A stretch of 64,000 bases of DNA from Nereocystis luetkeana (lineage: Eukaryota > Sar > Phaeophyceae > Laminariales > Laminariaceae). A program made the position numbers and the translations under genes. Position 1 is the stretch's first letter. Every line of letters begins with the position of its first letter. The stretch lies in contig JARUPZ010000013.1 in NCBI GenBank assembly GCA_031213475.1, forward strand, positions 10,642,794-10,706,793. The letters run 5' to 3'. The notes under the pieces were generated by a model that was given only the letters and a program-made list of their open reading frames with translations, was not told the DNA's origin and made no database searches. Below are positions 1-64,000 of the stretch, piece by piece.

Positions 1-1750
1 TCAGGACTTTTATATATAGGTGTCCCTGCGAATTTTCTCCAGTGAAGACCGGGTGTGGGGGACAGGGAGCAAACCAGCTCTACCCAGATTTTCTTCGTGA
101 CATGCCGATTTGGCTAGTTTTATCTCCCGAAAAGTCTTGAAGTGGACGATCTCAGAATGGGTACGTACCCCACTTCAGTCTCTATGGCAGGTATCACTAT
201 ACCTTCAAGTTGAGAACAATCCGTGCCAGGTACCAGGTACAACATAATACTGTTGTTGTACGGTATACACACGTCCATCCCGTCTATTAATTTTCACTGC
301 TTTCTCCAGCTTCCCCCCACTCCGAACTCAGATCCGGGGTCACACATAACAGCGGGGATATCTCACCCTCCTTTCCCTCTTGAGGTGCGTGTCCTTACTT
401 TTATACCGACAAGAGATGGGCGTTTCCATTCCCTCCTCGACTCGCGTCGACTTGAGCATACACCTCCGGTAGATGTGACTGTTTTCTGCATCGATTTCTG
501 GACAACAGCAAAAAGTCCCTTGGAGGAGGGCTCGAAGTAGCGAAATCGACCTGAGTAATACAGTACTACCGGTACTTGGAAGGTTTACCATAACTAGATA
601 TGCAAACGGGGGGCGCCTGGTTGTATATTCGAAACATGAAAAATAAAATAAAACAACTCACAGCTGTGACATCGACTTTCTATCCGCCCTCGAAAACCAT
701 CGTTGCAAGCTTGGCGCGGTACTTATTAATAGTAGTGCTACCCCGACCAAAGCATGCACAGTGGTATGTAGGTGCAACATATACGCATATATATACTATT
801 AATAGATGTATATCAGGTATGTGTGAGCGTGCCAGGAATCCATCATGAACAAAATCGAGCAATCGATCAACGGGGGTCCAAAATAGCTTTTACACTACTG
901 TACCTGGTACGTACGTATTCTTCGAAGCAAAATCTGGCATTTTATCTTTCAACATCCATATCCAGGGATGCGTGGTACCGGTCCCGGTTCGTGAACGGTT
1001 CGCAAATCCGTGTACACGCCGATCTCGGAAAAATCGCCGTCCTTACAGTTAGTTGAAGGTTTGGTAGCGACCCCTACGTAAAAGAGCCTCCACGTGGACG
1101 CTGGAAACCTCTCATGTTAACGTATTATCACAAGCGGGTGATAGCTACCCATCCCATACTGCAGGCTTTCAAGTACGAGCGATATGTTGAGTGCGGCATC
1201 CCGCAGTTGCCCATCTTGCGGATATTACAGAAAGGTTCGGTAGGTTCGCGCCTCGCACTCTTATCTCTAATCTGCGGCAGCATATATCCCTGACCACTAA
1301 CAACCAGGTACTAAAGTATACAATCATCTGTACGTATTAAACAGTACCAGGCACCTACTATTGATATTCATAGTACTGGGCGCAAGCCCATTTTTCATGC
1401 ACCCACACAGGACTCTGGCTACGGGCTATAGATGATGGCAATGAGTTAATCCTCTATATTGTGATACCATCAGCAACAGCAGCACGAAGAGCAGCCGCAC
1501 ATCCGCCGCGAACACCCAACACCTCCCCCTCGAACTGCCCGCTCAAGGCATCATCGACAGATCCACAGGCACCAACTTCAATATGGTCGGTCGCCATTTC
1601 ACAGTTTCTCACTGGGCAAGTAACACGCAACTCTGAAAGACCGCACGCACACAAGGACATTACACTTCACACCCGCCGGTCCCCCAGAGCAACTGCCGGT
1701 AATTACATAACATAATCGCAACCGGTCATTTTTGGCCGTATCATACCAAA
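1..1750. other. Intergenic stretch with no recognised gene
   Basis: All frames are short and show no protein family I know. Palindromic TACCAGGTA-type words occur (for example 227-241 and 1313-1322). One - strand open frame at 1454-1660 has codon use that looks mildly protein-like (alanine- and glycine-rich end), but it has no recognisable motif, and the + strand is also open there, so I do not call it a gene. Confidence 0.5.
285..480 (+). repeat. Dispersed repeat family J, diverged copy
   Basis: A C/T-rich segment contains 'ccggggtcaca' followed by a run of cctcctttcc-like sequence and a cgactcgcgtcgactt-like end. The same order of words recurs at 42,775-42,960 and 61,300-61,450, so this is a diverged dispersed repeat. 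The frames in it are not conserved between copies. Confidence 0.45.
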
Positions 1751-1754
1751 TTTA

Positions 1755-1978
1755 GTTTTAGTGTGCGAGGGCAGCCAGAGGCGGGTCAGTCTAAGGCGCT
1801 AATAAACCTTGGTCGCCTAGCTTCGGCCTTAATCTAATAGTTCAACTATAGGGGGCGGTTAGGGGCGGTCAGTCAAAGGGTCGAACCGCGGTCTCCTATA
1901 CTATAAACAAGTCTATTAGTACAGGGACCGTCAAGGGGAGCCAGTCAGGAGCCGTCAGTCAAGGCGTCATACGGCTCT
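1755..1978 (+). repeat. Dispersed repeat family I (GGTCAGTCAA / ACCGCGGTCTCCTA)
   Basis: The segment repeats the words cggtcagtcaa and aaccgcggtctcctat internally. Related copies lie at 33,768-33,975 and about 62,555-62,605. No coding potential is seen. The class is unknown. Confidence 0.55.
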
Positions 1979-2269
1979 CCCTAGGAAAGTTGCTTGGTAA
2001 ACAAGCTCACCTCCTTCTGAGAGGAGGCGGCGGTCGATGCAACGCCTCCATAGCCTGCGCTTGAACTTCGGCGGACCTCGTCGCTGCAAGCCCTCGCCGC
2101 CCCCCACTCCCCGAAGCCGGGCCATCGCGGAGAGCGGACGGGGGCGTTTCCGTTGTCAGGCTGGTGGCGCGGCGATGCCTCGCAGAGGGCGGTGTCTGGA
2201 ATGATCCTTGGGGGCAGGAGCACCTGCTTCCGCTGTGTCGCCTCGGGGAGTGATACCTGCGGTGGCGGG

Positions 2270-2970
2270 TGGGAGGTATTAGTTGTAACGGTTGGGAAGT
2301 GGAGGCGTTATTAGAACGGTCAGGAGGGTGCAGGCGGTCTTTGCAACGGTCGGGAAGAGGGAATGGTGGAGGCGTTATTTGCAACAGTCAAGAAGAGGGA
2401 TGGGTGCACGCGCCGGACAGGTCACCATATACACAATATATCATCAAGATCCTAAGATGCCGTTATGATACGTGCAGGATCTGTATAGTACAGATCCAAC
2501 CCAGGAACCATCTTCTAGATCATGCAGGTTATACGGCTCCCATCCGGTGACATGAGCTAGATCATACAGATCATACAGATCATACAGATCAGGGGTATAC
2601 CTTCCCTGAAAGACCTAGATCATTGAATGGGAAGTGGTGATCTGTCCGAGGTGTGGAAGGGTGGAGGCGTTATTTGTACTTCGGGAAGAGGAAAGGGTAG
2701 AGGCGGCATTTGCAGCGGTCGGGAAGGGGGAACGGTGGAGGTGGTATCTGACGGTCGGGAAGAGGGAAGGGTGGAGGCGTCATTTGCAACGGTCGGGAAA
2801 AGGGGAAGATGGAGGCGGTTTTTGCAACGGTCGGGAAGAGGGAACGGTGGAGGCGCTTTTTGTAACGGTCGGGGATTGAGAAGGGTGGATGCGGTTTTTG
2901 TAACGGTCGGAACGAGGGAACGGTGGAGGCGTCATTTGCAACGATCGCGAAGAGGGAAGAGAGGGAGGGG
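2270..2970. repeat. Minisatellite of about 40-45 bp, interrupted by another element
   Basis: Tandem units built around 'ggtcgggaagagggaacgg' and 'tggaggcgttatttgcaac' fill 2270-2420 and 2625-2970. The open frames across it on both strands are repeats of the same peptide and are not genes. The array is split by a copy of the GATC-rich element at 2438-2656, so the array predates that insertion or the two expanded together. Confidence 0.8.
2438..2656. mobile_element. GATC-rich element (family E), copy 1
   Basis: The copy carries the family core (a 'gccgttatga' word beside 'gcaggatctgta'), repeated 'catacagat' words and the right end 'gatctgtccgaggtgtgg'. It sits inside the minisatellite at 2270-2970. 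It is non-coding. Confidence 0.65.
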
Positions 2971-2989
2971 GAAGAAAGAAAGAAAAAGC

Positions 2990-4170
2990 ATGATGGTGAT
3001 AGGTTCGGAGTATAAGGAGATATCTGGTAGTATGCGACCACGCGACCACATTCGGGGTCAAAATGCAACCACGTGACCACAATTCGGGATCACAATATTT
3101 TTCAACATTTTCATTTTCGTCTCCCCGAATTCGGAAAATAAATAACTACCTCTATTTCCTGTACTACTACTACATTTTGCGTGCATACTGCTTTTTTTCG
3201 TTTTTGGCATCGTTCTTTTCATGTATTGCACTTGGAAATACCAGGTACGAAGTACCAGGTATAAAATACCAGGTACTTTAGTATCGAAATAGGATGTTAT
3301 TCGTATTATAGTTATATTCGTACGTACGTATTATAGTATAATGATTTTTATAGGAATATACCAGGTAGTAGGTACCAGGTACCTGGTATACGATACCTGG
3401 TATGTTATTTTTTTTGTATTTAATAGGTCGTACTCGTACGTACGGTGTGTTTGTTTTCGGAAGAACCCTGATGCAAAAGTTATCCCACACTAACTCCAAG
3501 TTGTTTGTCCCCAAAAACGATGCCGTAAGCAAGCGAGTTGAGGGCCAACATTCAACCGATATATACTTCCAGATTCACGCAGAAAGTAGATGAAGGTAAA
3601 AAAGGGCTTCGAAATTTCGATACTTGACGAACTTCGTAACTTTGGATCAAAAGTCGGACCCTAAAAAACGCGAAACCAGAAGCGGGAGAGCGAACAAAAA
3701 AAAATGGAGCGCTCGTTTCTTAAGCTGTTTGTGTATCATAGTGATGAGACCTGTTACCCATCTCACGTGTTTCTTGTCTCGCCTGATGACGTCGAATGTT
3801 GCCGATCCATGGGGACCGCGGAAACCCGCCCAGAAACAGAAAATAAAGGAGAAAATAAACCAAACGAGTGTACGAGGTCGTTTCGGCTATATATAAAAGT
3901 ATATACCTGGTAAATATTTTTTTTTAAAAAACATCACTTTTACTTTCCAGCCAACTCGTAGGCTTTACCCTCAGCGATCTTCTGGACGAGCCGCGGTCAC
4001 AGGTGTCGTCCCTTTTCCCCCCGGGTACGTGTCTTTACTTTTTGTCGCGCATAGGGTTCATTTCAGCATTCCCACTGCTCGCTGGTCTTCATCGAGTGCA
4101 GCTACGTAACTCAATCTCGCGCGCTTTCCGCTAATCACATTTTTTACGCAATAAAAAGTCCATACGAGCA
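2990..4170. other. Intergenic, AT-rich, TACCAGGTA cluster
   Basis: No gene is recognised. A tight cluster of the word TACCAGGTA and its complement fills 3237-3410. The rest is unique-looking AT-rich sequence. Confidence 0.45.
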
Positions 4171-4171
4171 T

Positions 4172-4252
4172 GCACTCGGTGAGACTTAAACCCACGCAAT
4201 TGATCTTGATAGGCAAGCGGACCGCCTACCAAGCCACCGGGGACGCCTACGA
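4172..4252 (-). other. tRNA-like segment (possible tRNA pseudogene or tRNA-derived remnant)
   Basis: Read on the - strand, there is a box-A-like 'ggtggcttggtagg' and, about 40 bases on, a box-B-like 'ggtttaagtctcacc' with a five-pair T stem. The acceptor stem pairs only partly (two mismatches plus wobbles), and I could not fold a standard seven-base anticodon loop. I therefore do not call a functional tRNA or assign an amino acid. Confidence 0.3.
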
Positions 4253-4315
4253 GTATATATACTCACTCGTATAATAATAGTAGTGATTTTGGATTCGGGA
4301 TCGTGTTTTTCAACC

Positions 4316-4411
4316 CTTTTAGGACTGTTAGGACTGCAGTCCCGTTTGGGGCAAAAAACACTCACAATCTGAATGGTTTGTCTCCAAAAAGGGACTGCAG
4401 CTCTAAAATGC
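4316..4411. mobile_element. Hairpin MITE A, diverged copy
   Basis: The inverted arms 'aggactgcagtcccgttt' and 'aaaagggactgcagctct' flank a short centre containing 'caatctgaatggtttgtc'. This is a diverged copy of the roughly 95-bp TTAA-ended family best seen at 17,483-17,580. Confidence 0.65.
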
Positions 4412-4524
4412 GCGCTGCGGCAGCCATTGCTGCGGAACTTCTGCGGATGAGATATATGTGTACTACGCGGTTGTGCCCATGGGCTGGCTCATCGGCGATC
4501 TCCATACTAGCCCACTAGCCATCA

Positions 4525-5540
4525 AAACATGTCAGGAGACAGCACTTTCCCCCCTTGACGGGCAGCAAATTTAACTTTGGCTTGACATGCCTTGACCGAC
4601 ACCAAACTACGTACTAGGTTTTGGTATGGAACACTCGGCTCTACAGCCTTGACAGCGCACGTCTTGCCTTGCTTGACATGCCTCATGACTGCTGACATAT
4701 TTGTTCATGTACGCCTATTAATACGTGTAAGTGTGTCCCCGTCGTTTATTAATAGTTATCGTATCGTAATACAAGCCTATATACCCGTATAAAATAAGAT
4801 GACAAGAGCACCAGCGTGTTTGTATAAAGCAAACAGGTGAAAAATAGCGTAGGGTCCTGTTCCAACAACAAAGCACGCAGGCTTGGGGTGACAAATTGCT
4901 GTCTTTAATATCAAAAGGGTGTGAGGACAGGAGGGGGGGGGGGGGGGGGGGGGGCGGGGGCTATATATCCTAATCTGGGAAGAAAAAACAATGGAAAAAT
5001 GGTCAACATCATGTTTACCGAGATGTGTGCTTGTCGTGTTTGCTTGTTCGACGAGATGGTGCGGCCGAAGTATGAGAAGAAGAAAGACTGCATAAAACAT
5101 AGCAGGAGCTACAACACAGCAGTGCCTGTGATACAAACTAAGAGTAAGTTTGCAAAATGGTCAACTTTTGTTGGTAAATGTTGTCAGGTACCTGGTAATG
5201 TTTACCGAGATGTGTGCTGGTCGTGTTTGTTTGCTTGATTGACTATTAATAGATGTACGCCGGAGTATGAGCAGAAGAAAAGACTCGTATCGTACATACC
5301 ACAAGGCAGCAGTACCTGTGATATAAACTACGAGTGAGTTTCGGTATACCCCACTTGCACAGGAGAGAGCCGTAGCATTTTCACCCATTGACAGACAGCA
5401 AATTTGCCGTGACATGCCTTGACTAACACCAAACTACTAGGTTTTAGTCGGGAATAGCTGTTAATAGTCATGAACACTCGGCCCTACAACCTTGACAGCG
5501 CACATTTTGGCTTGCTTGACATGTCTCTTGACATCTTTGA
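4525..5540. repeat. Nested duplications with a poly(G) tract
   Basis: Two related segments (4525-4700 and 5345-5540) share 'gacatgccttgac', 'caccaaacta', 'actaggtttt' and 'ccttgacagcgcac'. Between them is a tandem duplication (about 4990-5150 and 5155-5340) sharing 'tttaccgagatgtgtgct' and 'gtatgag'. A G run of more than 20 bases starts near 4932. A third, inverted copy of the flanking segment lies at 10,950-11,100. There are no credible reading frames. Confidence 0.65.
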
Positions 5541-7470
5541 CTCGTACCCTCTGGTGGCCCTTTTCCCATACCAATCTCATGATACGATATGTCGAGTACG
5601 GAATTTCGTACGTGGATATTTTTCGGGAAAAATCATACCAGGTACTAAAAGCAAGACAAAACAGACACCAATACCAGGTACCTGGTATTTATTTTGGTAC
5701 GTTGAAAGCCAAAGTCGAAAGGCATGGCATCACCAACGGTCCGTCCCATCATGAGCAAAAAAAAAACTAAGACTGCTTGCTGTCCAGACAAGCGGCGCAG
5801 CTGCTATTAATACCATGGGTCGGCAGTGGAACAAGCATGCATGCATGAGCAAAAAAAACACCCGGCCTAGTGAGGCCCATGCTCAGAGTCAGCTCGCACT
5901 CTCCCTCGTCGCCGTAATTTTGCGAGTATCTACCCTGTCCTCTTGAGGTTCGACATACAACATATCTGGGATCATAGAACGACTTGATCCAGGTACGAGA
6001 AACATCGGACGACGGTGCTGCTGCTGTACTGGTTTATACGGGTATTTCGGTATTTCACGTATATTCCGGTACCTCTCAAATCTTAGCATATTTGGACCAG
6101 AAACAAGCTTCATTCGTACCTGGTATAGACACCAGCTCTGGCCCCTGGGCGCGTCTACGAGACAAGGCAAAAAAAAAACGAAGACGAGCTGGGATATGGG
6201 GTGGGTGGAGATGGGGATGGTGAGGCTACCTCGAACCGCAAGCGGCGTAGCCATGGCCCCCCGAGCTCCGTATATGCCAGTGTCGACTGTCGGCACGCCT
6301 GCAACTCGCTACTATTTTACCACTACTGCTGTGCTCACTCTACAGCAGTAGTAGGATACGTGTACAACAATAGTAGTAGACAGCAGACGGAAACCGAAAC
6401 GCATCAACCACGACAGGCACCTAAAAAGACAACTTACCCCGACGAGGTTCCTCGCCTCTGGGTGTTTAGAGGCAGGGGAGCAGGAGGAGGTGGGCTCGAC
6501 AGCGCTTCAGGGTGCTGGGGGGCGCTGTGCGAGCGGCGGTGTGCGCTCCGCTCCATCGCTAACCGACCCGGCGCGTCTGTCAGTTGCATCCAAGCTACCG
6601 CCGGTGAGTGTTGGGCGAAGTGATCATCTCTCCTTTCCATCGGCCCTCCTCGCTGGCCGGGCTATGTTTCGCTTTTTTTTCTACGACCAGCTGCTGGGTC
6701 CGTCACCGAGCTTTTCCAGACTCTCAGGCAGTCCGACGTCGGTCATTCACCCCAGCGGCATTTCACTTCCTACTCTCTGTCCCACCCGATGAAGGCACGG
6801 CCGTTCCGCTTGCCTTCTGCCCTGCCATCTCCTTCCCCCTTCCCTGATGATTTCTTATTGGCTAAATTATTCCGACCGGAGCAACCCCTGTCCCCTACCG
6901 CGTGTCGTATTCAACACCGTACACGATGAACTCCCGACAAAATTATGTTTTACCAGATCATGACTCATGACAGCACGTAGCAGGTAGAAAAGGTCATCAG
7001 ACAAGACTAGCCTCTCTACAGCAGTTGTCTGGTCGGTTATGGTGGCCGTTGCGTTCGCTACCGCAAGTGCTCTGCTGGCGAGTGCTGAGTATGTGTGGCC
7101 AGTCACAGGTCAGACCCTCCTTGATGCGGGTTATGTTTGCATATATCTGTCAGTATACGACACCGATTTAGGTTTTACAAGTACTATTATTTGATAATAG
7201 AGCACCGGTACCAGATACGGGTATCACATCGACCTGGCCAGGCACAACCACGGCAGCAGAGCTTTAGCATACATGCACACCTCGTAGCTTGGGTCAAGAA
7301 TCGCCATGATTCTTCGGCGAAAGAATAGGTATGTTCAATGTTAATCATTGTCGAACACATCTCGGCAGAAGGTGCGCGGTCGTGAGTAGGCAGCGTTCGT
7401 ACCCTGCCATTGGTTGCAACTTGCGAGAACGACGCAATCGGTCAATCATACTGCTGGTGTTGCAGCTCGT
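5541..7470. other. Intergenic; one GC-rich unassigned stretch
   Basis: No family is recognised. At 6440-6605 the sequence is GC-rich and open in two frames up to a good splice-donor-like 'gtgagtgttgg' at 6604, so it could be an exon. Neither frame resembles a known protein, so it is only flagged. Confidence 0.35.
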
Positions 7471-7472
7471 AG

Positions 7473-7597
<125 letters not shown>

Positions 7598-8193
7598 GCT
7601 ACTGCCTCTGCCGCTGATGCTGCTGTTCGTGGCAGCCCATTTCGCCTGCGGCTGAGGCGGGCTGCAAGTTCCTCCACAACACAAGTTTCTCCACTACTTT
7701 TTCTACCATTTCTAGGCACACCATGATACAGCAGAAGCAGCAGCAGCAGTATGATACCCCGAGTTCCGAGGGATTTCCCGGTATTATTATGCTTGTAGTC
7801 AGGTGGTCAGGCCAGAATTCGGCAGCAGGCCGAGGGTACAGGAACACTTTTATTACTCGTACTGCACTGCTGTACATACACCTACTACTGCTGTGTAACT
7901 CTGACTTTATTTCCAAGTGTTACGTCCCCCCAGCTGGAGCGCAGTCCTACAGGTGAAATAAGTGCGGCGTTAACATTTGCAGGATGATCATCGTATATAC
8001 TCGAAGTATGTACTTTATTTAGTATTAATAGTAAAGTCACCCATCGACCCTACTGCTTGTAGCCGCCTTTACCCTACTCAACATTGACCCACCTTATAAC
8101 CCTAACCCCAACCTTGACCCATAATATTCTATACGACGTCATCCTAAATGTTAATTTTGTGTTGGGGTAAAAAACACTCGTCATGTATGGTGT

Positions 8194-8886
8194 ATGATTA
8201 CCGGTACGGATGACAACCTCACTTGTTGTTCTCTCCTACGCTCATCATCAGACGTCCAGGGTTCGCGCTCCGGCCACCGATGCGGTACGAGTTTTTATGG
8301 CACTTTTTCCGGTCCCAACGGCAGCAAGGACTGCTGTCGACACGAGTACCGAATTCGAAGCCGTGAAAACGGTCTCATGATGACGACAACATCCTCAAGA
8401 TCTCCCAGACCTTCACATTGTGACATCGGGAACATGTGTACTACTACCACGCGCATCGGCAACGAGCACGACAGCCACAACCATAGCGAGGGTGGGGGTG
8501 GTAATGTACCAGTACGTCGGCCGACACGCCTCCGAGGCAGAGTCGACAGCGCGAAAGCGGAAGAACTGGTTGCTGGGCTGGGATTCAACGTTGCAGGCTC
8601 CGCGACTTCGTCGCCACCGCCATCATCATCATCACCCCCACCATCCCCGGACGCCCGCAGAGGTCAACGAAGGAGGCGTGCCGACGGTGCCATTCTAACC
8701 CCGGTGGGGGAAGGGAACGACGATGACGGCCAGGTGAACGCTGGCGGCCGCGAGGTGCGCGCAGTAATAGTGGTGATGGTCATGAGATGGTGCGGTTGTG
8801 GTTGTGCGGGCTGTGGGCAGTGGGGTGGGGTGATGGTGTACCTGGTATTGTACTGGGCGTTGGAGCCTATCATACTACCGTGTTAA
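8194..8886 (+). CDS. Unassigned open frame (possible disordered N-terminal exon)
   Basis: A 230-codon open frame starts with ATG. It is rich in Ser, Pro, Arg, His and Gly, with low-complexity stretches and no recognised domain. It is one of the longest non-satellite open frames left of the PhyH gene and lies on the same strand, so it could be an upstream exon of that gene. Its composition resembles the disordered first exon of the helicase gene at 49,796. No splice link to 12,665 could be established, and it may be a chance frame. Confidence 0.2.
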   Translation: MITGTDDNLTCCSLLRSSSDVQGSRSGHRCGTSFYGTFSGPNGSKDCCRHEYRIRSRENGLMMTTTSSRSPRPSHCDIGNMCTTTTRIGNEHDSHNHSEGGGGNVPVRRPTRLRGRVDSAKAEELVAGLGFNVAGSATSSPPPSSSSPPPSPDARRGQRRRRADGAILTPVGEGNDDDGQVNAGGREVRAVIVVMVMRWCGCGCAGCGQWGGVMVYLVLYWALEPIILPC

Positions 8887-8894
8887 TAGGTGTT

Positions 8895-10140
8895 GTGTGT
8901 GTTCTTCACATTCAACCGTTACGGCAGGATTGAAAATTCTGCCCATCCACTTCTAGCACATACTCGTACAGCGCCCACGCTGATTCCTCGTATACCAGAT
9001 ACAAGTTATATTGTATACTCCTATTAAAAATAGTACGAACTGGGTCCAGCGAGATGCATACGTAGCGTCTCACCTTCAGACCCTCAAACAATGAGTACAT
9101 TGGATTACTCGAGATTGAAGATACCCACATGACCGCATCAACTAGGGGGGCGTATCGGTGAAGCATTATTGTGAATCGGAGCTATTATATACTTCGTGAG
9201 ATGGAGGCAATTGTTTGAACATTTGATTGTTTGAGCTGGCGGAGAATGAAGAAACACAGAATTTTCAGGATTTTAGGCGCAACTAAGGATTTGTTTTTTC
9301 TTTTTGGTGGTCATGCGACAACATGTATTATTGCTTGGCTCGTGATGTTATCGCACCAGCACACTACTTGATGTTTGTTGGTCTCGGTTGACATTCGATG
9401 TGGTTCAGAGGGGAACACCATTTCAATTGGCGAAGTAGTCCTTCGTTAGACCTGTTTTCGGTTGATTTTGGGGCTATTCTTGACCAAATTGCTCAATTTC
9501 CTACCAATCGTATCAAAATATTTTTTAACCAACAATCATTTTTGCACCAGGGTTTTCGATGATTGAAAAATAAAAATTGGCATGGTTGTTATTCATGAAA
9601 AATCGCGAGACGTGAGGAATGGTCTTCCCTTCTTTTTTTTCGCGTGCGTCAGGTGAGGGAGGTCACAGCAGTTGCCGAAAAATCCCTGAAAAACGTAAAC
9701 TCGCGCCTGAAAACGAAAAAAAGACAGCCCTCGGTGTTTCGTAGTTGCCAGGGAGAACACAGGAACACAACCATGCGAATTTTGTTTCCCAACTCTCAAA
9801 AACCATGGCGCAAGTTACGAAGTCAAAAGGTGATCGCCTGCCCCTGGAACTACTAAAGACAAGACTGCAGCTTGTGGACTGAGTAAAGTACTCGGAAACC
9901 TCCGCCGGGTGTTCTCGTTTTCTCACTCTAACGCATCGCCCGCTTGAGCGTCATATATATGTTGGGCTATCTTTTGACATTTGGTAGTTGTCATGGTGTT
10001 CTGACTACTCCGTAGCCGCACACGACAGCCTCCAAATTCTAGCAGGGAGGAAACAAATGGTATGGGGTCCACCCGCCCTACAGCCGCACACCACGACCGC
10101 CTGGTACATGATGATATTTACGCACAGCAGTTCTTACTCT
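8895..10140. other. Intergenic, nothing recognised
   Basis: Only short frames on both strands. A fragment at 8895-8930 ('gttcttcacattcaaccgtt') matches the start of repeat family K seen at 11,640 and 12,345. Otherwise I see no repeats or genes. Confidence 0.4.
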
Positions 10141-10144
10141 AATT

Positions 10145-10234
10145 AACCCTTTTAGAACCGCCCTCCCATATGTGGGGACAAAACACTCTAATTATAAGTA
10201 GTCTGTCCCAAAAACGGGACCGGGGTCCTTAAAA
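10145..10234. mobile_element. Hairpin MITE A, diverged copy
   Basis: It begins 'taacccttttagaaccg' and shows 'tgtggggacaaa', 'agtagtctgtccc' and a closing 'gggtccttaaaatt', the layout of the MITE A family. Several arm positions have changed. Confidence 0.65.
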
Positions 10235-10439
10235 TTAATAAGAGTACGGGATATCTATTACTATTGAAAGTGAGCAAACGATTGAATGCTATTTTTTTTT
10301 TTTCTTTTTCTCTTTCGATTTGTCTACTTTGTTTTTTGTTTTCTCTTTGATCGTTTCTTTTCGTTTCTCTATTTCATAGATTGTGTATGTCGTGCCTGTC
10401 GTATCTATTAATATTTAGTATCATGACATGGCATTGCAT

Positions 10440-10620
10440 TGCCCACTGCAGTGCTTACTGCATACCAGGTACCAGGTACGTGGCAACGTAGTGTTTCTGT
10501 GGCGTGGCTTTGTGACCACACAACTTGTATCTCTTCTAGGATTGAAGAATCGGCACGGACACTGGTTGTGCTGGATGTCGACGGGTAGAAAGAACGGTTC
10601 AATGTGAAGAACACACACAC
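10440..10620 (-). repeat. Dispersed repeat family K, copy 1 (inverted)
   Basis: Read on the - strand it gives 'ttcacattgaaccgttc', 'ctacccgtcgaca' and 'gattcttcaatcctag', matching 11,640-11,800 and 12,345-12,500 in the same order. It is a dispersed non-coding repeat of unknown class. Confidence 0.6.
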
Positions 10621-10949
10621 GCACACATGAAAGGCAGGCTAAGATTTTCTGTGAAAATAAAAAAATCGGGAGCTGTTGTCCTGAAGTTAGCATGTTTAGC
10701 ACACATCCTTTCCCAGGTACCTGGTGCCAGGTAAGGAACCCAGTTCGACCCAGCATTCGTGTTTCTTTCGACTATGAAATCTACTATGAATACTGCTGTA
10801 CTACTATTAAATATTGATAGTGTAAGTGCACTGCTGTGCTGCACCGGTACATGATGCAGTGAGCAAGTGTATGACTCTGTGTGTTGTCGTTGTGCTGTTC
10901 TTCTCGCCTTCACCCATCGCCAACAGTCAGTCTTGTCTGTGATCACCAA

Positions 10950-11100
10950 AGATGTCGGGAGACATGTCACGCACGGCCAAACGTGCGCTGTCAAGGGTTT
11001 AGGACCGTTGTTCACACTAAAACCTGGACTGTTGGTGTCAAGGTAATGTTACTGTCTATCAAAAAAGTGTTGTCTCCTGACATCTTCGGTGGTCACGGGA
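10950..11100 (-). repeat. Third copy of the 4525/5345 repeat, inverted
   Basis: The - strand shows 'gtcaggagacaacac', 'caccaacagt', 'aggttttagtg' and 'ccttgacagcgcac' in the same order as the copies at 4525-4700 and 5345-5540. Confidence 0.55.
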
Positions 11101-11639
11101 CAGGCTCCAATAACTCGGGGAGAGGAAGAATACCCCAGGAATAACAAACACATCAATACCTGGTACGTACCAAGGTACATGGTACGTACAAAACAGTTAA
11201 TAACTGAAGCACATCGTACACCTCTAAGATACCTGGCTAGTGTAGCATAGTATTAATGGTACTCGTATGTGTGTTATTAACATCAAACTCGTGCTTGAGT
11301 ACGACTGGTACCTCGTACCTGGTACATGTATATTGGTGAAAGCGAGCAGGCGGAGTACTGACTGCAGATGATAGTAGTGCAGGCGAACAGGCGGGGTGAT
11401 GACTGCATGCAGATGATGCGTCGCAATCGCCTCCGCTTTGGTGTACGTATCGTATGCCTGGTATGTGTGTATATGATCTGAAAACTGACGTAAAAGGCCG
11501 ATCCAACCAGAGGGCCAAACTTAGCACAAATAATGGAACCTCGGGTTCTATCGAAATATCTTGGTATTTGTGTGTGGCCGGTCCTGCTTTTCGCTCCCTC
11601 AACCTCGTGAGCAGAGGTGGTCACGAAATTCTGTAGTAG

Positions 11640-11800
11640 AAGCTCCCAGAGCCTTGAGTGTGTTTTCACATTGAAACGTTATTTCTACCCGTCATCCACC
11701 ACAACAAGCGCCCGTGCCGATTCTTCAATTATGAATAGAGAGATGCAAGCTCTATGGGCACAAAACTACGACACAGAGATGCTACATTGTTTTGCAGTAA
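11640..11800 (+). repeat. Dispersed repeat family K, copy 2
   Basis: The shared words 'ttcacattgaaacg', 'tctacccgtc', 'gtgccgattcttc' and 'agagatgcaagct' match the other family K copies. Confidence 0.6.
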
Positions 11801-12344
11801 ACAGGGTAGACAATGTCTTAGGGTCTGATCTCCAACTTTAAGCTTGAAAAGACACTCCGGGCCTCTGGCGAGGCGGCGGTAGTATTAGAAAACCGGGAGT
11901 GCCCGAGGACATGCGCGTTCCGAGCGGATACGGCGTACATCTGTGCCGCACAGCGTATGAGATGAGACCTAACCGCCGAGAACCTTTCCCCGTGGTCACA
12001 GTTTCGGTTGAAGGCGTGGGGGGCAGTCTGTCGCTCTCCGCGCCCCGTATGAGGCCCACTCTGCAAGGCCATTTGCGGACGGCAGAGCTGCCGAGCCATT
12101 CCACGATCCTTTGTACTATTCATAGTGTGGAAACCCCATAAGTCGAATATTCGGCACCTCCGGCAAACGGCTAATAACTAGTTGGTGCCTTAAGTCTTGC
12201 CGACTCACAGCCTTAGCATTTGGAGAATCGTTCATGGTATACAATACCTGGTATAGATTAACCTCGGCCGGCGGCCGCAGAATCGACTTCAGCCAGCTCG
12301 AAAGGGGTACTGTAACTTTTTTGGGGCACGGTGTAACATAGAAA

Positions 12345-12500
12345 CTCCGTGTGTCTGTTCTTCACATTAAACCGTCGTTTTTACCCGTCGACACCCAGCA
12401 CCCACCGTCTCCGTGCTGATTCATCCTATCACCACCGTAGAGAGATACAAGTTTTGTGGTCCTCAAATAGAGAAAGTAGGCAATGCAATGTCATGCCTTC
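12345..12500 (+). repeat. Dispersed repeat family K, copy 3
   Basis: The shared words 'gttcttcacattaaacc', 'tacccgtcgacac', 'gtgctgattcatc' and 'gagagatacaag' lie just upstream of the first recognised PhyH exon. Confidence 0.6.
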
Positions 12501-12664
12501 TGCGTACTGGATACGACAAGCACAACATACACTCGCCACCAACCCGAATGCATCGAAAGGTAGGAAACCGAAAAGACAAAGTACTCAAGGAAGTGGAGTG
12601 CTTGAAATCACCAATGATGCTGTCGATAGTGTGGCACTAAATACGGTTAACCTCGCGTTGGTGA

Positions 12665-12808
12665 AAGGAGCAGGAGAAGTTGCGCTTCCTGGAAGCAGCT
12701 GATTTTACCGTTTCGGTTGAAGAGCGTCTGGCGTTCGAGAGGAATGGCCACATCGTCACGCGCGGGATATTCTCTGAGCAACAGCTCAAGGCGCTGCGGC
12801 CGAGCATC
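12665..12808 (+). CDS. PhyH gene, first recognised exon
   Basis: Encodes VEERLAFERNGHIVTRG and FSEQQLKALRP, the usual opening of a PhyH domain. The acceptor is uncertain ('gaaag' at 12,667 or 'ggaag' near 12,696). The donor is 'gtaaga' after 12,808, or possibly 'gtgacc' 7 bases later, which would fit the next acceptor's phase better. A TGA precedes the frame at 12,662, so the start of the protein lies further upstream. Confidence 0.8.
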
Positions 12809-15800
12809 GTAAGAGGTGACCGTGGTCGTTGGTGGGGGTGGTGGGGTTGGAGTTGTTGTGGCTATTGTGGTGATTGTTGGTGCCGTTGTTTGTGGCTGAG
12901 GTTGGCGTTGTTGGTGTTGTCGTTATTTGCTGTTATCGTTGCTGTTGTCGTGGTGGTTGTTGTTGTAATTGTTGTTGTCGTGGTTGTTGTTTCTGTTGTT
13001 GTCGATGTCGTCGTTCCCCCCTTAACCCACCGCCGCCATCTACCCCGCCGTCACAACACACAAGCCCGCACACTTCAGGAAGCGAAACGAATAGCCCTCC
13101 CCCCCCCCCTGCCCCTCCCTCCCCTCCCTCCCTCCCTCCCTCCCTGTTCCCTCCTTGGCGGCGCAGCTTTCGAGCGACAAGAGATGGAGGCATTACGCCA
13201 AAAAGTATCCGTGTGGTTCGGAGACGAAACGGCATCCGGTCTAGAAACCGCGCCTGAGCTGCGGGCGAGACTGAAACGACTTGCGCCGGAAGAGATCCCT
13301 TTCCTTCAGGTGAGAAGGAACGTTGCTGCGGCAGTATAATAGCTACAATTCAGGAAACCTGCTAAGAGTAACACGCTAGAAAGCTGGCGCTGGCTAAGCC
13401 TGGGGTTTCTTGTGTGACACATGCTACTTCGGGGGTGCGCCTTTGCAATTTTTCCGAGGCAGACGCCTCGCTTGAGGAGTTCTACACTAAGAGTAAGTCA
13501 TTAGTAAGTCACACAAAAGCTGGCCACCCTTAACCCGATGACAAACTCCGCTTCCTAGGCCTGGAAACAAAAACAAAAACAGAGCAACGAACTAGTGGGA
13601 AGTTCCTCAGCTGAGAAGCCCCATCAGTCAGAAATGTTTGCCTTGTGAGGCAAAAAAAGGGCTACCCCTGCTGTCGAACGCGTCATGTGGGAAAGGGTGT
13701 GTTGTACACTAACTTGAAACAATTTTTCAGTGTAATACGCCTTGGATTTTCCGGAGTTTGTTATCTCTCTGTCCATCTCAGCCCGCCTTTTCTTAGTACA
13801 CGCTTTCTTAGTGGGTGTCCCGTGCCGTCCTGTTCGACTGTAAACTTCACACGTCGGATAGATCACAATCTATCTGTCTACTATAGATCATCCAGATCCT
13901 AACTTGCCGTTATGATGTGCTGCCGTGCAGGATCTGTACAGTACAGATCCAACCCAGGAAACACGATCCAGATCATCTAGATCCTAACCTGCCGTTATGA
14001 TATATACAACTTCAACCCAGGAAACATATCCTAGATCACACAGGTTATACGGGTCCCGTGTTGCGAGCTAGATCATACAGATCATAGAGATTATACGTGT
14101 AGAAACATCTGCATCAAGAAATGGGAATCGATTACCTGTCCGAGGTATGTAGTGTTTGTACGAGCAAACGGCTGCCCGGCCCGACTTTTTTCGCACGGAA
14201 GTTCAGATGGTTGCTTCTGAGAATGTAGCATGTTGTTGCCTGTCGTCTTCCGACACGAGCGACGAGGTTGTGTGCGCATGTACTTCTAGTCGTGAGGCGT
14301 ATGTGAGATGCGGACGATTTGCGTCTGGTCAAGTGTAAACTTCGCCTGCTGTGCGCCAAACTAACTTGAGACAGGTGCGTGCGTGCGTGCGCACATGAGT
14401 TGTCTGATTCTATACCCACTCCACCCCAAGATGGGGGCCCCAAGAACGTACAGATGTTTCGGCGTTGCCTCTTGGATGCCCGGCTAACCCCGCACCCCGT
14501 AAGAGCCACAGATGTCGGTTGACGTCTCTCTTGTCCCTTGTCGGGACAGCCCCCGCGGGGATCCCCACACGAAAACTAGTGTATTTTGTCTCAAGAGGCT
14601 CTGACGGGTAAAAGCTAGACGGAGATGTCGGTTGACGGCACATTCTTGTCCCTCAACGGGAGAGCCGTGATGGACCTCCCCACACTAAAACTAATACATC
14701 AAGTCTTAAGAGACTGAGACGGGTCAGGACCAATAATAGACCGCCAGCCGACAGCTGCTACTGTAGTTTATGTACTTCGTAGTTTTTTTTTTGTTTTCTC
14801 TGCTGACCCTCTCCCCTCACGTCGCGCTCCATCTCGAAAGGGGTGTGTGATGAATGGTCAACTGACTGAAGCAAGTAACAAATTAGTACACCCCCCCCCC
14901 CCCCCCTCCGTCGTGCCATTCGCCCGACACCCCACACAACACCCCACGGCGCTTCGCGCTTGGTGCAAGCAATGTCTACCCGGTCGGGGAAAATCCGACG
15001 TGCTCCGTCCCGGCACTGTAGGGATGCGAGGGTCTACGGTCATAGCACTACGGCCATGCATGATACTAAGTACACCCCCCCCCCCCTTTTTTTTGCGGTC
15101 GCCCATGGCTGGTTGTCGAGTTAGATCATTTGTGCGAGGTGAAAAAACTTTTCCGTACAAGGAAATTGATCGTATCACGTAGTGTTCAAGGGAAGGCACC
15201 CAAGAGGCAGTTACATAGTACCCCCATTGCTGTCTCAGGAAGTGCCTACACCGGAAATTAAATTTACTCATTGAAGCTGTCATCCATATGCAAGTCCGCC
15301 CCACAAGCGGTTGTTAGTAGGATGCAGCTCACCCTTCATGCGACTCGCCGGACACCTCACGGCGCTTCGCGCTTGGTGCAAGCAATGTCTGCCTGGCCGG
15401 TGAAAACCTGACATGCTCCGTCTCGGCATTGCAAAGATGCGAGGGTCTATGGTCATACGACTACGGCCATGCATGATATCGAATACATCTCTCCTATCGA
15501 GTACACTCCCCCCCTCATCGTCATTGTCTGACTGTTTTTCCGGCGCTTCGACTGTTGTGGGGAAACGTGATGACGTCGCCTCTGTTGTAGGTTTTCAACA
15601 TGTTCCGGAAGGCCGGTCCGTACCAGGAGGCCGTCGAGAATGTGGTGCTGTCTCCACGCCTTGCTCATGTCGCCGCGCAGCTCCTTGGTTGTGAACGGTA
15701 AGCGGAGGTGGCGTTCTTTCCTGCATGTAGACTCTCGTGGGTGATCGAGGCAAGTCGACCGTTTCGTCTGGTCGCGGGCTGATGCAGGTGTCAAGAGCCG

Positions 15801-18800
15801 CGCTTGGAATAGGGGGGCGGGGTGGGCATGGGCCGCGATACACGAACGTGTTCAGAGCTCGTCCTCGCTCTTATCTCGTAAGTTACGCTGTTGAATATAT
15901 GCGCAGCTTTTTGCGCAGCTGTCTGCGCAACTGTATGCTCAGAAACCGCACCGATACTGCTGTGGCGCAATATTTCGGCAGCATTTCATGCATTGCGCCG
16001 ATCCGAAATGGTCTTACACCTCACCGAGTGCGTCCAGTCGACTTTGCGCGTCGGCTGACGTCGCTGTGGCCGTTCGCGCGCACCGCGCGTGGCGTTTTTT
16101 TTTGTTTGTGCGCGGCTCTGCGTCCATCCACCGCCCAGCGTGAAGCTTTACCAGGACTCGACGTTCTGCAAGCGGCCGGGGGACGGGCCGACGCGGTGGC
16201 ACTCCGACCTTAACATGGCACCGGTGGACTGCAACGACTTCGTGACGGCCTGGATACCCCTAGAGCCGGTACCGGCCAGAAAGGAAGGCGGCTCCCCTCT
16301 AGTCTTCGCCAGCAGGTTGGGCTTGACGGCTGTTGGGAGCGCTTTGCTTTATCCGTGTCTCCCCGTCTTGCGCAACCCATGACTACTACCTTGGGGAGGC
16401 GGTCGGTTCGGTTCGATTTCGTCAGGTTCGGCTCGGAGCGGTTCGATTTGGTTCGGTTCGGTTCGGTTGGGTTCGGTTCGGTTCGGTACTACTCACTTCC
16501 CGAAACGATCACATTAACCACGTTCATCTGATTGGCCAACTATCTTCCGTACGCACCTAACGCGTACCTAGTACTTCGCATTCCCCCGCGTTGCTGAAGC
16601 TCACCATGGAAGTGCTGTTGCCTTTCGCGAGCAGGTCTCACCGCGACTTCGCGCTCAACCATTGGCTGGACACTAAATTACGGGAAGACTTGTCCGGGAG
16701 GTACAGGAAGAAGGACCACGCGCCCCTGTCCGCGGGTGAGCCGATCATGGCAATCGCGTCCTCCATCGTAGAGGGGAGTTTACCGGTTATTCGACACTAT
16801 CGTTGGCACACACTTGTTTGCAATACGAAAATATAAGTAAGTCTGAGCCTAAGCCAATCACACCCAACCAACCATTGGTTAGCAATAACCCCTTTTGTCT
16901 CGTACACAGTGTGTTCCAACCATAGTGTCGATTAAGGATGGAGCTCTGCCGTCATCGTATATAGGGGGTAGTTTACCACTTATTCGGCACTATGGTTGAC
17001 CGATCCTGCATGCCAGACAAAGGCGGGCTACCCCTTCCCCTACGGTACACCCAAGTAGATGATCGATACTTGGCCAATGAATCATCAGTATTTCGGTCTC
17101 CGAGTGTCCTGTATGATCTATTGTCACCGAAAGGCTCTTTCTTACCGCCTCCGCGAAGCTTTTTTTTGTTCTCGTGCTTGTCGTCGTTTTTTTTTTTTGT
17201 TTCTTCTCGTGCTTTTTGTTTCAAATTTTGTCTCTCGAGGTCGATGAGCGTTTGGCGCGGCGCTTTTCGTACCACTTCGGCCCATCCGCATTGATGTTGT
17301 ATGTACTGTAGGGGTGTACCGTATACTGGTATATGCCACTATCACACTAGGGTGATAGGATAACACACACCCTTGAACGAATTCCAAGCTAATTTTCTCG
17401 GCATTGGGGAAGGCGCAAACGCCGAGCGATACGTCTTCGGAATCCATCGATATCCAAAGCCACCTTTTTCGTTATGTGCGCCTTAACCCTTTTAGAACCG
17501 CAGTCCCGTTTTGGGGACAATCCACTCAAATTTCAAGTAGTTCGTCCCCAAACCAGAACTGCGGTTCTAAAGGGGTTAAGGCATATTTTGGAGAACGCCG
17601 GCTCCCAATTTCGACCAAGGCGGTATGTTAAATTGCGCGTTATTCGAAACAGATTGGCCCAGTTTCGTCAAATGATTGATAGTCCACATTAATCTCTCAA
17701 TACGTCCCAGAACATTCCAAGAAATTTCCCAGGCGTCCGAGGTTAGGATTAGGTCAAGGCTAGAGTTTGATAATCCACACTGAATTCTGAGCACGTCTAT
17801 GTACTTTCCCTATAAAATCCCCATGCTGTCTGGGTTAGGATTGAGGTTTGATGTCAAGTTATGTATTGACCATCTTGTGAAGAAGCTGAACAGAGATGTA
17901 CACAGATCTCGCGCCGTTTTGTCGCGCCGCTTTTTTGTGGTGCGTACGCATTGACACGCCATGTCGGCGAGCTTTAGTCTAGCACGATGGGTATTATGGC
18001 GCTGCTCGGTGAAAGTTGTTGTTCTTGCTCTCTTTTTTCTGTCGGCGCTCTGGGGGGTTGTATGCTGGCATGCATGCGCCTCGTGCGCCGGTCCCCACAC
18101 GCACCAGCAGTTCGTAGCTACGGGCAATGGCAGTAAACAAGGCCCTCTTTTTCACTGTCGCTCCCACAGCTGCAGTTAATTGACCCTAGATTGAGAAAAT
18201 GAGAGGACTCGTAACCCTTCCAACACTGCCGTCTATTGGCGCCAAATGAGAAAATGAGAAAGTATTGACCTTTTCATCGCTGCCGTTGAATTGATCCCTA
18301 ACCCTTTTAGGACTGCAGTCCCGGTTCGGGGACAAATCACTCAAACTTCCAGTAGTTTGTCCCCAAAACGGGACTGCGGTCCTAAAAGGGTTGAGAAGAA
18401 AGTAAGAGCATGAAACAATGGTTGTCCCGGTGGTGGTGTATCGGTATATATTCTCGATGGCTGCTGTTACGGGGGGTACCATATTAAATAGGACCCACGG
18501 TACACGCCAAAACCTGTATGGTTTCGCTATTTTTACTGCCAGTATTTGGTCCTATTTGCTATGGTCCCCCGTAATAGAGCTGATTCCGTTCGTTTCAATT
18601 CCTACCGTGGTGAGATTGTGAATTTAATTGCAAAAATAAAAGAAGGAATCAGTTGCTGAGAGCGCGTAGCGTGTGGAGGCGTTATTCGACGGGATCCGAC
18701 GAGGGGAGAAAGTACTTGAGTCTCCTATTTACAGCGATAACGATGGAGGCACGAGCCGTGGTGGGGAGGGGGCGAAGGGCCTGCTATGCTGCTATGTGGC

Positions 18801-21698
18801 CCCGGATCTGAGTTATGAGTATTAATAGGAGGGACTGCTGTACTGGCATACCACTTTGTCCCGTAATATAGTAACCGTTCGGATTTGACAGTGAGGCGTG
18901 CGAGCGCGAAGCGCGAGCCTTTTGTTCTTGGTTTTCCAAGGGAAAAAAAAGCAGACGTTCAGCCTGAGCCAAACCCCGCCTGCTGGGGTGCCGTCTGTGC
19001 CGGTGCCGACTGGTCTCTCTCTCTCTCTCGACACTCGGGCAACTCCAACTGCAACTTCACAAAAAAAAAAGATGACAAGCAAAATGAGAACAGCGCTCGA
19101 ATGCATTTCATCGGGGGCATTAACGATTTATAGTAGGGAGAGGGAAGAGAAGGGCGGAGAAAATAAAGGAGAAGAAGCAAAAAAAATAAAACAAAGCTCC
19201 CAACCCTTCCGCCACTGCCGTTAATTCGCCCTTGAGAAAGTAAGTAAAGTTGGGGACTCTTGACCCTGCCAAGACTGCCATTCATTGGCCCTAAATCAGA
19301 AAGCAAGAGTTTCTTAACCCTTCCACCACTGCTATCGCGGGGGGCCATAGTTAATAGGGCCAAATTTTGTTATTAATAGTAGAAATGATTAAATATGTAG
19401 GTGTTTATGTACACCACAGGTCCTATTAACTATGGCCCCCCGAAATAATAGTTTCCCCTTGAGTTAATAAAATAAGAGAGAGGCGTTCTACGATAAAGGT
19501 TCACCCTAGTTTTTCTGAGGCTCCTCGCTTAAGGAGCTCCATACCTCACCCGAAAACAGACTTCAGCAAAACTTTAATTGCATCCCGATGAATAATGCGA
19601 TGGCCCAAGTATGCAAAAACGTCATTTTTTTAAACAAAATATAATTCCGACGATTTTGGGTCAAGGAGCCCCGTCATTCAGAAAAACATTTTAGCGGAAA
19701 TGTGCTACCTCTGTCGTAGAACGCGCCGAGACTCTTTAACCTTTCCACCCCACCACCGCCATTTGCTTGGGCCTAAACAAGAAACTAAGAGACTCTTAGC
19801 CGTTTCACCGCTGCCATTACATGGCCCCCAACACGAAATCAAGATTATCTCAACCCTTTTTAGGACCGCAGTCCCGTGTTGGAGACAAACTACTTGGAAT
19901 TTGAGTGGTTTGTCCCCACAATGGGACTGCAGTTCTAAAAGGCTTACAATACCCGTTTCACCACGACAGTCTGACACCCCGTACCAGTCCCGATTTGTTT
20001 TCCCCCGCACCTCGAGGGCAGTTATCAAGAGGTTTAGAAGCGCACCGCCGTTCAGCTGTGAAGCAAGGAACACGTATCTGAGTATAATTCCAAATGATTT
20101 GTCCCCCCCACGGGAGTGCCGTCCAGAAGAAAGGGGTTGTGAACCTTTTAGAACCGCAGTTCCGTTTAGGGTACAAACCGTTCACAGTTCAAGTAGTTTG
20201 TCCCCAAAACGGGACTGCGCTTCTAAAGGGGTTGAGTGGTGTCTCTTACGTTTGTCGTGTACGCGTTTTGTTTTCCTCTCCGCGTCCGATGGCGGGTGGG
20301 TGTGGGGTGTGGTCGTGGGTCGAAGCAGGCGATATAACGTGGCACCACGGCTGGACGCTCCACAGCTCGCCGGGCAACACGAGGGATGGACCTCGGACGG
20401 CCTTCGCCATCAGCTACCTGCGGGACGGTACACGCCTCCTCTCCGATTCTACCGGGTGCGTATGTATGTACTACGTATTTCGTATTGCTGTTGGGTTATA
20501 GTTGCTGTAGATTTATTGAATCGCCTGGGCTCCTCGTCTTCCGCTTTGGGCTGTGGCGGGACCTGTTCTGCTGCAGTGTTCTGGTCTCGAGCTCTCTGGA
20601 TGGCCGGAGCCCATCCATAGAATACATTACTTCTTCGTACTGCGCTTCGTATTGCTATTATTAATATTACGGGGGACCATAGTTTAATAGGACCTACGGT
20701 ACACACCAAAACCTATATATTTCGCTATTTTTGCTGACACTACTTGGTCCTACCTGGTATTAACTATGGTCCCCCGTAATAGTAGCTGCACTACAGTAGT
20801 AGCTGTGCATATACTGCTGTTGTGCGCCTGCCAGTAAACCTGATATCCACAGCAGTACAGTAGTGCTGGATGTCTGATTGTGCACCTCTGGGCTAGTGGT
20901 GCATACACATGTGCATACATAGTGATATGCATTTCTAGTACTGTGCTCCTACTGTTGTACATCTCCCGTGGTGCGTACGTCTACTGCTGTTGTTGTGCAT
21001 CTACTGCTGCTACACACCCACTGCTGTTGTCTCACATCTACTGCCGGGCATCCTCTAGTGCCTCGCACTTACTGCAAAGCTTCTCCCATGGTATGAGGTC
21101 ACCTCATGCAATCCCTCAATTCATCCTGTGCCTACGTCTTCTCTAATGGCCAGTAAGCTTTACAGCAGCAGTAGTACTGTTTACGCCTTGGCACAGCTTG
21201 AGCTTCGCCACAATGGTTGATATGTCACCGCAGCTCTTCATTTCGTCTTCATTCCGAGAAATTTCCAGGGGTCAGCGTTATTTTAAGTTTCGGGTGTAGA
21301 GTCGAGTGTAGCTCAACCATGTCATCGAAGCTAGGACCAAGGACTATCCAGTCCTTCATGTTTTTCTCCCTCATGCATAGGGTTCAAGAAGATTCTCATT
21401 GCTGATCGATTTTCATCGAACTTTTATTTCCTTACTAAAGACAAAAAGTACGCACACAACTGCAGCCGTGCATACTGCAAGACATGGATTTTTTTCAGAG
21501 ATGAATCCGGCTTTCTTCTCTGAACCGGCTTCTCCACGATTGCCGCGCGTGCGTCCATACTTCAGGAGAAAGCCTGACCCCGAGGACAAGTGGAGCTACG
21601 GGGACTGGGCTAAGGATTTGCCCCCAGGAGGCGTTATTGACCACCCTTCGGTTCCTCTCGTGTGGAACGGCGGCAAGCCCCTGAATCCTAAAAGATGA
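12665..21698 (+). CDS. PhyH-family Fe(II)/2-oxoglutarate oxygenase (phytanoyl-CoA dioxygenase-like), 5' end missing
   Basis: Seven exons (12,665-12,808; about 13,167-13,309; 15,591-15,697; 16,139-16,315; 16,635-16,735; 20,329-20,455; 21,482-21,698) give about 335 residues of a non-haem iron oxygenase. Family enzymes hydroxylate a substrate using O2 and 2-oxoglutarate. The start matches the family entry segment (FERNGHIVTRGIFS). The iron ligands are visible: the HxD pair in RWHSDLN (exon 4) and the distal His in HHGWTLHSSPGNT (exon 6), followed by the 2-oxoglutarate-binding Arg in GPRTAF. The C-terminal tail (KWSYGDWAKDL, HPSVPLVW) resembles a subgroup of algal PhyH proteins. The phases agree at the junctions between exons 2 and 6. 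The start codon and any targeting peptide are not found; the substrate cannot be told. Introns hold MITEs and minisatellites, with intron 5 about 3.6 kb. Confidence 0.9.
12820..13160 (+). repeat. PhyH intron 1: GTTGTT-type low complexity then CCCT run
   Basis: The intron is a GTTGTGG/GTTGTTG-rich stretch (12,820-13,010) followed by a C-rich 'ccctccct' polypyrimidine tract that leads into the next acceptor. The long frames here are repeat artefacts. Confidence 0.7.
13167..13309 (+). CDS. PhyH gene, exon 2
   Basis: Encodes FERQEMEALRQKVSVWFG and ELRARLKRLAPEEIPFLQ. It ends at a clear donor (cag|gtgaga). The acceptor is 'gcgcag' at 13,166 or, if exon 1 ends at 12,808, 'gag' at 13,174. Confidence 0.8.
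13370..13690. repeat. Repeat family H-like segment in PhyH intron 2
   Basis: Contains 'gaagccccatcagtcagaaa' followed by 'gggctacccctgctgtcg', matching single copies near 19,655-19,730 and 31,595-31,670 and the tandem array at 32,715-33,095. Confidence 0.5.
13848..14146. mobile_element. GATC-rich element (family E), copy 2
   Basis: The left end is 'acacgtcggatagatca' and the right end 'acctgtccgaggtatg'. The core word 'cctgccgttatgata' occurs twice, suggesting an internal duplication. It is non-coding and inserted in PhyH intron 2. Confidence 0.75.
14514..14731. repeat. Tandem duplication of about 110 bp
   Basis: Two adjacent units each begin 'gatgtcggttgacg' and carry 'cttgtccct', 'ccccacac', 'aaaactaat/g' and 'gacgggt' in the same order. 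They have diverged from each other. This is PhyH intron 2. Confidence 0.7.
14826..14907 (+). mobile_element. Poly(C)-ended short element, type D
   Basis: The segment 'ccatctcgaaaggggtg' to 'acaaattagtacac' runs straight into 18 or so C residues. The same unit ending in the same way occurs at 58,548-58,622 (+), 58,650-58,720 (+) and 30,005-30,062 (-). Confidence 0.65.
14929..15078 (+). mobile_element. Poly(C)-ended element, type C (5'-short copy)
   Basis: Starts near 'acggcgcttcgcgcttggtg', continues through 'ccggcactgtagggatgcga' and 'acggccatgcatgat', and ends 'taagtacac' plus a C run and then a T run. This is the standard 3' half of the family. Confidence 0.75.
15091..15520 (+). mobile_element. 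Poly(C)-ended element, type C (longest copy, about 430 bp)
   Basis: This is the longest version. It has a 5' portion ('atggctggttgtcgag', 'gaggcagttacatag', 'tcattgaagctgtcatcc') joined to the 3' portion (cggcgcttcgcgcttggtg, then ggtcatacgactacggccat), ending 'gagtacactccccccc'. Matching 5' portions occur at 41,836-42,240 and 63,082-63,420. It is non-coding and its class is unknown. Confidence 0.75.
15591..15697 (+). CDS. PhyH gene, exon 3
   Basis: Encodes VFNMFRKAGPYQEAVENV followed by LAHVAAQLLGCER. The acceptor is 'ttgtag', the donor 'acg|gtaagc'. It starts in phase 0 after exon 2 (CAG) and ends in phase 2, completed by the first base of exon 4. Confidence 0.9.
16139..16315 (+). CDS. PhyH gene, exon 4 (HxD iron-binding exon)
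   Basis: Encodes VKLYQDSTFCKRPGDG, then TRWHSDLNMAPVDCNDFVT and AWIPLEPV, ending in LVFASR. His and Asp of WHSD are the first two iron ligands of the family. The acceptor is 'gcccag', the donor 'agcag|gttggg'. Confidence 0.93.
16400..16490. repeat. GGTTC pentanucleotide repeat in PhyH intron 4
   Basis: An imperfect run of ggttc units with a few interruptions. It has no coding meaning. Confidence 0.85.
16635..16735 (+). CDS. PhyH gene, exon 5
   Basis: Encodes SHRDFALNHWLDTKL, completing the family's 'GSHR' turn after the second strand, then DLSGRYRKKDHAPLSAG. The acceptor is 'gagcag', the donor 'gcgg|gtgagc', phase 1. Confidence 0.9.
17325..17400. mobile_element. Family F MITE, half copy
   Basis: 'actatcacactagggtgata' and 'ataacacacacccttg' match one end of the roughly 250-bp element at 57,755-58,005. 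The other end is absent here. Confidence 0.65.
17483..17580. mobile_element. Hairpin MITE A, well-kept copy
   Basis: TTAA followed by CCCTTTTAGAACCGCAGTCC on the left is mirrored by ...CTAAAGGGGTTAA on the right, so almost the whole 98 bp folds on itself. The TTAA at both ends with CCC just inside is the signature of piggyBac-type insertion. It lies in PhyH intron 5. Confidence 0.85.
17600..18180. other. PhyH intron 5, unique-looking stretch
   Basis: Two loosely related 95-base segments (17,680-17,770 and 17,770-17,860) share 'gaatttcccaggcg'-like and 'ggttaggatt' words. The rest shows no repeat or exon I can support. Confidence 0.35.
18186..18296. repeat. Minisatellite of about 55 bp, first block
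   Basis: Units alternate 'gagaaaatgaga' with 'cccttccaacactgccgtc' and 'attggcgcc'. Further units of the same repeat lie at 19,200-19,340 and 19,735-19,850, broken up by MITE insertions. Confidence 0.65.
18297..18394. mobile_element. Hairpin MITE A
   Basis: CTAACCCTTTTAGGACTGCA on the left and CGGTCCTAAAAGGGTTGA on the right. The arms pair nearly perfectly. Confidence 0.85.
18467..18577. mobile_element. MITE B
   Basis: The inverted ends are 'ttacggggggtaccata' and 'tgctatggtcccccgtaa', with the inner words 'aataggaccca' and 'tttggtcctatt' as in the other copies. Confidence 0.8.
19200..19335. repeat. Minisatellite of about 55 bp, second block
   Basis: Units of 'cccttccgccactgccgtta', 'attcgccc' and 'gagaaagtaag', the same repeat as 18,186-18,296. 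Confidence 0.65.
19336..19446. mobile_element. MITE B
   Basis: 'ggggggccatagttaatagg' is mirrored by 'cctattaactatggcccccc'. The centre is AT-rich. Confidence 0.8.
19851..19947. mobile_element. Hairpin MITE A
   Basis: 'caaccctttttaggaccgca' faces 'gggactgcagttctaaaagg', with a palindromic centre 'aaactacttggaatttgag'. Confidence 0.8.
20035..20236. mobile_element. Two adjacent hairpin MITE A copies, one degraded
   Basis: 20,137-20,236 is a complete copy ('gaaccttttagaaccgcagt' to 'ttctaaaggggttga'). Just left of it, 20,035-20,138 shows the second half of a more diverged copy ('gatttgtccccccc', 'gggagtgccgtcc'). Confidence 0.7.
20329..20455 (+). CDS. PhyH gene, exon 6 (distal His and 2OG Arg)
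   Basis: Encodes DITWHHGWTLHSSPGNT, GPRTAFAISYLRDGTRLL and SDSTG. It holds the third iron ligand and the Arg that binds the 2-oxoglutarate carboxylate. The acceptor is 'agcag', the donor 'accgg|gtgcgt', phase 2. Confidence 0.92.
20665..20783. mobile_element. MITE B
   Basis: 'tattacgggggaccatagtt' is mirrored by 'taactatggtcccccgtaat'. A TACCTGGTA word sits inside the right arm. Confidence 0.85.
20790..21150. repeat. Imperfect CTACTGCTGTTGTGCA-type repeat in PhyH intron 6
   Basis: Short units combining 'tactgctgttgtgca' and 'tgcatac' words recur irregularly across the stretch. Frames here are not supported as exons. Confidence 0.5.
21482..21698 (+). CDS. PhyH gene, last exon
   Basis: Encodes FFSEMNPAFFSEPAS, VRPYFRRKPDPEDKWSYGD, WAKDLPPGG and HPSVPLVWNG, ending KR and TGA. 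The acceptor 'gcaag' at 21,481 keeps phase with exon 6. The stronger-looking 'ttttcag' at 21,498 does not keep phase, so a small extra exon in between is the alternative. The tail's WSYxDW and HPxxPLV words are typical of this PhyH subgroup. Confidence 0.85.
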
Positions 21699-22207
21699 CG
21701 ACCTATACAGGGTTTGTTGTTGTACGTTTTTTGTTTTTTCGGTGTTTTGCCTTTTTTTGGTGGTGTGTCCGTGGTTTGGTAACGCCCGCCGCCGCCGGCG
21801 ACGGTGTCGGTGGGCAAGCTGCGAAGCACTTTTGTTGCGGTTGTTGTTGTTGCTGTTGCAGATCGTGATCCGCCGAATAGAATGGTGGTACCTGGTGTAC
21901 GATCGGATTCTGATCGGTTTTGGCAGAAAGCAGAGCAATCGTATTTTATAGTGAATCGGCCTGCTCGAATTTTGAGGTGGAACGGAACGAGCGAAAAGCG
22001 AGCCCCTGTCTTTTCCCCACGCGGCTATGAATAACATCACAAGTGAGGGGGGCGATTTAACCGGTTAAGAAAACATTTGTGAATAAGGCGCAAGACGATC
22101 GCCAAGTACGATTCGATGTCAACGTCGATTGAACCGTACGAATGAAAAAATCGGATGGAATCGGCAAAAAAAAAACCCAATGAATCGGCTCTGATTCGCC
22201 GCCCTGT

Positions 22208-22313
22208 TAACCCTTTTAGAACTGCAGTCTCGTTTTGGGGACAATTGGGGACAAATTACTTGGAATTTGAGTGCCTTGTCCCCAAAACGGGACTGGAGTT
22301 CTAAAGGGGTTAA
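22208..22313. mobile_element. Hairpin MITE A with a small internal duplication
   Basis: TTAACCCTTTTAGAACTGCA on the left and GGAGTTCTAAAGGGGTTAA on the right, with TTAA at both ends. The centre repeats 'ttggggacaa' twice. Confidence 0.85.
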
Positions 22314-22689
22314 ACGGAGAAATGCCAAGTATAGCCACCCCTCTCCCCCAAGACGAACGAAGGGAGACAGTCACTCTCGCTTGCGAGTAGCGACCCCTGC
22401 TACGGCATTACGAGGGTATTACTGTAGGTTTTCAGTGGCTGCACGTTTTGAGCGCGAAAGTTTCTGACAGCCCCCAAGGTTGAATCGAGTGAGAGAGACC
22501 ATTCTCGCTACGTGACACCGCCAAGTTTTTTTCGGCTACTATGTTTGGCGAGTTAATAAGCTGGGCACTAAACACGATGGACCAAAGACAAAAAAACGAA
22601 AACTTCACCTCGTATCAATTACTGCATATCGGTCGATTGCCCGAGAGGAAAGGCGGACGGTGGCCGGGTCAGGAACTTTTGAAAAGTAA

Positions 22690-22860
22690 CGGGTCGGGCC
22701 GGGCCGGGCCGGGCCGGGCAGGGCCGGGCCGGGCCGGGTCGGGTCGGGTCGGGTCGGGTCAGGTCAGGAGGTTTTCAAACTCTCACGGGTCGGGGTCGGG
22801 TCACTCTTTTACTCGACTAGACCCGACTCCACGCGACCCGCGAGGTTGGACCCGACCCGT
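22690..22860. repeat. GGGCC / GGGTC simple arrays
   Basis: A gggcc pentamer run becomes gggtc, then 'caggaggttttcaaac' and more gggtcg words. A related inverted segment lies at 27,840-27,950 in the last DYNC2I2 intron. Confidence 0.8.
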
Positions 22861-23187
22861 TGACAACCCCGGTTTTTTGTACCCGGAACGATGCTCGATT
22901 ATAGCGAGCCCACACCCGGCCGCCTAACATTGACGATTCTGGCCTGGCGGGAATGTTTTCCCCCTTTGGGCTCTAGTGACTCTAATACCAATAGCCTTGC
23001 AGCTTGATGTAGCCTTCGTGGGGGTCCTAATTGGTTGCAGGTTTCAACCGATAGCAGTATTCGAAGAAGTCAGACGGAAGGACGAGACCCACGCTCCCTG
23101 AATTTCGTTTTGTGGAAGATTCCCCACGCCGGGGAATGAAGCCATGGATGTTCAACACCCGTATCCACCAGGTTATCATCGGTTCTC

Positions 23188-23395
23188 GAAATCACATGCG
23201 ACTGGGAAAAAAAATGAGGTCTCGGGATTCTTTTGGTGACCTCTAGTGAAAAACGCCTGCACATATACTGGAAACCTTTATGTTGTATGTGGCAAAATCA
23301 CATGCGACTGGGAAAAAATACGGTTCCTGGATTTTTTTGGTGACCTCTTGTGAAAAACGCCTGCACATATACTGGAAACCTCTATGTTGTCTGTG
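23188..23395. repeat. Tandem duplication, unit about 108 bp
   Basis: Two units share 'aaatcacatgcgactgggaa', 'ttttggtgacctct', 'gtgaaaaacgcctgcacata' and 'actggaaacct'. They are nearly identical, suggesting a recent event. Confidence 0.85.
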
Positions 23396-23635
23396 GTGGA
23401 AACCGAATGGAGATGGATAAATTCATAAATTCGGGCGTAGCAATTGCTGTACAATGTTTTGTCTACTTTCCCTACACTTCAGACTTTTAGAGTGCCCCTG
23501 ATAGCTTTTCTTTCCGGTTCCAGTTCTTGCGAGCGGTTTCTACATTTTATCAATCTGCGGTGTTACCGGTACGTCCGCACTCAAATCTGCGGTATTGCAT
23601 ATCCCTTAATGAAACGGGAATAATCTTCACGGCCG

Positions 23636-23880
23636 TACTCGATAGGAGAGATAGACTCGATATCATGCATGGCAGTAGTCTTGTGACCATAAGGCCCTCG
23701 CATCCCTACAATGCCGGGACGGAGCATGTCGGGTTTTCACCGACCAGGCAGACATTGCTTGCACCAAGCGCGAGGCGCCAGGATGGTAAGGGGGGGGGTG
23801 TACTCGATAGGAGAGATGTACTCGATCTCATGCATGGCCGTAGTCGTATGACCATAGACCCTCGCATCCCCTATTGACCT
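23636..23880 (-). mobile_element. Two head-to-tail poly(C)-ended elements (type C)
   Basis: Read on the - strand, two copies of the 3' portion follow each other. The junction is a G run at 23,790-23,798 followed by 'tgtactcgataggagagatg', the normal 3' end of the family. Each carries the 'catgcatggc' and 'tagggatgcgaggg'-type words. Confidence 0.75.
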
Positions 23881-24084
23881 GGGTGAGGTCGGAAATCTCC
23901 CGGTACAGAAAAGAGAAACGGGAGGCCCGTGCCACCAGATCGGAAATCTCGGGGGTTGGGGGGGGTGACGGGTCTGCTCCATCTGCGCACAAAGTTGACG
24001 ACAGTTACAAATACCGACCAGCGCGAGTATATAAATATATATACCTAACAGGCTCTGTGAGGACAATCTGAGGGCGACAGGGGG

Positions 24085-24125
24085 AAGCAGGAGCAGCAGC
24101 AGCAGCAGCAGCGGCAGTAGCAGTC
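24085..24125. repeat. AGC trinucleotide repeat
   Basis: About nine imperfect agc units. Confidence 0.8.
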
Positions 24126-24483
24126 TTCTGAACGCGACCGCGGCAACGATAATGGCGGCGCATGAACGCTGCCCCCAGTCCTTCTGGGGGCAGGCTCGCC
24201 GTATCGCTGTATTTTCACTTTTTGTGTGTGTGTGCGTGCGTGCGTGCGTGCTTGTGTATTGCGAAACGCGATTCGTGAGACAGTCTCCACTCGTTGAGAG
24301 GCAGTCTGCAGTCTCCATTCCATGCTGGCGTCGCGTCGAAGAAAAGCGGTGTGCGATCGCTAATTCGGCTCTTGACCCTGGTCTCTTGCCTCGTCCTGTG
24401 ATGTTACGCAAGGAGGGAAGGGGCACGTTTCAGGCTCAGCTGCTCAAATGCCCCAAGGCTGATCGATCGGGGTTGGGTGCGGG

Positions 24484-24673
24484 GTGCGGGGTACTCATGC
24501 CATGCATGGCCGTTTTGTATGACCATAGACCCTCCCATCCCTACAATGCCGGGACGGAGCACGTCGGGTTTTTACCGACCAGGCAGACATTGCTTGCACC
24601 AAGCGGGAAGCGCCGTGAGGTGTCCGGTGAGTCGCATGGAGGGTGCGCTGCAGCCTACTAGGGGGGGGGGGTC
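24484..24673 (-). mobile_element. Poly(C)-ended element (type C), bounded by G runs
   Basis: The - strand runs from 'tagtaggctgcagcgcaccc' through 'ggcgcttcccgcttggtg' to 'catgcatggcatgagtaccc'. A 12-base G run on the + strand (24,661-24,672) lies at the 5' side of the element. Confidence 0.75.
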
Positions 24674-24725
24674 TCTAAATTGGCACTAGTGCAGCACAAG
24701 ACACTTACTATAGGAATGCTCCACA

Positions 24726-25011
24726 CGTCCGACAGATCACGATCTATCTAGCTGCAGCAGATCATCTAGATCATGCTCAGTAGATCCTAAGCTGCCGTTA
24801 TGAGATGGTGTGCAGGATCTGCGTAGTACAGATAATCCAACCCGGAAAACAATCATGTCCTACAATACACCATGAAGGTTAATACGGCTCCCACCCGGCA
24901 ACATGAGCTAGATCATACAAATCATACAAATCATACAGATAAACATCAAATCTTCCCTGAAAGGCGTAGAGTAGAGCATCAGGTGGCATGCAGATGATCT
25001 GTCCGAGGTGT
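24726..25011. mobile_element. GATC-rich element (family E), copy 3
   Basis: The left end is 'cacacgtccgacagatca', the core 'aagctgccgttatgaga' and the right end 'gatgatctgtccgaggtgtg'. Confidence 0.8.
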
Positions 25012-25190
25012 GTAAGCGTTTTCACTGCAGTACTAAGAAATTGGAAACCAAACTGGTCCAGGCTGTTTTTTTTTAGGGGGGGAATTGAGTGCGTTGTAAA
25101 CTGAGTTAAGGCACAACTGCGCCCGAAATACAGTAAATAGCTTTCCTGTAAGTCACAGCCTGGCTTTCTAGTTCTTGCTTTCTTATTCAC

Positions 25191-25288
25191 CCATTTTAGT
25201 ATGTACTGCAGTCCCGTTTTGGCGACAAATGACTCAAATTAGAAGTAGTTTGTCCCCAGAACGGGACTGCAAGCTAAAATGGGGATAA
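25191..25288. mobile_element. Hairpin MITE A
   Basis: 'acccattttagtatgtactg' faces 'gactgcaagctaaaatgggg'. The inner arms 'gcagtcccgttttggcgaca' and 'tgtccccagaacgggactgc' pair well. Confidence 0.75.
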
Positions 25289-26221
25289 TGCTCTTGGGGC
25301 GTGATGAGAGGGGAAACTGATATTTCCGAGACGGAATACCCCACCATGCTGGCACCCCGCATGAAACTGGAGAGGGCGTACAAAAACTAATACTTCACCG
25401 TAAAATCCGTCGGTAGCTGAGGTTGTACAAGTATTCAAGTTCGCAAGATTCTGAATGATGCTTCAGTTGAAGTCACCACCCAATCCGTGAATTTTCGACG
25501 GGTTGTATATTATTATGCATCTGAATCATATGAATACCAAATCGGTCCTTACGTGTTACGTATGGACAGGTACGTCGGGAGCTGAAGCTTTCCGGATCGT
25601 GTTTCAAGGAATGCCGGTGACTATAAGTAATAATAGAGCGCGAGGGATGATACACGTGTACCCTTGGGCGCAAAAACCACCGAATGCCTGGAAGATAATC
25701 AGCGTGCTACAAATATCAGAGTTCAAACAGGAACTATATCCCAGGTAAAATATCCGGAACGGGAGACGTCATCAGCAGCGAATGTGCTATGTAGAGGGCC
25801 GCTGTTTCACCCCCTGACTGTCAACAATAAGAGTATACCTAGGCCACAAGAAGCTTTGCTTGACGCGCCCAACATGAGATGTCTCCTATACTAATGGCAT
25901 CTTTGAGCAGGCGTACCAGACGTCAGCAGCAGCAAATAGGCTATGTAATAAAGTAGGAGCTGCATATACCTATTAATAGACCCATCTCAGACAATATTGA
26001 GTTGAAGCCCTAACCGTAGCCCAGACCGCACGGCAAAATTTTCGGGAAAACATTGTATTGAGAAGCTAGTGTAGACTATCCAACCCTACAGCTGTATCCC
26101 AACGCCATGGAATTTCCTCGGAATTTTATCCGCGGTCATGAGGAGCTTATGTTGTGTGGACTATCAACCATTTTTGTTTGCGAAGCTGGGCTAAGTCGTA
26201 ACACTGCTACACAAAAAAACA

Positions 26222-26668
26222 TCACCGGTCTGGAGTCCTATAATAGCATCTTTGAGAGCAGGCGTACGTATGTACGCTCGCGCGCACTACATGGTTGTCA
26301 TGCACAAAACTCACGTCTCCGACGCTACCCTTGAAGAGCCTCTCCAGCCCTAGGTCCTCTCCAGGCCTCTTGTTGGACAGCGGCCAGCTCGTCCGCCAGA
26401 CGATCACCCTCCCCAGGCTGTCCCCCGTCGCCACCAAATCCCGCTGTCGAGGGTTAAACGTAACCGAATACGCCGCGACAGCCACACTGCGTCCTCCCGC
26501 GTCTGCTGCTGCTGCTGCCGCTGCTGCTGCTGCTACCCCCCTCGACTTCGCGGGGTTGGTGCCACCACTTCCACTGCCACCGCCACCGCCCCGGGGAAGC
26601 TGGGCGCTCGCAACGGGAACGACGGAGCTTTGCAGGAGGTCGTAGACAAAAATTCCTCCGTCTTCCGC
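26222..26668 (-). CDS. DYNC2I2: DYNC2I2 last recognised exon (final WD blade)
   Basis: Encodes [20 protein letters not shown], a Gly-rich and poly-Ala insert (about ten Ala from an imperfect CTG tract), then [18 protein letters not shown] and [20 protein letters not shown]. The frame runs on to a stop at 26,222. A consensus donor (gtgagt) after 'gtcggagac' near 26,315 allows a further short 3' exon, so the exact C-terminus is open. Confidence 0.85.
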   Translation of the reverse strand, partial: AEDGGIFVYDLLQSSVVPVASAQLPRGGGGGSGSGGTNPAKSRGVAAAAAAAAAADAGGRSVAVAAYSVTFNPRQRDLVATGDSLGRVIVWRTSWPLSNKRPGEDLGLERLFKGSVGDVSFVHDNHVVRASVHTYACSQRCYYRTPDR

Positions 26669-29600
26669 CTGGTCGCCAAGCGTGTGATGGTGTAAACGCG
26701 GGAGTTGTAGGTCGGAGTTATCCAACCAAAAGCTAAAAAATAGTTTTTTTTTTCTCAAATCAAATGTGAAAGGCGTTTTTCTCAAACGTGAAACGGTCTT
26801 TTATCCGGCAAACGATAAGGGGTGGTGGTGTTATTCGTACAAGGCGTTTTTTTCTCGAAAGTGAAACGGTTTTTCTGCTCCGATCCACGTCACCACTACT
26901 ACCATCACCCCGGAGAATCTGGTCGCTCACAACAGGGATGGCGGAGCTTTGCATGATGCCGTGGAAAAGGAATCCCCTAGTCCTCAGCCTGACCGTCTAA
27001 AGCGTGTACGTGGGAGTTGGGAATTGTCGGTCGAAACTAAAAGCGTTGTTTTCATCAAACGTGGAAGGCATGCTTGTCAGGAGGTGAAACCGCTTTTTTT
27101 GTCCTCATAAGTAAAAGGGATTGTCCTCGAAAGTCGGAGACGTCTTTTTCATAACTAGAAAGGGTCTTGTCTTCAAAAGTAGAACGGCTCAACGAATACC
27201 TGGTCCAGCGAGCGACCGCTGTCCAGGTGCAAGCCACGGCCCTCTCTATTCGCCTGTTTCACCAGTCTGCCAGCACCGTGCCGTGCGGTATCCTCTTGGC
27301 ATTCCCACAAGCGCGATCAACCAAACAATGCCAGCTGCGGCTGTCGTAGAGAGCTACGTACTACCGATACCTACTCTAGCGCATAATATGAACCATAACG
27401 CCTAATTATCTCTACAACAACAAACTGCAGATTATCATCATATCGGTTTCCGATCCCTAATAATATTTTCCTTTAATCCTCAAACATGAAAGGCGGTTTT
27501 TTCAAACGTGGAACGATTTTTGTCCTCGAAAGTTCAAGGCGTTGTCCTCAAAAGTATTGGCATCTTTTTCGAAATTGGAAACGGTTGGGTCCTCAAAAAT
27601 ACAAAAGGGGATTTTTCCTCAGTAGTGGAAGGCGTTTTTTCTAACGTAGAATGGATGAATCGTCTAAGGTGAGCGGGGTAGTCCTCACAAGGTTAGAGTG
27701 ACAAACGCAGGTGAAAAAATCTACTACAGGGTGCTCGCTGACTGAAATCTGGGGATGCACGCTCAAGGCTGCAGCCTTACAGTACACTCTTGTTTTGTTG
27801 TAGGCCTTAGCTTCCAAGGAAATTCACGCGTTGGGTCAAAGCTCGCGAGCCGGGTTGGGTCGGGTAAGGGTGACCCGACCCGACCCGTGAGAATCTGAAA
27901 ACCTCCTGACCTGACCCGACCCGTGAGAAATTCATAGACTTCCTGCCCCGTGAAATGCGCTGATGTTTTTCGATCCCCGACCCTGAACCCCCCAAAAACA
28001 ACAACAACAACAGCCGGCACTAAGAACACTACTGTGCTCTATGCAGCTTGCAGCCTCGAACTTGCACCGCTAGAGATGACAATAGGCGAGCGTCCCCGAA
28101 CAGGAGGTTTTACTGTGGCGGGCGCGAGGTTCGGGGGGGGGAGAATGGGAACGAGGGGGCGGGTGCCGTTCCTCCTTTCGCATAGGCAAGGAGACCCCTG
28201 CGTATCCGTATCCTATTAATAGCTCCGTCGCGTGTTCGGAATCTCGAAACGAATGTGGAGAGGAGCTGAAGACAGTGTCACCCATCTGTAGCACGATCCC
28301 TCGATGGAGGTGATATTGTCATTTTTTACGCCCAACCATCGATACCTGGTAGTAGTTTGTTTCTCAATCAAGTCACAACAGCCAACGTCGAGAACAAAAC
28401 CCGTGAGCACAGCACACATTGCGCTGTTTAATCTATACCAACCACGGTCGGCACCCGACAACGGTGCAGCAGTCAACTCAACGCCCATCGCTCTTAGGTA
28501 GCAATACACACGAGAAGCGTGCTGCACACGTTTTGTCGCGAACTTTGGTTATCCCCTTCTCTGAAAAAAACTCTAAACCAACCGAGAAAGGTCGGCCCCA
28601 GTCTCAGTACTCAGTCACTGACTCGCCAGTACCCGTCTTTTTGGGGCGCCCAGTCCCCTGGTCACTTGGGGACTAAAAGGACTGAATCCCGTCAGTCCAA
28701 GGGTACCTGATGGCTGAAACGACTGAATCCCGGCAGTCCCAAGGGTACAACTCCAATCATTACTCAATTCCATATTACGGGGGGCCATAGTTAACAGGAC
28801 CAAATATTGTTAGTAAAAATGGTTAAACTTATAGGTTTTTATGTATACCATAGGTCCTGTTAACTATGGTCCCCCGTAATAGTAACAGGTACTGGTACAT
28901 AATTTCACACGTCGGACGCATCATCGATTCCCACAATTCATGATATAGACCCTGCATGGCAGATCTATTCCTGATTTGTATGATCAGTATGATCTGTATG
29001 ATCTACTGTAGCTCATGTTACTACGTGAGAGCCGTGCAATCTGTGCAATCTAGCACGTGCGTCCTGAGTTGTATCTGTATCTATAGGGATCCTGCTCAGC
29101 ATATCATAACGGCAGGTTGGGGTCTAGATGATCTATCAATATATTATCTATCTGGTCTGAACATTATCTATCTGTCCGAAGTGTGCGTCATTCAACATCG
29201 CACCAAGATACCTTTTACGTTGTGTTGTTTTCAGTTTGGAGAGTCTGAGCGGCTTTGCGCGAGCAATGCAGTCGATGCGATCAATGAAACAGGATAACTC
29301 CCCTCTACAGCCCTGTTGTATCAGTCTCGTAGCTTCAATCATTACACTATCACTGGGGTCGTGAGTAAGGCATGCCTTGCCTGGACTTGACGCCTACTTT
29401 TTACACTGGTTGGGTGGCGAAGTAAGCCATCTAGTTGTTAGTTGGGTGGCGAGGTTTTTCCAACTAACTGGTGTTGTTTTGTGTATATTAATACCAACAA
29501 CAGTACAACACAATCCGAGCCACCATCGCGCCAATCAGATGCAAAGTAGAGGGAAAACTCCGCAAACTACTACTAACAGCTGTAATTATTACCTAGCCAA

Positions 29601-32600
29601 CCGATAATTATCAATAGCTGTAATCCCTGGCCAACTAGGAACTAGTCGCCGACTTATAGCCAGCCAACTCACAGCCCCTAAGGGATACCTACACAACGCG
29701 CGGGTACATCGTTTAACATCGCACCAATGAATATCACGTACAGTGTTTCTGGAGTGGAGCTTCTGAGAGGCTTCAAACCCGCAGCTCAATGCAACGCAAC
29801 GCAATAGGATAGCTCCTCACCACTGCCGCGAAGACCAACGGTCTCGCCCTGCTCCACTTGACGTCCATGATGTTCGAGTTGGACGGCTCAAACGTGAGCA
29901 CCGCTCTAAACGGGGCGTTGGAGGGGGATGGGGGGGGTGGCGGGAGTGGGGGTTGGGGGGGGCGGAGGGGGGTCGGAGAGCGAGGAGGGGGAAGAGAGGG
30001 GGTACTCATTTGTTGCTTGCCTTGGTCATTTGACCATTGATCACGCATCCCTTTCGAGACGAAGCACCGTTCCTACTCAGAGACACGTCCAACAATTGGG
30101 CGCTCAGTACGTCGTTTGGATACATACATGTATATACAAGGCGCTTCGCACCGCAGGCGGCCTACACCGCCCGCTACGCTCGCTCAGGAAGGAAAAGTTC
30201 ATCAAATTATGCGAAGCGGACAGAGGCCCATGCCTGAATATAGTTTTTTTTAAGGTTATTGTAGTTGGAAACTGGCGTCTTGAAAATACCAAGAGTCCCG
30301 TCGCCATGCTTCAGGTAAAAACAGCTCGGACGCCACATACGCTTCGCGTCGCGGGCGGTCATACCCCAGGTGGGCTAATCCTTTTCTTCATTTGGTATAT
30401 GCTTGCTGTATGTTCTTTTCTTCTTTTGATATGCTGCATGTACGGAAGAGAAAGCACAGCACGGCATAGCAGCACCGCAAAAACAACGAAAATGAAACCG
30501 ACAAAAATTGGAAAGAAACAAAAATCCCCGTCCCCTCATGTTATGATTTTCTTCTTGATTGGAACACATTGCACCGGTCAAAAAACAAAAATCGAACAGC
30601 AGAGCTTCTCTCTCAGCCTCGTACGCCGCCCGCCCCTCTCGCGACCACGTCGCCACCGATTCGATCTGGGTAAAGCTTTCCTCACTCTCTGCCACAGTGA
30701 GCCCTGTCGCCCGCCTCGCGTGAAGCCCGGTGCTCACCGTGGCGGTCGTTCGCCAGCTCGATAATGTTGGTGCTCAGACTGCGTAGCTCTCTCTGTGAAC
30801 TTCAGCTTGGTCGAAAAAATAAGCACCGCTTGAATGTTATCTTGCAATCCCGAACAACCCTTACGGACTCGTACACACTCTATCCAAAATCACAAATGGA
30901 GACCAGACAGAGCCCATTCATGCATCCCTCGTGTCTCGAGGCACACGCAACGCCTAGTCACGAAAGCGGCGACCACTCCTTGCAACCCCCCCTCTACACA
31001 CCAGCATCCGCTTACACCCGCGACGGCGCCGAGCTCTCCCGCGGTGCCGTGCTCCGAGTATGCGCACGCACACGAAACGAAATAGGATACAAGGAAAAAA
31101 TAACCGAAATTGCCAAGAGAAATGGAAAAATCGAAGAACCGCTGGAATGGTCCGGCAAGTAATAAAAGGAGGCGGTTTCGAAGTGGGAGCTCTGAGAGGC
31201 CAGGGATGTACCAACCGAGCACGCTCAGAGAGTGAGATATCTGTAATTAGTTATATACATACATATTTTTTGGGGGGTACTCAAGTCATGTACGGCCGTA
31301 GGGATGTACTGTACCTAGCGAGTGAGATATCTGTAATTAGTTATATACATACATGTTTTGGGGGGGGTACTCAAGTCATGTACGGCCGTAGGGATGTACT
31401 GTACCTAACGGTCGACCTCCCACAAAACCTCAACATCGACCAAACATGAAAGCGTCAAGAAGCGTCAAGCAATCCCATGGCCGAGGTATACACCAATTAG
31501 TATTGCCAAACCCAATGTTCAAAACAAGTATTAATATGAATATCAGCGGTAAGGCTTTGCCTTACTGGGTAGTTAGTGTAGTCATTGCCCTTAAGGAGCC
31601 CCGTCAGCCATAAATTCTCAGCCCCGAAAAAGGTACAGTACCCCTGTTTTGGCACGCGTCTGACTAGGCTTGGCAAGAACATCGCGCGGCGCGTTGCTGG
31701 TAGTAATGGTGGTAGTAGTAGTAGTGGTGGGGGGAGGTGGTGGTGGTGAGGGTGGGGGTGTGGTTGGTGTTGTTGGCGTTTGGTGTTGTTAGTGTTGTTG
31801 TTGTTGTTGTTGTTGCTGTTGTTGTTGTTGGTGGTGGTGGTGGTGGTGAGGGTGACGGAAGTGGTCTGTCTGCGTACCCGACCCCTTCCAGCAACAGCCA
31901 CTCATCACATACCGCACCTGCTTTGTAGCGTGTTGTACAACCTGGCAGACCCGTCCGCCCCGCTGGTCAGGAGTAGCGCCCTGCGGATTCACACGCAGGG
32001 TACACCCCCGATCAGTGCAATAGAAAACACCGCCCTCCCCCCGATAAAGATAAAAAGCATGGTAATATAAATAGCAATAGCAATAGCGACAACATTAACA
32101 ATAGCAAAACCAATAGCAATAGCAACAGCAATAGGTATAACAATATCAATCGAAATGACATTACCAATAACAAATAGCAATACCTACAAAAAAGCTACAA
32201 CAGCAGTAGCAATAGCACTGCGAGTTTCTAACTTACGTGGCGGAAAAAAAAATGGTATTGTACGTACGCCTTTCGAGATCTCCGAAGCCTAAAAACCACG
32301 ACCGGCCACAGTAGTGCACTCCCCGAAGCGAAATAAATCAGGACTGGTGAATTTCTTGTTTCGAACTTAACCCCTTTAGCACCGCAGTCCCGTTTTGGGG
32401 ACAAACTACTTGAAATTTGAGTGGTTTGTCCCCGAAACGGGACTGCGGTTCTAAAAGGGTTAAAGCTTCCAACGCAAAGTACCAAGGTGACGACGGTGAC
32501 CAAGTTTCTGCGGCTCGAGTTCCTATATAGCGACAGCTATACTACCGGTATGTTTTACACTGGGTAGCCGGCTCTCAGTTGAGATGCTTAGGCACCGTTG

Positions 32601-35600
32601 GCACCACGACAGTACATAGTTGGTTGGCGAGGTAAGCCAACTACAGTAACTGGTTAAGTGCAAAACAATTATCACTAAAAAGCACACGTCGAGCGACAAA
32701 CGCACCGGCCAGATACAAAAGAGACTCGTCAGCCCGAAATGTATCAAAAAGGTACTCAAAATTTACCCTATCGTAGCACGCGTCAGCCAGAAAGGCAGAA
32801 AAAGGTACTTAAAAATAACCCTGTCGTAGCACGCGCCAGCCAGAAAGGCAGAAAAAGGCACTTAAGAGTACCCCTATCGTAACACGCGTTGGTCAGAAAT
32901 GCAAAAAAAGGTACTCGAAAGTACCCCTATCGTAGCACGCGTCAGCCAGAAACGCATAAAAAGGTACTCAAAATTACCGCTACTATAGCAAGTGCCAGCC
33001 AAAAAGGCCATAAAAGGGGTACTGGAAAGTTCCCCTATCGTAGGGCGCGTCAGTCAGCAAGGCAGAAAAAGGTACCCACTACAGAAAAGGCACCCAGTAG
33101 TTAGCGCTGCGTACGCCTTTACAGCCACCGCGCGCGCTCTCCCTTGCCTGTGAAACGGCGAACAGTCGATGGAGTGCACAGGCCCGTGGTGTTTCTCCAT
33201 GCGGAACACGCCGGGCGACGGGTAGAGCAAGGAAGATGCTAAACGCGACCGGAACACCGTCGGCAAGTTGACCTGAACAAAGAACATCCGGGAGGGAAAG
33301 TAAAGAGAGGGCGGGTGGGGTGAAGGCGGGTGTTGGTACTTCGATGACGAGGGGGTGTACTCGATATCATGCATGGCCGTAGTCGTATGACCATAGACCC
33401 TCGCATCCCTACAATTCGGGGGCGGAGCACGTCGGGTTTTCACCGACCAGGCAGGCATCGCTAGCACCAGCGGGGGGGGGGGTGTACTCGATAGGAGAGA
33501 TGTACTCGATTTCATGCATGGCCGTAGTCGTGTGACCATAGACCCTCGCATCCCTACAATGCCGGGACGGAGCATGTCGGTTTTTCACCGACCAGGCAGA
33601 CATTGCTTGCCCCAAGCGCGAAGCGCCGTGAGGGGGGGGGGGGTGTACTCATATCATGCATTGGCGTAGTCGTATGGCCATAGACCCTCGCACCCCTACA
33701 ATACCGGGACGGAGCACGTCGGGTTTCCACCGACCAGGCAGGCATTGCTTGCACCCAAGGGGGGTGAGGGGGGCGGCTAGTCAAAGGGGTCAAACCGCAG
33801 TCTCCTACGTCGAATGCTTAGCTTATTATACTATTTTTAGTACAGAAAGACGGTATGTCACGGGGTCAACCCGCGACCTCCTGGCATACACTCTTATCTC
33901 ACTGGTTTTAGTGTAGGAGGGCGGTCAGTCAAGCGGTCAAACCGCGGTCTCCTAACATTTGGACCGTCAAGGCTAAACCATTAGTTGGCTGGCGAACTAA
34001 CCGAACTAACTAACTTATAAAAAAAATACACGTCGAGCGACAAACACGCCAGCCAGAGGCATAGACGCAAAGTTACCAAAAATTACCGCATGCAACTAAC
34101 TGTAATACCCTCTACTGTAGCCAAGTAATGACTAGTCGGTGACTTATAGCCATGGTCGGCCAACTATCAGCCCCGCCTAATAAACACCATCGTCTAAGTC
34201 GGCAGAGATTTTATGAATAACAGTATGATCTCCGCCCCTCGATCGGGCTTCGCCCCGGCATTATCGACCTCTTTGGCTTACTTGCCTCCTCTGCTTATAC
34301 GTTGAATCAACGGACAGCCCTACCTATGACATGGCATCGTTTAAGTCGACAGAGCTTTGCTGATAACAGTCTTACCTCCGCCCCTCGATCAGATCTCGCG
34401 AACTTTTCAACCTCTTTGACCACCTGCCTCCTCTGCTTGGCAGGGACCCGCGACAGCATCTCATCCGCCTCGGACGACCATCGCATACTCTTGCCCTCGT
34501 CCCCACCCCCCTTAAGGCCCACAAGTCGCGGCAGCGCAACAGGTGCAGGACCAGGCAGCAGTTAGCAGTGTTTACGACTTGACCTACCCGCATTCCCGGT
34601 TATTTTCTCAAGCGGTCGTTTTTTTTTTCCTCTTGTTTTTTCCATCCCATCTAACTCGAAGTATAATCTCTGCACAATCACTCCAGCTCCCTCTCTTTCA
34701 GAAAATCAAGCATTTTCCAAGCATTCTGTTGGTGGCGAGCGAAAATCTATTACGGCCCTCCAGCAGTGTTTACGACTTGGCGCAGCTTCGGCAACATGGT
34801 TGATAGCCCGCACTAACCCTTCATTATATATTTCATTCCGGGATTTTTCCCAGGCTTGTTTCATCTTCCATTTCGAGAATTTCCCAGGCTCATTATATAC
34901 ACCTTCATTCCGAGGATTTTTCTCCATTGGATGAGGCGTTTTCTAAGGTGGTCGGGGATAGGGTTCCGATTAGAGGTAGGGTCTACAAGCCAAGGCGTGT
35001 ATGCACATAGTTGGCACCAATTTAGACGAAAACATTAGCAACGTCAAGTAAGCAAATTTATTATTGGACGGTCCTTACATTCCCGTCCACAGTGGTATCC
35101 GCAGTACTTACAGTAGTAGTATGGCTATTTTTAGGCGCCTTTCCGGGGCGCGTCGTTGCTATCCCATGGGATACCCGCGGGAGTACCGTCCCACGGAATC
35201 CCCATGGGACACACATGGACCGCCACAAACGTTCCATGGGAGATCCATGGCAGACCTATGGGATACCCATGGGAAACTCCTGAGAGACCCATGGGAGACC
35301 CATGGGAGACCCATGGGAGACCCATGACGGGAGACCCATGATGGGAGACTCGTGATGGAATGATGGAAGACCCATGATGGGATGATAGGGGACCCATGGG
35401 AGACCCATGGGAGACCCATGGGAGACCGATGGGTGACCCATGGGTGGCCTTTGGGCTGACCCATTGGGTGACCAATGGGCGATCCACGAGCCGGCACTAG
35501 AATCAAGCAGAAATTGGAAAACGTTGCCAGCCGCGGGGGGGGAGGCATACCCAGGCTGAACGGGGGGCCGGGAAGAGGTAAGCATGACACGGATAGCGTT

Positions 35601-38600
35601 GAACATTGTTGAACATTGTCGAACATGGTTGAACATTGGGTCCATGCTACGACAGATAGGGGTAGCTCGTTGATGGAGCGCAGCCAGAGTTTGATATCAT
35701 TTGTTAACAAGTGCTTGCTTTTTCGTCGCCTAGAACACCCGGCGATTTCTATCCCGTCTACAGCAGTATAAAATCATCGCACGACTTCGCCAACTCCCTC
35801 TGGTTCGTCGTATACAGTAGATCCGTGGTCAACATGCCGGGCGCTACCTCTCCACTCCACTACGCTGTGCTTGCCTTCATCCCCATCTCATGACACTAGG
35901 GGGGTGCCTCAAAATTTTGAAATACATTGTGAGAACGGCGTGAGATCCCCTGTCGTAAAAATTGCACCTTGCAGGTATATATTTTCGACCCCGTCCAACG
36001 CCTCTCTAGGCTTGATTTACTTTTTTAGTGTGGGGGCCCCTAGACGTATTTTGTTTGGTCAATGGGGGGCAGACTGCCGTCAACCATCACATCATATTTT
36101 GAGTCCCCAACCCACAGTAGTTATTTCTGAGGGCCACATCCTCACTTGGAGAGCTGTATACCTCACACAAAAAATGACGCTTTGGAGCAAGCCAGGTGCC
36201 GCGTTGATCGCCAGACAAGTAGCGCGGGAGTGGTAACCCTGGGTGAGAGTCTCCGGCTGGTCGCAGCAGGAGGCCTCATTGATCCCATACGAAGTACCTA
36301 CGACGCAATGTTACAACAGTATCCCGATGAGTCACAACATGGCCCCCAGGCGTATATATACTGAATGCTGTATTTAAACAAATTGTATTCGAGCGATCAG
36401 GCACGCCTTAATACGTAAATGCCTTATTAGGTACCTGGTAGGTAGTTCCTCAGTGTTCTTAAACCAGTCACACTCTAAGAATTTTTCCACCCAAAATGGA
36501 ACTGCAGTCCGTGAAGGGATAAGGAGCCTATTTACAGCCAGTCGGGAATAGTTTGGCCGAAAACGTGGTACCCTAATGGTAGGAGGCGTGTGTGTTTTGT
36601 TCAACTATTGTATGTCGAATGGTGCTGTTGTCTCAAAAGGGCGTCGCCTCCTTTAGCTCACCTTGGTGGAGGGCGCCAGGCGACACTTCACGACGGCGCC
36701 TCCCTCTGTCCCGACCACCGCCGAACTCACGTGTCGTCCCTCCCTCAAGAACGACACTGAAGTGCATCCCGCCTGTTTCAGAGTATCAAAACCGAGCAGC
36801 GGCATCGCTAGCAATGGTGAGTCAAGTCATCAGACGAGCGGTAAAAACTTATTCACTACCCCTCCCCCCGCCCCCGCCGCCCCTCCCTCCCGGCATCTCC
36901 ATGGGAACTGTACACTGCACACACACATTTCGAGAGAAAATACTCATTTCGAGAGAAAATGCTGCTTTAGGCCGATGCGATATTATTTATAGTGGTATAA
37001 ACATACCGCCTTTTCAAAGTAGCAAAACCAAGCGGCGATAACTTCCAGTCGACCACCAGAAGAAAACGGCGAAACTCAAATTGCCCCCCCCCCCTGCCGA
37101 AAACCCGACATGCTCCGTCCCGGCATTGTAGGGATGCGAGGGTCTATGGTGATACGACTACGGCCAAGCATGAAATCGAGTACATCTCTCCTATCGAGTA
37201 CACCCCCCCCCCCCCCCGCCTTCGGCAAACTGCTTGGACTACTTATAGCGAGAGTGAGGTTCTTTTTTCGGTAGCAAAAGGGTTTACACACCTCGAACAG
37301 ATCATCGATTCCCTCACTACGACCTAGATTTTTCAGGGCGGACAGAAATACCTGATTTGTATGACTTGTATGATCTAACTCACATTGCCCGGGTGGGAGC
37401 CGTAAGATCTACATGGTCTTCAGTAGCACATCTATCGCGGGTTGGATATGTACCATGCAGATCCTGGCACAACCTTTTACAACGGCAGGTGAAGAACTAG
37501 ATCATATATCTGTAGATAGATCAGATATATCATCGTCTGTCTGAGGTGTGAAGGGGTATAACTGCACCCTCTTTTTCGGGGTTTCCAGACCATCATCAAG
37601 GACAGCAAGGAAGGCACAACCAGAATTATTACCAATCGGCCGCTAGCGGAGGCTCTGGATGCCCTTGCTCCGTCCCGCCCGCCCGCTTCCAGCTCCGCCG
37701 GGACTCGATAACCCTCCACCGGACACTGAAGATTGTTCTTGAGAGACCAGAACAGGAGCTGGCAAAAGTAAAGTATATGTAAAGACGCGTGTCAGAAGTA
37801 CTCGAGTTGGGAGGGAAAAGAGGAGGAGGAGAAGGAGGAGGCGCGACGAAAAGCGAATGGGCATTTATACCAGGTAGACAATTAGCGTTGATGTGCAGAG
37901 TAAACATCCAGAATAGCCATCCGTTGTCCACGGACAACGCAGGCCAGATGCACACGCGTTGATAGGAGGAGGGTGGGGACCGGGAGAAGGGAGACCAGGA
38001 GCAACGACTTTTGGAGTGGATGCTAACACTTTAGCCTTGATATAAAGAGTAGTAGTCTTAAAGAAGCCCGTAGTTCATCGGGTGCTGGCCAACCTCGTCG
38101 ACCGCAGCTCTGTTCATGACATTCCACGATTCGCCAATCGCATGGCCTCACACTATACCGTATAACACGCTAGCGATAAGATATCACGCCGCCTGGGGCG
38201 AGTGCTTTCTGTAGGCTCATCGCTTGGTGTTTGCACCCTCCCCATTGACGAGATAATCAGCTTCGAGATTCGTCCGAGAGAGTGTGCCATCAATAGCTAT
38301 CACACCTGTTCTATGGTGTATACGCTCGTGGCGTCAAACCAATCGAAGCAATCCCACACTGCTTTCGAGTAGGTTGTTTCCAACAACCACACGCTGCACA
38401 GATAGATCAGATAGATCAGATAGATCAGATAGATGCTAGTCTGCCGCTATAAGATGTTGTGCAGGATCTGCATAGTGCATACCCGACCCAGGAAACATGT
38501 CCTAAAAGTAGATGATGTAGGTTATACGGCTCCCGCCCCACAACATGAGCTGGATCATACAGGTCAGGGATGATTGTGCGCTGAAATATCTAGAGCATTG

Positions 38601-41600
38601 AGTGGGAATGATCTGTAGATGATCTGTAGATGACCTGTCCGATGTGGTATAGCTCAACCTCTTGCGCTATTGTTCTCGCTTTCCCTCTGAAGTTCCAAAG
38701 CTTCCTAACTTTTTGTGTTATGATTTGTAGTGTTACATTCATCCAAAAGATCACGATGTAGATTATCATTATCATTATCCTATATCTGCCGTTGCCAGAT
38801 ATTGTGTGACAGTTGTTATTGTACAGATCCCACCCTGTCAGCGCTGTGTGCAAGAGCTGTGTCAGACAGGACGCCACCGGGAAACCATGACCTAGATCCT
38901 GCAGATCGTACAAACCAGGGGTCTAACTTCCCCGAAACGTCTACATTACGTTTACATAATCTATCTGATCTATCTGATATATCTGATGTGTCTGATACCA
39001 GGTATATCGTATCTATCTGATCTTTCTGATCTGTCTGATCTATCGGATCTATCGGGTCTATCGGATCTGTATGATATATCTGATATATACCTGGTATGAT
39101 GTGTTTCTTTTTACCTTTCCATCCCCAGATACAGCGGCAAGGCGGTAGTCGTCGTCCTTGGATCCGTACACCCACGAAATCTGAGGGAGGGAAGACGCAT
39201 ACGGGGAAAAACACGTATACAAGAAGAGTTTAAGTGGAACCGTCGGTCCCAACGTCCGGAGTGTTGAAGCAGTGCTGAAGCAGTCTTTATGGGTACTGCA
39301 GCACTACAGGAAATCTGTGCGTTTGAGGGAGACCGCTACGGGGGGGGGGGCGGGGGGGGGGGGGGGTACTGATATCATGCATGGCCGTAGCCGTATGACC
39401 ATAGACCTTCGCGTCCTTACAATGCCGGGACGGATGGAGAACGTCGGCTTTTGATCTACCAGGCAGACATTGCCGGCGCCATTGGGTGAAGTGAACCTTC
39501 CATCGATGTGATAGGGCGGGTTAGATCTTCAATCTCCTCACGGTCTTGGATGGACTATTTCAATGAAAAAAAAGAATGGTGAAACCAACTGCTGCTGCTG
39601 CCGCCCCAAGAGGCGCTCAGTCCTCGTTGCTGCCGAGGACAACTTTGATTGGTGTGGCCTCTCGTTCTCACATTTTTTAGGGCAATGTCAACATGGGTGC
39701 TTGGATGGGACGGCCGGGCGGCGACGGTGGGAGGGGGGCACACTTGGCCGCGGTTACGATGTCATTAACCGGTATCAAGTACTGAATGCCACGCTTATTG
39801 TCTCCTAAACTTATCTAATACCAGAGGTAAATATGCCACCCTCAATTTTTGGAGGCATAACTTAATTGTCCTCTCCCCAGCGAGCAAAGGGTGGCGGTAC
39901 CGTGTATATCAGCTTTCATCGTCAGCCAAAAAGAGAACAACTGTTTTTTTTTTCAAGTGTCGTCAAGTTGGGACCTACCGAGGTTACCGGCTCCCGGTGG
40001 AAGAGGTCGTCAATCTTCGTCATCCCCAGCAAAGGCTCGTCTTTCGAGGTGTCCCATACCACCACCTGCCAGTCAGAGGTGAGGTGGACCTTAAGTTAAT
40101 GCCTTCGAACCGCAGCCATGCTAACAAACAGGTGGCCGGGATTCCCCCCCCCTGCGCAATGTGGGCGTAGACAAATCCTTGTGGAGACGTTGAATCAATG
40201 CAGCAAACCCCATGACGCGTCGACAACCTCTCAGTTATGTTCACCTAATGGTGTGCTACATTGCTCAGTGCCTCCACAAGGATAGTTTTCATGCCCACAT
40301 TGTACAAGGTCCCGGAGACTCGTGTTGGGGACACAGTAACAACAGCAGTTAGTTGACAGCAATGCAGGGTGAGCAAGGATGGCAAGTGGAGTACTGTATA
40401 CCGTGGGAGCACGCAAGCTATATCACACCCCCTGGAATGGTGATGTTTCGACCCCGGTTTTCTCGGGGAGCAAGTGGGGCACACACATCCAAAAATTACC
40501 TTGTAGTACGGGGGGGCCATAGTGATCAGAACCCACCTTATACATTAAAACCCATATAGTTCAGTAGTTTCAATAAGCATATTTGGTCCCGATTACTACT
40601 TTCCCCCCTACTAGCATCTTTGGAGATGTCTCGTCCAGAGCTACGAGTAGCTTACCATGCATAGATGCCTGGCTCCGCGTTTGGTTTGGGCTCTCCCCGT
40701 TATCGTGGGAAACTAGCCTAGAAGTTCGTCCGAGGGGGTGTGTTATTTTATCGCTAGCGTGTTAGTTGTATCGATTACAGCTTCCTAGAGACTCAGAAAC
40801 ATATCTCGACCGCTCCCCATACCTCTACCGTCAAGGGTGCTTGGGTTGCGCGCATCGGAATAATTTGCAGGGGGGGTAAACCACCGAGCAGCTAAAAGAT
40901 ACAGACAAGATCAAGGAACTGTATCTACCCGTCCCCATGACCGGGATAACGGTACCACCGTCCCACCGCAGATACATCAGCAGCGTTCGAAAAGGGTAGC
41001 ATCGATGAGAACTGCAAGGTGGCGTTGTACAGAGTAGCGGCTGTGTAAAAAGCGGTTTTCGTATAGTCCTAGGTAAGGCTTTCTCCCTCACCTCGCCGTT
41101 GAAGGAACCTGCCGCCACAACCGCTGGCCTTCGCGGGTGGCAGCTCACGCACATGAGGCAGCTGGACACCAGGGATATTGCGTACGATTTGAGGGTGAAA
41201 AGTTGAGTGGGCACGAGTTAGGACGAGGGATGTTGAGCGCCACGTGCGGGCGAGGGAAGAACCAACGAGCTCGACGAGGGCCTGAGAGGTTGATTGGACA
41301 CGTTTTTGGGTGTGGAAGGTGCGAGAGACAACATGACGCACGCGCTCTTTTGCCACGCCAAGTTTGCATCTGCAACGCCGCAGTCGGCGCGGCCGATCTA
41401 AGAGGGCGAGAGACGCAGGGCAGGCCCGATCTATGCGGACCGCTGCGCTCGTCTCGATACCCTCCTGCGCTATCATTCGCACCCCAAAAAGCCACGACAA
41501 TACACTCTGCAAGGTAGCCCCGTCGGCGACCCGTGCCGAAGCGTACGGCACAGATCGACGCCAATACGCCCGCAGTGGTGCCTCCAACCCTCAACTACTT

Positions 41601-44600
41601 CTTCAAAACTCGTTCGACTCTAAACCCAAGTATGGTTGTTAGTGTGTCCCTCTTTTTCCAACTCTCGCTGCTTCGAAAAAACTTCCATTTCTTCGAGTAA
41701 TTCCAACTACATAGGTCTGCATCCCCCCCTATATAAATAGGTTGAGTTGGCGTCGGCTGGCGACGACGTTGTAAAACACGCCTCCAACTGCATGAGCTAG
41801 ACAGCCGGACCACTATCTTTTTTCTTTTTTGACGGTCACCACGGCTGGTGGCCGAGCTAGGTCATTTGTGCGGGGTGGAGAACCTTAACTGCGCACAAGG
41901 AGAATTGCCGTATCACGTACTCGTAGTGTGTATATGGCAAGGCACCCACGAGGCAGTTACATAGTATACCCATTACTGTCTCTGGAAGTGGCCAGACCAC
42001 AAAACAAATCAATTCATTCGAATCTGTCGTCGATCCCAAGTCCGCCTCACGAGAAGTCCTTGGTAGGATGCAGCCACCCTTATAATGCGACTCATACAAC
42101 ATCTCACGGCGCTTCGCGCTTGGTGTTTGCAATACTTTGCCTGGTCAGTGAAAACCCGACGTGCTCCATCCTGGCATTGTAGCGATGCGAATGTCTATGG
42201 TCATACGGCTAGGGCCATGCATGGCATGAGTACACCTCCCCTAAAGGTGGACGCAGTTTCCTTAAAACCCTCTACTTTAAAAAAAATAACTCAATCCAAT
42301 TCCAAGCATACTGAGGTATGTTCTAAGCGTGGGTGAAATTTCACATATTCAGTGAACCGGGATCTGCCCCAAACCATGCCCGACATTCCACAACCACTTG
42401 CCCGCATGCATCAGTAGAGCAAGTTTCAATCCAAACTTTGCCGGACACTCCACAACTCTTGTCCGCATGCACGCACCTGCTGTGGTCGAGGACGATGTCT
42501 GGCGCGTGCTCTCCCTCGTCGGAAAAGCCTCGCCGGAAGATGTTCCAGGTGGCAAGAGCTCCAGGGGCTTCGCACCAACCAGCGATATCGTTTCTGCCAA
42601 AAACAAATAGTAACAAACAAGCACCGAATGAAAGGGTTTGACAGTTACGTAGTAACGGTAGAGTTTGACATACACCACCCTGCCCTGGAAAAGTAAAGTT
42701 TTGTTTTATGTTCTTCATGTATATATCCAACACCTTCCTTGCTTTTCTGAGAGGAGGGGTGACTTTTTTTCGTATCCCCCTTATCGTATTCGTATTTCTC
42801 CTGCTCCCTTGCTATATAGTCAGTCGTACGGGTAGCTCAAATCTGGGGTCGCATAGCAGGGTCTTCTCCCCACCCGGACTACGGCACGCGCCTTGCATTA
42901 TTGCTGCGAGAAGGGTTTAGCACTTTCAGCCCTCGTCGACTTGCGTCTAAGCGTGCATCAGATGTACGTTTTGAATTGGCGGTGGCGAAGCGGGCCGCCA
43001 TCCCCAGCAGCGACAACCTCAAGCTTACGTAGGGGTGACAAGTTTAAGGGCCAGGAGAGCCAATGCAGTACTTTTCATCGACCCCTCGGGCTGCGGCAAC
43101 GGTCTCAGCTATGGTTGGCCTTTCCCCGTGCGTTGTCACCCTGGTAGAGGTATGCGGGCGGGCGGACGGGTTGCCCGTGTTGGTGTTTGTGTTTGTGTTT
43201 GTGTTGGTGTTGGTGTTGGGTATGGTGTTGGTGTTGGTGTTGTTGTTGGTGGTAATGTTGGTGTTGGTGTTGGTGTTGGTGGTAATGTTGGTTTTGGTGT
43301 TGGTGTTGGCGTTGGTGTTGTTGTTGTTGTTGGTGTTGGTGTTGTTGTTGGTGTTGATGTTGGTATTGGTGTTAATGCCGGTGTTGGTGTTGGTGTTGTG
43401 TTGGTGTGGGCGTCAATGTTGGTGTTGGTTTTGGTGCTGGTGCTGGTGTTGGTGTTGGTGTTGGTGTTGGAGTTGGAGTTGGTGTTGGCGTTGGCGTTGG
43501 TGTTAGTGGTAATGTTGGTGTTGGTGATGGTGATGGTGTTGCTGTTGCTGTTGGTGTTGGTGTTGGTGTTGGTGTTGGTGTTGGTGTTTGTGTTGGTGTT
43601 GGTGTTGGGTATGGTGTTGGTGTTGGTGTTGTTGTTGGTGGTAATGTTGGTGTTGGTGTTGGTGTTGGTGGTAATGTTGGTTTTGGTGTTGGTGATGGCG
43701 TTGGTGTTGTTGTTGTTGGTGTTGATGTTGGTATTGGTGTTAATGCCGGTGTTGGTGTTGGTGTTGTGTTGGTGTGGGCGTCAATGTTGGTGTTGGTTTT
43801 GGTGCTGGTGTTGGTGTTGGTGTTGGTGTTGGACTTGGAGTTGGTGTTGGCGTTGGCGTTGGTGTTGGTGGTAACGTTGGTGTTGGTGATGGTGTTGCTG
43901 TTGCTGTTGGTGTTGGTGTTGGTGTTGGTGTTGGTGTTGGTGTTGGTGTTGGTGTTGGTGTTAGTATTGGTGTTGGAGTTGGAGTTGGTGTTGGCGTTGG
44001 CGTTGGTGTTGGTGGTAATGTTGGTGTTGGTGATGGTGATGGTGTTGCTGTTGCTGTTGGTGTTGGTGCTGGTGTTGGTGTTGGAGTTGGTGTTGGTGTT
44101 GGTGTTAGTGTTGGTGCTGGTGTTGGGGTTAATGTTGGTGTTGGTGTTGGTATTGGTGTTAATGCCGGTGTTGGTGTTGGTGTTGGTGTTGTGTTGGTGT
44201 TGTGTTGGTGTGGGTGTCAATGTTGGTGTTGGTGTTGGTAGTGGTGTTGGTAATGGTAGTGGTGTTGGTGCTGGTAGGGATGTTGGTGTCAGTGCTGGTC
44301 TTGGTGTTTGCGTTGATGTTGGTGGTGGCGGCAGCAGATTTGGACGATACTCCCCGGTCAAACCCGTTACCCACCTGCCGAAAGAGGCGACGACCACTGA
44401 TCCCGTAGGGCTCCAGTCCACGCCCGTGGCCTGAAGCATCTGCTGCGAAGAAAGCGAGGTGCAGTGGCGGGGGCCCGCGAAACAATGGGGGGTAAAATGA
44501 ATGCCCTGGTATCAAAACTGCCCCCGGATGGCTTAGCGGCGTATGCCTGGTACTCTCTGATCTCAATGTGTCCTACTCACAAAGCAGGTTTCCTCCTCGG

Positions 44601-47600
44601 TTAACGAACGGGTGCAGGCCGTGAGCACTCATTCGCGATATTCATTCTGGCGAGGAAAGGGACATGCCTTTTTTGGGTGTTGTGGATGGTCTTGGGAGAT
44701 GTCGGTTATGATACCAAGGGTAGGATCGACCGATCTGGATAAACGATCTGGATAAACGATCTCGATAAACAATCTCGAAAAAAAAGGTAGCCTGCACGGA
44801 ATGCCCTCTGGATTTACGTAGACATTTGAATCGAAAAAAGTGTCCCCCTTTGATCATGCCCTACTACGGCACCGGTGCACCGAGCCATGGCTTGGCACTC
44901 TACGCCTACAGAAACACGCAACAACTATGAATGTACGCAGATGATCACACAAGGGGGGCAGTCCCCACTGCATAATGATAAGCTACTTCACAATCCTTAG
45001 GACGACAACGATCTGCATCCTCAACGTTGAATAGCAACTGTAGTGAGTAGTCGTGATGAGTTCCGGCTCACTCTTGACAGATCGGCCGTGTAAACCAGTG
45101 CTGGCTCGAGGCGTATCCCAAAGCCCAAACCCCCCCCCCCCCCCGACGCAAGTAAACAACGCACCGCTTTTTTTTACCGTTCGTAAAGCGTGGTGTTACG
45201 ATACGTTATAGTACCGTATTTATCATACGGGCGATAATATAGCACACCCCCTCAGGCGAATTCGAAGCTGGCTTTATCCAAAAAATGCTTTAAGGGCCTA
45301 GGGCACACGAAACGAAAATGGCGGCTTTCGGAAGACATCGTCGACATCGTCCCGTAAGCTCTCGGCGCTCGCACTCTCCCCGTTTCGGAGAAAATCAGCT
45401 TTTTAATTTTCATAAGGAGGTGTGTTAATCTTATCACTGGTGTGATAGTGTCGCACTGTTTACACGACATATGACATCAACAAAAGAAGTATGACGTCAG
45501 CCGCCTACGTAAAGTCAGCTTAACGGAAGGGGTTTCCGCACCGCGCCCGCAACGAAAGCACCACCAAATCTCGAAATAAGGAGCACCTTAATCACCTCCG
45601 GAGGGAGGTCTCCAGGGTCAACAGGAGACTGTCGGAAAATGTACCCTTCCATGTTTCATTCGAAGACTATTTCTCATCGTATTGCGACCTATGTACACAT
45701 ACCTTTGTGGTGGGCCCGCTGCTTCCCGCCCCTCGCGTGCCCAGCAGCTGCGATAGGTCGCATGAGAGGGTGTGGTGTTGTGTGATGTCGTTGTCACCTC
45801 CTTCCTCGACCGGTGCGTACCCGATAAACGCCTGCGTGCATCGAGAACGAAAACGTTAAATTGTCGTGCTGTTGCTGCTGCTGGAGATCATAGTCCACGA
45901 GAAGCCTTTTGACAGCACTACTATTACGAGGGACCATAGTTAATAGGACCTATGGTATACATAAAAACCTATATATTTAACCGCGTTTACTAACAATATC
46001 TGGTTCTATCAACTATGGTCCCCCGTAATATCTGGAATCGTTCGTGACAAGGCTTGTGGGGAAAAAATGGGTTGGTTGAACGTACCACGAGAAGCACGTA
46101 TAGGTTCAGCACACAGGATGTATTACCTGGTATCACTCTGTCACAAACAATGTGAACCGTTTGTACAGGCTTGCATATGAACATGTAGTCCAAATGGTCG
46201 TTGTTTCTCAGGACAGAGTGGTATGTGTTATTTCGTATATTATCTTGTTGAGCCTGGATGATATTCCCTGAGATTTGCTTGATACTTTTGGATTTTCGGG
46301 ATCTGGTTGGTGCTTCTAGTGCGGGCGCGTGGGCGGCTAAATTCCCTCCAGGTAGCTTGCTTCCCGATTTATGTCGGCGACTATTAATAGTTGAACACGT
46401 AGTCGACCCAGCCGAAACTGGCCCGTATGCCCCTAGCATCGGTCCACGAATGACAGCCCGCGATGCCACGGTTGTAGTACGAGGATGCCACAAAACCGGG
46501 CAACCGGCTGCGCACTTTCTTCATCGTGTATGCCGCACACTTTCCGAGGAGTCCACAGACGGCCATGGAGCACCTTATTCCTGTGCTCGTAGCTCCAACA
46601 ATGGGGTTTTCCCAGCAACATTATTCGGTGTTGTTTGGCGGCGCCGCTGTGTTTTGCGCGGGCAGCTGACCGCTCACCGTCAGCTTTTCTTCTCCACTGA
46701 GATAGGACCGAGGCTTGTCGAACTCTCCCCACATTGCTTCCTTCCATGGCAATGATGCGCAGATAGTTTTTTTGCAGGGTGGTATGCACAATGTACCAGT
46801 TTTCATTTGTCACCACAGCGGAGGCTGCGCGCTTGCTTGGAATGAGTGTCCTTTTTTAAAACGCTACTTGTTGGTTCTATCATTACACCCAAGGGGCGTA
46901 TCCGCCCTTGGCGTCGAGTTGTCGCCAAGGAAAACGTTGCGTCCGTCAACACCCTAGCGGCGATACAACAAAAGTGCCCAGTCTTGATCGTCAGGAGAAG
47001 AGAACACTTTCCATTAAAATAGTTGAACTGACTCCTGCTACGGTAGGAAGGGGTTCGCTTCGAAGTCCTTGTTTTTCACCCACCCAGAGCCACTCGGGCG
47101 AGTGACTAATGAATACTCTGTTTATTTCGCAGTGTTTTTGAAAGCTTTTATGATGTGTTTTGCTTGCGACGCCGGCACGCGCCACCATGAGATTGTTTAT
47201 CATGCTTCGCCTAAAAAAAACATATTCACACGTTTGATCGAGTCACAGAGACACTTGCCCGAATGGCCTAAATGTGTTCGTAGGGAACATGGGGGTAACC
47301 CCCCTAATGTAGCACCATTGAACTACCAGAAAAATATTGGCATCTGTCTTTCGCTCTACGTTACCGACCTTCTAAATACGAAATCGGAATGTTGTCCAAG
47401 GCTACCTTTCTTGTTTGAGAAAGTGTGTGTCTCACACTAACATCAAGTAAGCACCACAGATTGATTTTTTTGTGGGGCTCTTTCTTAAGGCACGCCCTAT
47501 CAGAGGTAAGGTAGTGTAATCGTGCAGTTAGCTCGTCTTCGATCGTTTTTTAAGGCAATGACCTCAGCCGTTACCCACTGCGAATATCGCTGACAGCGCA

Positions 47601-49566
47601 ACGCTCAATAAGGCCGCTGAGTGAGCGAATAAACAGATCACTCGAAGCCCACGTTCGAAGCCTTTCAAGGAAATGCCCAGGCGTCATCTACTCTCGGCAC
47701 CGCTGACACCACGACCCTCAATGTCGTCCCTGAGTGGACGAAGGAAAAAGCGAACCAAAATATCTTCGGAGTTGTTTGTTTCTACGTCCACTCAGCGACG
47801 ACATTGAACGTTTTGGCGTCAGTGATACCTACAGCAGATGACGGCTAGGCCTTGGTTTGAAACAAGTTGAAGACGTGCTTGCCGTAGAGAGGCAGTATCT
47901 TCCTCTTGTCCTCGTGTAAAAGTGCCCTTGTCTCTGCTGACGAATACCGGCAGTTTTATTTGGTTTTGTCATCGCTTGGATGTTGGTGGGCGCAATGTTC
48001 TCCATGGCGATCGCTCGACGCTAAGGGCGGGCCTGCTCTTTGAGTGTACTACTAGTGTCTGTAGTAAGTACACGACCTCGAATCTGTGCCGGGGTGCTGA
48101 CAATCCCGCGCCGGAGTATGTGTAGGGCCGCTGAAATCACGGAACCGGGCTGTGCTGGGCCACTGAAAGCCAAGCGGGATACGTAGCTGTGTGCAAAGTC
48201 CTCGCTTGTTGCCCCAGCCCCGGGTACACGGAGGTTTTCGTTGCGAACGCCGCGCAGGACCGAGACTAATCACCTACTGAAAATCTAACGTAGATATTGA
48301 CGCTGATAGTCGTTACAGTAAGTTACCCGAGTATACACGCTGTGTCGAGGATGTGCACAGGTAATGATGCTTGAAAGGAGCCGTTTGGGGGCAAGAAGAG
48401 CTTGAAACATCAAGTATGGAAGATTTGTTTCTGCAAGAAAGCCGAGGCAGGTAGCACGAGACGAAAGGAGTTTCTGTGGGGTGTGTTCGCCGAGCGACAC
48501 CGTCAACACTTTCTATCACGCTGCAACGAAAACACTCTTCAGAACTACTGCGGTCATCCTGACCCACTCTACAGTGGCAAATACGTCTTTTTACACCGCA
48601 CTCTCTGTCTTGTGATTATGCGACAGGTATACCCTTCTCAAGCTCTCCTGCTATACGGTGGGCTTCAAGTGCTTCGTGCTGCGAAGGACGGATCTAAGCC
48701 GATTATTCACAGCGTTCGAGAGTGTATGCGCATACTTCGTTCAACCGGGTGATTCGTACCTGGCTGGCGTCAGACTTCTCAAGTTCGGCCTCCATGGTAG
48801 CGCCGGCGTAGGACAGGAACTGTGCGACATCGGGGGGTATATCGTGCCAGTTATCGAAGCCCAGTATGCTGTCGGGATTGGCTCTACTTCGTGAATCTTG
48901 CTCTGTTTGCGTCTGCGTTGCAGAGCGCACCCGGGGAGGGAGGGGGTGGGGGTGGGGGCGACCATCAGTTGCGAAAACTGCGTGGACCAAGGCTCGCTGG
49001 TGCGACTCGTAGCAATATTGCATGTAAATGTATCTACCGTATCTATCTGATAGAAACCTGAGTTCTTGGGGTAGAGGTACAGCAGTAGTCTGAACTCGAT
49101 AGCAGCACCATATATTCTGTGGGACTACGCCCTGATGTGCGTACTCGTACAAGAAGTACAAGAAGACGAGAAGAGTACGTGCGCACGAGTTACGTACTGA
49201 TGTAAAGCAGTCGTGTCCTTCACAGTAGGTAGGTATTATATAAAAACAACCATCTTGCTGCTATGATCCTCAAATATGCATCGAAGCATGATACCGATGC
49301 CCCGCTTTGGCCGGAGCACGCCGTACGCTCAGTGCGTCCAGCAAAACACGCAACACTACCACAGCAATCTTCGGTGTATGATTCTCTTAAACGCAGCTGA
49401 GCACACGCACCTCAGCGACTGCTAAGCTTAGAGTTTGCGAGCCGCAGCAGGCAACCTCGATCTTGCTTGTTTGCTCCATTTCTGTCACCGTCTGCTGCTT
49501 GCTTTCGGGATCGCTCGAAAAAACCACGGCACCGAAATGGGCGTCCTCGAACAAAGGAGACTCCAT
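26222..49566 (-). CDS. DYNC2I2: Dynein-2 intermediate chain, WDR34/DYNC2I2 homologue
   Basis: Thirteen exons on the - strand (49,566-49,411; 48,912-48,760; 44,442-44,375; 42,593-42,477; 41,161-41,092; 40,065-39,988; 39,180-39,115; 37,758-37,633; 36,772-36,662; 33,272-33,148; 31,980-31,918; 29,905-29,821; 26,668 to the end) align in order with the human protein as I remember it. The product is a WD40 beta-propeller subunit of the motor that drives retrograde intraflagellar transport. The N-terminal arm carries light-chain-type motifs (GSQT, TQTE). Blade signatures include [64 protein letters not shown] and [14 protein letters not shown]. Phases agree at every junction except across 48,760 to 44,442, where a small exon was not found. 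The gene spans 23 kb because its introns are packed with repeats. A possible extra exon lies at 34,376-34,510. Confidence 0.93.
26760..27680. repeat. Tandem repeat of about 35-40 bp in the last DYNC2I2 intron
   Basis: Diverged units combine 'ctcaaacgtgaaacgg', 'gtcctcgaaagt' and 'aaaggcgtttttc'. The open frames on both strands are repeats of the same peptide. Confidence 0.7.
28773..28881. mobile_element. MITE B
   Basis: 'attacggggggccatagtta' is mirrored by 'taactatggtcccccgtaat'. Inner arms 'caggaccaaat' and 'taggtcctg' are present. Confidence 0.85.
28906..29183. mobile_element. GATC-rich element (family E), copy 4
   Basis: The left end is 'cacacgtcggacgcatcat', the right end 'atctatctgtccgaagtgtg', and the core 'atatcataacggcaggttgg'. 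Both ends are present, so this copy is probably full length (about 278 bp). Confidence 0.8.
29400..29690. mobile_element. Family G repeat (TTAGTTGGGTGGCGA)
   Basis: The left part repeats 'gttgggtggcgaagtaagcc', the right part has 'gccaactaggaactagtcg' and 'gccagccaactcacag'. Copies also lie at 32,575-32,720, 33,975-34,185 and 59,345-59,770. The structure (related words inverted at the two ends) suggests a non-autonomous DNA element. Confidence 0.6.
29821..29905 (-). CDS. DYNC2I2: DYNC2I2 exon ([13 protein letters not shown])
   Basis: Encodes [18 protein letters not shown] and [10 protein letters not shown], the counterpart of 'FAVRWSPVRPLVFAA' in human DYNC2I2. The acceptor is 'gtttag', the donor 'gtgagg'. 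Phase 2 in, 0 out. Confidence 0.93.
30005..30062 (-). mobile_element. Poly(C)-ended short element, type D, inverted
   Basis: On the + strand a G-rich stretch is followed by 'gtactcatttgttgcttgcc' and 'cgcatccctttcgagacg', the exact reverse of the type D unit at 58,548. Confidence 0.6.
31231..31408. repeat. Tandem duplication, unit about 88 bp, with G runs
   Basis: Two nearly identical units contain 'gagtgagatatctgtaatta', then a G run and 'gtactcaagtcatgtacggc'. The G run plus GTACTCA junction is the inverted 3' end of the poly(C)-ended elements. Confidence 0.8.
31690..31860. repeat. GTT/GGT low-complexity tract beside a DYNC2I2 exon
   Basis: Runs of ggtggt, tgttgt and ggtgg lie 60 bases downstream (in gene sense) of the exon at 31,918. 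Frames through it are artefacts. Confidence 0.85.
31918..31980 (-). CDS. DYNC2I2: DYNC2I2 exon ([11 protein letters not shown])
   Basis: Encodes [20 protein letters not shown], matching the human 'LFLSAGTDGHVHLYSMLQ' blade. The acceptor is 'ccgcag', the donor 'gtgcgg'. Phase 2 in and 2 out; its first base completes the Arg codon begun before the GC-AG intron. Confidence 0.92.
32040..32210. repeat. ATAGCAATAGC-type simple repeat
   Basis: Irregular 'aatagcaatagc' and 'acaatagc' words over about 170 bases. No coding meaning. Confidence 0.75.
32368..32463. mobile_element. Hairpin MITE A, well-kept copy
   Basis: TTAACCCCTTTAGCACCGCA on the left and CGGTTCTAAAAGGGTTAA on the right. TTAA is at both ends. 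Confidence 0.88.
32575..32720. mobile_element. Family G repeat, partial
   Basis: Contains 'gttggttggcgaggtaagcc' and 'cacgtcgagcgacaaacgca', words shared with 33,975-34,185 and 59,345-59,770. Confidence 0.55.
32715..33095. repeat. Tandem array, unit about 53 bp, seven copies (family H)
   Basis: Each unit holds 'cgtcagccagaaaggcaga', 'aaaggtactcaaa' and 'taccc' followed by 'tatcgtagcacg'. Single relatives lie at 13,610-13,690, 19,655-19,730 and 31,595-31,670. Confidence 0.85.
33148..33272 (-). CDS. DYNC2I2: DYNC2I2 exon ending in a GC donor
   Basis: Encodes [31 protein letters not shown] and [11 protein letters not shown], matching human 'GGPIYSVSCSPFHR'. The acceptor is 'gttcag'. The only donor that keeps phase with the next exon is 'cacag|gcaagg', a GC-AG intron. 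Confidence 0.92.
33340..33775 (-). mobile_element. Three head-to-tail poly(C)-ended elements (type C)
   Basis: Three copies of the 3' portion (33,340-33,465; 33,468-33,633; 33,633-33,770) stand in a row, all on the - strand. Clear G runs of about 9-12 bases and TGTACTC lie at the two internal junctions (33,471-33,482 and 33,636-33,647). All carry 'catgcatggc'-type and 'tgccgggacggagca'-type words. Confidence 0.82.
33768..33975 (+). repeat. Dispersed repeat family I
   Basis: Contains 'aaaccgcagtctccta', 'ggcggtcagtcaagcggtca' and 'aaaccgcggtctcctaac', as at 1755-1978. Confidence 0.55.
33975..34185. mobile_element. Family G repeat
   Basis: Opens 'ttagttggctggcgaacta', then 'cacgtcgagcgacaaacacg' and 'gactagtcggtgacttatag', the family order. 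Confidence 0.6.
34205..34300 (-). repeat. Degraded tandem copy of the 34,376-34,510 exon end
   Basis: On the - strand it matches the 3' half of the candidate exon next to it ('aagcagaggaggcaagt', 'gatcgaggggcggag') and the following intron. It lacks the GT donor and has a stop in the frame. It shows the locus was duplicated in tandem. Confidence 0.65.
34376..34510 (-). CDS. Candidate in-frame cassette exon of DYNC2I2 with a PCP_red-like segment
   Basis: A 135-base frame on the DYNC2I2 strand is bounded by 'ccttaag' and 'gag|gtaaga' and is phase 0 on both sides, exactly as the surrounding intron (36,662 to 33,272) requires. It encodes 45 residues including [17 protein letters not shown], then [18 protein letters not shown]. 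The W-x-x-E-A...L-x-x-V-P...E-x-F-A-R spacing resembles the PCP_red domain found at the C-terminus of ChlB/BchB, which in some proteins stands alone. It may be a genuine insert in the linker between two WD blades, an exon of a nested gene, or a chance frame. The acceptor is poor. Confidence 0.35.
34560..35050. repeat. Dispersed repeat (GTTTACGACTTGGCGCAGC)
   Basis: The words 'cagtgtttacgactt', 'gcaacatggttgatag' and 'ttcattccg'+'gatttttc' recur twice here and once at 21,170-21,270. No gene is seen. Confidence 0.5.
35160..35480. repeat. CCATGG-based minisatellite, 12-bp unit
   Basis: The unit 'cccatgggagac' repeats many times with slippage variants ('gatgggagaccc'). The palindrome CCATGG lies in every unit. 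The long '[11 protein letters not shown]'-type frames on both strands are repeat artefacts. Confidence 0.93.
35500..36660. other. DYNC2I2 intron, mostly unique
   Basis: A short ttgaacattg direct repeat at 35,600-35,640, a half MITE A at 36,470-36,524 ('gaactgcagtcc', 'agggataagg') and an otherwise featureless sequence. Confidence 0.45.
36662..36772 (-). CDS. DYNC2I2: DYNC2I2 exon ([12 protein letters not shown])
   Basis: Encodes [20 protein letters not shown], then [17 protein letters not shown], matching human 'ILGTEGGFPLKCSLA'. The acceptor is 'aaacag', the donor 'aag|gtgagc', phase 0 on both sides. Confidence 0.93.
37082..37220 (+). mobile_element. Poly(C)-ended element (type C), C runs on both sides
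   Basis: A C run precedes 'tgccgaaaacccgacatgct', and the element ends 'tcctatcgagtacac' plus 17 C. It starts well inside the family consensus, so it is 5'-truncated. Confidence 0.8.
37285..37550. mobile_element. GATC-rich element (family E), copy 5
   Basis: The left end is 'cacacctcgaacagatcatc', the right end 'tcgtctgtctgaggtgtg' and the inner word 'acaacggcaggtgaag'. Confidence 0.75.
37633..37758 (-). CDS. DYNC2I2: DYNC2I2 exon ([17 protein letters not shown])
   Basis: Encodes [19 protein letters not shown] and an Ala/Arg-rich linker, matching the human 'VLLWQ...LQLTEGF' strand. The acceptor is 'gccag', the donor 'ttg|gtaata', phase 0 on both sides. Confidence 0.9.
38143..38330. mobile_element. 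Family F MITE, diverged copy
   Basis: The ends 'cacactataccgtataaca' and 'agctatcacacctgttctat' bracket 'tcgtccgagagagtgtg'. It resembles 45,185-45,450 and 57,755-58,005. Confidence 0.55.
38396..38648. mobile_element. GATC-rich element (family E), copy 6
   Basis: Begins with 'gatagatcagatagatcag', carries 'tgccgctataagatgttgt' and 'gcaggatctgcata', and ends 'gacctgtccgatgtgg'. Confidence 0.75.
38745..39085. mobile_element. GATC-rich element (family E), copy 7, with expanded ATCTGATCT tail
   Basis: Degraded core ('tctgccgttgccagatatt', 'gtacagatcccacc') followed by a long 'atctatctgat' simple repeat up to 30 bases from the next exon's donor. Confidence 0.6.
39115..39180 (-). CDS. DYNC2I2: DYNC2I2 exon ([22 protein letters not shown])
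   Basis: Encodes [17 protein letters not shown], then SGDGK, matching human 'VVWLPEPG...LSVATDGK'. The acceptor is 'cctcag', the donor 'aag|gtaaaa', phase 0 on both sides. Confidence 0.93.
39339..39490 (-). mobile_element. Poly(C)-ended element (type C), inverted
   Basis: A G run of more than 20 bases with one C is followed by 'gtactgatatcatgcatggc' and 'aatgccgggacgga', the inverted 3' end of the family. Confidence 0.8.
39988..40065 (-). CDS. DYNC2I2: DYNC2I2 exon ([14 protein letters not shown])
   Basis: Encodes [18 protein letters not shown], then DDLFHREP, matching human 'VLVWDLSRLEDPLLWRTG'. The acceptor is 'ggcag', the donor 'ccg|gtaacc', phase 0 on both sides. Confidence 0.94.
40505..40612. 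mobile_element. MITE B, diverged copy
   Basis: 'tacgggggggccatagtgat' and 'atttggtcccgattac' plus 'tttccccccta' keep the family layout, with changes in the right arm. Confidence 0.65.
40640..40775. mobile_element. Family F MITE, partial
   Basis: Contains 'tcgtccgagggggtgtgtta' and 'tatcgctagcgtg', the right end of the family. Confidence 0.5.
41092..41161 (-). CDS. DYNC2I2: DYNC2I2 exon ([17 protein letters not shown])
   Basis: Encodes [20 protein letters not shown], then NGE, matching human '[22 protein letters not shown]'. The acceptor is 'gtccag', the donor 'gag|gtgagg'. Phase 2 in, 0 out. Confidence 0.95.
41162..41640. other. DYNC2I2 intron, GC-rich and open in several frames
   Basis: Long frames on both strands (about 130-170 codons) cover this stretch, but their peptides overlap in different frames, look like no family, and would not fit the exon phases. 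I read this as intron with biased composition. Confidence 0.5.
41836..42240 (+). mobile_element. Poly(C)-ended element (type C), long copy with a short C run
   Basis: Has the 5' portion ('cacggctggtggccgagcta', 'gaggcagttacatag') and the 3' portion ('cggcgcttcgcgcttggtg', 'gccatgcatggcatgagtac'). The end is 'gagtacacctcccc', so the C tract is nearly absent here, consistent with an older copy. Confidence 0.75.
42477..42593 (-). CDS. DYNC2I2: DYNC2I2 exon ([11 protein letters not shown])
   Basis: Encodes [20 protein letters not shown], then [18 protein letters not shown], matching human 'VCAWNLDRRDL'. The acceptor is 'tggcag', the donor 'agcag|gtgcgt', phase 2 in and out. Confidence 0.92.
42775..42960 (+). 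repeat. Dispersed repeat family J
   Basis: Contains 'agctcaaatctggggtcgca', 'cttctccccacccgg' and 'cgtcgacttgcgtct', the family order. Confidence 0.45.
43160..44335. repeat. GTTGGT hexamer satellite with higher-order structure, about 1.15 kb
   Basis: A DYNC2I2 intron is filled with GTTGGT/GTTGGC units. Marker variants ('ttgggtatggtg', 'ggtggtaatg', 'taatgccggtg', 'gtgggcgtcaatg') recur in the same order about every 370-440 bases, so longer blocks were duplicated two to three times. All frames are open for 340-355 codons as pure artefact (VGVGVG, LVLVLV, TNTNTN). Confidence 0.95.
44375..44442 (-). CDS. DYNC2I2: DYNC2I2 exon ([15 protein letters not shown])
   Basis: Encodes [20 protein letters not shown], then FG, matching human 'SISWNSTGSVVACAYG', the first WD strand. 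The acceptor is 'cttcgcag', the donor 'ggcag|gtgggt'. Phase 0 in, 2 out. Confidence 0.95.
44600..45180. other. DYNC2I2 intron, no exon found
   Basis: This intron region and 46,040-48,759 must hold the missing exon that corresponds to human 'AFDGFEV...MVSCLYTLG'. I see a ggataaacgatct direct repeat (44,735-44,775) and a C run at 45,128-45,144, but no convincing exon. Confidence 0.4.
45185..45450. mobile_element. Family F MITE
   Basis: The inverted ends hold 'gataatatagcacaccccct' on the left and 'aggtgtgttaatcttatcac' on the right. The centre has 'cacacgaaacgaaaatggcg', shared with 57,755-58,005. Confidence 0.75.
45922..46029. mobile_element. MITE B
   Basis: 'attacgagggaccatagtta' is mirrored by 'caactatggtcccccgtaat'. 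The inner arms 'aataggacctatgg' and 'tggttctatc' are present. Confidence 0.85.
46390..46830 (-). other. Unassigned coding-like stretch in a DYNC2I2 intron
   Basis: Two overlapping - strand frames look weakly protein-like ([18 protein letters not shown], and later [14 protein letters not shown]). Their tone recalls DDE transposases of the piggyBac type, but no catalytic residue set can be pointed to and the frames differ. It may be an old DNA-transposon remnant or chance. Confidence 0.2.
47645..47875. mobile_element. Imperfect inverted repeat, arms about 90 bp (MITE-like)
   Basis: The left arm contains 'ggcgtcatctactctcgg', 'ccgctgac' and 'caatgtcgtccctgagtgga'. The right arm is its reverse complement with changes ('tccactcagcgacgacattg', 'gtcagtga', 'cagatgacggc'). 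The arms flank a 40-base loop. I see no second copy in the window. Confidence 0.65.
48760..48912 (-). CDS. DYNC2I2: DYNC2I2 exon 2 (TQTE motif)
   Basis: Encodes [34 protein letters not shown] and [17 protein letters not shown], corresponding to human 'VQTEAP...IPRLAAFLRRVEAMVIREL'. The acceptor is 'aacgcag', the donor 'cag|gtacga', phase 0 on both sides. Confidence 0.88.
49411..49566 (-). CDS. DYNC2I2: DYNC2I2 exon 1 with the likely start codon
   Basis: Encodes [34 protein letters not shown] and [13 protein letters not shown]. It precedes TQTE of exon 2, so the pair mirrors human 'SCQTASIA...VQTE'. The ATG at 49,566 is preferred. An upstream in-frame ATG at 49,674 would add 36 residues but fall deeper into the shared promoter. 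The donor is 'gag|gtgcgt'. Confidence 0.85.
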
Positions 49567-49795
49567 GCACCCTGATCCAATTGGCACCGCCCTCTGTGCT
49601 CTCTCAGCTCCAAGACTCCCTCTCGACTGTATGGTGTATCTTCTGGGATTTGGATCTAAAAATGCAAAATACAAAATACCCGAAAACGGTGTTCCATGTC
49701 TATGTAGGCGTGTTTTTCACGGGGCGGCGAGGGATGTTTCCCATGCCACCAGAGGTTTTGGCCGCAGTCGGTTGTAGCGCACTCTCATCTGTACC
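49567..49795. promoter_or_regulatory. Divergent promoter region between DYNC2I2 and DHX33
   Basis: Only 229 bases separate the two start codons. The stretch has a palindromic CCAATTGG near 49,577 and an AT-rich centre (aaaaatgcaaaatacaaaa, about 49,660). No TATA box can be asserted. The shared position is inference from gene arrangement. Confidence 0.5.
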
Positions 49796-50579
49796 ATGCC
49801 GAGTGGCTACAACGACGTAGACAATAGTTCACCGTCAGAAGGAGACCCACCTGAGCACGGCTCGGGAAAAGGCAGCGATAAAGCGGCCAAGTCGAAGAAG
49901 AAGAAGAAGAGAAGGCGCAGCAGCTCCGCTCGAGGAGCTTCAGGCTGTGGAGATAGCCTCGAGCCCAACGGCATAGCGCACCCACAGCAACACCCGGCGA
50001 CAACACCAGCCTCTCCCCACAGGACAGCAAGCGTCCTCAGCACTGCCTCGGCTAGCAACGACCAACTTAGCTCCCCCGTTCCTCCCTCGCGAAGAAACAG
50101 CGAAGATATTGTCGGCAGCCCAAAGGCATCCGGCATGGGTGGTGCAAGTCTTCCCAACGACATAGCCGGCTCTCCCGACCACCACCACCGCAACAGCGCT
50201 TTGGAGGCAAACATTGACCACCACCACCACCACCACCACCACCACCATCACGACAACGGCAACGATGACCAAGATGAGGGTGTTGTCATCCAGCGCGACC
50301 CGCTGTCTGCATCTGGCTCCGCACACCCCGTAGCTAAAAAGGGGAAGGGGAAGAAAAGGAAGGAGAAGGATGCGAGACGTGAGAAGCACACTCTCGCTGT
50401 GTCCGCTGTTGGCGACGAAGCAGGTGGATCAGCTACCTCGTCTCTAGCCGAAGACAACACCGACTGCTCCTCGGAGAGCAGGACTGAGCTAGCGCGCAGC
50501 CGACGGAAGAAGATGGGCCAGGAGACCGGTGGCTCGGACGAGCCCCCTTCGGGAATCCCGTACGCCCTCCCTACGTCAG
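49796..50579 (+). CDS. DHX33: DHX33 exon 1 (disordered, basic, poly-His)
   Basis: ATG at 49,796 after 'gtacc', then Ser/Pro/Gly-rich low complexity, the basic run [16 protein letters not shown], eleven His residues encoded near 50,218-50,250, and [17 protein letters not shown]. The basic runs look like nuclear or nucleolar signals. Donor 'tcag|gtagct', phase 1. Confidence 0.8.
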
Positions 50580-53500
50580 GTAGCTACCCAGCAGACACCT
50601 CATACCTTTCTGTACGAGTGTGATACCTCTAGTCTCGCCATTGTTGTCTGCTGTTGGTCTTTCACCGTTTTCCCAGCCAGTATTTATGGCGCCGGCGGTG
50701 GCCGTGTAGGGGTTAAGGTTGGATGCCCTGGTAAAGAGGTTCACCTGTTATTAACTACAGTAGCATGCCGTGAACCCATGACCATTGCCCAGCATAGAGC
50801 TGGTGTCAAAAGTTCGCTGGTCGCTGCTCTCCGCCTATTTTGCAATGCCTTCACTACACAGCGGCATCAACAACGGATCCCCCAGCATGACTCCACAACA
50901 AACCTCGAAACGCCCCCCCTTCCACTACTGTACGAACTCCAAACAGCCTCACGCTTCACGCTGCACACTCTCCAAGACCCGCACACAGCAGCAACAGCGA
51001 CACAAGCCCTGAAGTAACTGACTGCATCGATGACTATTCAAGCCACACGACACTCAACGTGCCCCCCTCAAACTCGAAACGCATCCGTACACTGCAAACC
51101 CAAAACAGGTGCACGCGCCACGCCCTTCAAGGCCCAGTCTCACCGACGCACGCTCGTTCCGCCGGAGGGCTCACGAAACACTCCCACACCACCTGGGAAC
51201 CGGGCTGGAGGCCTACCCAGCAACTCTGGGGGTGCTGCCGGTGCCCCTCCCGCGGGGGCCGCCCAAGGCCGTAGCAGTGGTGATGGTGCGACAGCTATCA
51301 AGGGAGTTGTTGCCTCTACGGGGCGCAAACGCCCACGAGATGCGGCTGGTGGTGGCAGTGGTGATGGCGACGGGGTGGGGATGGTGGCAACGTTACAGGG
51401 ATCCGTTGCCCAGGGACGGCTGCCGCGGAAGCACCTGGAGCAAAGAAAAGGGCTGCCCATATTTTCGTTCAAGGCTGACATCATCCGCGCCGTGAAGGGA
51501 CATCAGGTGAGGCCCTGGTACATAAACGCAGGACACCTTCTGCGGCAACGCTGGAACATGCAGGACGCCTGGTACAGGTGATCCTTTACAGGCTCGACTA
51601 TTAATAGAGTATCGAGGGACGTAATGACTTGATTAAAGTATAGAGGCACGCATATATTTGATTTTAGTGTAGGAGGGAAGCAGTGACTTGATTATTGTCT
51701 AGAGAGAAGCAGTGACTTAAGTATAGTATGGAGGGAAGTAAAGACGATTACGAACGGCGCTGATGTGCAGCCTCCGAGGTACGAGGTATTCCGAGCTGCT
51801 ACGTATCAACTCGTACTTTTATTTCTTCCGTCACGGTATGCGCTTGCTTGCTTATGGCGGCAGGCGTTTGATTGTTCCGACATGCGCTTTTGCTTGGCAC
51901 GGCATGTGACTTTTGCTTGCACGCACATGATTTTTTGCTTGTGCCGGCATGAATGAGCTTACTTGGCCCGTTGCGCGCTTTTTTCTTCCCATGGCATGCC
52001 CTTGCTTGTGTCGAAATGCGCTTTTACTCGCCATGGCATGAGCTTGCTTGTCCCGGCAAGCACATAGTTGTCCCGGCACGCGCTTGATCGTCGCGGCATG
52101 CGCTTGATCGTCTCGGTATGCGCTTTTGCTTGGCGTGTCATGAGCTTTGCTTGTCTCGGCATGCTCTCTTGCGTGTCCCGGCATTACGCGTACTTGATGA
52201 GGCATTGGCCCACTTGATCCGGGGCATGCCCTTTCTTGTCGCGGCATGCGCTTGGTTGTCCCGGCACACACGACATGTACTTCGTTATCAAGCGTCACGG
52301 CATGAAGTTTGTTGCATGTGGCGGCATCCCCTTTCGCTTGTGACGGCAAGCGCTTGATTGCACCAGATATATACCTGCATGCGCTCACATCTGACGGCAT
52401 GCGCTTTTTGGCCCCTGCCGCGCTGCTCGCTCGTGCTGCTTGTGCCGCGGCCAGACCGTAGTAATCGTGGGGGAAACCGGCAGCGGGAAATCGACACAGA
52501 TCCCGCAGTTCCTGTATGAGGCAGGAATCACGGGAGGGGGTGCCGGCTGGGGCGGAAACGCGCAAGCAGGGTGAGTCCAGCGGCGCAAAGTCCTGCTCAT
52601 TTCGGACATATCCGATCAGTTCCTTATTTCATGATCTAGATATTTCGGCGCAGATAGATCCCTGATTTTCATGACCTGCGTGAACTTGATTTATTTATTT
52701 TAGCCGGGTGGGATCTGTATGATCTGTAGGACACGGCTCTTGCGCACGGGTTTGCCGAGTGAGATCTGTATGATACGGTTCTTGCACAGCATATCATAGC
52801 GGCAAACACAGAACCTATCTGATTTAGATGATCTATCTTGATCTAGATCGTGATCTATCTGTCCGATGCGTGAAAACTGTTGATATTTTTTTTGGAATCA
52901 GGTATAGCTACCTATAGTACATAATAAGAAGTGCAGCCACACCAACAGTCATGTCAACGGTCATATCAACGGTCAATTATAGTGTAAGCGTGCAGCCGTA
53001 CGAGCATAATAGTGCATACATCGGACAGATCAGATAGACCAGATAGATAATTCCCTCTCCATGATCTAGCTCGTGTTGCCGGGTGGGACCCGTACAATCT
53101 GCATGATCTAGCTCATGTTTTCCGGGTTGGATCAGTACCACACAGATCCTGCACAATATATCATAACGGCAGGGTAGGATCTAGTAGATGATCTATCTGA
53201 TCTGTAGGTAGATCGTGATCTATCCGTCCAACACGTGGAGTCGTGCCATGCTGCGCGCGCATCTTGCACATCTCGTGGCATTGTTATTGGCACACCACGG
53301 GTATATGCCTGTACGAACTAAATAGTTTTATCGCCCCCGTTCCTTTTCTGTACTGTAAAAATCGTTTTATCTCCCCAATATAAACCCTTTATATACTTTC
53401 CTCCCCCGTTCCATGTCCGTCTAAATGTATTCTTCCCTTCATCAAACCTTTACTTCGTAAACTTCGAGGAATGTGTCGCTCGCCCGCTCCATTTCCGACG

Positions 53501-56500
53501 ATGACAATGGAATAGGACGCAACCTCCGACGACAATGGAATCAAATCCGACCTCCCCCCCCGTTCATCGATTTTTGGTAACCCATCTCCTCCCTTCTCAC
53601 TGTTCACGATCACGCCGTCGCGAAGGGCTATCGCCAACGGTATACCTGCCTCCGATCCCGCGATAGCGACTATAAATAGCGGTGGCGCTAGGAAGGGAGG
53701 GAGGGGTAAGAATGGGAGGGGTGGGGTTTCGAATGGAGGCGTTATCGCGTGCACGCAGCCGCGGAGGGTGGCAGCGGTCACTGTGGCTAAGCGGGTGGCG
53801 GCGGAGGCTGGGAGCGAGCTGGGGCATGTGGTGGGGTACACCGTTCGGTTCGATGACTGTACCACAAAGAGGTGAGAGGTCGGTGGTGTGATGAGGTGGT
53901 GCACCAGCATGTGTTTTTTTTTCACGTCCCATTCTGAACTGAAATGTAAGGGGCGTTCAATATTAATGTTAATATTGATAAATAGACAACTTATGTTGCC
54001 GCCCAGAGTTGTATAGGTTTAAGCTCACCACAGCAGTGCCACCTACCACTCTGTTTTTGTGGATACAATGCCCGTTGCTCCATGAGTATGCGAGTACTAT
54101 TACGGGGGACCATATTAATTAGGACATACGGTACACACAAAAACCTATATATTTCGCTATTTTTACCAACAATATTTGGTCCTATTTACTATGGACCCCC
54201 GCAATATTAACCCGTGCTGATCGTTTTGGTCCACTTCTCCCGTATATAAAACCAAATGTTTTTTCTTATAAACCTCGATAAAATATTACGCTGTGATGGT
54301 CGCGTAAATTTTTCCGCTCTGGAGTTTAAAAACGTCAACCCCGAAAATAATGTGATGTGCAGTATTCACGTGTCGGACAGATGGTGATTTGCCCGACCTA
54401 CATCGTGCAGATTGGTGGGTTGGGGGATAAGTACAGATCATGCATTCCTGCAGAATATCATGTGGAAATAAATGATCACACTGATTTGTACGAGCAGATC
54501 AGAGTTCAATTTCCCGTATAAATGTAGACAGACGCATGATATCATGACCGCGTCGAGATAGAGATATCTGCTGCTTCGGAAACATACACATATCGTTCAG
54601 ATCCCTTGCAGATCACAGATAATGCAGATCACGTAAAAACGATCTGTGTGATCTGCACAGCCATCTGACGTGTCTGTCGCCACGCAGTATTGATATTAAT
54701 GTTGTTACCTCTCTCGGTCCTACCATGCCCGCAGCACGCGCATCAAATACATGACGGATGGTGTTCTGCTCCGAGAAGCCATGGGCGACCCTCTGCTGTC
54801 GGCGTACTCAGCGGTAGTTCTTGACGAGGTGGGCATGGACCGAGTTTACACCGATCAAGGCGCCTTGACTCGCCTCCCGTTTCACTGCGGCGGCCTCAGA
54901 CCGGGTGTTGCTTTGAGGACATTCATCATTGCCGTCAACTCGTGTGCGTCGGTAGAAGATTCCAAGAATTTTATCAGAACTTTATCTTGGAGTTCAGCCG
55001 TCCTAACATCCCCTTTAAACATAGTATAAACCCGACTTCAGCCAGCCAGCTTGAAAGGGGTCCCTACGTGAAAAATAAAAATGAAAATAAAACGTCGGTT
55101 TTTCCCCTTTTTGAGCAAACCGCAGTCCCGTTTTGGGGACGAGCTACTTGGAACTTCAGTGGTTTGGCCCCAAAATGGGACTGCAGTACTGCTGTAAAAG
55201 GGTTAAGATCGAGAAATTGTTCGAAATTCATTTCTGCAAATTGTGTGTCACACTACGTGTATTAAACAGTAATACTGCAGTAGTGATACTTCGATCGCAC
55301 GTACTGTCTACGGGGGTGTCTATAGTGTGTTCGTCTACAACGTCTGTCAGTTTTCGTTCGAAGTGCACACGCCGCCTATGAACATGTCACAGGGACCGGA
55401 GGCTACCACTGCTGCTGCTGCTGCTGTAGTTACGGCATACTCCCCGAAGGTGTTGCGGGAAGTCAGCTGAGGTCCATCCCGGGCCTGATGCTGGGGTTCC
55501 CGCTTTACACGCCGGACAGATCGTGTACACATCATTCCCACAGTTCATGATCTAGATCCTTCGGGGCAGATAGATTCCTGATCTGTATGATCTGCATGAT
55601 CTGTATGATGTAGATCATGTTGCCTGGTGAGAGCCGTATATTTTGCATGCTCTACGTAGCACATATTACCTCTGGGTTGGACCTGTACCATATAGATCCT
55701 AGGCAGCATCCCATAACGCCAGGTTAGGATCTAGATGACCTGTCTGATCTTCCTCGTGTGTCATTTTTTTCATTCACCTCGTTGATGCATGCGGATGGCA
55801 GGCGCACGAGCGGAGCCTGGACACGGATATTCTGTTCGGGCTTATCCGACGACTGCAGCCCAAGCGGCCAGACCTCAAGGTCATCGTCATGTCCGCCACT
55901 CTCGACGTCGACCTCTTCCGGCGCTTTTTTAGGGTGGGTTGGGTTGCGTTGCGTTGCGTGGGTAGATGGGTGAGTGGTGGTGTGGTGTGGTGAGGTGTGG
56001 TGTGGTGGTTGGATGTTGAGTGGGTGGGGTGGGTTGGGTTGGGGTTGAAGTTGGGCGGAGTGGATGGGTGCGTGGATAGACAGGTGGATGGGTGGTGTGC
56101 GGTGGGGTGATGGATGGGTGGGTTTTCCAGCGGGGTGCCAGGGGAGTGGGTCGGGGGGGGTGTGGGGGGGGGAGGGGTGGGGTGGAGTGTGATGGAATGG
56201 TCGGGGTGGGGGGGGTGGGTGAGCGGGTAGGTAGGAATGAAGGAAGAATTTTGGGAATCCAGGTAGAATAGGGAAGAGCAGGAAGGTAGCAGGAAGTGTA
56301 GAAAGGTTTCGGTAGTGTGGAGGGTGTCGGAGTGCAGGTACGGCGTACGTAGGAGTGCAGGAATAGGTGTAGGCGTGGAGGATGCATGTATGAATGATGG
56401 CGTGCTGCAGCAACGGAAGAAGGATGTAGGAGTGGAGGCATATTATGGGAATGGAAGAATTGTGTAACAATGTAGGGTGGATCGGTGGGTGGTGGGGTGG

Positions 56501-59500
56501 GTGGGGAGAAAGGATGCAGGAACGTACAGTAGGAAGGGTGTAGAATTGTACTTTGGAAAAATTATAAAGTGCGGACAATGTGCGGCTACATCGCGGCGCC
56601 GCCGACTAAAGCTTGGATTGCTGCGCGAGCTTGCCGAGTTTGGTGTGCTCGGGCGTGCTTGACAAGCTTGGCGAAGTTGGCGAGCTTGAGTGAACTTGGC
56701 GAAGTTGACGTGCTTGAGTGAGATATATCTCTAGCCTCATACGTCACGGACTTTGTACCTTTCCCGCCATTTTTATGCTCATTTTTTTGCGAGGACGAAA
56801 ACCTTTTCAAGGGCCCATCTTCACGGGGAACGCTATATGGGAGTAAAATTTCAATTTCAATGAATTTTAATTCGATTTCGAAAAACAAACGTGTTTGTGT
56901 CCTATCGTGGAACAGCGTACTAGTTGTCAATCAAACAAGAATTCGGAAAAAACACACCGCGTCACACAACGCCCAGCCGACGAACAACGACGCGCGTAGA
57001 CGAGAGCGACGGTTTGCGCTGCCGCGTGCGCGCCGCCGCCAGCCTCTTTTTATTTTCGGTCGCGCAGGATAGGAAGCTAACACTCTCAGGGTGTCTTGGG
57101 TGGGCGGTGGGAGCCCTCAAGCACCACATGCGGAACAGCAGGGGTGATGCAGCCATCGAGGTCTCGAACGTATCCTCCATTTTTTTGCTCATTTGCTCGG
57201 TTTTTGCGATTGTTGGCCGATCGAGCAGGCCGCAAAATTGGGATTGCGGCCGCCATGATTACTTTTGAGGCGCTACCGCCGGGGTACGATGTGCTATGGT
57301 GTGTGGGCGTGGGCGCGGCTATTGATCCGGTCACCTCTCGTTGAGGTTCGCGTTTTATCGCCTCGATCGTGGTCGTCGAACGGCCTTGAATCGCCCCAGA
57401 CTCCACCGAGGGTGTTGACCCACCATGAACATGCTACGTCAAGTCCGAGGAACTCCCAAATTCCCAATTGGTATTCGAAAAATCACACGAAAAAATTCCC
57501 AAAAGACTTTTCGCTCTAATTCTATTTTTCGAATTTGCCTGCTTGGTCGTTTACTCTTCGGCCAATCAGATGCAAATTAAATTAGAAAAAAAAACAAAAA
57601 AATTAAATTGAAAAAAATAAGAATCCCCGTTAAGATGGGCCCTAAGCGACCTGATTAGTTCACCTCGAGGAGGTCGGAGTGGGGGAATATAGGGTGTGCG
57701 AGTGGGGGGGGGGGGGCACTGAGCCGTTCCAGCATTACTTATTATTACGTGTGATAAATGTCACTACCGTATCACACTAGGGTGATATGATAACACACCC
57801 CCTAGGACGAATTTCGGAGGAGATTTTCTCCGAAACATGCCTTAAGGGGTACACACAACAAAAATGGTCGTTTTGAAAAGCTCGAGAGGATACTCCCGTA
57901 GACGCGGCGCTCGGTGTCCACTCTCTCCCACTTGTCGAGAAAAGAAGCTGCGAAATTCGTTTGAGGGTGTGTGTTATCTTATCCCCCTAGGGTGACAGTG
58001 TTATACTGTAACAATGTGGGGCATGCCGGCCTGCTCTTGACTATCGGTGTGCTTGTTTTGTTTTGTTTTTCTCTTTCGCCTCTTGTTTTTGTTTTTCTGG
58101 CGTTCGTTTTACCACAGGACTCGATAAGCCTTCATGTGCCAGGCAGGACTCACCCGGTGGATGTCATGTACGCCAAGGAAGATCAAGTGAGTGCCAACGG
58201 TTCATGGAATGGGAGTGTTTGGGACAACGCATGTCTGAGCTGCCGTTCGATGGGAGCATCCTTTTCTTGATCCCCTGCTCTGCGAAATTTTGCGCTAGTC
58301 GTCGTCAGTGTCACATGCCGCCACAAATTATGTTGCCTCCCCCCTCCTCCCCAGTCCTTTACATGTACCCCCCCCCCTCCTCGTCGCTTCGCGCTTGGTG
58401 CGAGCAGTGTCTGCCTGGTCGGTGAAAACCCGACATGCTCCGTCCCGGCATTGTAGGGATGCGAGGGTCTACGGTCATACGACTACGGCCATGCATGATA
58501 TCGAGTACATCTCTCCTATCGAGTACACCCCCCCCCCCTCCACCTTCTCCGTCTCGAAAGGGATGCGTGGTCAATGGTCAAATAACCAGGCCAGCAACAA
58601 ATGAGTACGCCCCCCCCCCCCCTCTCTCCACCTTCCCTCCTATTAATAATCGGTTGCTCCGTCTGGAAAGGGATGCGTAGTCAATGGTCGAGTGACTGAG
58701 GTGAGCAACAAATGAGTACGCCCATCTCCTATCAATAGCCAATTTTGTTGTTTTTCTCGCGCTTTTGATGAAGGATCAGGTCCGACACCTCCTCCGCTTG
58801 TCGATGTCATGCTGAGGGCCCCTGGCTGACTACACGCACCACGAAACTATTACGGGGGACCATAATGAATACCTGGTAGGACCTATGGTATACGTAAAAG
58901 CCTATATATTTAATCATTTTTTACGAACAATATTTGGTCCTATAACTATGGTCCCCCGTAATATTGTATATATGGTGATCTCGTTCGGATTTCACGCTGG
59001 TAGAAAGCACTAAAAAAAAAAGCCCAACTTTTTCGTTCGGACGCAGAATCTTCGGCCTCTCGCTCGGAGCAATAAAATATCATCTGACTTAACCCATATT
59101 TTCAATGGAATCCTCGGCTTGACGAAGCTCAACAAATTCTCCGGCTCCACCCAAGTTTTCTATAGAATCTTCGGCCGGTATTTGTTTCGGCGGCCGCGCG
59201 GGTTTTAGGAACTCCTTTCGCTTGTCAAAATGGTGCGCGGAAGGCGTTTCTTGGATTCTTGGAATTGCCTTGTATACCCGCGGCATGGGTCGAAACTGTA
59301 CCTGGTATACTGTTATTGGGCGGTGACTTCGCTGGGCCTGACGGCTAGTTGTTAGTTGGGTGGTGAAGTGATCCAACTAGTTGTTAGTTGGCTGTTGCAG
59401 TAAGCCAACTAGGTATTAGTTGGGTGCCGGAGTAAGCCAACTGGTTGCTAGTTGGGTGGTCCAGTAAGCCAACCATCTGACTTTTTTTAGTCTTGATTTA

Positions 59501-62500
59501 GTAACGCACAGACATCGGGCCCACAGACGCGCCAGTCAGATTCAAAGACGTAGAACCCCGCAGATTACTGGACACAACTATGTAACTGACATACCTAGCT
59601 AACTAAATCACTAGTTGGCAAACTTCTCACAGCTGTTGTAAGCTATGTTTAATACCTAGCCAACTAGTTATAACTAATCGAATAACGATTAATAGTTGGA
59701 GTTTGGAGTTGGCGACATATAGATAGCCAAATCAAAGCCTTAGTGCCCAATCCAACCCTACAAATATCGTTGTGTAACCATATGGAGATAAATGCTTTTG
59801 GGCACCATCTGACTATTTGTAGTATGTAATACTATCGCCTATATGCCGTAAAGGTAGCCTGAACAGTAGCATCGTCCGCCCCACCACCGCCACCTCTGCC
59901 ACTGCCGCTGTTGTCGCGTTTACAGGACGACTACCTAGACGCGTGTCTGGTGACGTGCTTGCAGATTCACGAGGAGGCCGAGGGAGACGGGGATGTGTTG
60001 GTTTTCCTCCCCGGTCAGGATGATATCGAGGCGTTGTCGCAGCTGTTGAGGGAGAATTTGGCCACGCTAAGAGCCGAAAAATCGAGGTGACGTTTTGTTT
60101 TTGTTTGTATCCCGAATTTTGGAAAAATAAAAGCTCTATTTCCAGTAGTATTTTTTATTTATTGTCAGGTAATACCAGGTCACTATGTTTCTTAGAAGGC
60201 GTTTTTTTTCACTTAGTGTTGGGGGGGATGTGTGTGGGAGGGGGTGTATTTTTTGTCACCGCTCGAAGGGTGAGGTGTTGGTTGTCGTTGGGCGGTAACC
60301 GTCGGACGGTAACGGTATTGGTTTTCACCATTGGATGGTATCGGTACTGGGGCCGTTGGATGGTAATGGTATTGGTTTCCGTTGGACGGTCACGGTGTCG
60401 GGTTACCGTTGGAGGGTAACGGTGTGGGTTTCCGTTCGAAGGTAACGGTATTGCTTACCGTTGATTCAAACGTTGAGGTGCAGGTTGTCGTTAGATGATC
60501 ACGGTATTGTTTTACCGTTGGATGGTAACGGTTATATTTCCGTTGGAAGGTAACTGTATTGCTTACCGTTGGTTCGAAGGTTGAGGTGTTGATTGTCGTT
60601 GAACGGTAACTATATTGGTTTTCCGTTGGATGGTAACGGTATTGATTCCTGGTGGAAGGTAATGGTATTTGCCACCTCTGGTTGTCATTGGGCGGTGACC
60701 GTTGGACGGTAGCGATATTGGTTTAGCGTTGGTTGGCGACGGTATTGGTTTCCGCTGGAAGGTAAACAGTATCGATTTTCGTTGCTTGTCGGTGGACGGT
60801 AACGGTATTGGTGCGCCGTGAGATGATAAATATATTGGTGTCCGTTGGGAGGTAACGGTATTGGTTACCGTTGATCGGGAAAGGGCGATATTCGTTGGCG
60901 CTGAACGGTATGCGTATACCTGGTCGATTTCTATTGGTCGGTTTTTGCTGATGCTCATGTTGTGGCTGTTGATATTATCACTTTTTTTTACTGCCGCTGT
61001 GGTTCGTGTGTTCGGACCGCCCGGATTCTGCCCGGCAACCTCAACGACTACACTATTTTTTTTGTGCACACATGCCGCTTTCGCCCAACATGAACACTGC
61101 GTCAGATAGCCATGGGTGCAGTTGTTTTCATGGTCTCTTCAATCGCCGTCATCAGGGTTGCTGTTTTTTCTCGCTGGTGTCGTCGCTGTTGTTTGCTTGT
61201 TTGCCTTAAAGCCTACCGTACGCACACCCATCTTCTTCTTTTTCCCTCCCCCTTCATTTTATTGGCTTCGCACTTCTTTTCTATCTCCTTCCTACGTAGT
61301 CGTAACTCAGAGCCGGGGTCACATGACAGGCTCTTCCCCCTCCTCCCTCCGGTCCACTACGGCTCTTGCCTTGGCAGGCACTTTTTATCGCGAGAAGACT
61401 TCGAAGCCCTTCCTTCCCTCGTCGGCTCGCATCGACTTACTGTAGATAGCACTAAACACGCACCCCATTTTGCCCCAATATTAATTCAGAGAGCTAGCGT
61501 CCGCAAGGGCGGACGCCGCGGCTGCGCGGGGCCGAGCGGAGGCCCACACATTGGGGGCAGCAGGCGGGGGTCTGAGGGGGGAGGAGGGAGAGGGGTTGTT
61601 GAGAGCGTCGATGGTGTGCCCGGTGTTCGCTGCCTTGCCCCAGGAGCAGCAGCTCGAAGCCTTCGAGCCCGCACCGGCAGGGACGCGAAAATTTGTCTTG
61701 GTGAGTTTTTTTTGTTTGTTAGTACCTGGTATGTATTTTTGTGTTTTTTTTGTCAATTTCGTGTGTTGGTATTTTTGTGATTTTGTGTTTCTGTGTTTTT
61801 GTTTTTTTTGTGTATTCCGCGTTTTGTTCATTTGAGTGTTGTTTTTCCGTATGTGCTCGTTGTTGTATGGATTTTTTTGGTTTTCGTTCAGTTTTTTCAG
61901 GTTTTTACTCAGTGTCGATTTTTTTTGTTCGCCTTTGTTTTTTGTTGTTGTTGTTGTTGCTTTTTTCAACTTTTGTTTTGTTTTGTTTTGTTTTTTGCAG
62001 CACTGAAGAAGCCATCACTATTATTTGGGTGGTATTTTTATCGTTATGCGGCAGAAAGCAACACGTTTTGTTTGTTTGTTCTTGCGTTGAGCTTTTTTGT
62101 TTTTCGACGTTGCGCTGCTGTGCGGTGTTGTTTTTTTTCAGGATACTGTCTGCTAACAAAAACTGTTTGATTAATTCATACCAGGTATGTATTAATCAAT
62201 TCAGACATTGTTTGTTTCACCCCGTACGCACCCATCACATTAAATATACATATCACCCCACCCTAACATGACTATTTCATTCAGGTCTTTAGTTTGTTTG
62301 TGGTCTACCAGCCGGACACACGACTGACTCCCTGCAGACCTGCAGACAGAAAGCGTAGTGCCTCGAGTCTCGACATCTGCGCCCTGCACCCATCTTCTCC
62401 TTTTTTTACGCGGGGCCATAGTAATGCATAGCAAAACATACGTGGTAGCTATCAAAACCCACGATGAACCCTAAAAACAGGTATCCCCCTACAACACTGC

Positions 62501-63705
62501 TATATGTTCACACACTATTCTTGGTTATCGGTACTACTATTCTGGTTTTCGAGTACGAGGAGGCGGTCTGTCGAAAGGAGTCAAACCGCGGTCTTCTACT
62601 ACGGCATATAAGCCATAGCGATACATAGTAATACATCGTACCGGTAGTACATAGTAATCAGAACCCACTATAGACCCTAAAAAGCAGGTACCTGGTATGT
62701 ATGTAACCCCTCACTGCTCTATGTTGGCACAACTTATTTGGTTCTCATTACTACTGGTATTTGATCGTTTGCTCACGCGTGATAGTATACCTCCTCTTTG
62801 TTTCTGTCCGTGATTTATCGATGACAGGCGACGAACATCGCCGAGACTTCAATCACCATCAACGGCATCCGGTACGTGGTGGACTCCGGGAAGGTCAAGG
62901 TGAGCTCCCCCCTTTCCCTTCCATTGCATTGCGTCATTTCCACATCCTTCGTATAACTCCTACCAGGTACTTCGTACCCTCTTATACCGGGTATACCGGT
63001 ACGTGTTTTGGTGCATATGCTTCTCACGCCCTTCGCACACTTGCTATTAATAACCTCCTGCTGCGCCCCCCCCCCCCCCCCCACACCCAAGAGGCAGTTA
63101 CATAATACTCCCACTGCTGTCTCTGGAAGTGGCTACACCGGAAATTAAATTAACTCATTGAAGCTGTCATCCATATGCAAGTCCGCCTCACAAGCGGTTC
63201 TTAGTAGGATGCAGCTCACCCTTCATGCGACTCGCCCCACACCTCACGGCGCTTGCTTCAAGCTTGGTGCAAGCAATGTCTGCCCGGTCGGTAAAACCCG
63301 ACATGCTCCGTTCCAGCATTGTAGGGATGCGAGGGTCTATGGTCATACGACTACGGCTATGCATGATATCGAGTACATCTCTCCTATCGAGTACCCCCCC
63401 CCCCCCCCCCGCCCCCCCCCCCCCCGCCCCCCGCCCTTTGCTCTATCAGCTCCCCATCTTTCTCTCTCAGCCCCCCCCCACCTTGCCCTACCCCCCTCCT
63501 CTTCCCCTCCTCCCCCCCCCCCCCCTAATTCCGTTCGTGTCGCTCACCGAATCGGTCGGTGGTTGCTTCGGTTCCAGGTCCGCTCTTACCAGCCCTCGAC
63601 GGGCATGGAGTTCTTGCGGTCTAGGGACGTGTCTAAGGCGCAGGCGACGCAGCGGGCGGGGAGGGCGGGGCGAGAGGCCCCTGGCGTGTGCTACCGCCTT
63701 TTCCG
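49796..63705 (+). CDS. DHX33: DEAH-box RNA helicase, DHX33 type, 3' end beyond the window
   Basis: Eleven exons (49,796-50,579; 51,109-51,506; 52,455-52,539; 53,739-53,871; 54,735-54,828; 55,802-55,933; 58,118-58,186; 59,926-60,086; about 61,577-61,700; 62,828-62,899; 63,578-63,705) encode about 720 residues. The motifs appear in order: GETGSGKS (I), TQPRRVAA (Ia), DEAH (II), MSATLD (III), [12 protein letters not shown] (IV), [11 protein letters not shown] (V) and QRAGRAGR (VI). DHX33 is the best family match ([36 protein letters not shown]), over DHX8, DHX15 or DHX40. In animals it acts in nucleolar rRNA synthesis and translation. The N-terminus is about 300 residues longer than in human and is basic, with [13 protein letters not shown] and a poly-His run. 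The helicase-associated C-terminal domains lie outside. Confidence 0.92.
50580..51108 (+). other. DHX33 intron 1
   Basis: The frame stays open past the donor for 15 codons and several frames are open later, but phase and the helicase alignment favour removal of this stretch. No repeat family is recognised in it. Confidence 0.6.
51109..51506 (+). CDS. DHX33: DHX33 exon 2 (entry to the helicase core)
   Basis: A disordered Gly/Ala-rich part leads to [19 protein letters not shown] and RAVKGHQ, the 'LPIxxxxxxLLxAIxxHQ' segment that precedes motif I in DEAH helicases. The acceptor is 'aaacag', the donor 'catcag|gtgagg'. Phase 1 in, 0 out. Confidence 0.88.
51590..51760. repeat. Short tandem repeat of about 45 bp in DHX33 intron 2
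   Basis: Units contain 'gaagcagtgacttga' and 'ttaaagtatagagg'. About three to four diverged units. Confidence 0.6.
51838..52420. repeat. GCATGCGCTTG minisatellite in DHX33 intron 2
   Basis: Units of about 30-35 bp built on 'cggcatgcgcttgattgtc' and 'gcttttgcttggc'. The 237-codon frame on the - strand and other frames are repeat artefacts (SKAHAxTIKRMP). Confidence 0.9.
52455..52539 (+). CDS. DHX33: DHX33 exon 3 (Walker A, motif I)
   Basis: Encodes [20 protein letters not shown] and YEAGITGG. The donor 'ggg|gtgccg' at 52,540 gives phase 1 and joins to give [14 protein letters not shown]. The stronger 'gtgagt' at 52,571 would break the frame. Confidence 0.9.
52604..52874. mobile_element. GATC-rich element (family E), copy 8
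   Basis: 'ggacatatccgatcag' on the left and 'atctatctgtccgatgcgtg' on the right, core 'atatcatagcggcaaac'. Confidence 0.75.
53020..53238. mobile_element. GATC-rich element (family E), copy 9
   Basis: 'catcggacagatcagataga' on the left and 'gatctatccgtccaacacgt' on the right, core 'atatcataacggcagggtag'. Confidence 0.8.
53739..53871 (+). CDS. DHX33: DHX33 exon 4 (motif Ia)
   Basis: Encodes [20 protein letters not shown], then [19 protein letters not shown], nearly identical to DHX33 '[15 protein letters not shown]...VGYTVRFDD'. Acceptor 'atggag', donor 'agag|gtgaga'. Phase 1 in, 2 out. Confidence 0.95.
54099..54206. mobile_element. MITE B
   Basis: 'attacgggggaccatattaa' and 'tttactatggacccccgcaa' are inverted ends; inner arms are present. 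Confidence 0.82.
54360..54675. mobile_element. GATC-rich element (family E), degraded copy 10
   Basis: 'cacgtgtcggacagatggtg' on the left and 'ccatctgacgtgtctgtcg' on the right. The centre holds many 'gcagatca' words but not the usual core. Confidence 0.55.
54735..54828 (+). CDS. DHX33: DHX33 exon 5 (ends inside the DEAH box)
   Basis: Encodes [18 protein letters not shown] and [12 protein letters not shown]. The last codons are Asp-Glu of motif II. Acceptor 'ccgcag', donor 'gacgag|gtgggc'. Phase 2 in, 0 out. Confidence 0.95.
55103..55206. mobile_element. Hairpin MITE A, diverged copy
   Basis: 'aaccgcagtcccgttttggg' faces 'ccccaaaatgggactgcagt'. The right end is 'aaaagggttaag'. The left end has lost its TTAA. 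Confidence 0.75.
55507..55763. mobile_element. GATC-rich element (family E), copy 11
   Basis: 'acgccggacagatcgtgtac' on the left, core 'catcccataacgccaggtta' and 'tgacctgtctgatc' near the right end. Confidence 0.75.
55802..55933 (+). CDS. DHX33: DHX33 exon 6 (completes DEAH, motif III)
   Basis: Begins [18 protein letters not shown], then [20 protein letters not shown]. Acceptor 'tggcag', donor 'agg|gtgggt', phase 0 on both sides. Confidence 0.95.
55935..56520. repeat. GGGTGG/TGGTGTGG low-complexity tract in DHX33 intron 6
   Basis: G/T-rich and then G/A-rich short-unit sequence. The 284-codon - strand frame (His/Pro/Thr-rich) is an artefact of this composition. Confidence 0.8.
56521..57750. 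other. DHX33 intron 6, mostly unique
   Basis: A short 'aacttggcgaagttg' repeat at 56,630-56,720, and otherwise no exon or repeat that I can support. Frames at 56,860-57,410 on both strands are unassigned. Confidence 0.45.
57755..58005. mobile_element. Family F MITE, best copy (about 250 bp)
   Basis: 'atcacactagggtgatatga' plus 'taacacacccc' on the left is mirrored by 'gggtgtgtgttatcttatcc' plus 'ctagggtgacagtg' on the right. The centre contains 'acgaatttcggaggagattt' and 'acacacaacaaaaatggtcg'. Confidence 0.82.
58118..58186 (+). CDS. DHX33: DHX33 exon 7
   Basis: Encodes [20 protein letters not shown], then EDQ, matching DHX33 'VLYLEGRQHPIQVFYTKQPQ'. Acceptor 'ccacag', donor 'caa|gtgagt', phase 0 on both sides. 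Confidence 0.94.
58385..58720 (+). mobile_element. Poly(C)-ended elements in tandem: one type C, two type D
   Basis: 58,385-58,540 is a type C copy ending 'tcgagtacac' plus C run. 58,548-58,622 is type D ending 'aaatgagtacg' plus 14 C. 58,650-58,720 is a second type D ending 'aaatgagtacgccc'. All stand in the same direction. Confidence 0.8.
58849..58963. mobile_element. MITE B with a TACCTGGTA word inserted in the left arm
   Basis: 'attacgggggaccataatga', then 'atacctggtaggacc', and on the right 'tataactatggtcccccgta'. Confidence 0.83.
59345..59770. mobile_element. Family G repeat, longest copy
   Basis: Five 'ttagttgg' units on the left and inverted 'ccaact' words on the right flank a centre with 'cccacagacgcgccagtcag'. 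Confidence 0.6.
59926..60086 (+). CDS. DHX33: DHX33 exon 8 (motif IV)
   Basis: Encodes [20 protein letters not shown], then [20 protein letters not shown] and LRENLATL. It matches DHX33 'NDYLHAALVSVFQIHQEA...DILVFLTGQEEIEAM'. Acceptor 'ttacag', donor 'tcgag|gtgacg'. Phase 0 in, 2 out. Confidence 0.95.
60270..60900. repeat. GGTAACGGTATTGGTTTCCG minisatellite in DHX33 intron 8
   Basis: Units of about 45-50 bp alternate 'ccgttggacggtaacgg' and 'tattggtttccgttgg', about a dozen diverged copies. Confidence 0.88.
61300..61450 (+). repeat. Dispersed repeat family J
   Basis: 'aactcagagccggggtcaca', 'cttccccctcctccctccgg' and 'cgcatcgacttactg' in the family order. Confidence 0.5.
61577..61700 (+). 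CDS. DHX33: DHX33 exon 9
   Basis: Encodes [20 protein letters not shown] and [10 protein letters not shown], matching DHX33 'LVLPLYASLPYAQQLRVFQGAPKGYRKVII'. The acceptor is 'tctgag' at 61,576 or 'ttgag' at 61,603; both keep phase with exon 8. Donor 'ttg|gtgagt', phase 0. Confidence 0.9.
61701..62270. other. DHX33 intron 9, T-rich first part
   Basis: Poly(T)-rich with ttttgttt words. The 176-codon Phe/Val/Cys-rich frame here is a compositional artefact. Confidence 0.7.
62405..62760. mobile_element. Two degraded MITE B-like segments around a family I fragment
   Basis: 62,405-62,530 ('gcggggccatagtaatgcat') and 62,625-62,760 ('acatagtaatcagaacccac') keep parts of the MITE B order, including 'aaccctaaaaa/ccctaaaaagcaggta'. 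Between them 'tcaaaccgcggtcttcta' is a family I piece. Confidence 0.4.
62828..62899 (+). CDS. DHX33: DHX33 exon 10 (motif V)
   Basis: Encodes [20 protein letters not shown] and GKVK. Acceptor 'gacag', donor 'aag|gtgagc', phase 0 on both sides. Confidence 0.97.
63082..63420 (+). mobile_element. Poly(C)-ended element (type C), long copy, C runs at both ends
   Basis: A C run at 63,066-63,082 precedes 'acccaagaggcagttacata'. The element continues through 'tcattgaagctgtcatccat' and 'tagggatgcgagggtctatg' and ends 'cgagtac' plus a C tract of more than 25 with a few G. It lies 160 bases before the next exon. Confidence 0.85.
63578..63705 (+). CDS. DHX33: DHX33 exon 11 (motif VI)
   Basis: Encodes [20 protein letters not shown], then [20 protein letters not shown] and LF. 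Acceptor 'ttccag', probable donor 'ccg|gtggga'. Exons for the winged-helix, ratchet and OB-fold parts must lie past the window. Confidence 0.95.
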
Positions 63706-63844
63706 GTGGGAACGCCGACCGCGCAACACGCCCTGATCCATTTTTTCTTCTTACAAAAGTAAATTCGTTGCGGAAAACGTGGGCACAGTGCTGTAGTTCT
63801 AAAGGTCTTACGAGTTCAGACCCGTCTTTTTCTAGTGCATACAC

Positions 63845-63952
63845 TATTACTGGGGGCGATAGTTAATAGGACCTGTGTTATACATAAAAAACCCATATAT
63901 TTAACCATTCCTACCAAAAATATTCGGTCCTATTAACTATGGTCCCCCGTAG
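63845..63952. mobile_element. MITE B
   Basis: 'tattactgggggcgatagtt' is mirrored by 'tattaactatggtcccccgt'. It is close to the right end of the window. Confidence 0.82.
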
Positions 63953-64000
63953 CAGACAACTCTAACTTTCAAGCTGTTTTGTTCCCAACACGTACGGTAT

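Follow-up and report, generated by a model that had tools for sequence, protein, structure and literature searches.

The window, by which we mean the whole 64,000-nucleotide stretch of Nereocystis luetkeana DNA analyzed here, contains on both strands, at the places originally reported, short elements whose 3' ends are of the GAGTAC type and run into tracts of C. Comparison with the SINE/LINE library identifies 17 copies in which the 3' end is intact, comprising 13 of a short element, designated type A, and 4 of a second body, designated type D (Table 1); the predicted family of at least twelve GAGTAC-C segments is real. The longest copy is not the one at 15,091–15,520, as had been proposed, but a near full-length copy that ends at 42,243 and starts at 41,734 in the alignment, or at about 41,730 as judged by eye. 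A run of six or more C is present at the 3' end in 11 of the 17 copies and is short or absent in 6, for example, those at 24,491, 42,243, 58,717, and 23,635. The tandem pair of ends near 31.3 kb may represent either a tail that has diverged or a third family. No Rfam match at the gathering score and no tRNA was found in the window, ten long reading frames in it had no Pfam match at E ≤ 0.01, and the 22-base end motif had no exact match in viral contigs. The window also includes strong local tandem-repeat arrays at 43,177–44,330 and 60,263–60,910 and copies of a ~110-bp inverted-repeat (MITE-like) element (CTATTACGGGGG...CCTATTAACTATGG...) at 18,464, 19,456, 20,783, 28,883, 45,920, 54,093, 58,846, and 63,843.

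Table 1. Elements with GAGTAC-type ends in the window and the C runs that adjoin them
Feature	Positions	Strand	Junctions and remarks
LINE 3' stub (type D)	14,826–14,887	+	C16 directly after
SINE-like copy, 5'-truncated	14,939–15,074	+	C16 of type D stub 32 nt upstream; C12 downstream
SINE-like copy, 5'-truncated	15,087–15,505	+	Begins directly after C12 of preceding copy; tail ACTC7
SINE-like copy	23,635–23,779	-	Begins 10 nt past C9 tail of 23,799–23,870 copy; without 3' C run
SINE-like copy, strongly truncated	23,799–23,870	-	Without 5' C run (counter-example)
SINE-like copy	24,491–24,660	-	5' junction at C11 (24,661–24,671)
LINE 3' stub (type D)	30,004–30,129	-	Without 5' C run
Two tandem diverged ends, ACTTGAGTAC then C (~88-nt pair)	31,272–31,372 (ends 31,272 and 31,360)	-	No SINE/LINE library match
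SINE-like copy, third of chain	33,356–33,469	-	Begins by C11 tail of upstream copy
SINE-like copy, second of chain	33,483–33,633	-	Begins by C12 tail of upstream copy
SINE-like copy, first of chain	33,644–33,755	-	CCCCCCTCACCCCCC upstream
SINE-like copy	37,099–37,202	+	C11 upstream (37,084–37,094); C15 downstream
SINE-like copy, 84% to consensus	39,366–39,481	-	Tail C15GC11; without 5' C run
SINE-like copy, near full-length, 80% to consensus	41,730–42,243 (alignment from 41,734)	+	C7 just upstream (41,723–41,729)
SINE-like copy	58,382–58,527	+	C10TCC upstream; C11TCC downstream
LINE 3' stub (type D)	58,547–58,606	+	Adjoins C11 tail of preceding copy; own tail C13
LINE 3' stub (type D)	58,655–58,717	+	Possible target-site duplication CTCCTAT(T/C)AATA; 3' end GCCC only
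SINE-like copy	63,084–63,394	+	Between C17 (63,066–63,082) and C17GC14GC6

The elements are abundant in the 465-Mb genome searched (1,987 contigs). GAGTACNC7 occurs 18,443 times (9,255 + 9,188) as compared with 151 times (85 + 66) for the reversed control, so these ends are not due to chance. The type A 20-mer ACGACTACGGCCATGCATGA has 11,049 exact matches (5,494 + 5,555) and the type D end AGCAACAAATGAGTACNC6 has 2,145 (1,100 + 1,045), with none for the control in either case. The window, loci L009–L029, and a further 40 loci together contain 78 GAGTA(C)-C6 ends, of which 73 have a match in the SINE/LINE library; the remaining five comprise the tandem pair at 31.3 kb and single ends in L019, L040, and L056. 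The window lies in contig C13 and L029 in C18, every other locus read is from contig C1, and most of the sampled loci were chosen because the tail is present.

Long copies of type A share a common 5' end (CCTATTTTATATAGG...) and are ~520–535 nucleotides in length, and the shorter ones begin at many different truncation points, which supports the earlier view that they are 5'-truncated retroposed copies. The truncation points seem to be clustered at SINE positions 372–380 and 463–468 and, in the LINE described below, at positions 4452–4459 (L009–L069). T runs of five or more end Pol III transcription, and such a run is present within 15 of 17 full-length type A copies. Because these runs argue against Pol III transcription, and because one full-length copy had no Rfam match at E ≤ 1, type A is termed SINE-like. 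The mark of a SINE in the strict sense, a head that originates from a tRNA, 7SL, 5S, or other Pol III gene, was not found in these comparisons; as a short, apparently non-coding element with a 3' end in common with a LINE, type A does correspond to what is called a SINE with a LINE tail. The possibility that it is the 3' untranslated region of a different LINE was dropped because full-length copies stop sharply upstream, and a DNA transposon or Helitron was set aside because the LINE partner and the target duplications fit retroposition better.

Type D had been regarded as a second, unrelated body with the same end. A profile built from the 3' ends of nine type A copies recovers 13 copies of that type in the window and, in addition, type D copies at 30,067 (minus strand, E = 2.6e-5) and 58,543 (E = 5.1e-5), so the two types have a 3' part in common, and the two families align over the last ~65–70 nucleotides. 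These matches, and a LINE reading frame that ends in the type D end, led us to abandon the idea of an unrelated body. In L029 this frame comprises 921 residues, matches RVT_1 (PF00078, E = 2.8e-28), and runs to a TGA stop inside TGAGTAC, after which come GC13TC11 and then a SINE-like copy; a piece upstream of it matches Exo_endo_phos (PF03372, E = 6.2e-13). In L018 a frame of the reverse-transcriptase C-terminal region runs toward the type D end, interrupted by stops and inserts, and the L029 copy is itself broken into several frames and carries an inserted ~110-bp repeat. Judged from its sequence, type D represents the 3'-terminal part of an autonomous LINE, which, with a predicted endonuclease and a predicted reverse transcriptase in one element (copy L029), has the makeup of an APE-type non-LTR retrotransposon. 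Compared with solved structures, the LINE matched 12 sequences, with 8c8j in the top row (E = 7.6e-19) and LINE-1 ORF2p chains among the best (E = 1.2e-18). Matches to the LINE protein number at least 149 genome-wide, from 148 scored among 3,030 first-look candidates. Equal-scoring matches occur in pairs of a large and a small contig (C5:239,979 and C572:19,914; C17:1,321,100 and C934:21,872) and are perhaps haplotype duplicates, which could provide allelic empty sites. The ~110-bp MITE-like element found in the window is also inserted within the LINE copies L029 and L018.

The original prediction had advised a search for a full-length partner with the same 3' end and had suggested that this end is the likely mobility signal. 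A partner with this end, the LINE encoding an endonuclease and a reverse transcriptase, was found, and the suggestion is supported. Little conserved RNA structure (5 pairs, -1.58 kcal/mol) is predicted for the common 3' end from an alignment of 25 rows, two of which are mis-set references without the last bases. Three of the four LINE stubs in the window begin almost exactly at the start of the SINE-LINE homology.

A feature absent from the first account of the window is a C run on the 5' side of the elements, which is present in 11 of the 17 copies, with a G run in 0 of 17. The 5' junctions of copies with intact 3' ends were counted over 265,320 bases, comprising the window and L009–L029, in which the random-position background is 1.76%. 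Six or more C adjoin the junction in 30 of 58 SINE copies and six or more G in 1. Among SINE copies with at least 90% identity, C is found in 22 of 31 and G in 0 of 31. The clearest test comes from truncated copies, in which the native 5' end is missing; for those of any age the corresponding counts are 13 and 1 of 34, and for LINE pieces they are 4 and 0 of 13. A further set of 37 copies was chosen only by the 3' tail (40 loci were fetched, of which two had no library match and one was cut by an edge; L031, L032, and L049 have common flanks) and gives 22 junctions with C and 0 with G, with C at 8 of 17 truncated SINE copies. Exact full-length heads number 510 genome-wide (254 + 256). C6 within 6 nucleotides upstream of the head gave 184 minus-strand matches as compared with 256 minus-strand heads, assuming one match per head as among the matches listed, and the plus-strand counts are inflated by overlaps. 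In contigs C1 and C2, 32 of 38 heads among the matches listed have C6 upstream, and G6 upstream of a full-length head occurs 0 times in the genome. The C counts as compared with the G counts place the run on the sense strand of the element, with one exception among the copies counted.

The C run is nevertheless a preferred rather than a strict feature of the target, as in a LINE that favors a simple repeat. Six or more C are absent from the 5' junction in 9 of the 31 young copies, two of which have C5 (examples of the nine are L015, L024, L026, and the window copy at 23,870), and from 28 of 58 SINE copies, 21 of the 34 truncated copies, and 9 of the 13 LINE pieces. Full-length copies have the run in 13 of 17 cases in the first set and 12 of 17 in the further set, which is weaker evidence because additional C may separate the duplication from the head (L048). 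Of the runs with at least nine C, 16 of 25 in the window lie against a copy, as do 61 of 114 over all 22 sequences, in which most loci were picked for the tail. The 53 of 114 runs (9 of 25 in the window) that abut no family copy are either free targets or the ends of unrecognizably short copies.

Target-site duplications, another check that had been recommended, were found in fewer than half of the copies, and most of these belong to the SINE-like element. Together with 5' truncation they are features of APE-type LINEs. Several copies have the arrangement flank-C(n)-X-element-C(m)-X, where X is 7–10 nucleotides. In L061, C10TGACCCACTC flanks the copy on both sides with equal C runs; the duplication is C(n)GCCTCGCAC in L009 and GTTGCCA in L048, and further cases are L064, L067, L069, L050, and L021. 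After exclusion of four loci whose flanks are themselves duplicated, duplications were scored with C runs shortened to three, and the expectation was taken from mismatched pairs. A score of at least 20 was obtained for 10 of 104 copies as compared with 1.87 expected, and of at least 24 for 7 as compared with 0.42. One of these seven pairs (window 33,469) is a match within family sequence and no duplication, and two of the ten (L051 and L028 7,693) are C/T-rich and less telling. Beyond the C run most copies have no duplication: the mean prefix match is 1.35 as compared with 0.87 for mismatched pairs and is zero in 17 of 34.

Unfilled paralogs cover three sites, a small sample. L048 and L051 contain full-length copies inserted in one repeat family, members of which, L013 and L022, keep an unbroken C9 and C11 at that place. 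In L047, GCGCCAC is followed by a truncated copy and then by C10TAGGCACC; at this place the unfilled L017 and L027 (CACTCCCCTAGG) have GCGTCACTCCCCTAGGCACC and GCGCCACTCCCCTAGGCACC. In L062 a copy is embedded in the C tail of an older one, which is found by itself in L031, L032, and L049 and has the same flank downstream, so the second insertion entered the tail of the first. These paralogs indicate that C runs, even short ones, serve as targets and that insertion can lengthen them, as from four to ten C at L047. The original prediction treated the C tract as the tail of the element and named pre-existing C runs used as targets as the finding that would speak against this. The duplications, some of which contain the C run, and the unfilled paralogs that hold it indicate that the run is in good part target sequence; the elements are able to lengthen it.

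The same sites bear on the possibility of an assembly artefact at homopolymers, which was raised at the outset, and on that of satellite or local duplication without retroposition. The recurring flank in L031, L032, and L049 and the tandem pair at 31.3 kb are what such processes could produce, but more than eleven thousand exact 20-mers in the genome, the variety of truncation points, the target-site duplications, the unfilled paralogs, and a coding LINE partner make this explanation, in our judgment, extremely improbable; the artefact proposal is not supported.

In the LINE-1/Alu system, an APE-type endonuclease directs target-primed insertion beside a homopolymer, the primer pairs with the tail, the target is duplicated, and copies are 5'-truncated. 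We consider it likely, on the strength of sequence comparisons, that the LINE and its SINE-like partner insert through their common 3' end by a similar target-primed reverse transcription into oligo(C), with C replacing A; the A tail and T-rich primer of the L1/Alu poly(A) system are not found here, tail and target both being C runs. The following steps are envisaged. (i) The LINE endonuclease would nick the G strand at the upstream border of a run of three or more C. (ii) The freed oligo(G) 3' end would pair with C of the GAGUAC(A/G)C end of the RNA and prime cDNA synthesis. (iii) A cut in the other (C) strand 7–10 nucleotides downstream would produce the duplication of the C run plus X, and incomplete cDNA would give the 5' truncations. 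(iv) The LINE protein would move the SINE-like RNA in trans via the common 3' end. (v) Short runs would be lengthened by slippage or by a C tail on the RNA. The scheme leaves over the extra C before the full-length head, the 9 of 31 young and 21 of 34 truncated copies without six C at the 5' junction, and the truncation hot spots.

Some of this remainder would be accommodated if the C tract were a true RNA tail, either templated or added post-transcriptionally like the poly(A) of L1, with insertion of low specificity and the 5' C derived from the tail or from template switching. The 3' run exceeds the unfilled site at L047 and the 5' copy at L069 (9 as compared with 5) and L054 (10 as compared with 3), extra C precedes the full-length head in L048, SINE ends are mostly GAGTACA followed by C (A at that position in 50 of 90 ends scored), and most truncated copies in the first set, as counted above, lack the 5' run. 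The further loci were picked for tails of seven or more C, however, which biases them to long 3' runs and weakens this support. Moreover, C9 and C11 were already present in unfilled paralogs, the L061 duplication has equal C runs on both sides, and truncated copies start at C runs in both sets far more often than the background of 1.8%. An RNA tail as the main source of the C tract thus appears unlikely to us, and target-primed insertion into oligo(C) is retained as the preferred reading.

Insertion of this kind would account for the head-to-tail arrangement of many copies. Of the 74 intact 3' ends in the 265 kb, 23 are no more than 60 nucleotides from another copy on the same strand and none is that close to a copy on the opposite strand; in the window 7 of 17 copies are chained, at 14.8–15.5, 23.6–23.9, 33.4–33.8, and 58.4–58.7 kb. 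Chains confined to one strand would also arise within a single insertion if the reverse transcriptase jumped from the 5' end of one RNA to the C-containing 3' end of another, and at L016 7,225 a LINE end is joined to a SINE-like copy without a C run, as template jumping would give. Set against this are the upstream copy of L062, which is solitary at three other loci, the chain at 33.4–33.8 kb, whose members differ in divergence (91.2, 97.4, and 93.0%), and the location of solo copies also at C runs (43 solo copies have five or more C upstream, as do 19 chained ones). Jumping between RNA templates may contribute to chains, as at L016, but as their general origin we regard it as improbable. We are inclined, by little more than an even judgment, to a broader view in which the A/T code of target-primed insertion has been swapped for C/G and each insertion, by duplicating its target, leaves two C-run landing pads, so that the chains feed themselves and the genome is seeded with poly(C).

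If this is true, the priming homopolymer in LINE/SINE insertion is not tied to A/T, and an APE-type LINE can prefer oligo(C). Oligo(C) sequence can form G-quadruplex or i-motif structures. The thousands of copies, with their unfilled paralogs, represent natural experiments on primer-tail pairing and target choice, and they bear on the origin of poly(C) runs.

A survey of the literature on poly(C)-tailed or poly(C)-targeted retroelements, RTE-X, and target specificity, in which poly(C) is not expressible as a search term, gave no (C)n end or target among the matches listed. The comparisons with published systems given here are based on parts of the papers cited. In Ectocarpus, RTEX-N1_Ec32 is described as the most abundant transposable element family, a non-autonomous element of ~600 bp with more than 6,000 copies and a 5' part of unknown origin that its authors hesitated to name a SINE (PMC12477816). 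Going by this description, RTEX-N1_Ec32 and the autonomous RTE-X LINEs RTEX-1_Ec32 and RTEX-2_Ec32 have a 3' end in common as does the pair in Nereocystis, whereas a C tail or C target is not described in the parts of the paper covered (PMC12477816). RTEX-1 of Saccharina was judged to be recently inserted (PMC4421812), and the two papers offer a lead that the LINE described here belongs to the RTE-X clade (PMC12477816 and PMC4421812). The green-algal SINEX and RTEX elements also have common SINE-LINE tails and short-repeat 3' ends; these are (A)n, (T)n, (ATT)n, (CTTT)n, (CA)n, (CAA)n, (CCAT)n, and the like, with no (C)n in the portions of the table covered (PMC3747384).

Preference for a simple-sequence target is shared with microsatellite-specific LINEs such as Togen, which inserts in (TG)n; those named are near NeSL or in the HERO clade and have a restriction-like endonuclease (PMC4640811), whereas the LINE here is of the predicted APE type and its target is a run of a single base. 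SART1 of the silkworm likewise inserts into a simple repeat, and the nicked bottom strand pairs with the 3' region of the RNA in the model given, but its target is the TTAGG repeat and its tail is poly(A); when poly(C) replaced the tail, it did not serve as a start site for reverse transcription (PMC7265360). L1 and Alu have no common 3' sequence apart from poly(A), as described in the sections of PMC3747384 covered, in contrast to the ~65–70 nucleotides common to the two families here. In the scheme of insertion LINE-1/Alu resembles the present system, with A/T as the homopolymer there and C/G here. The LINE and its SINE-like partner are probably relatives of a kind already described, and the C/G target is the new part.
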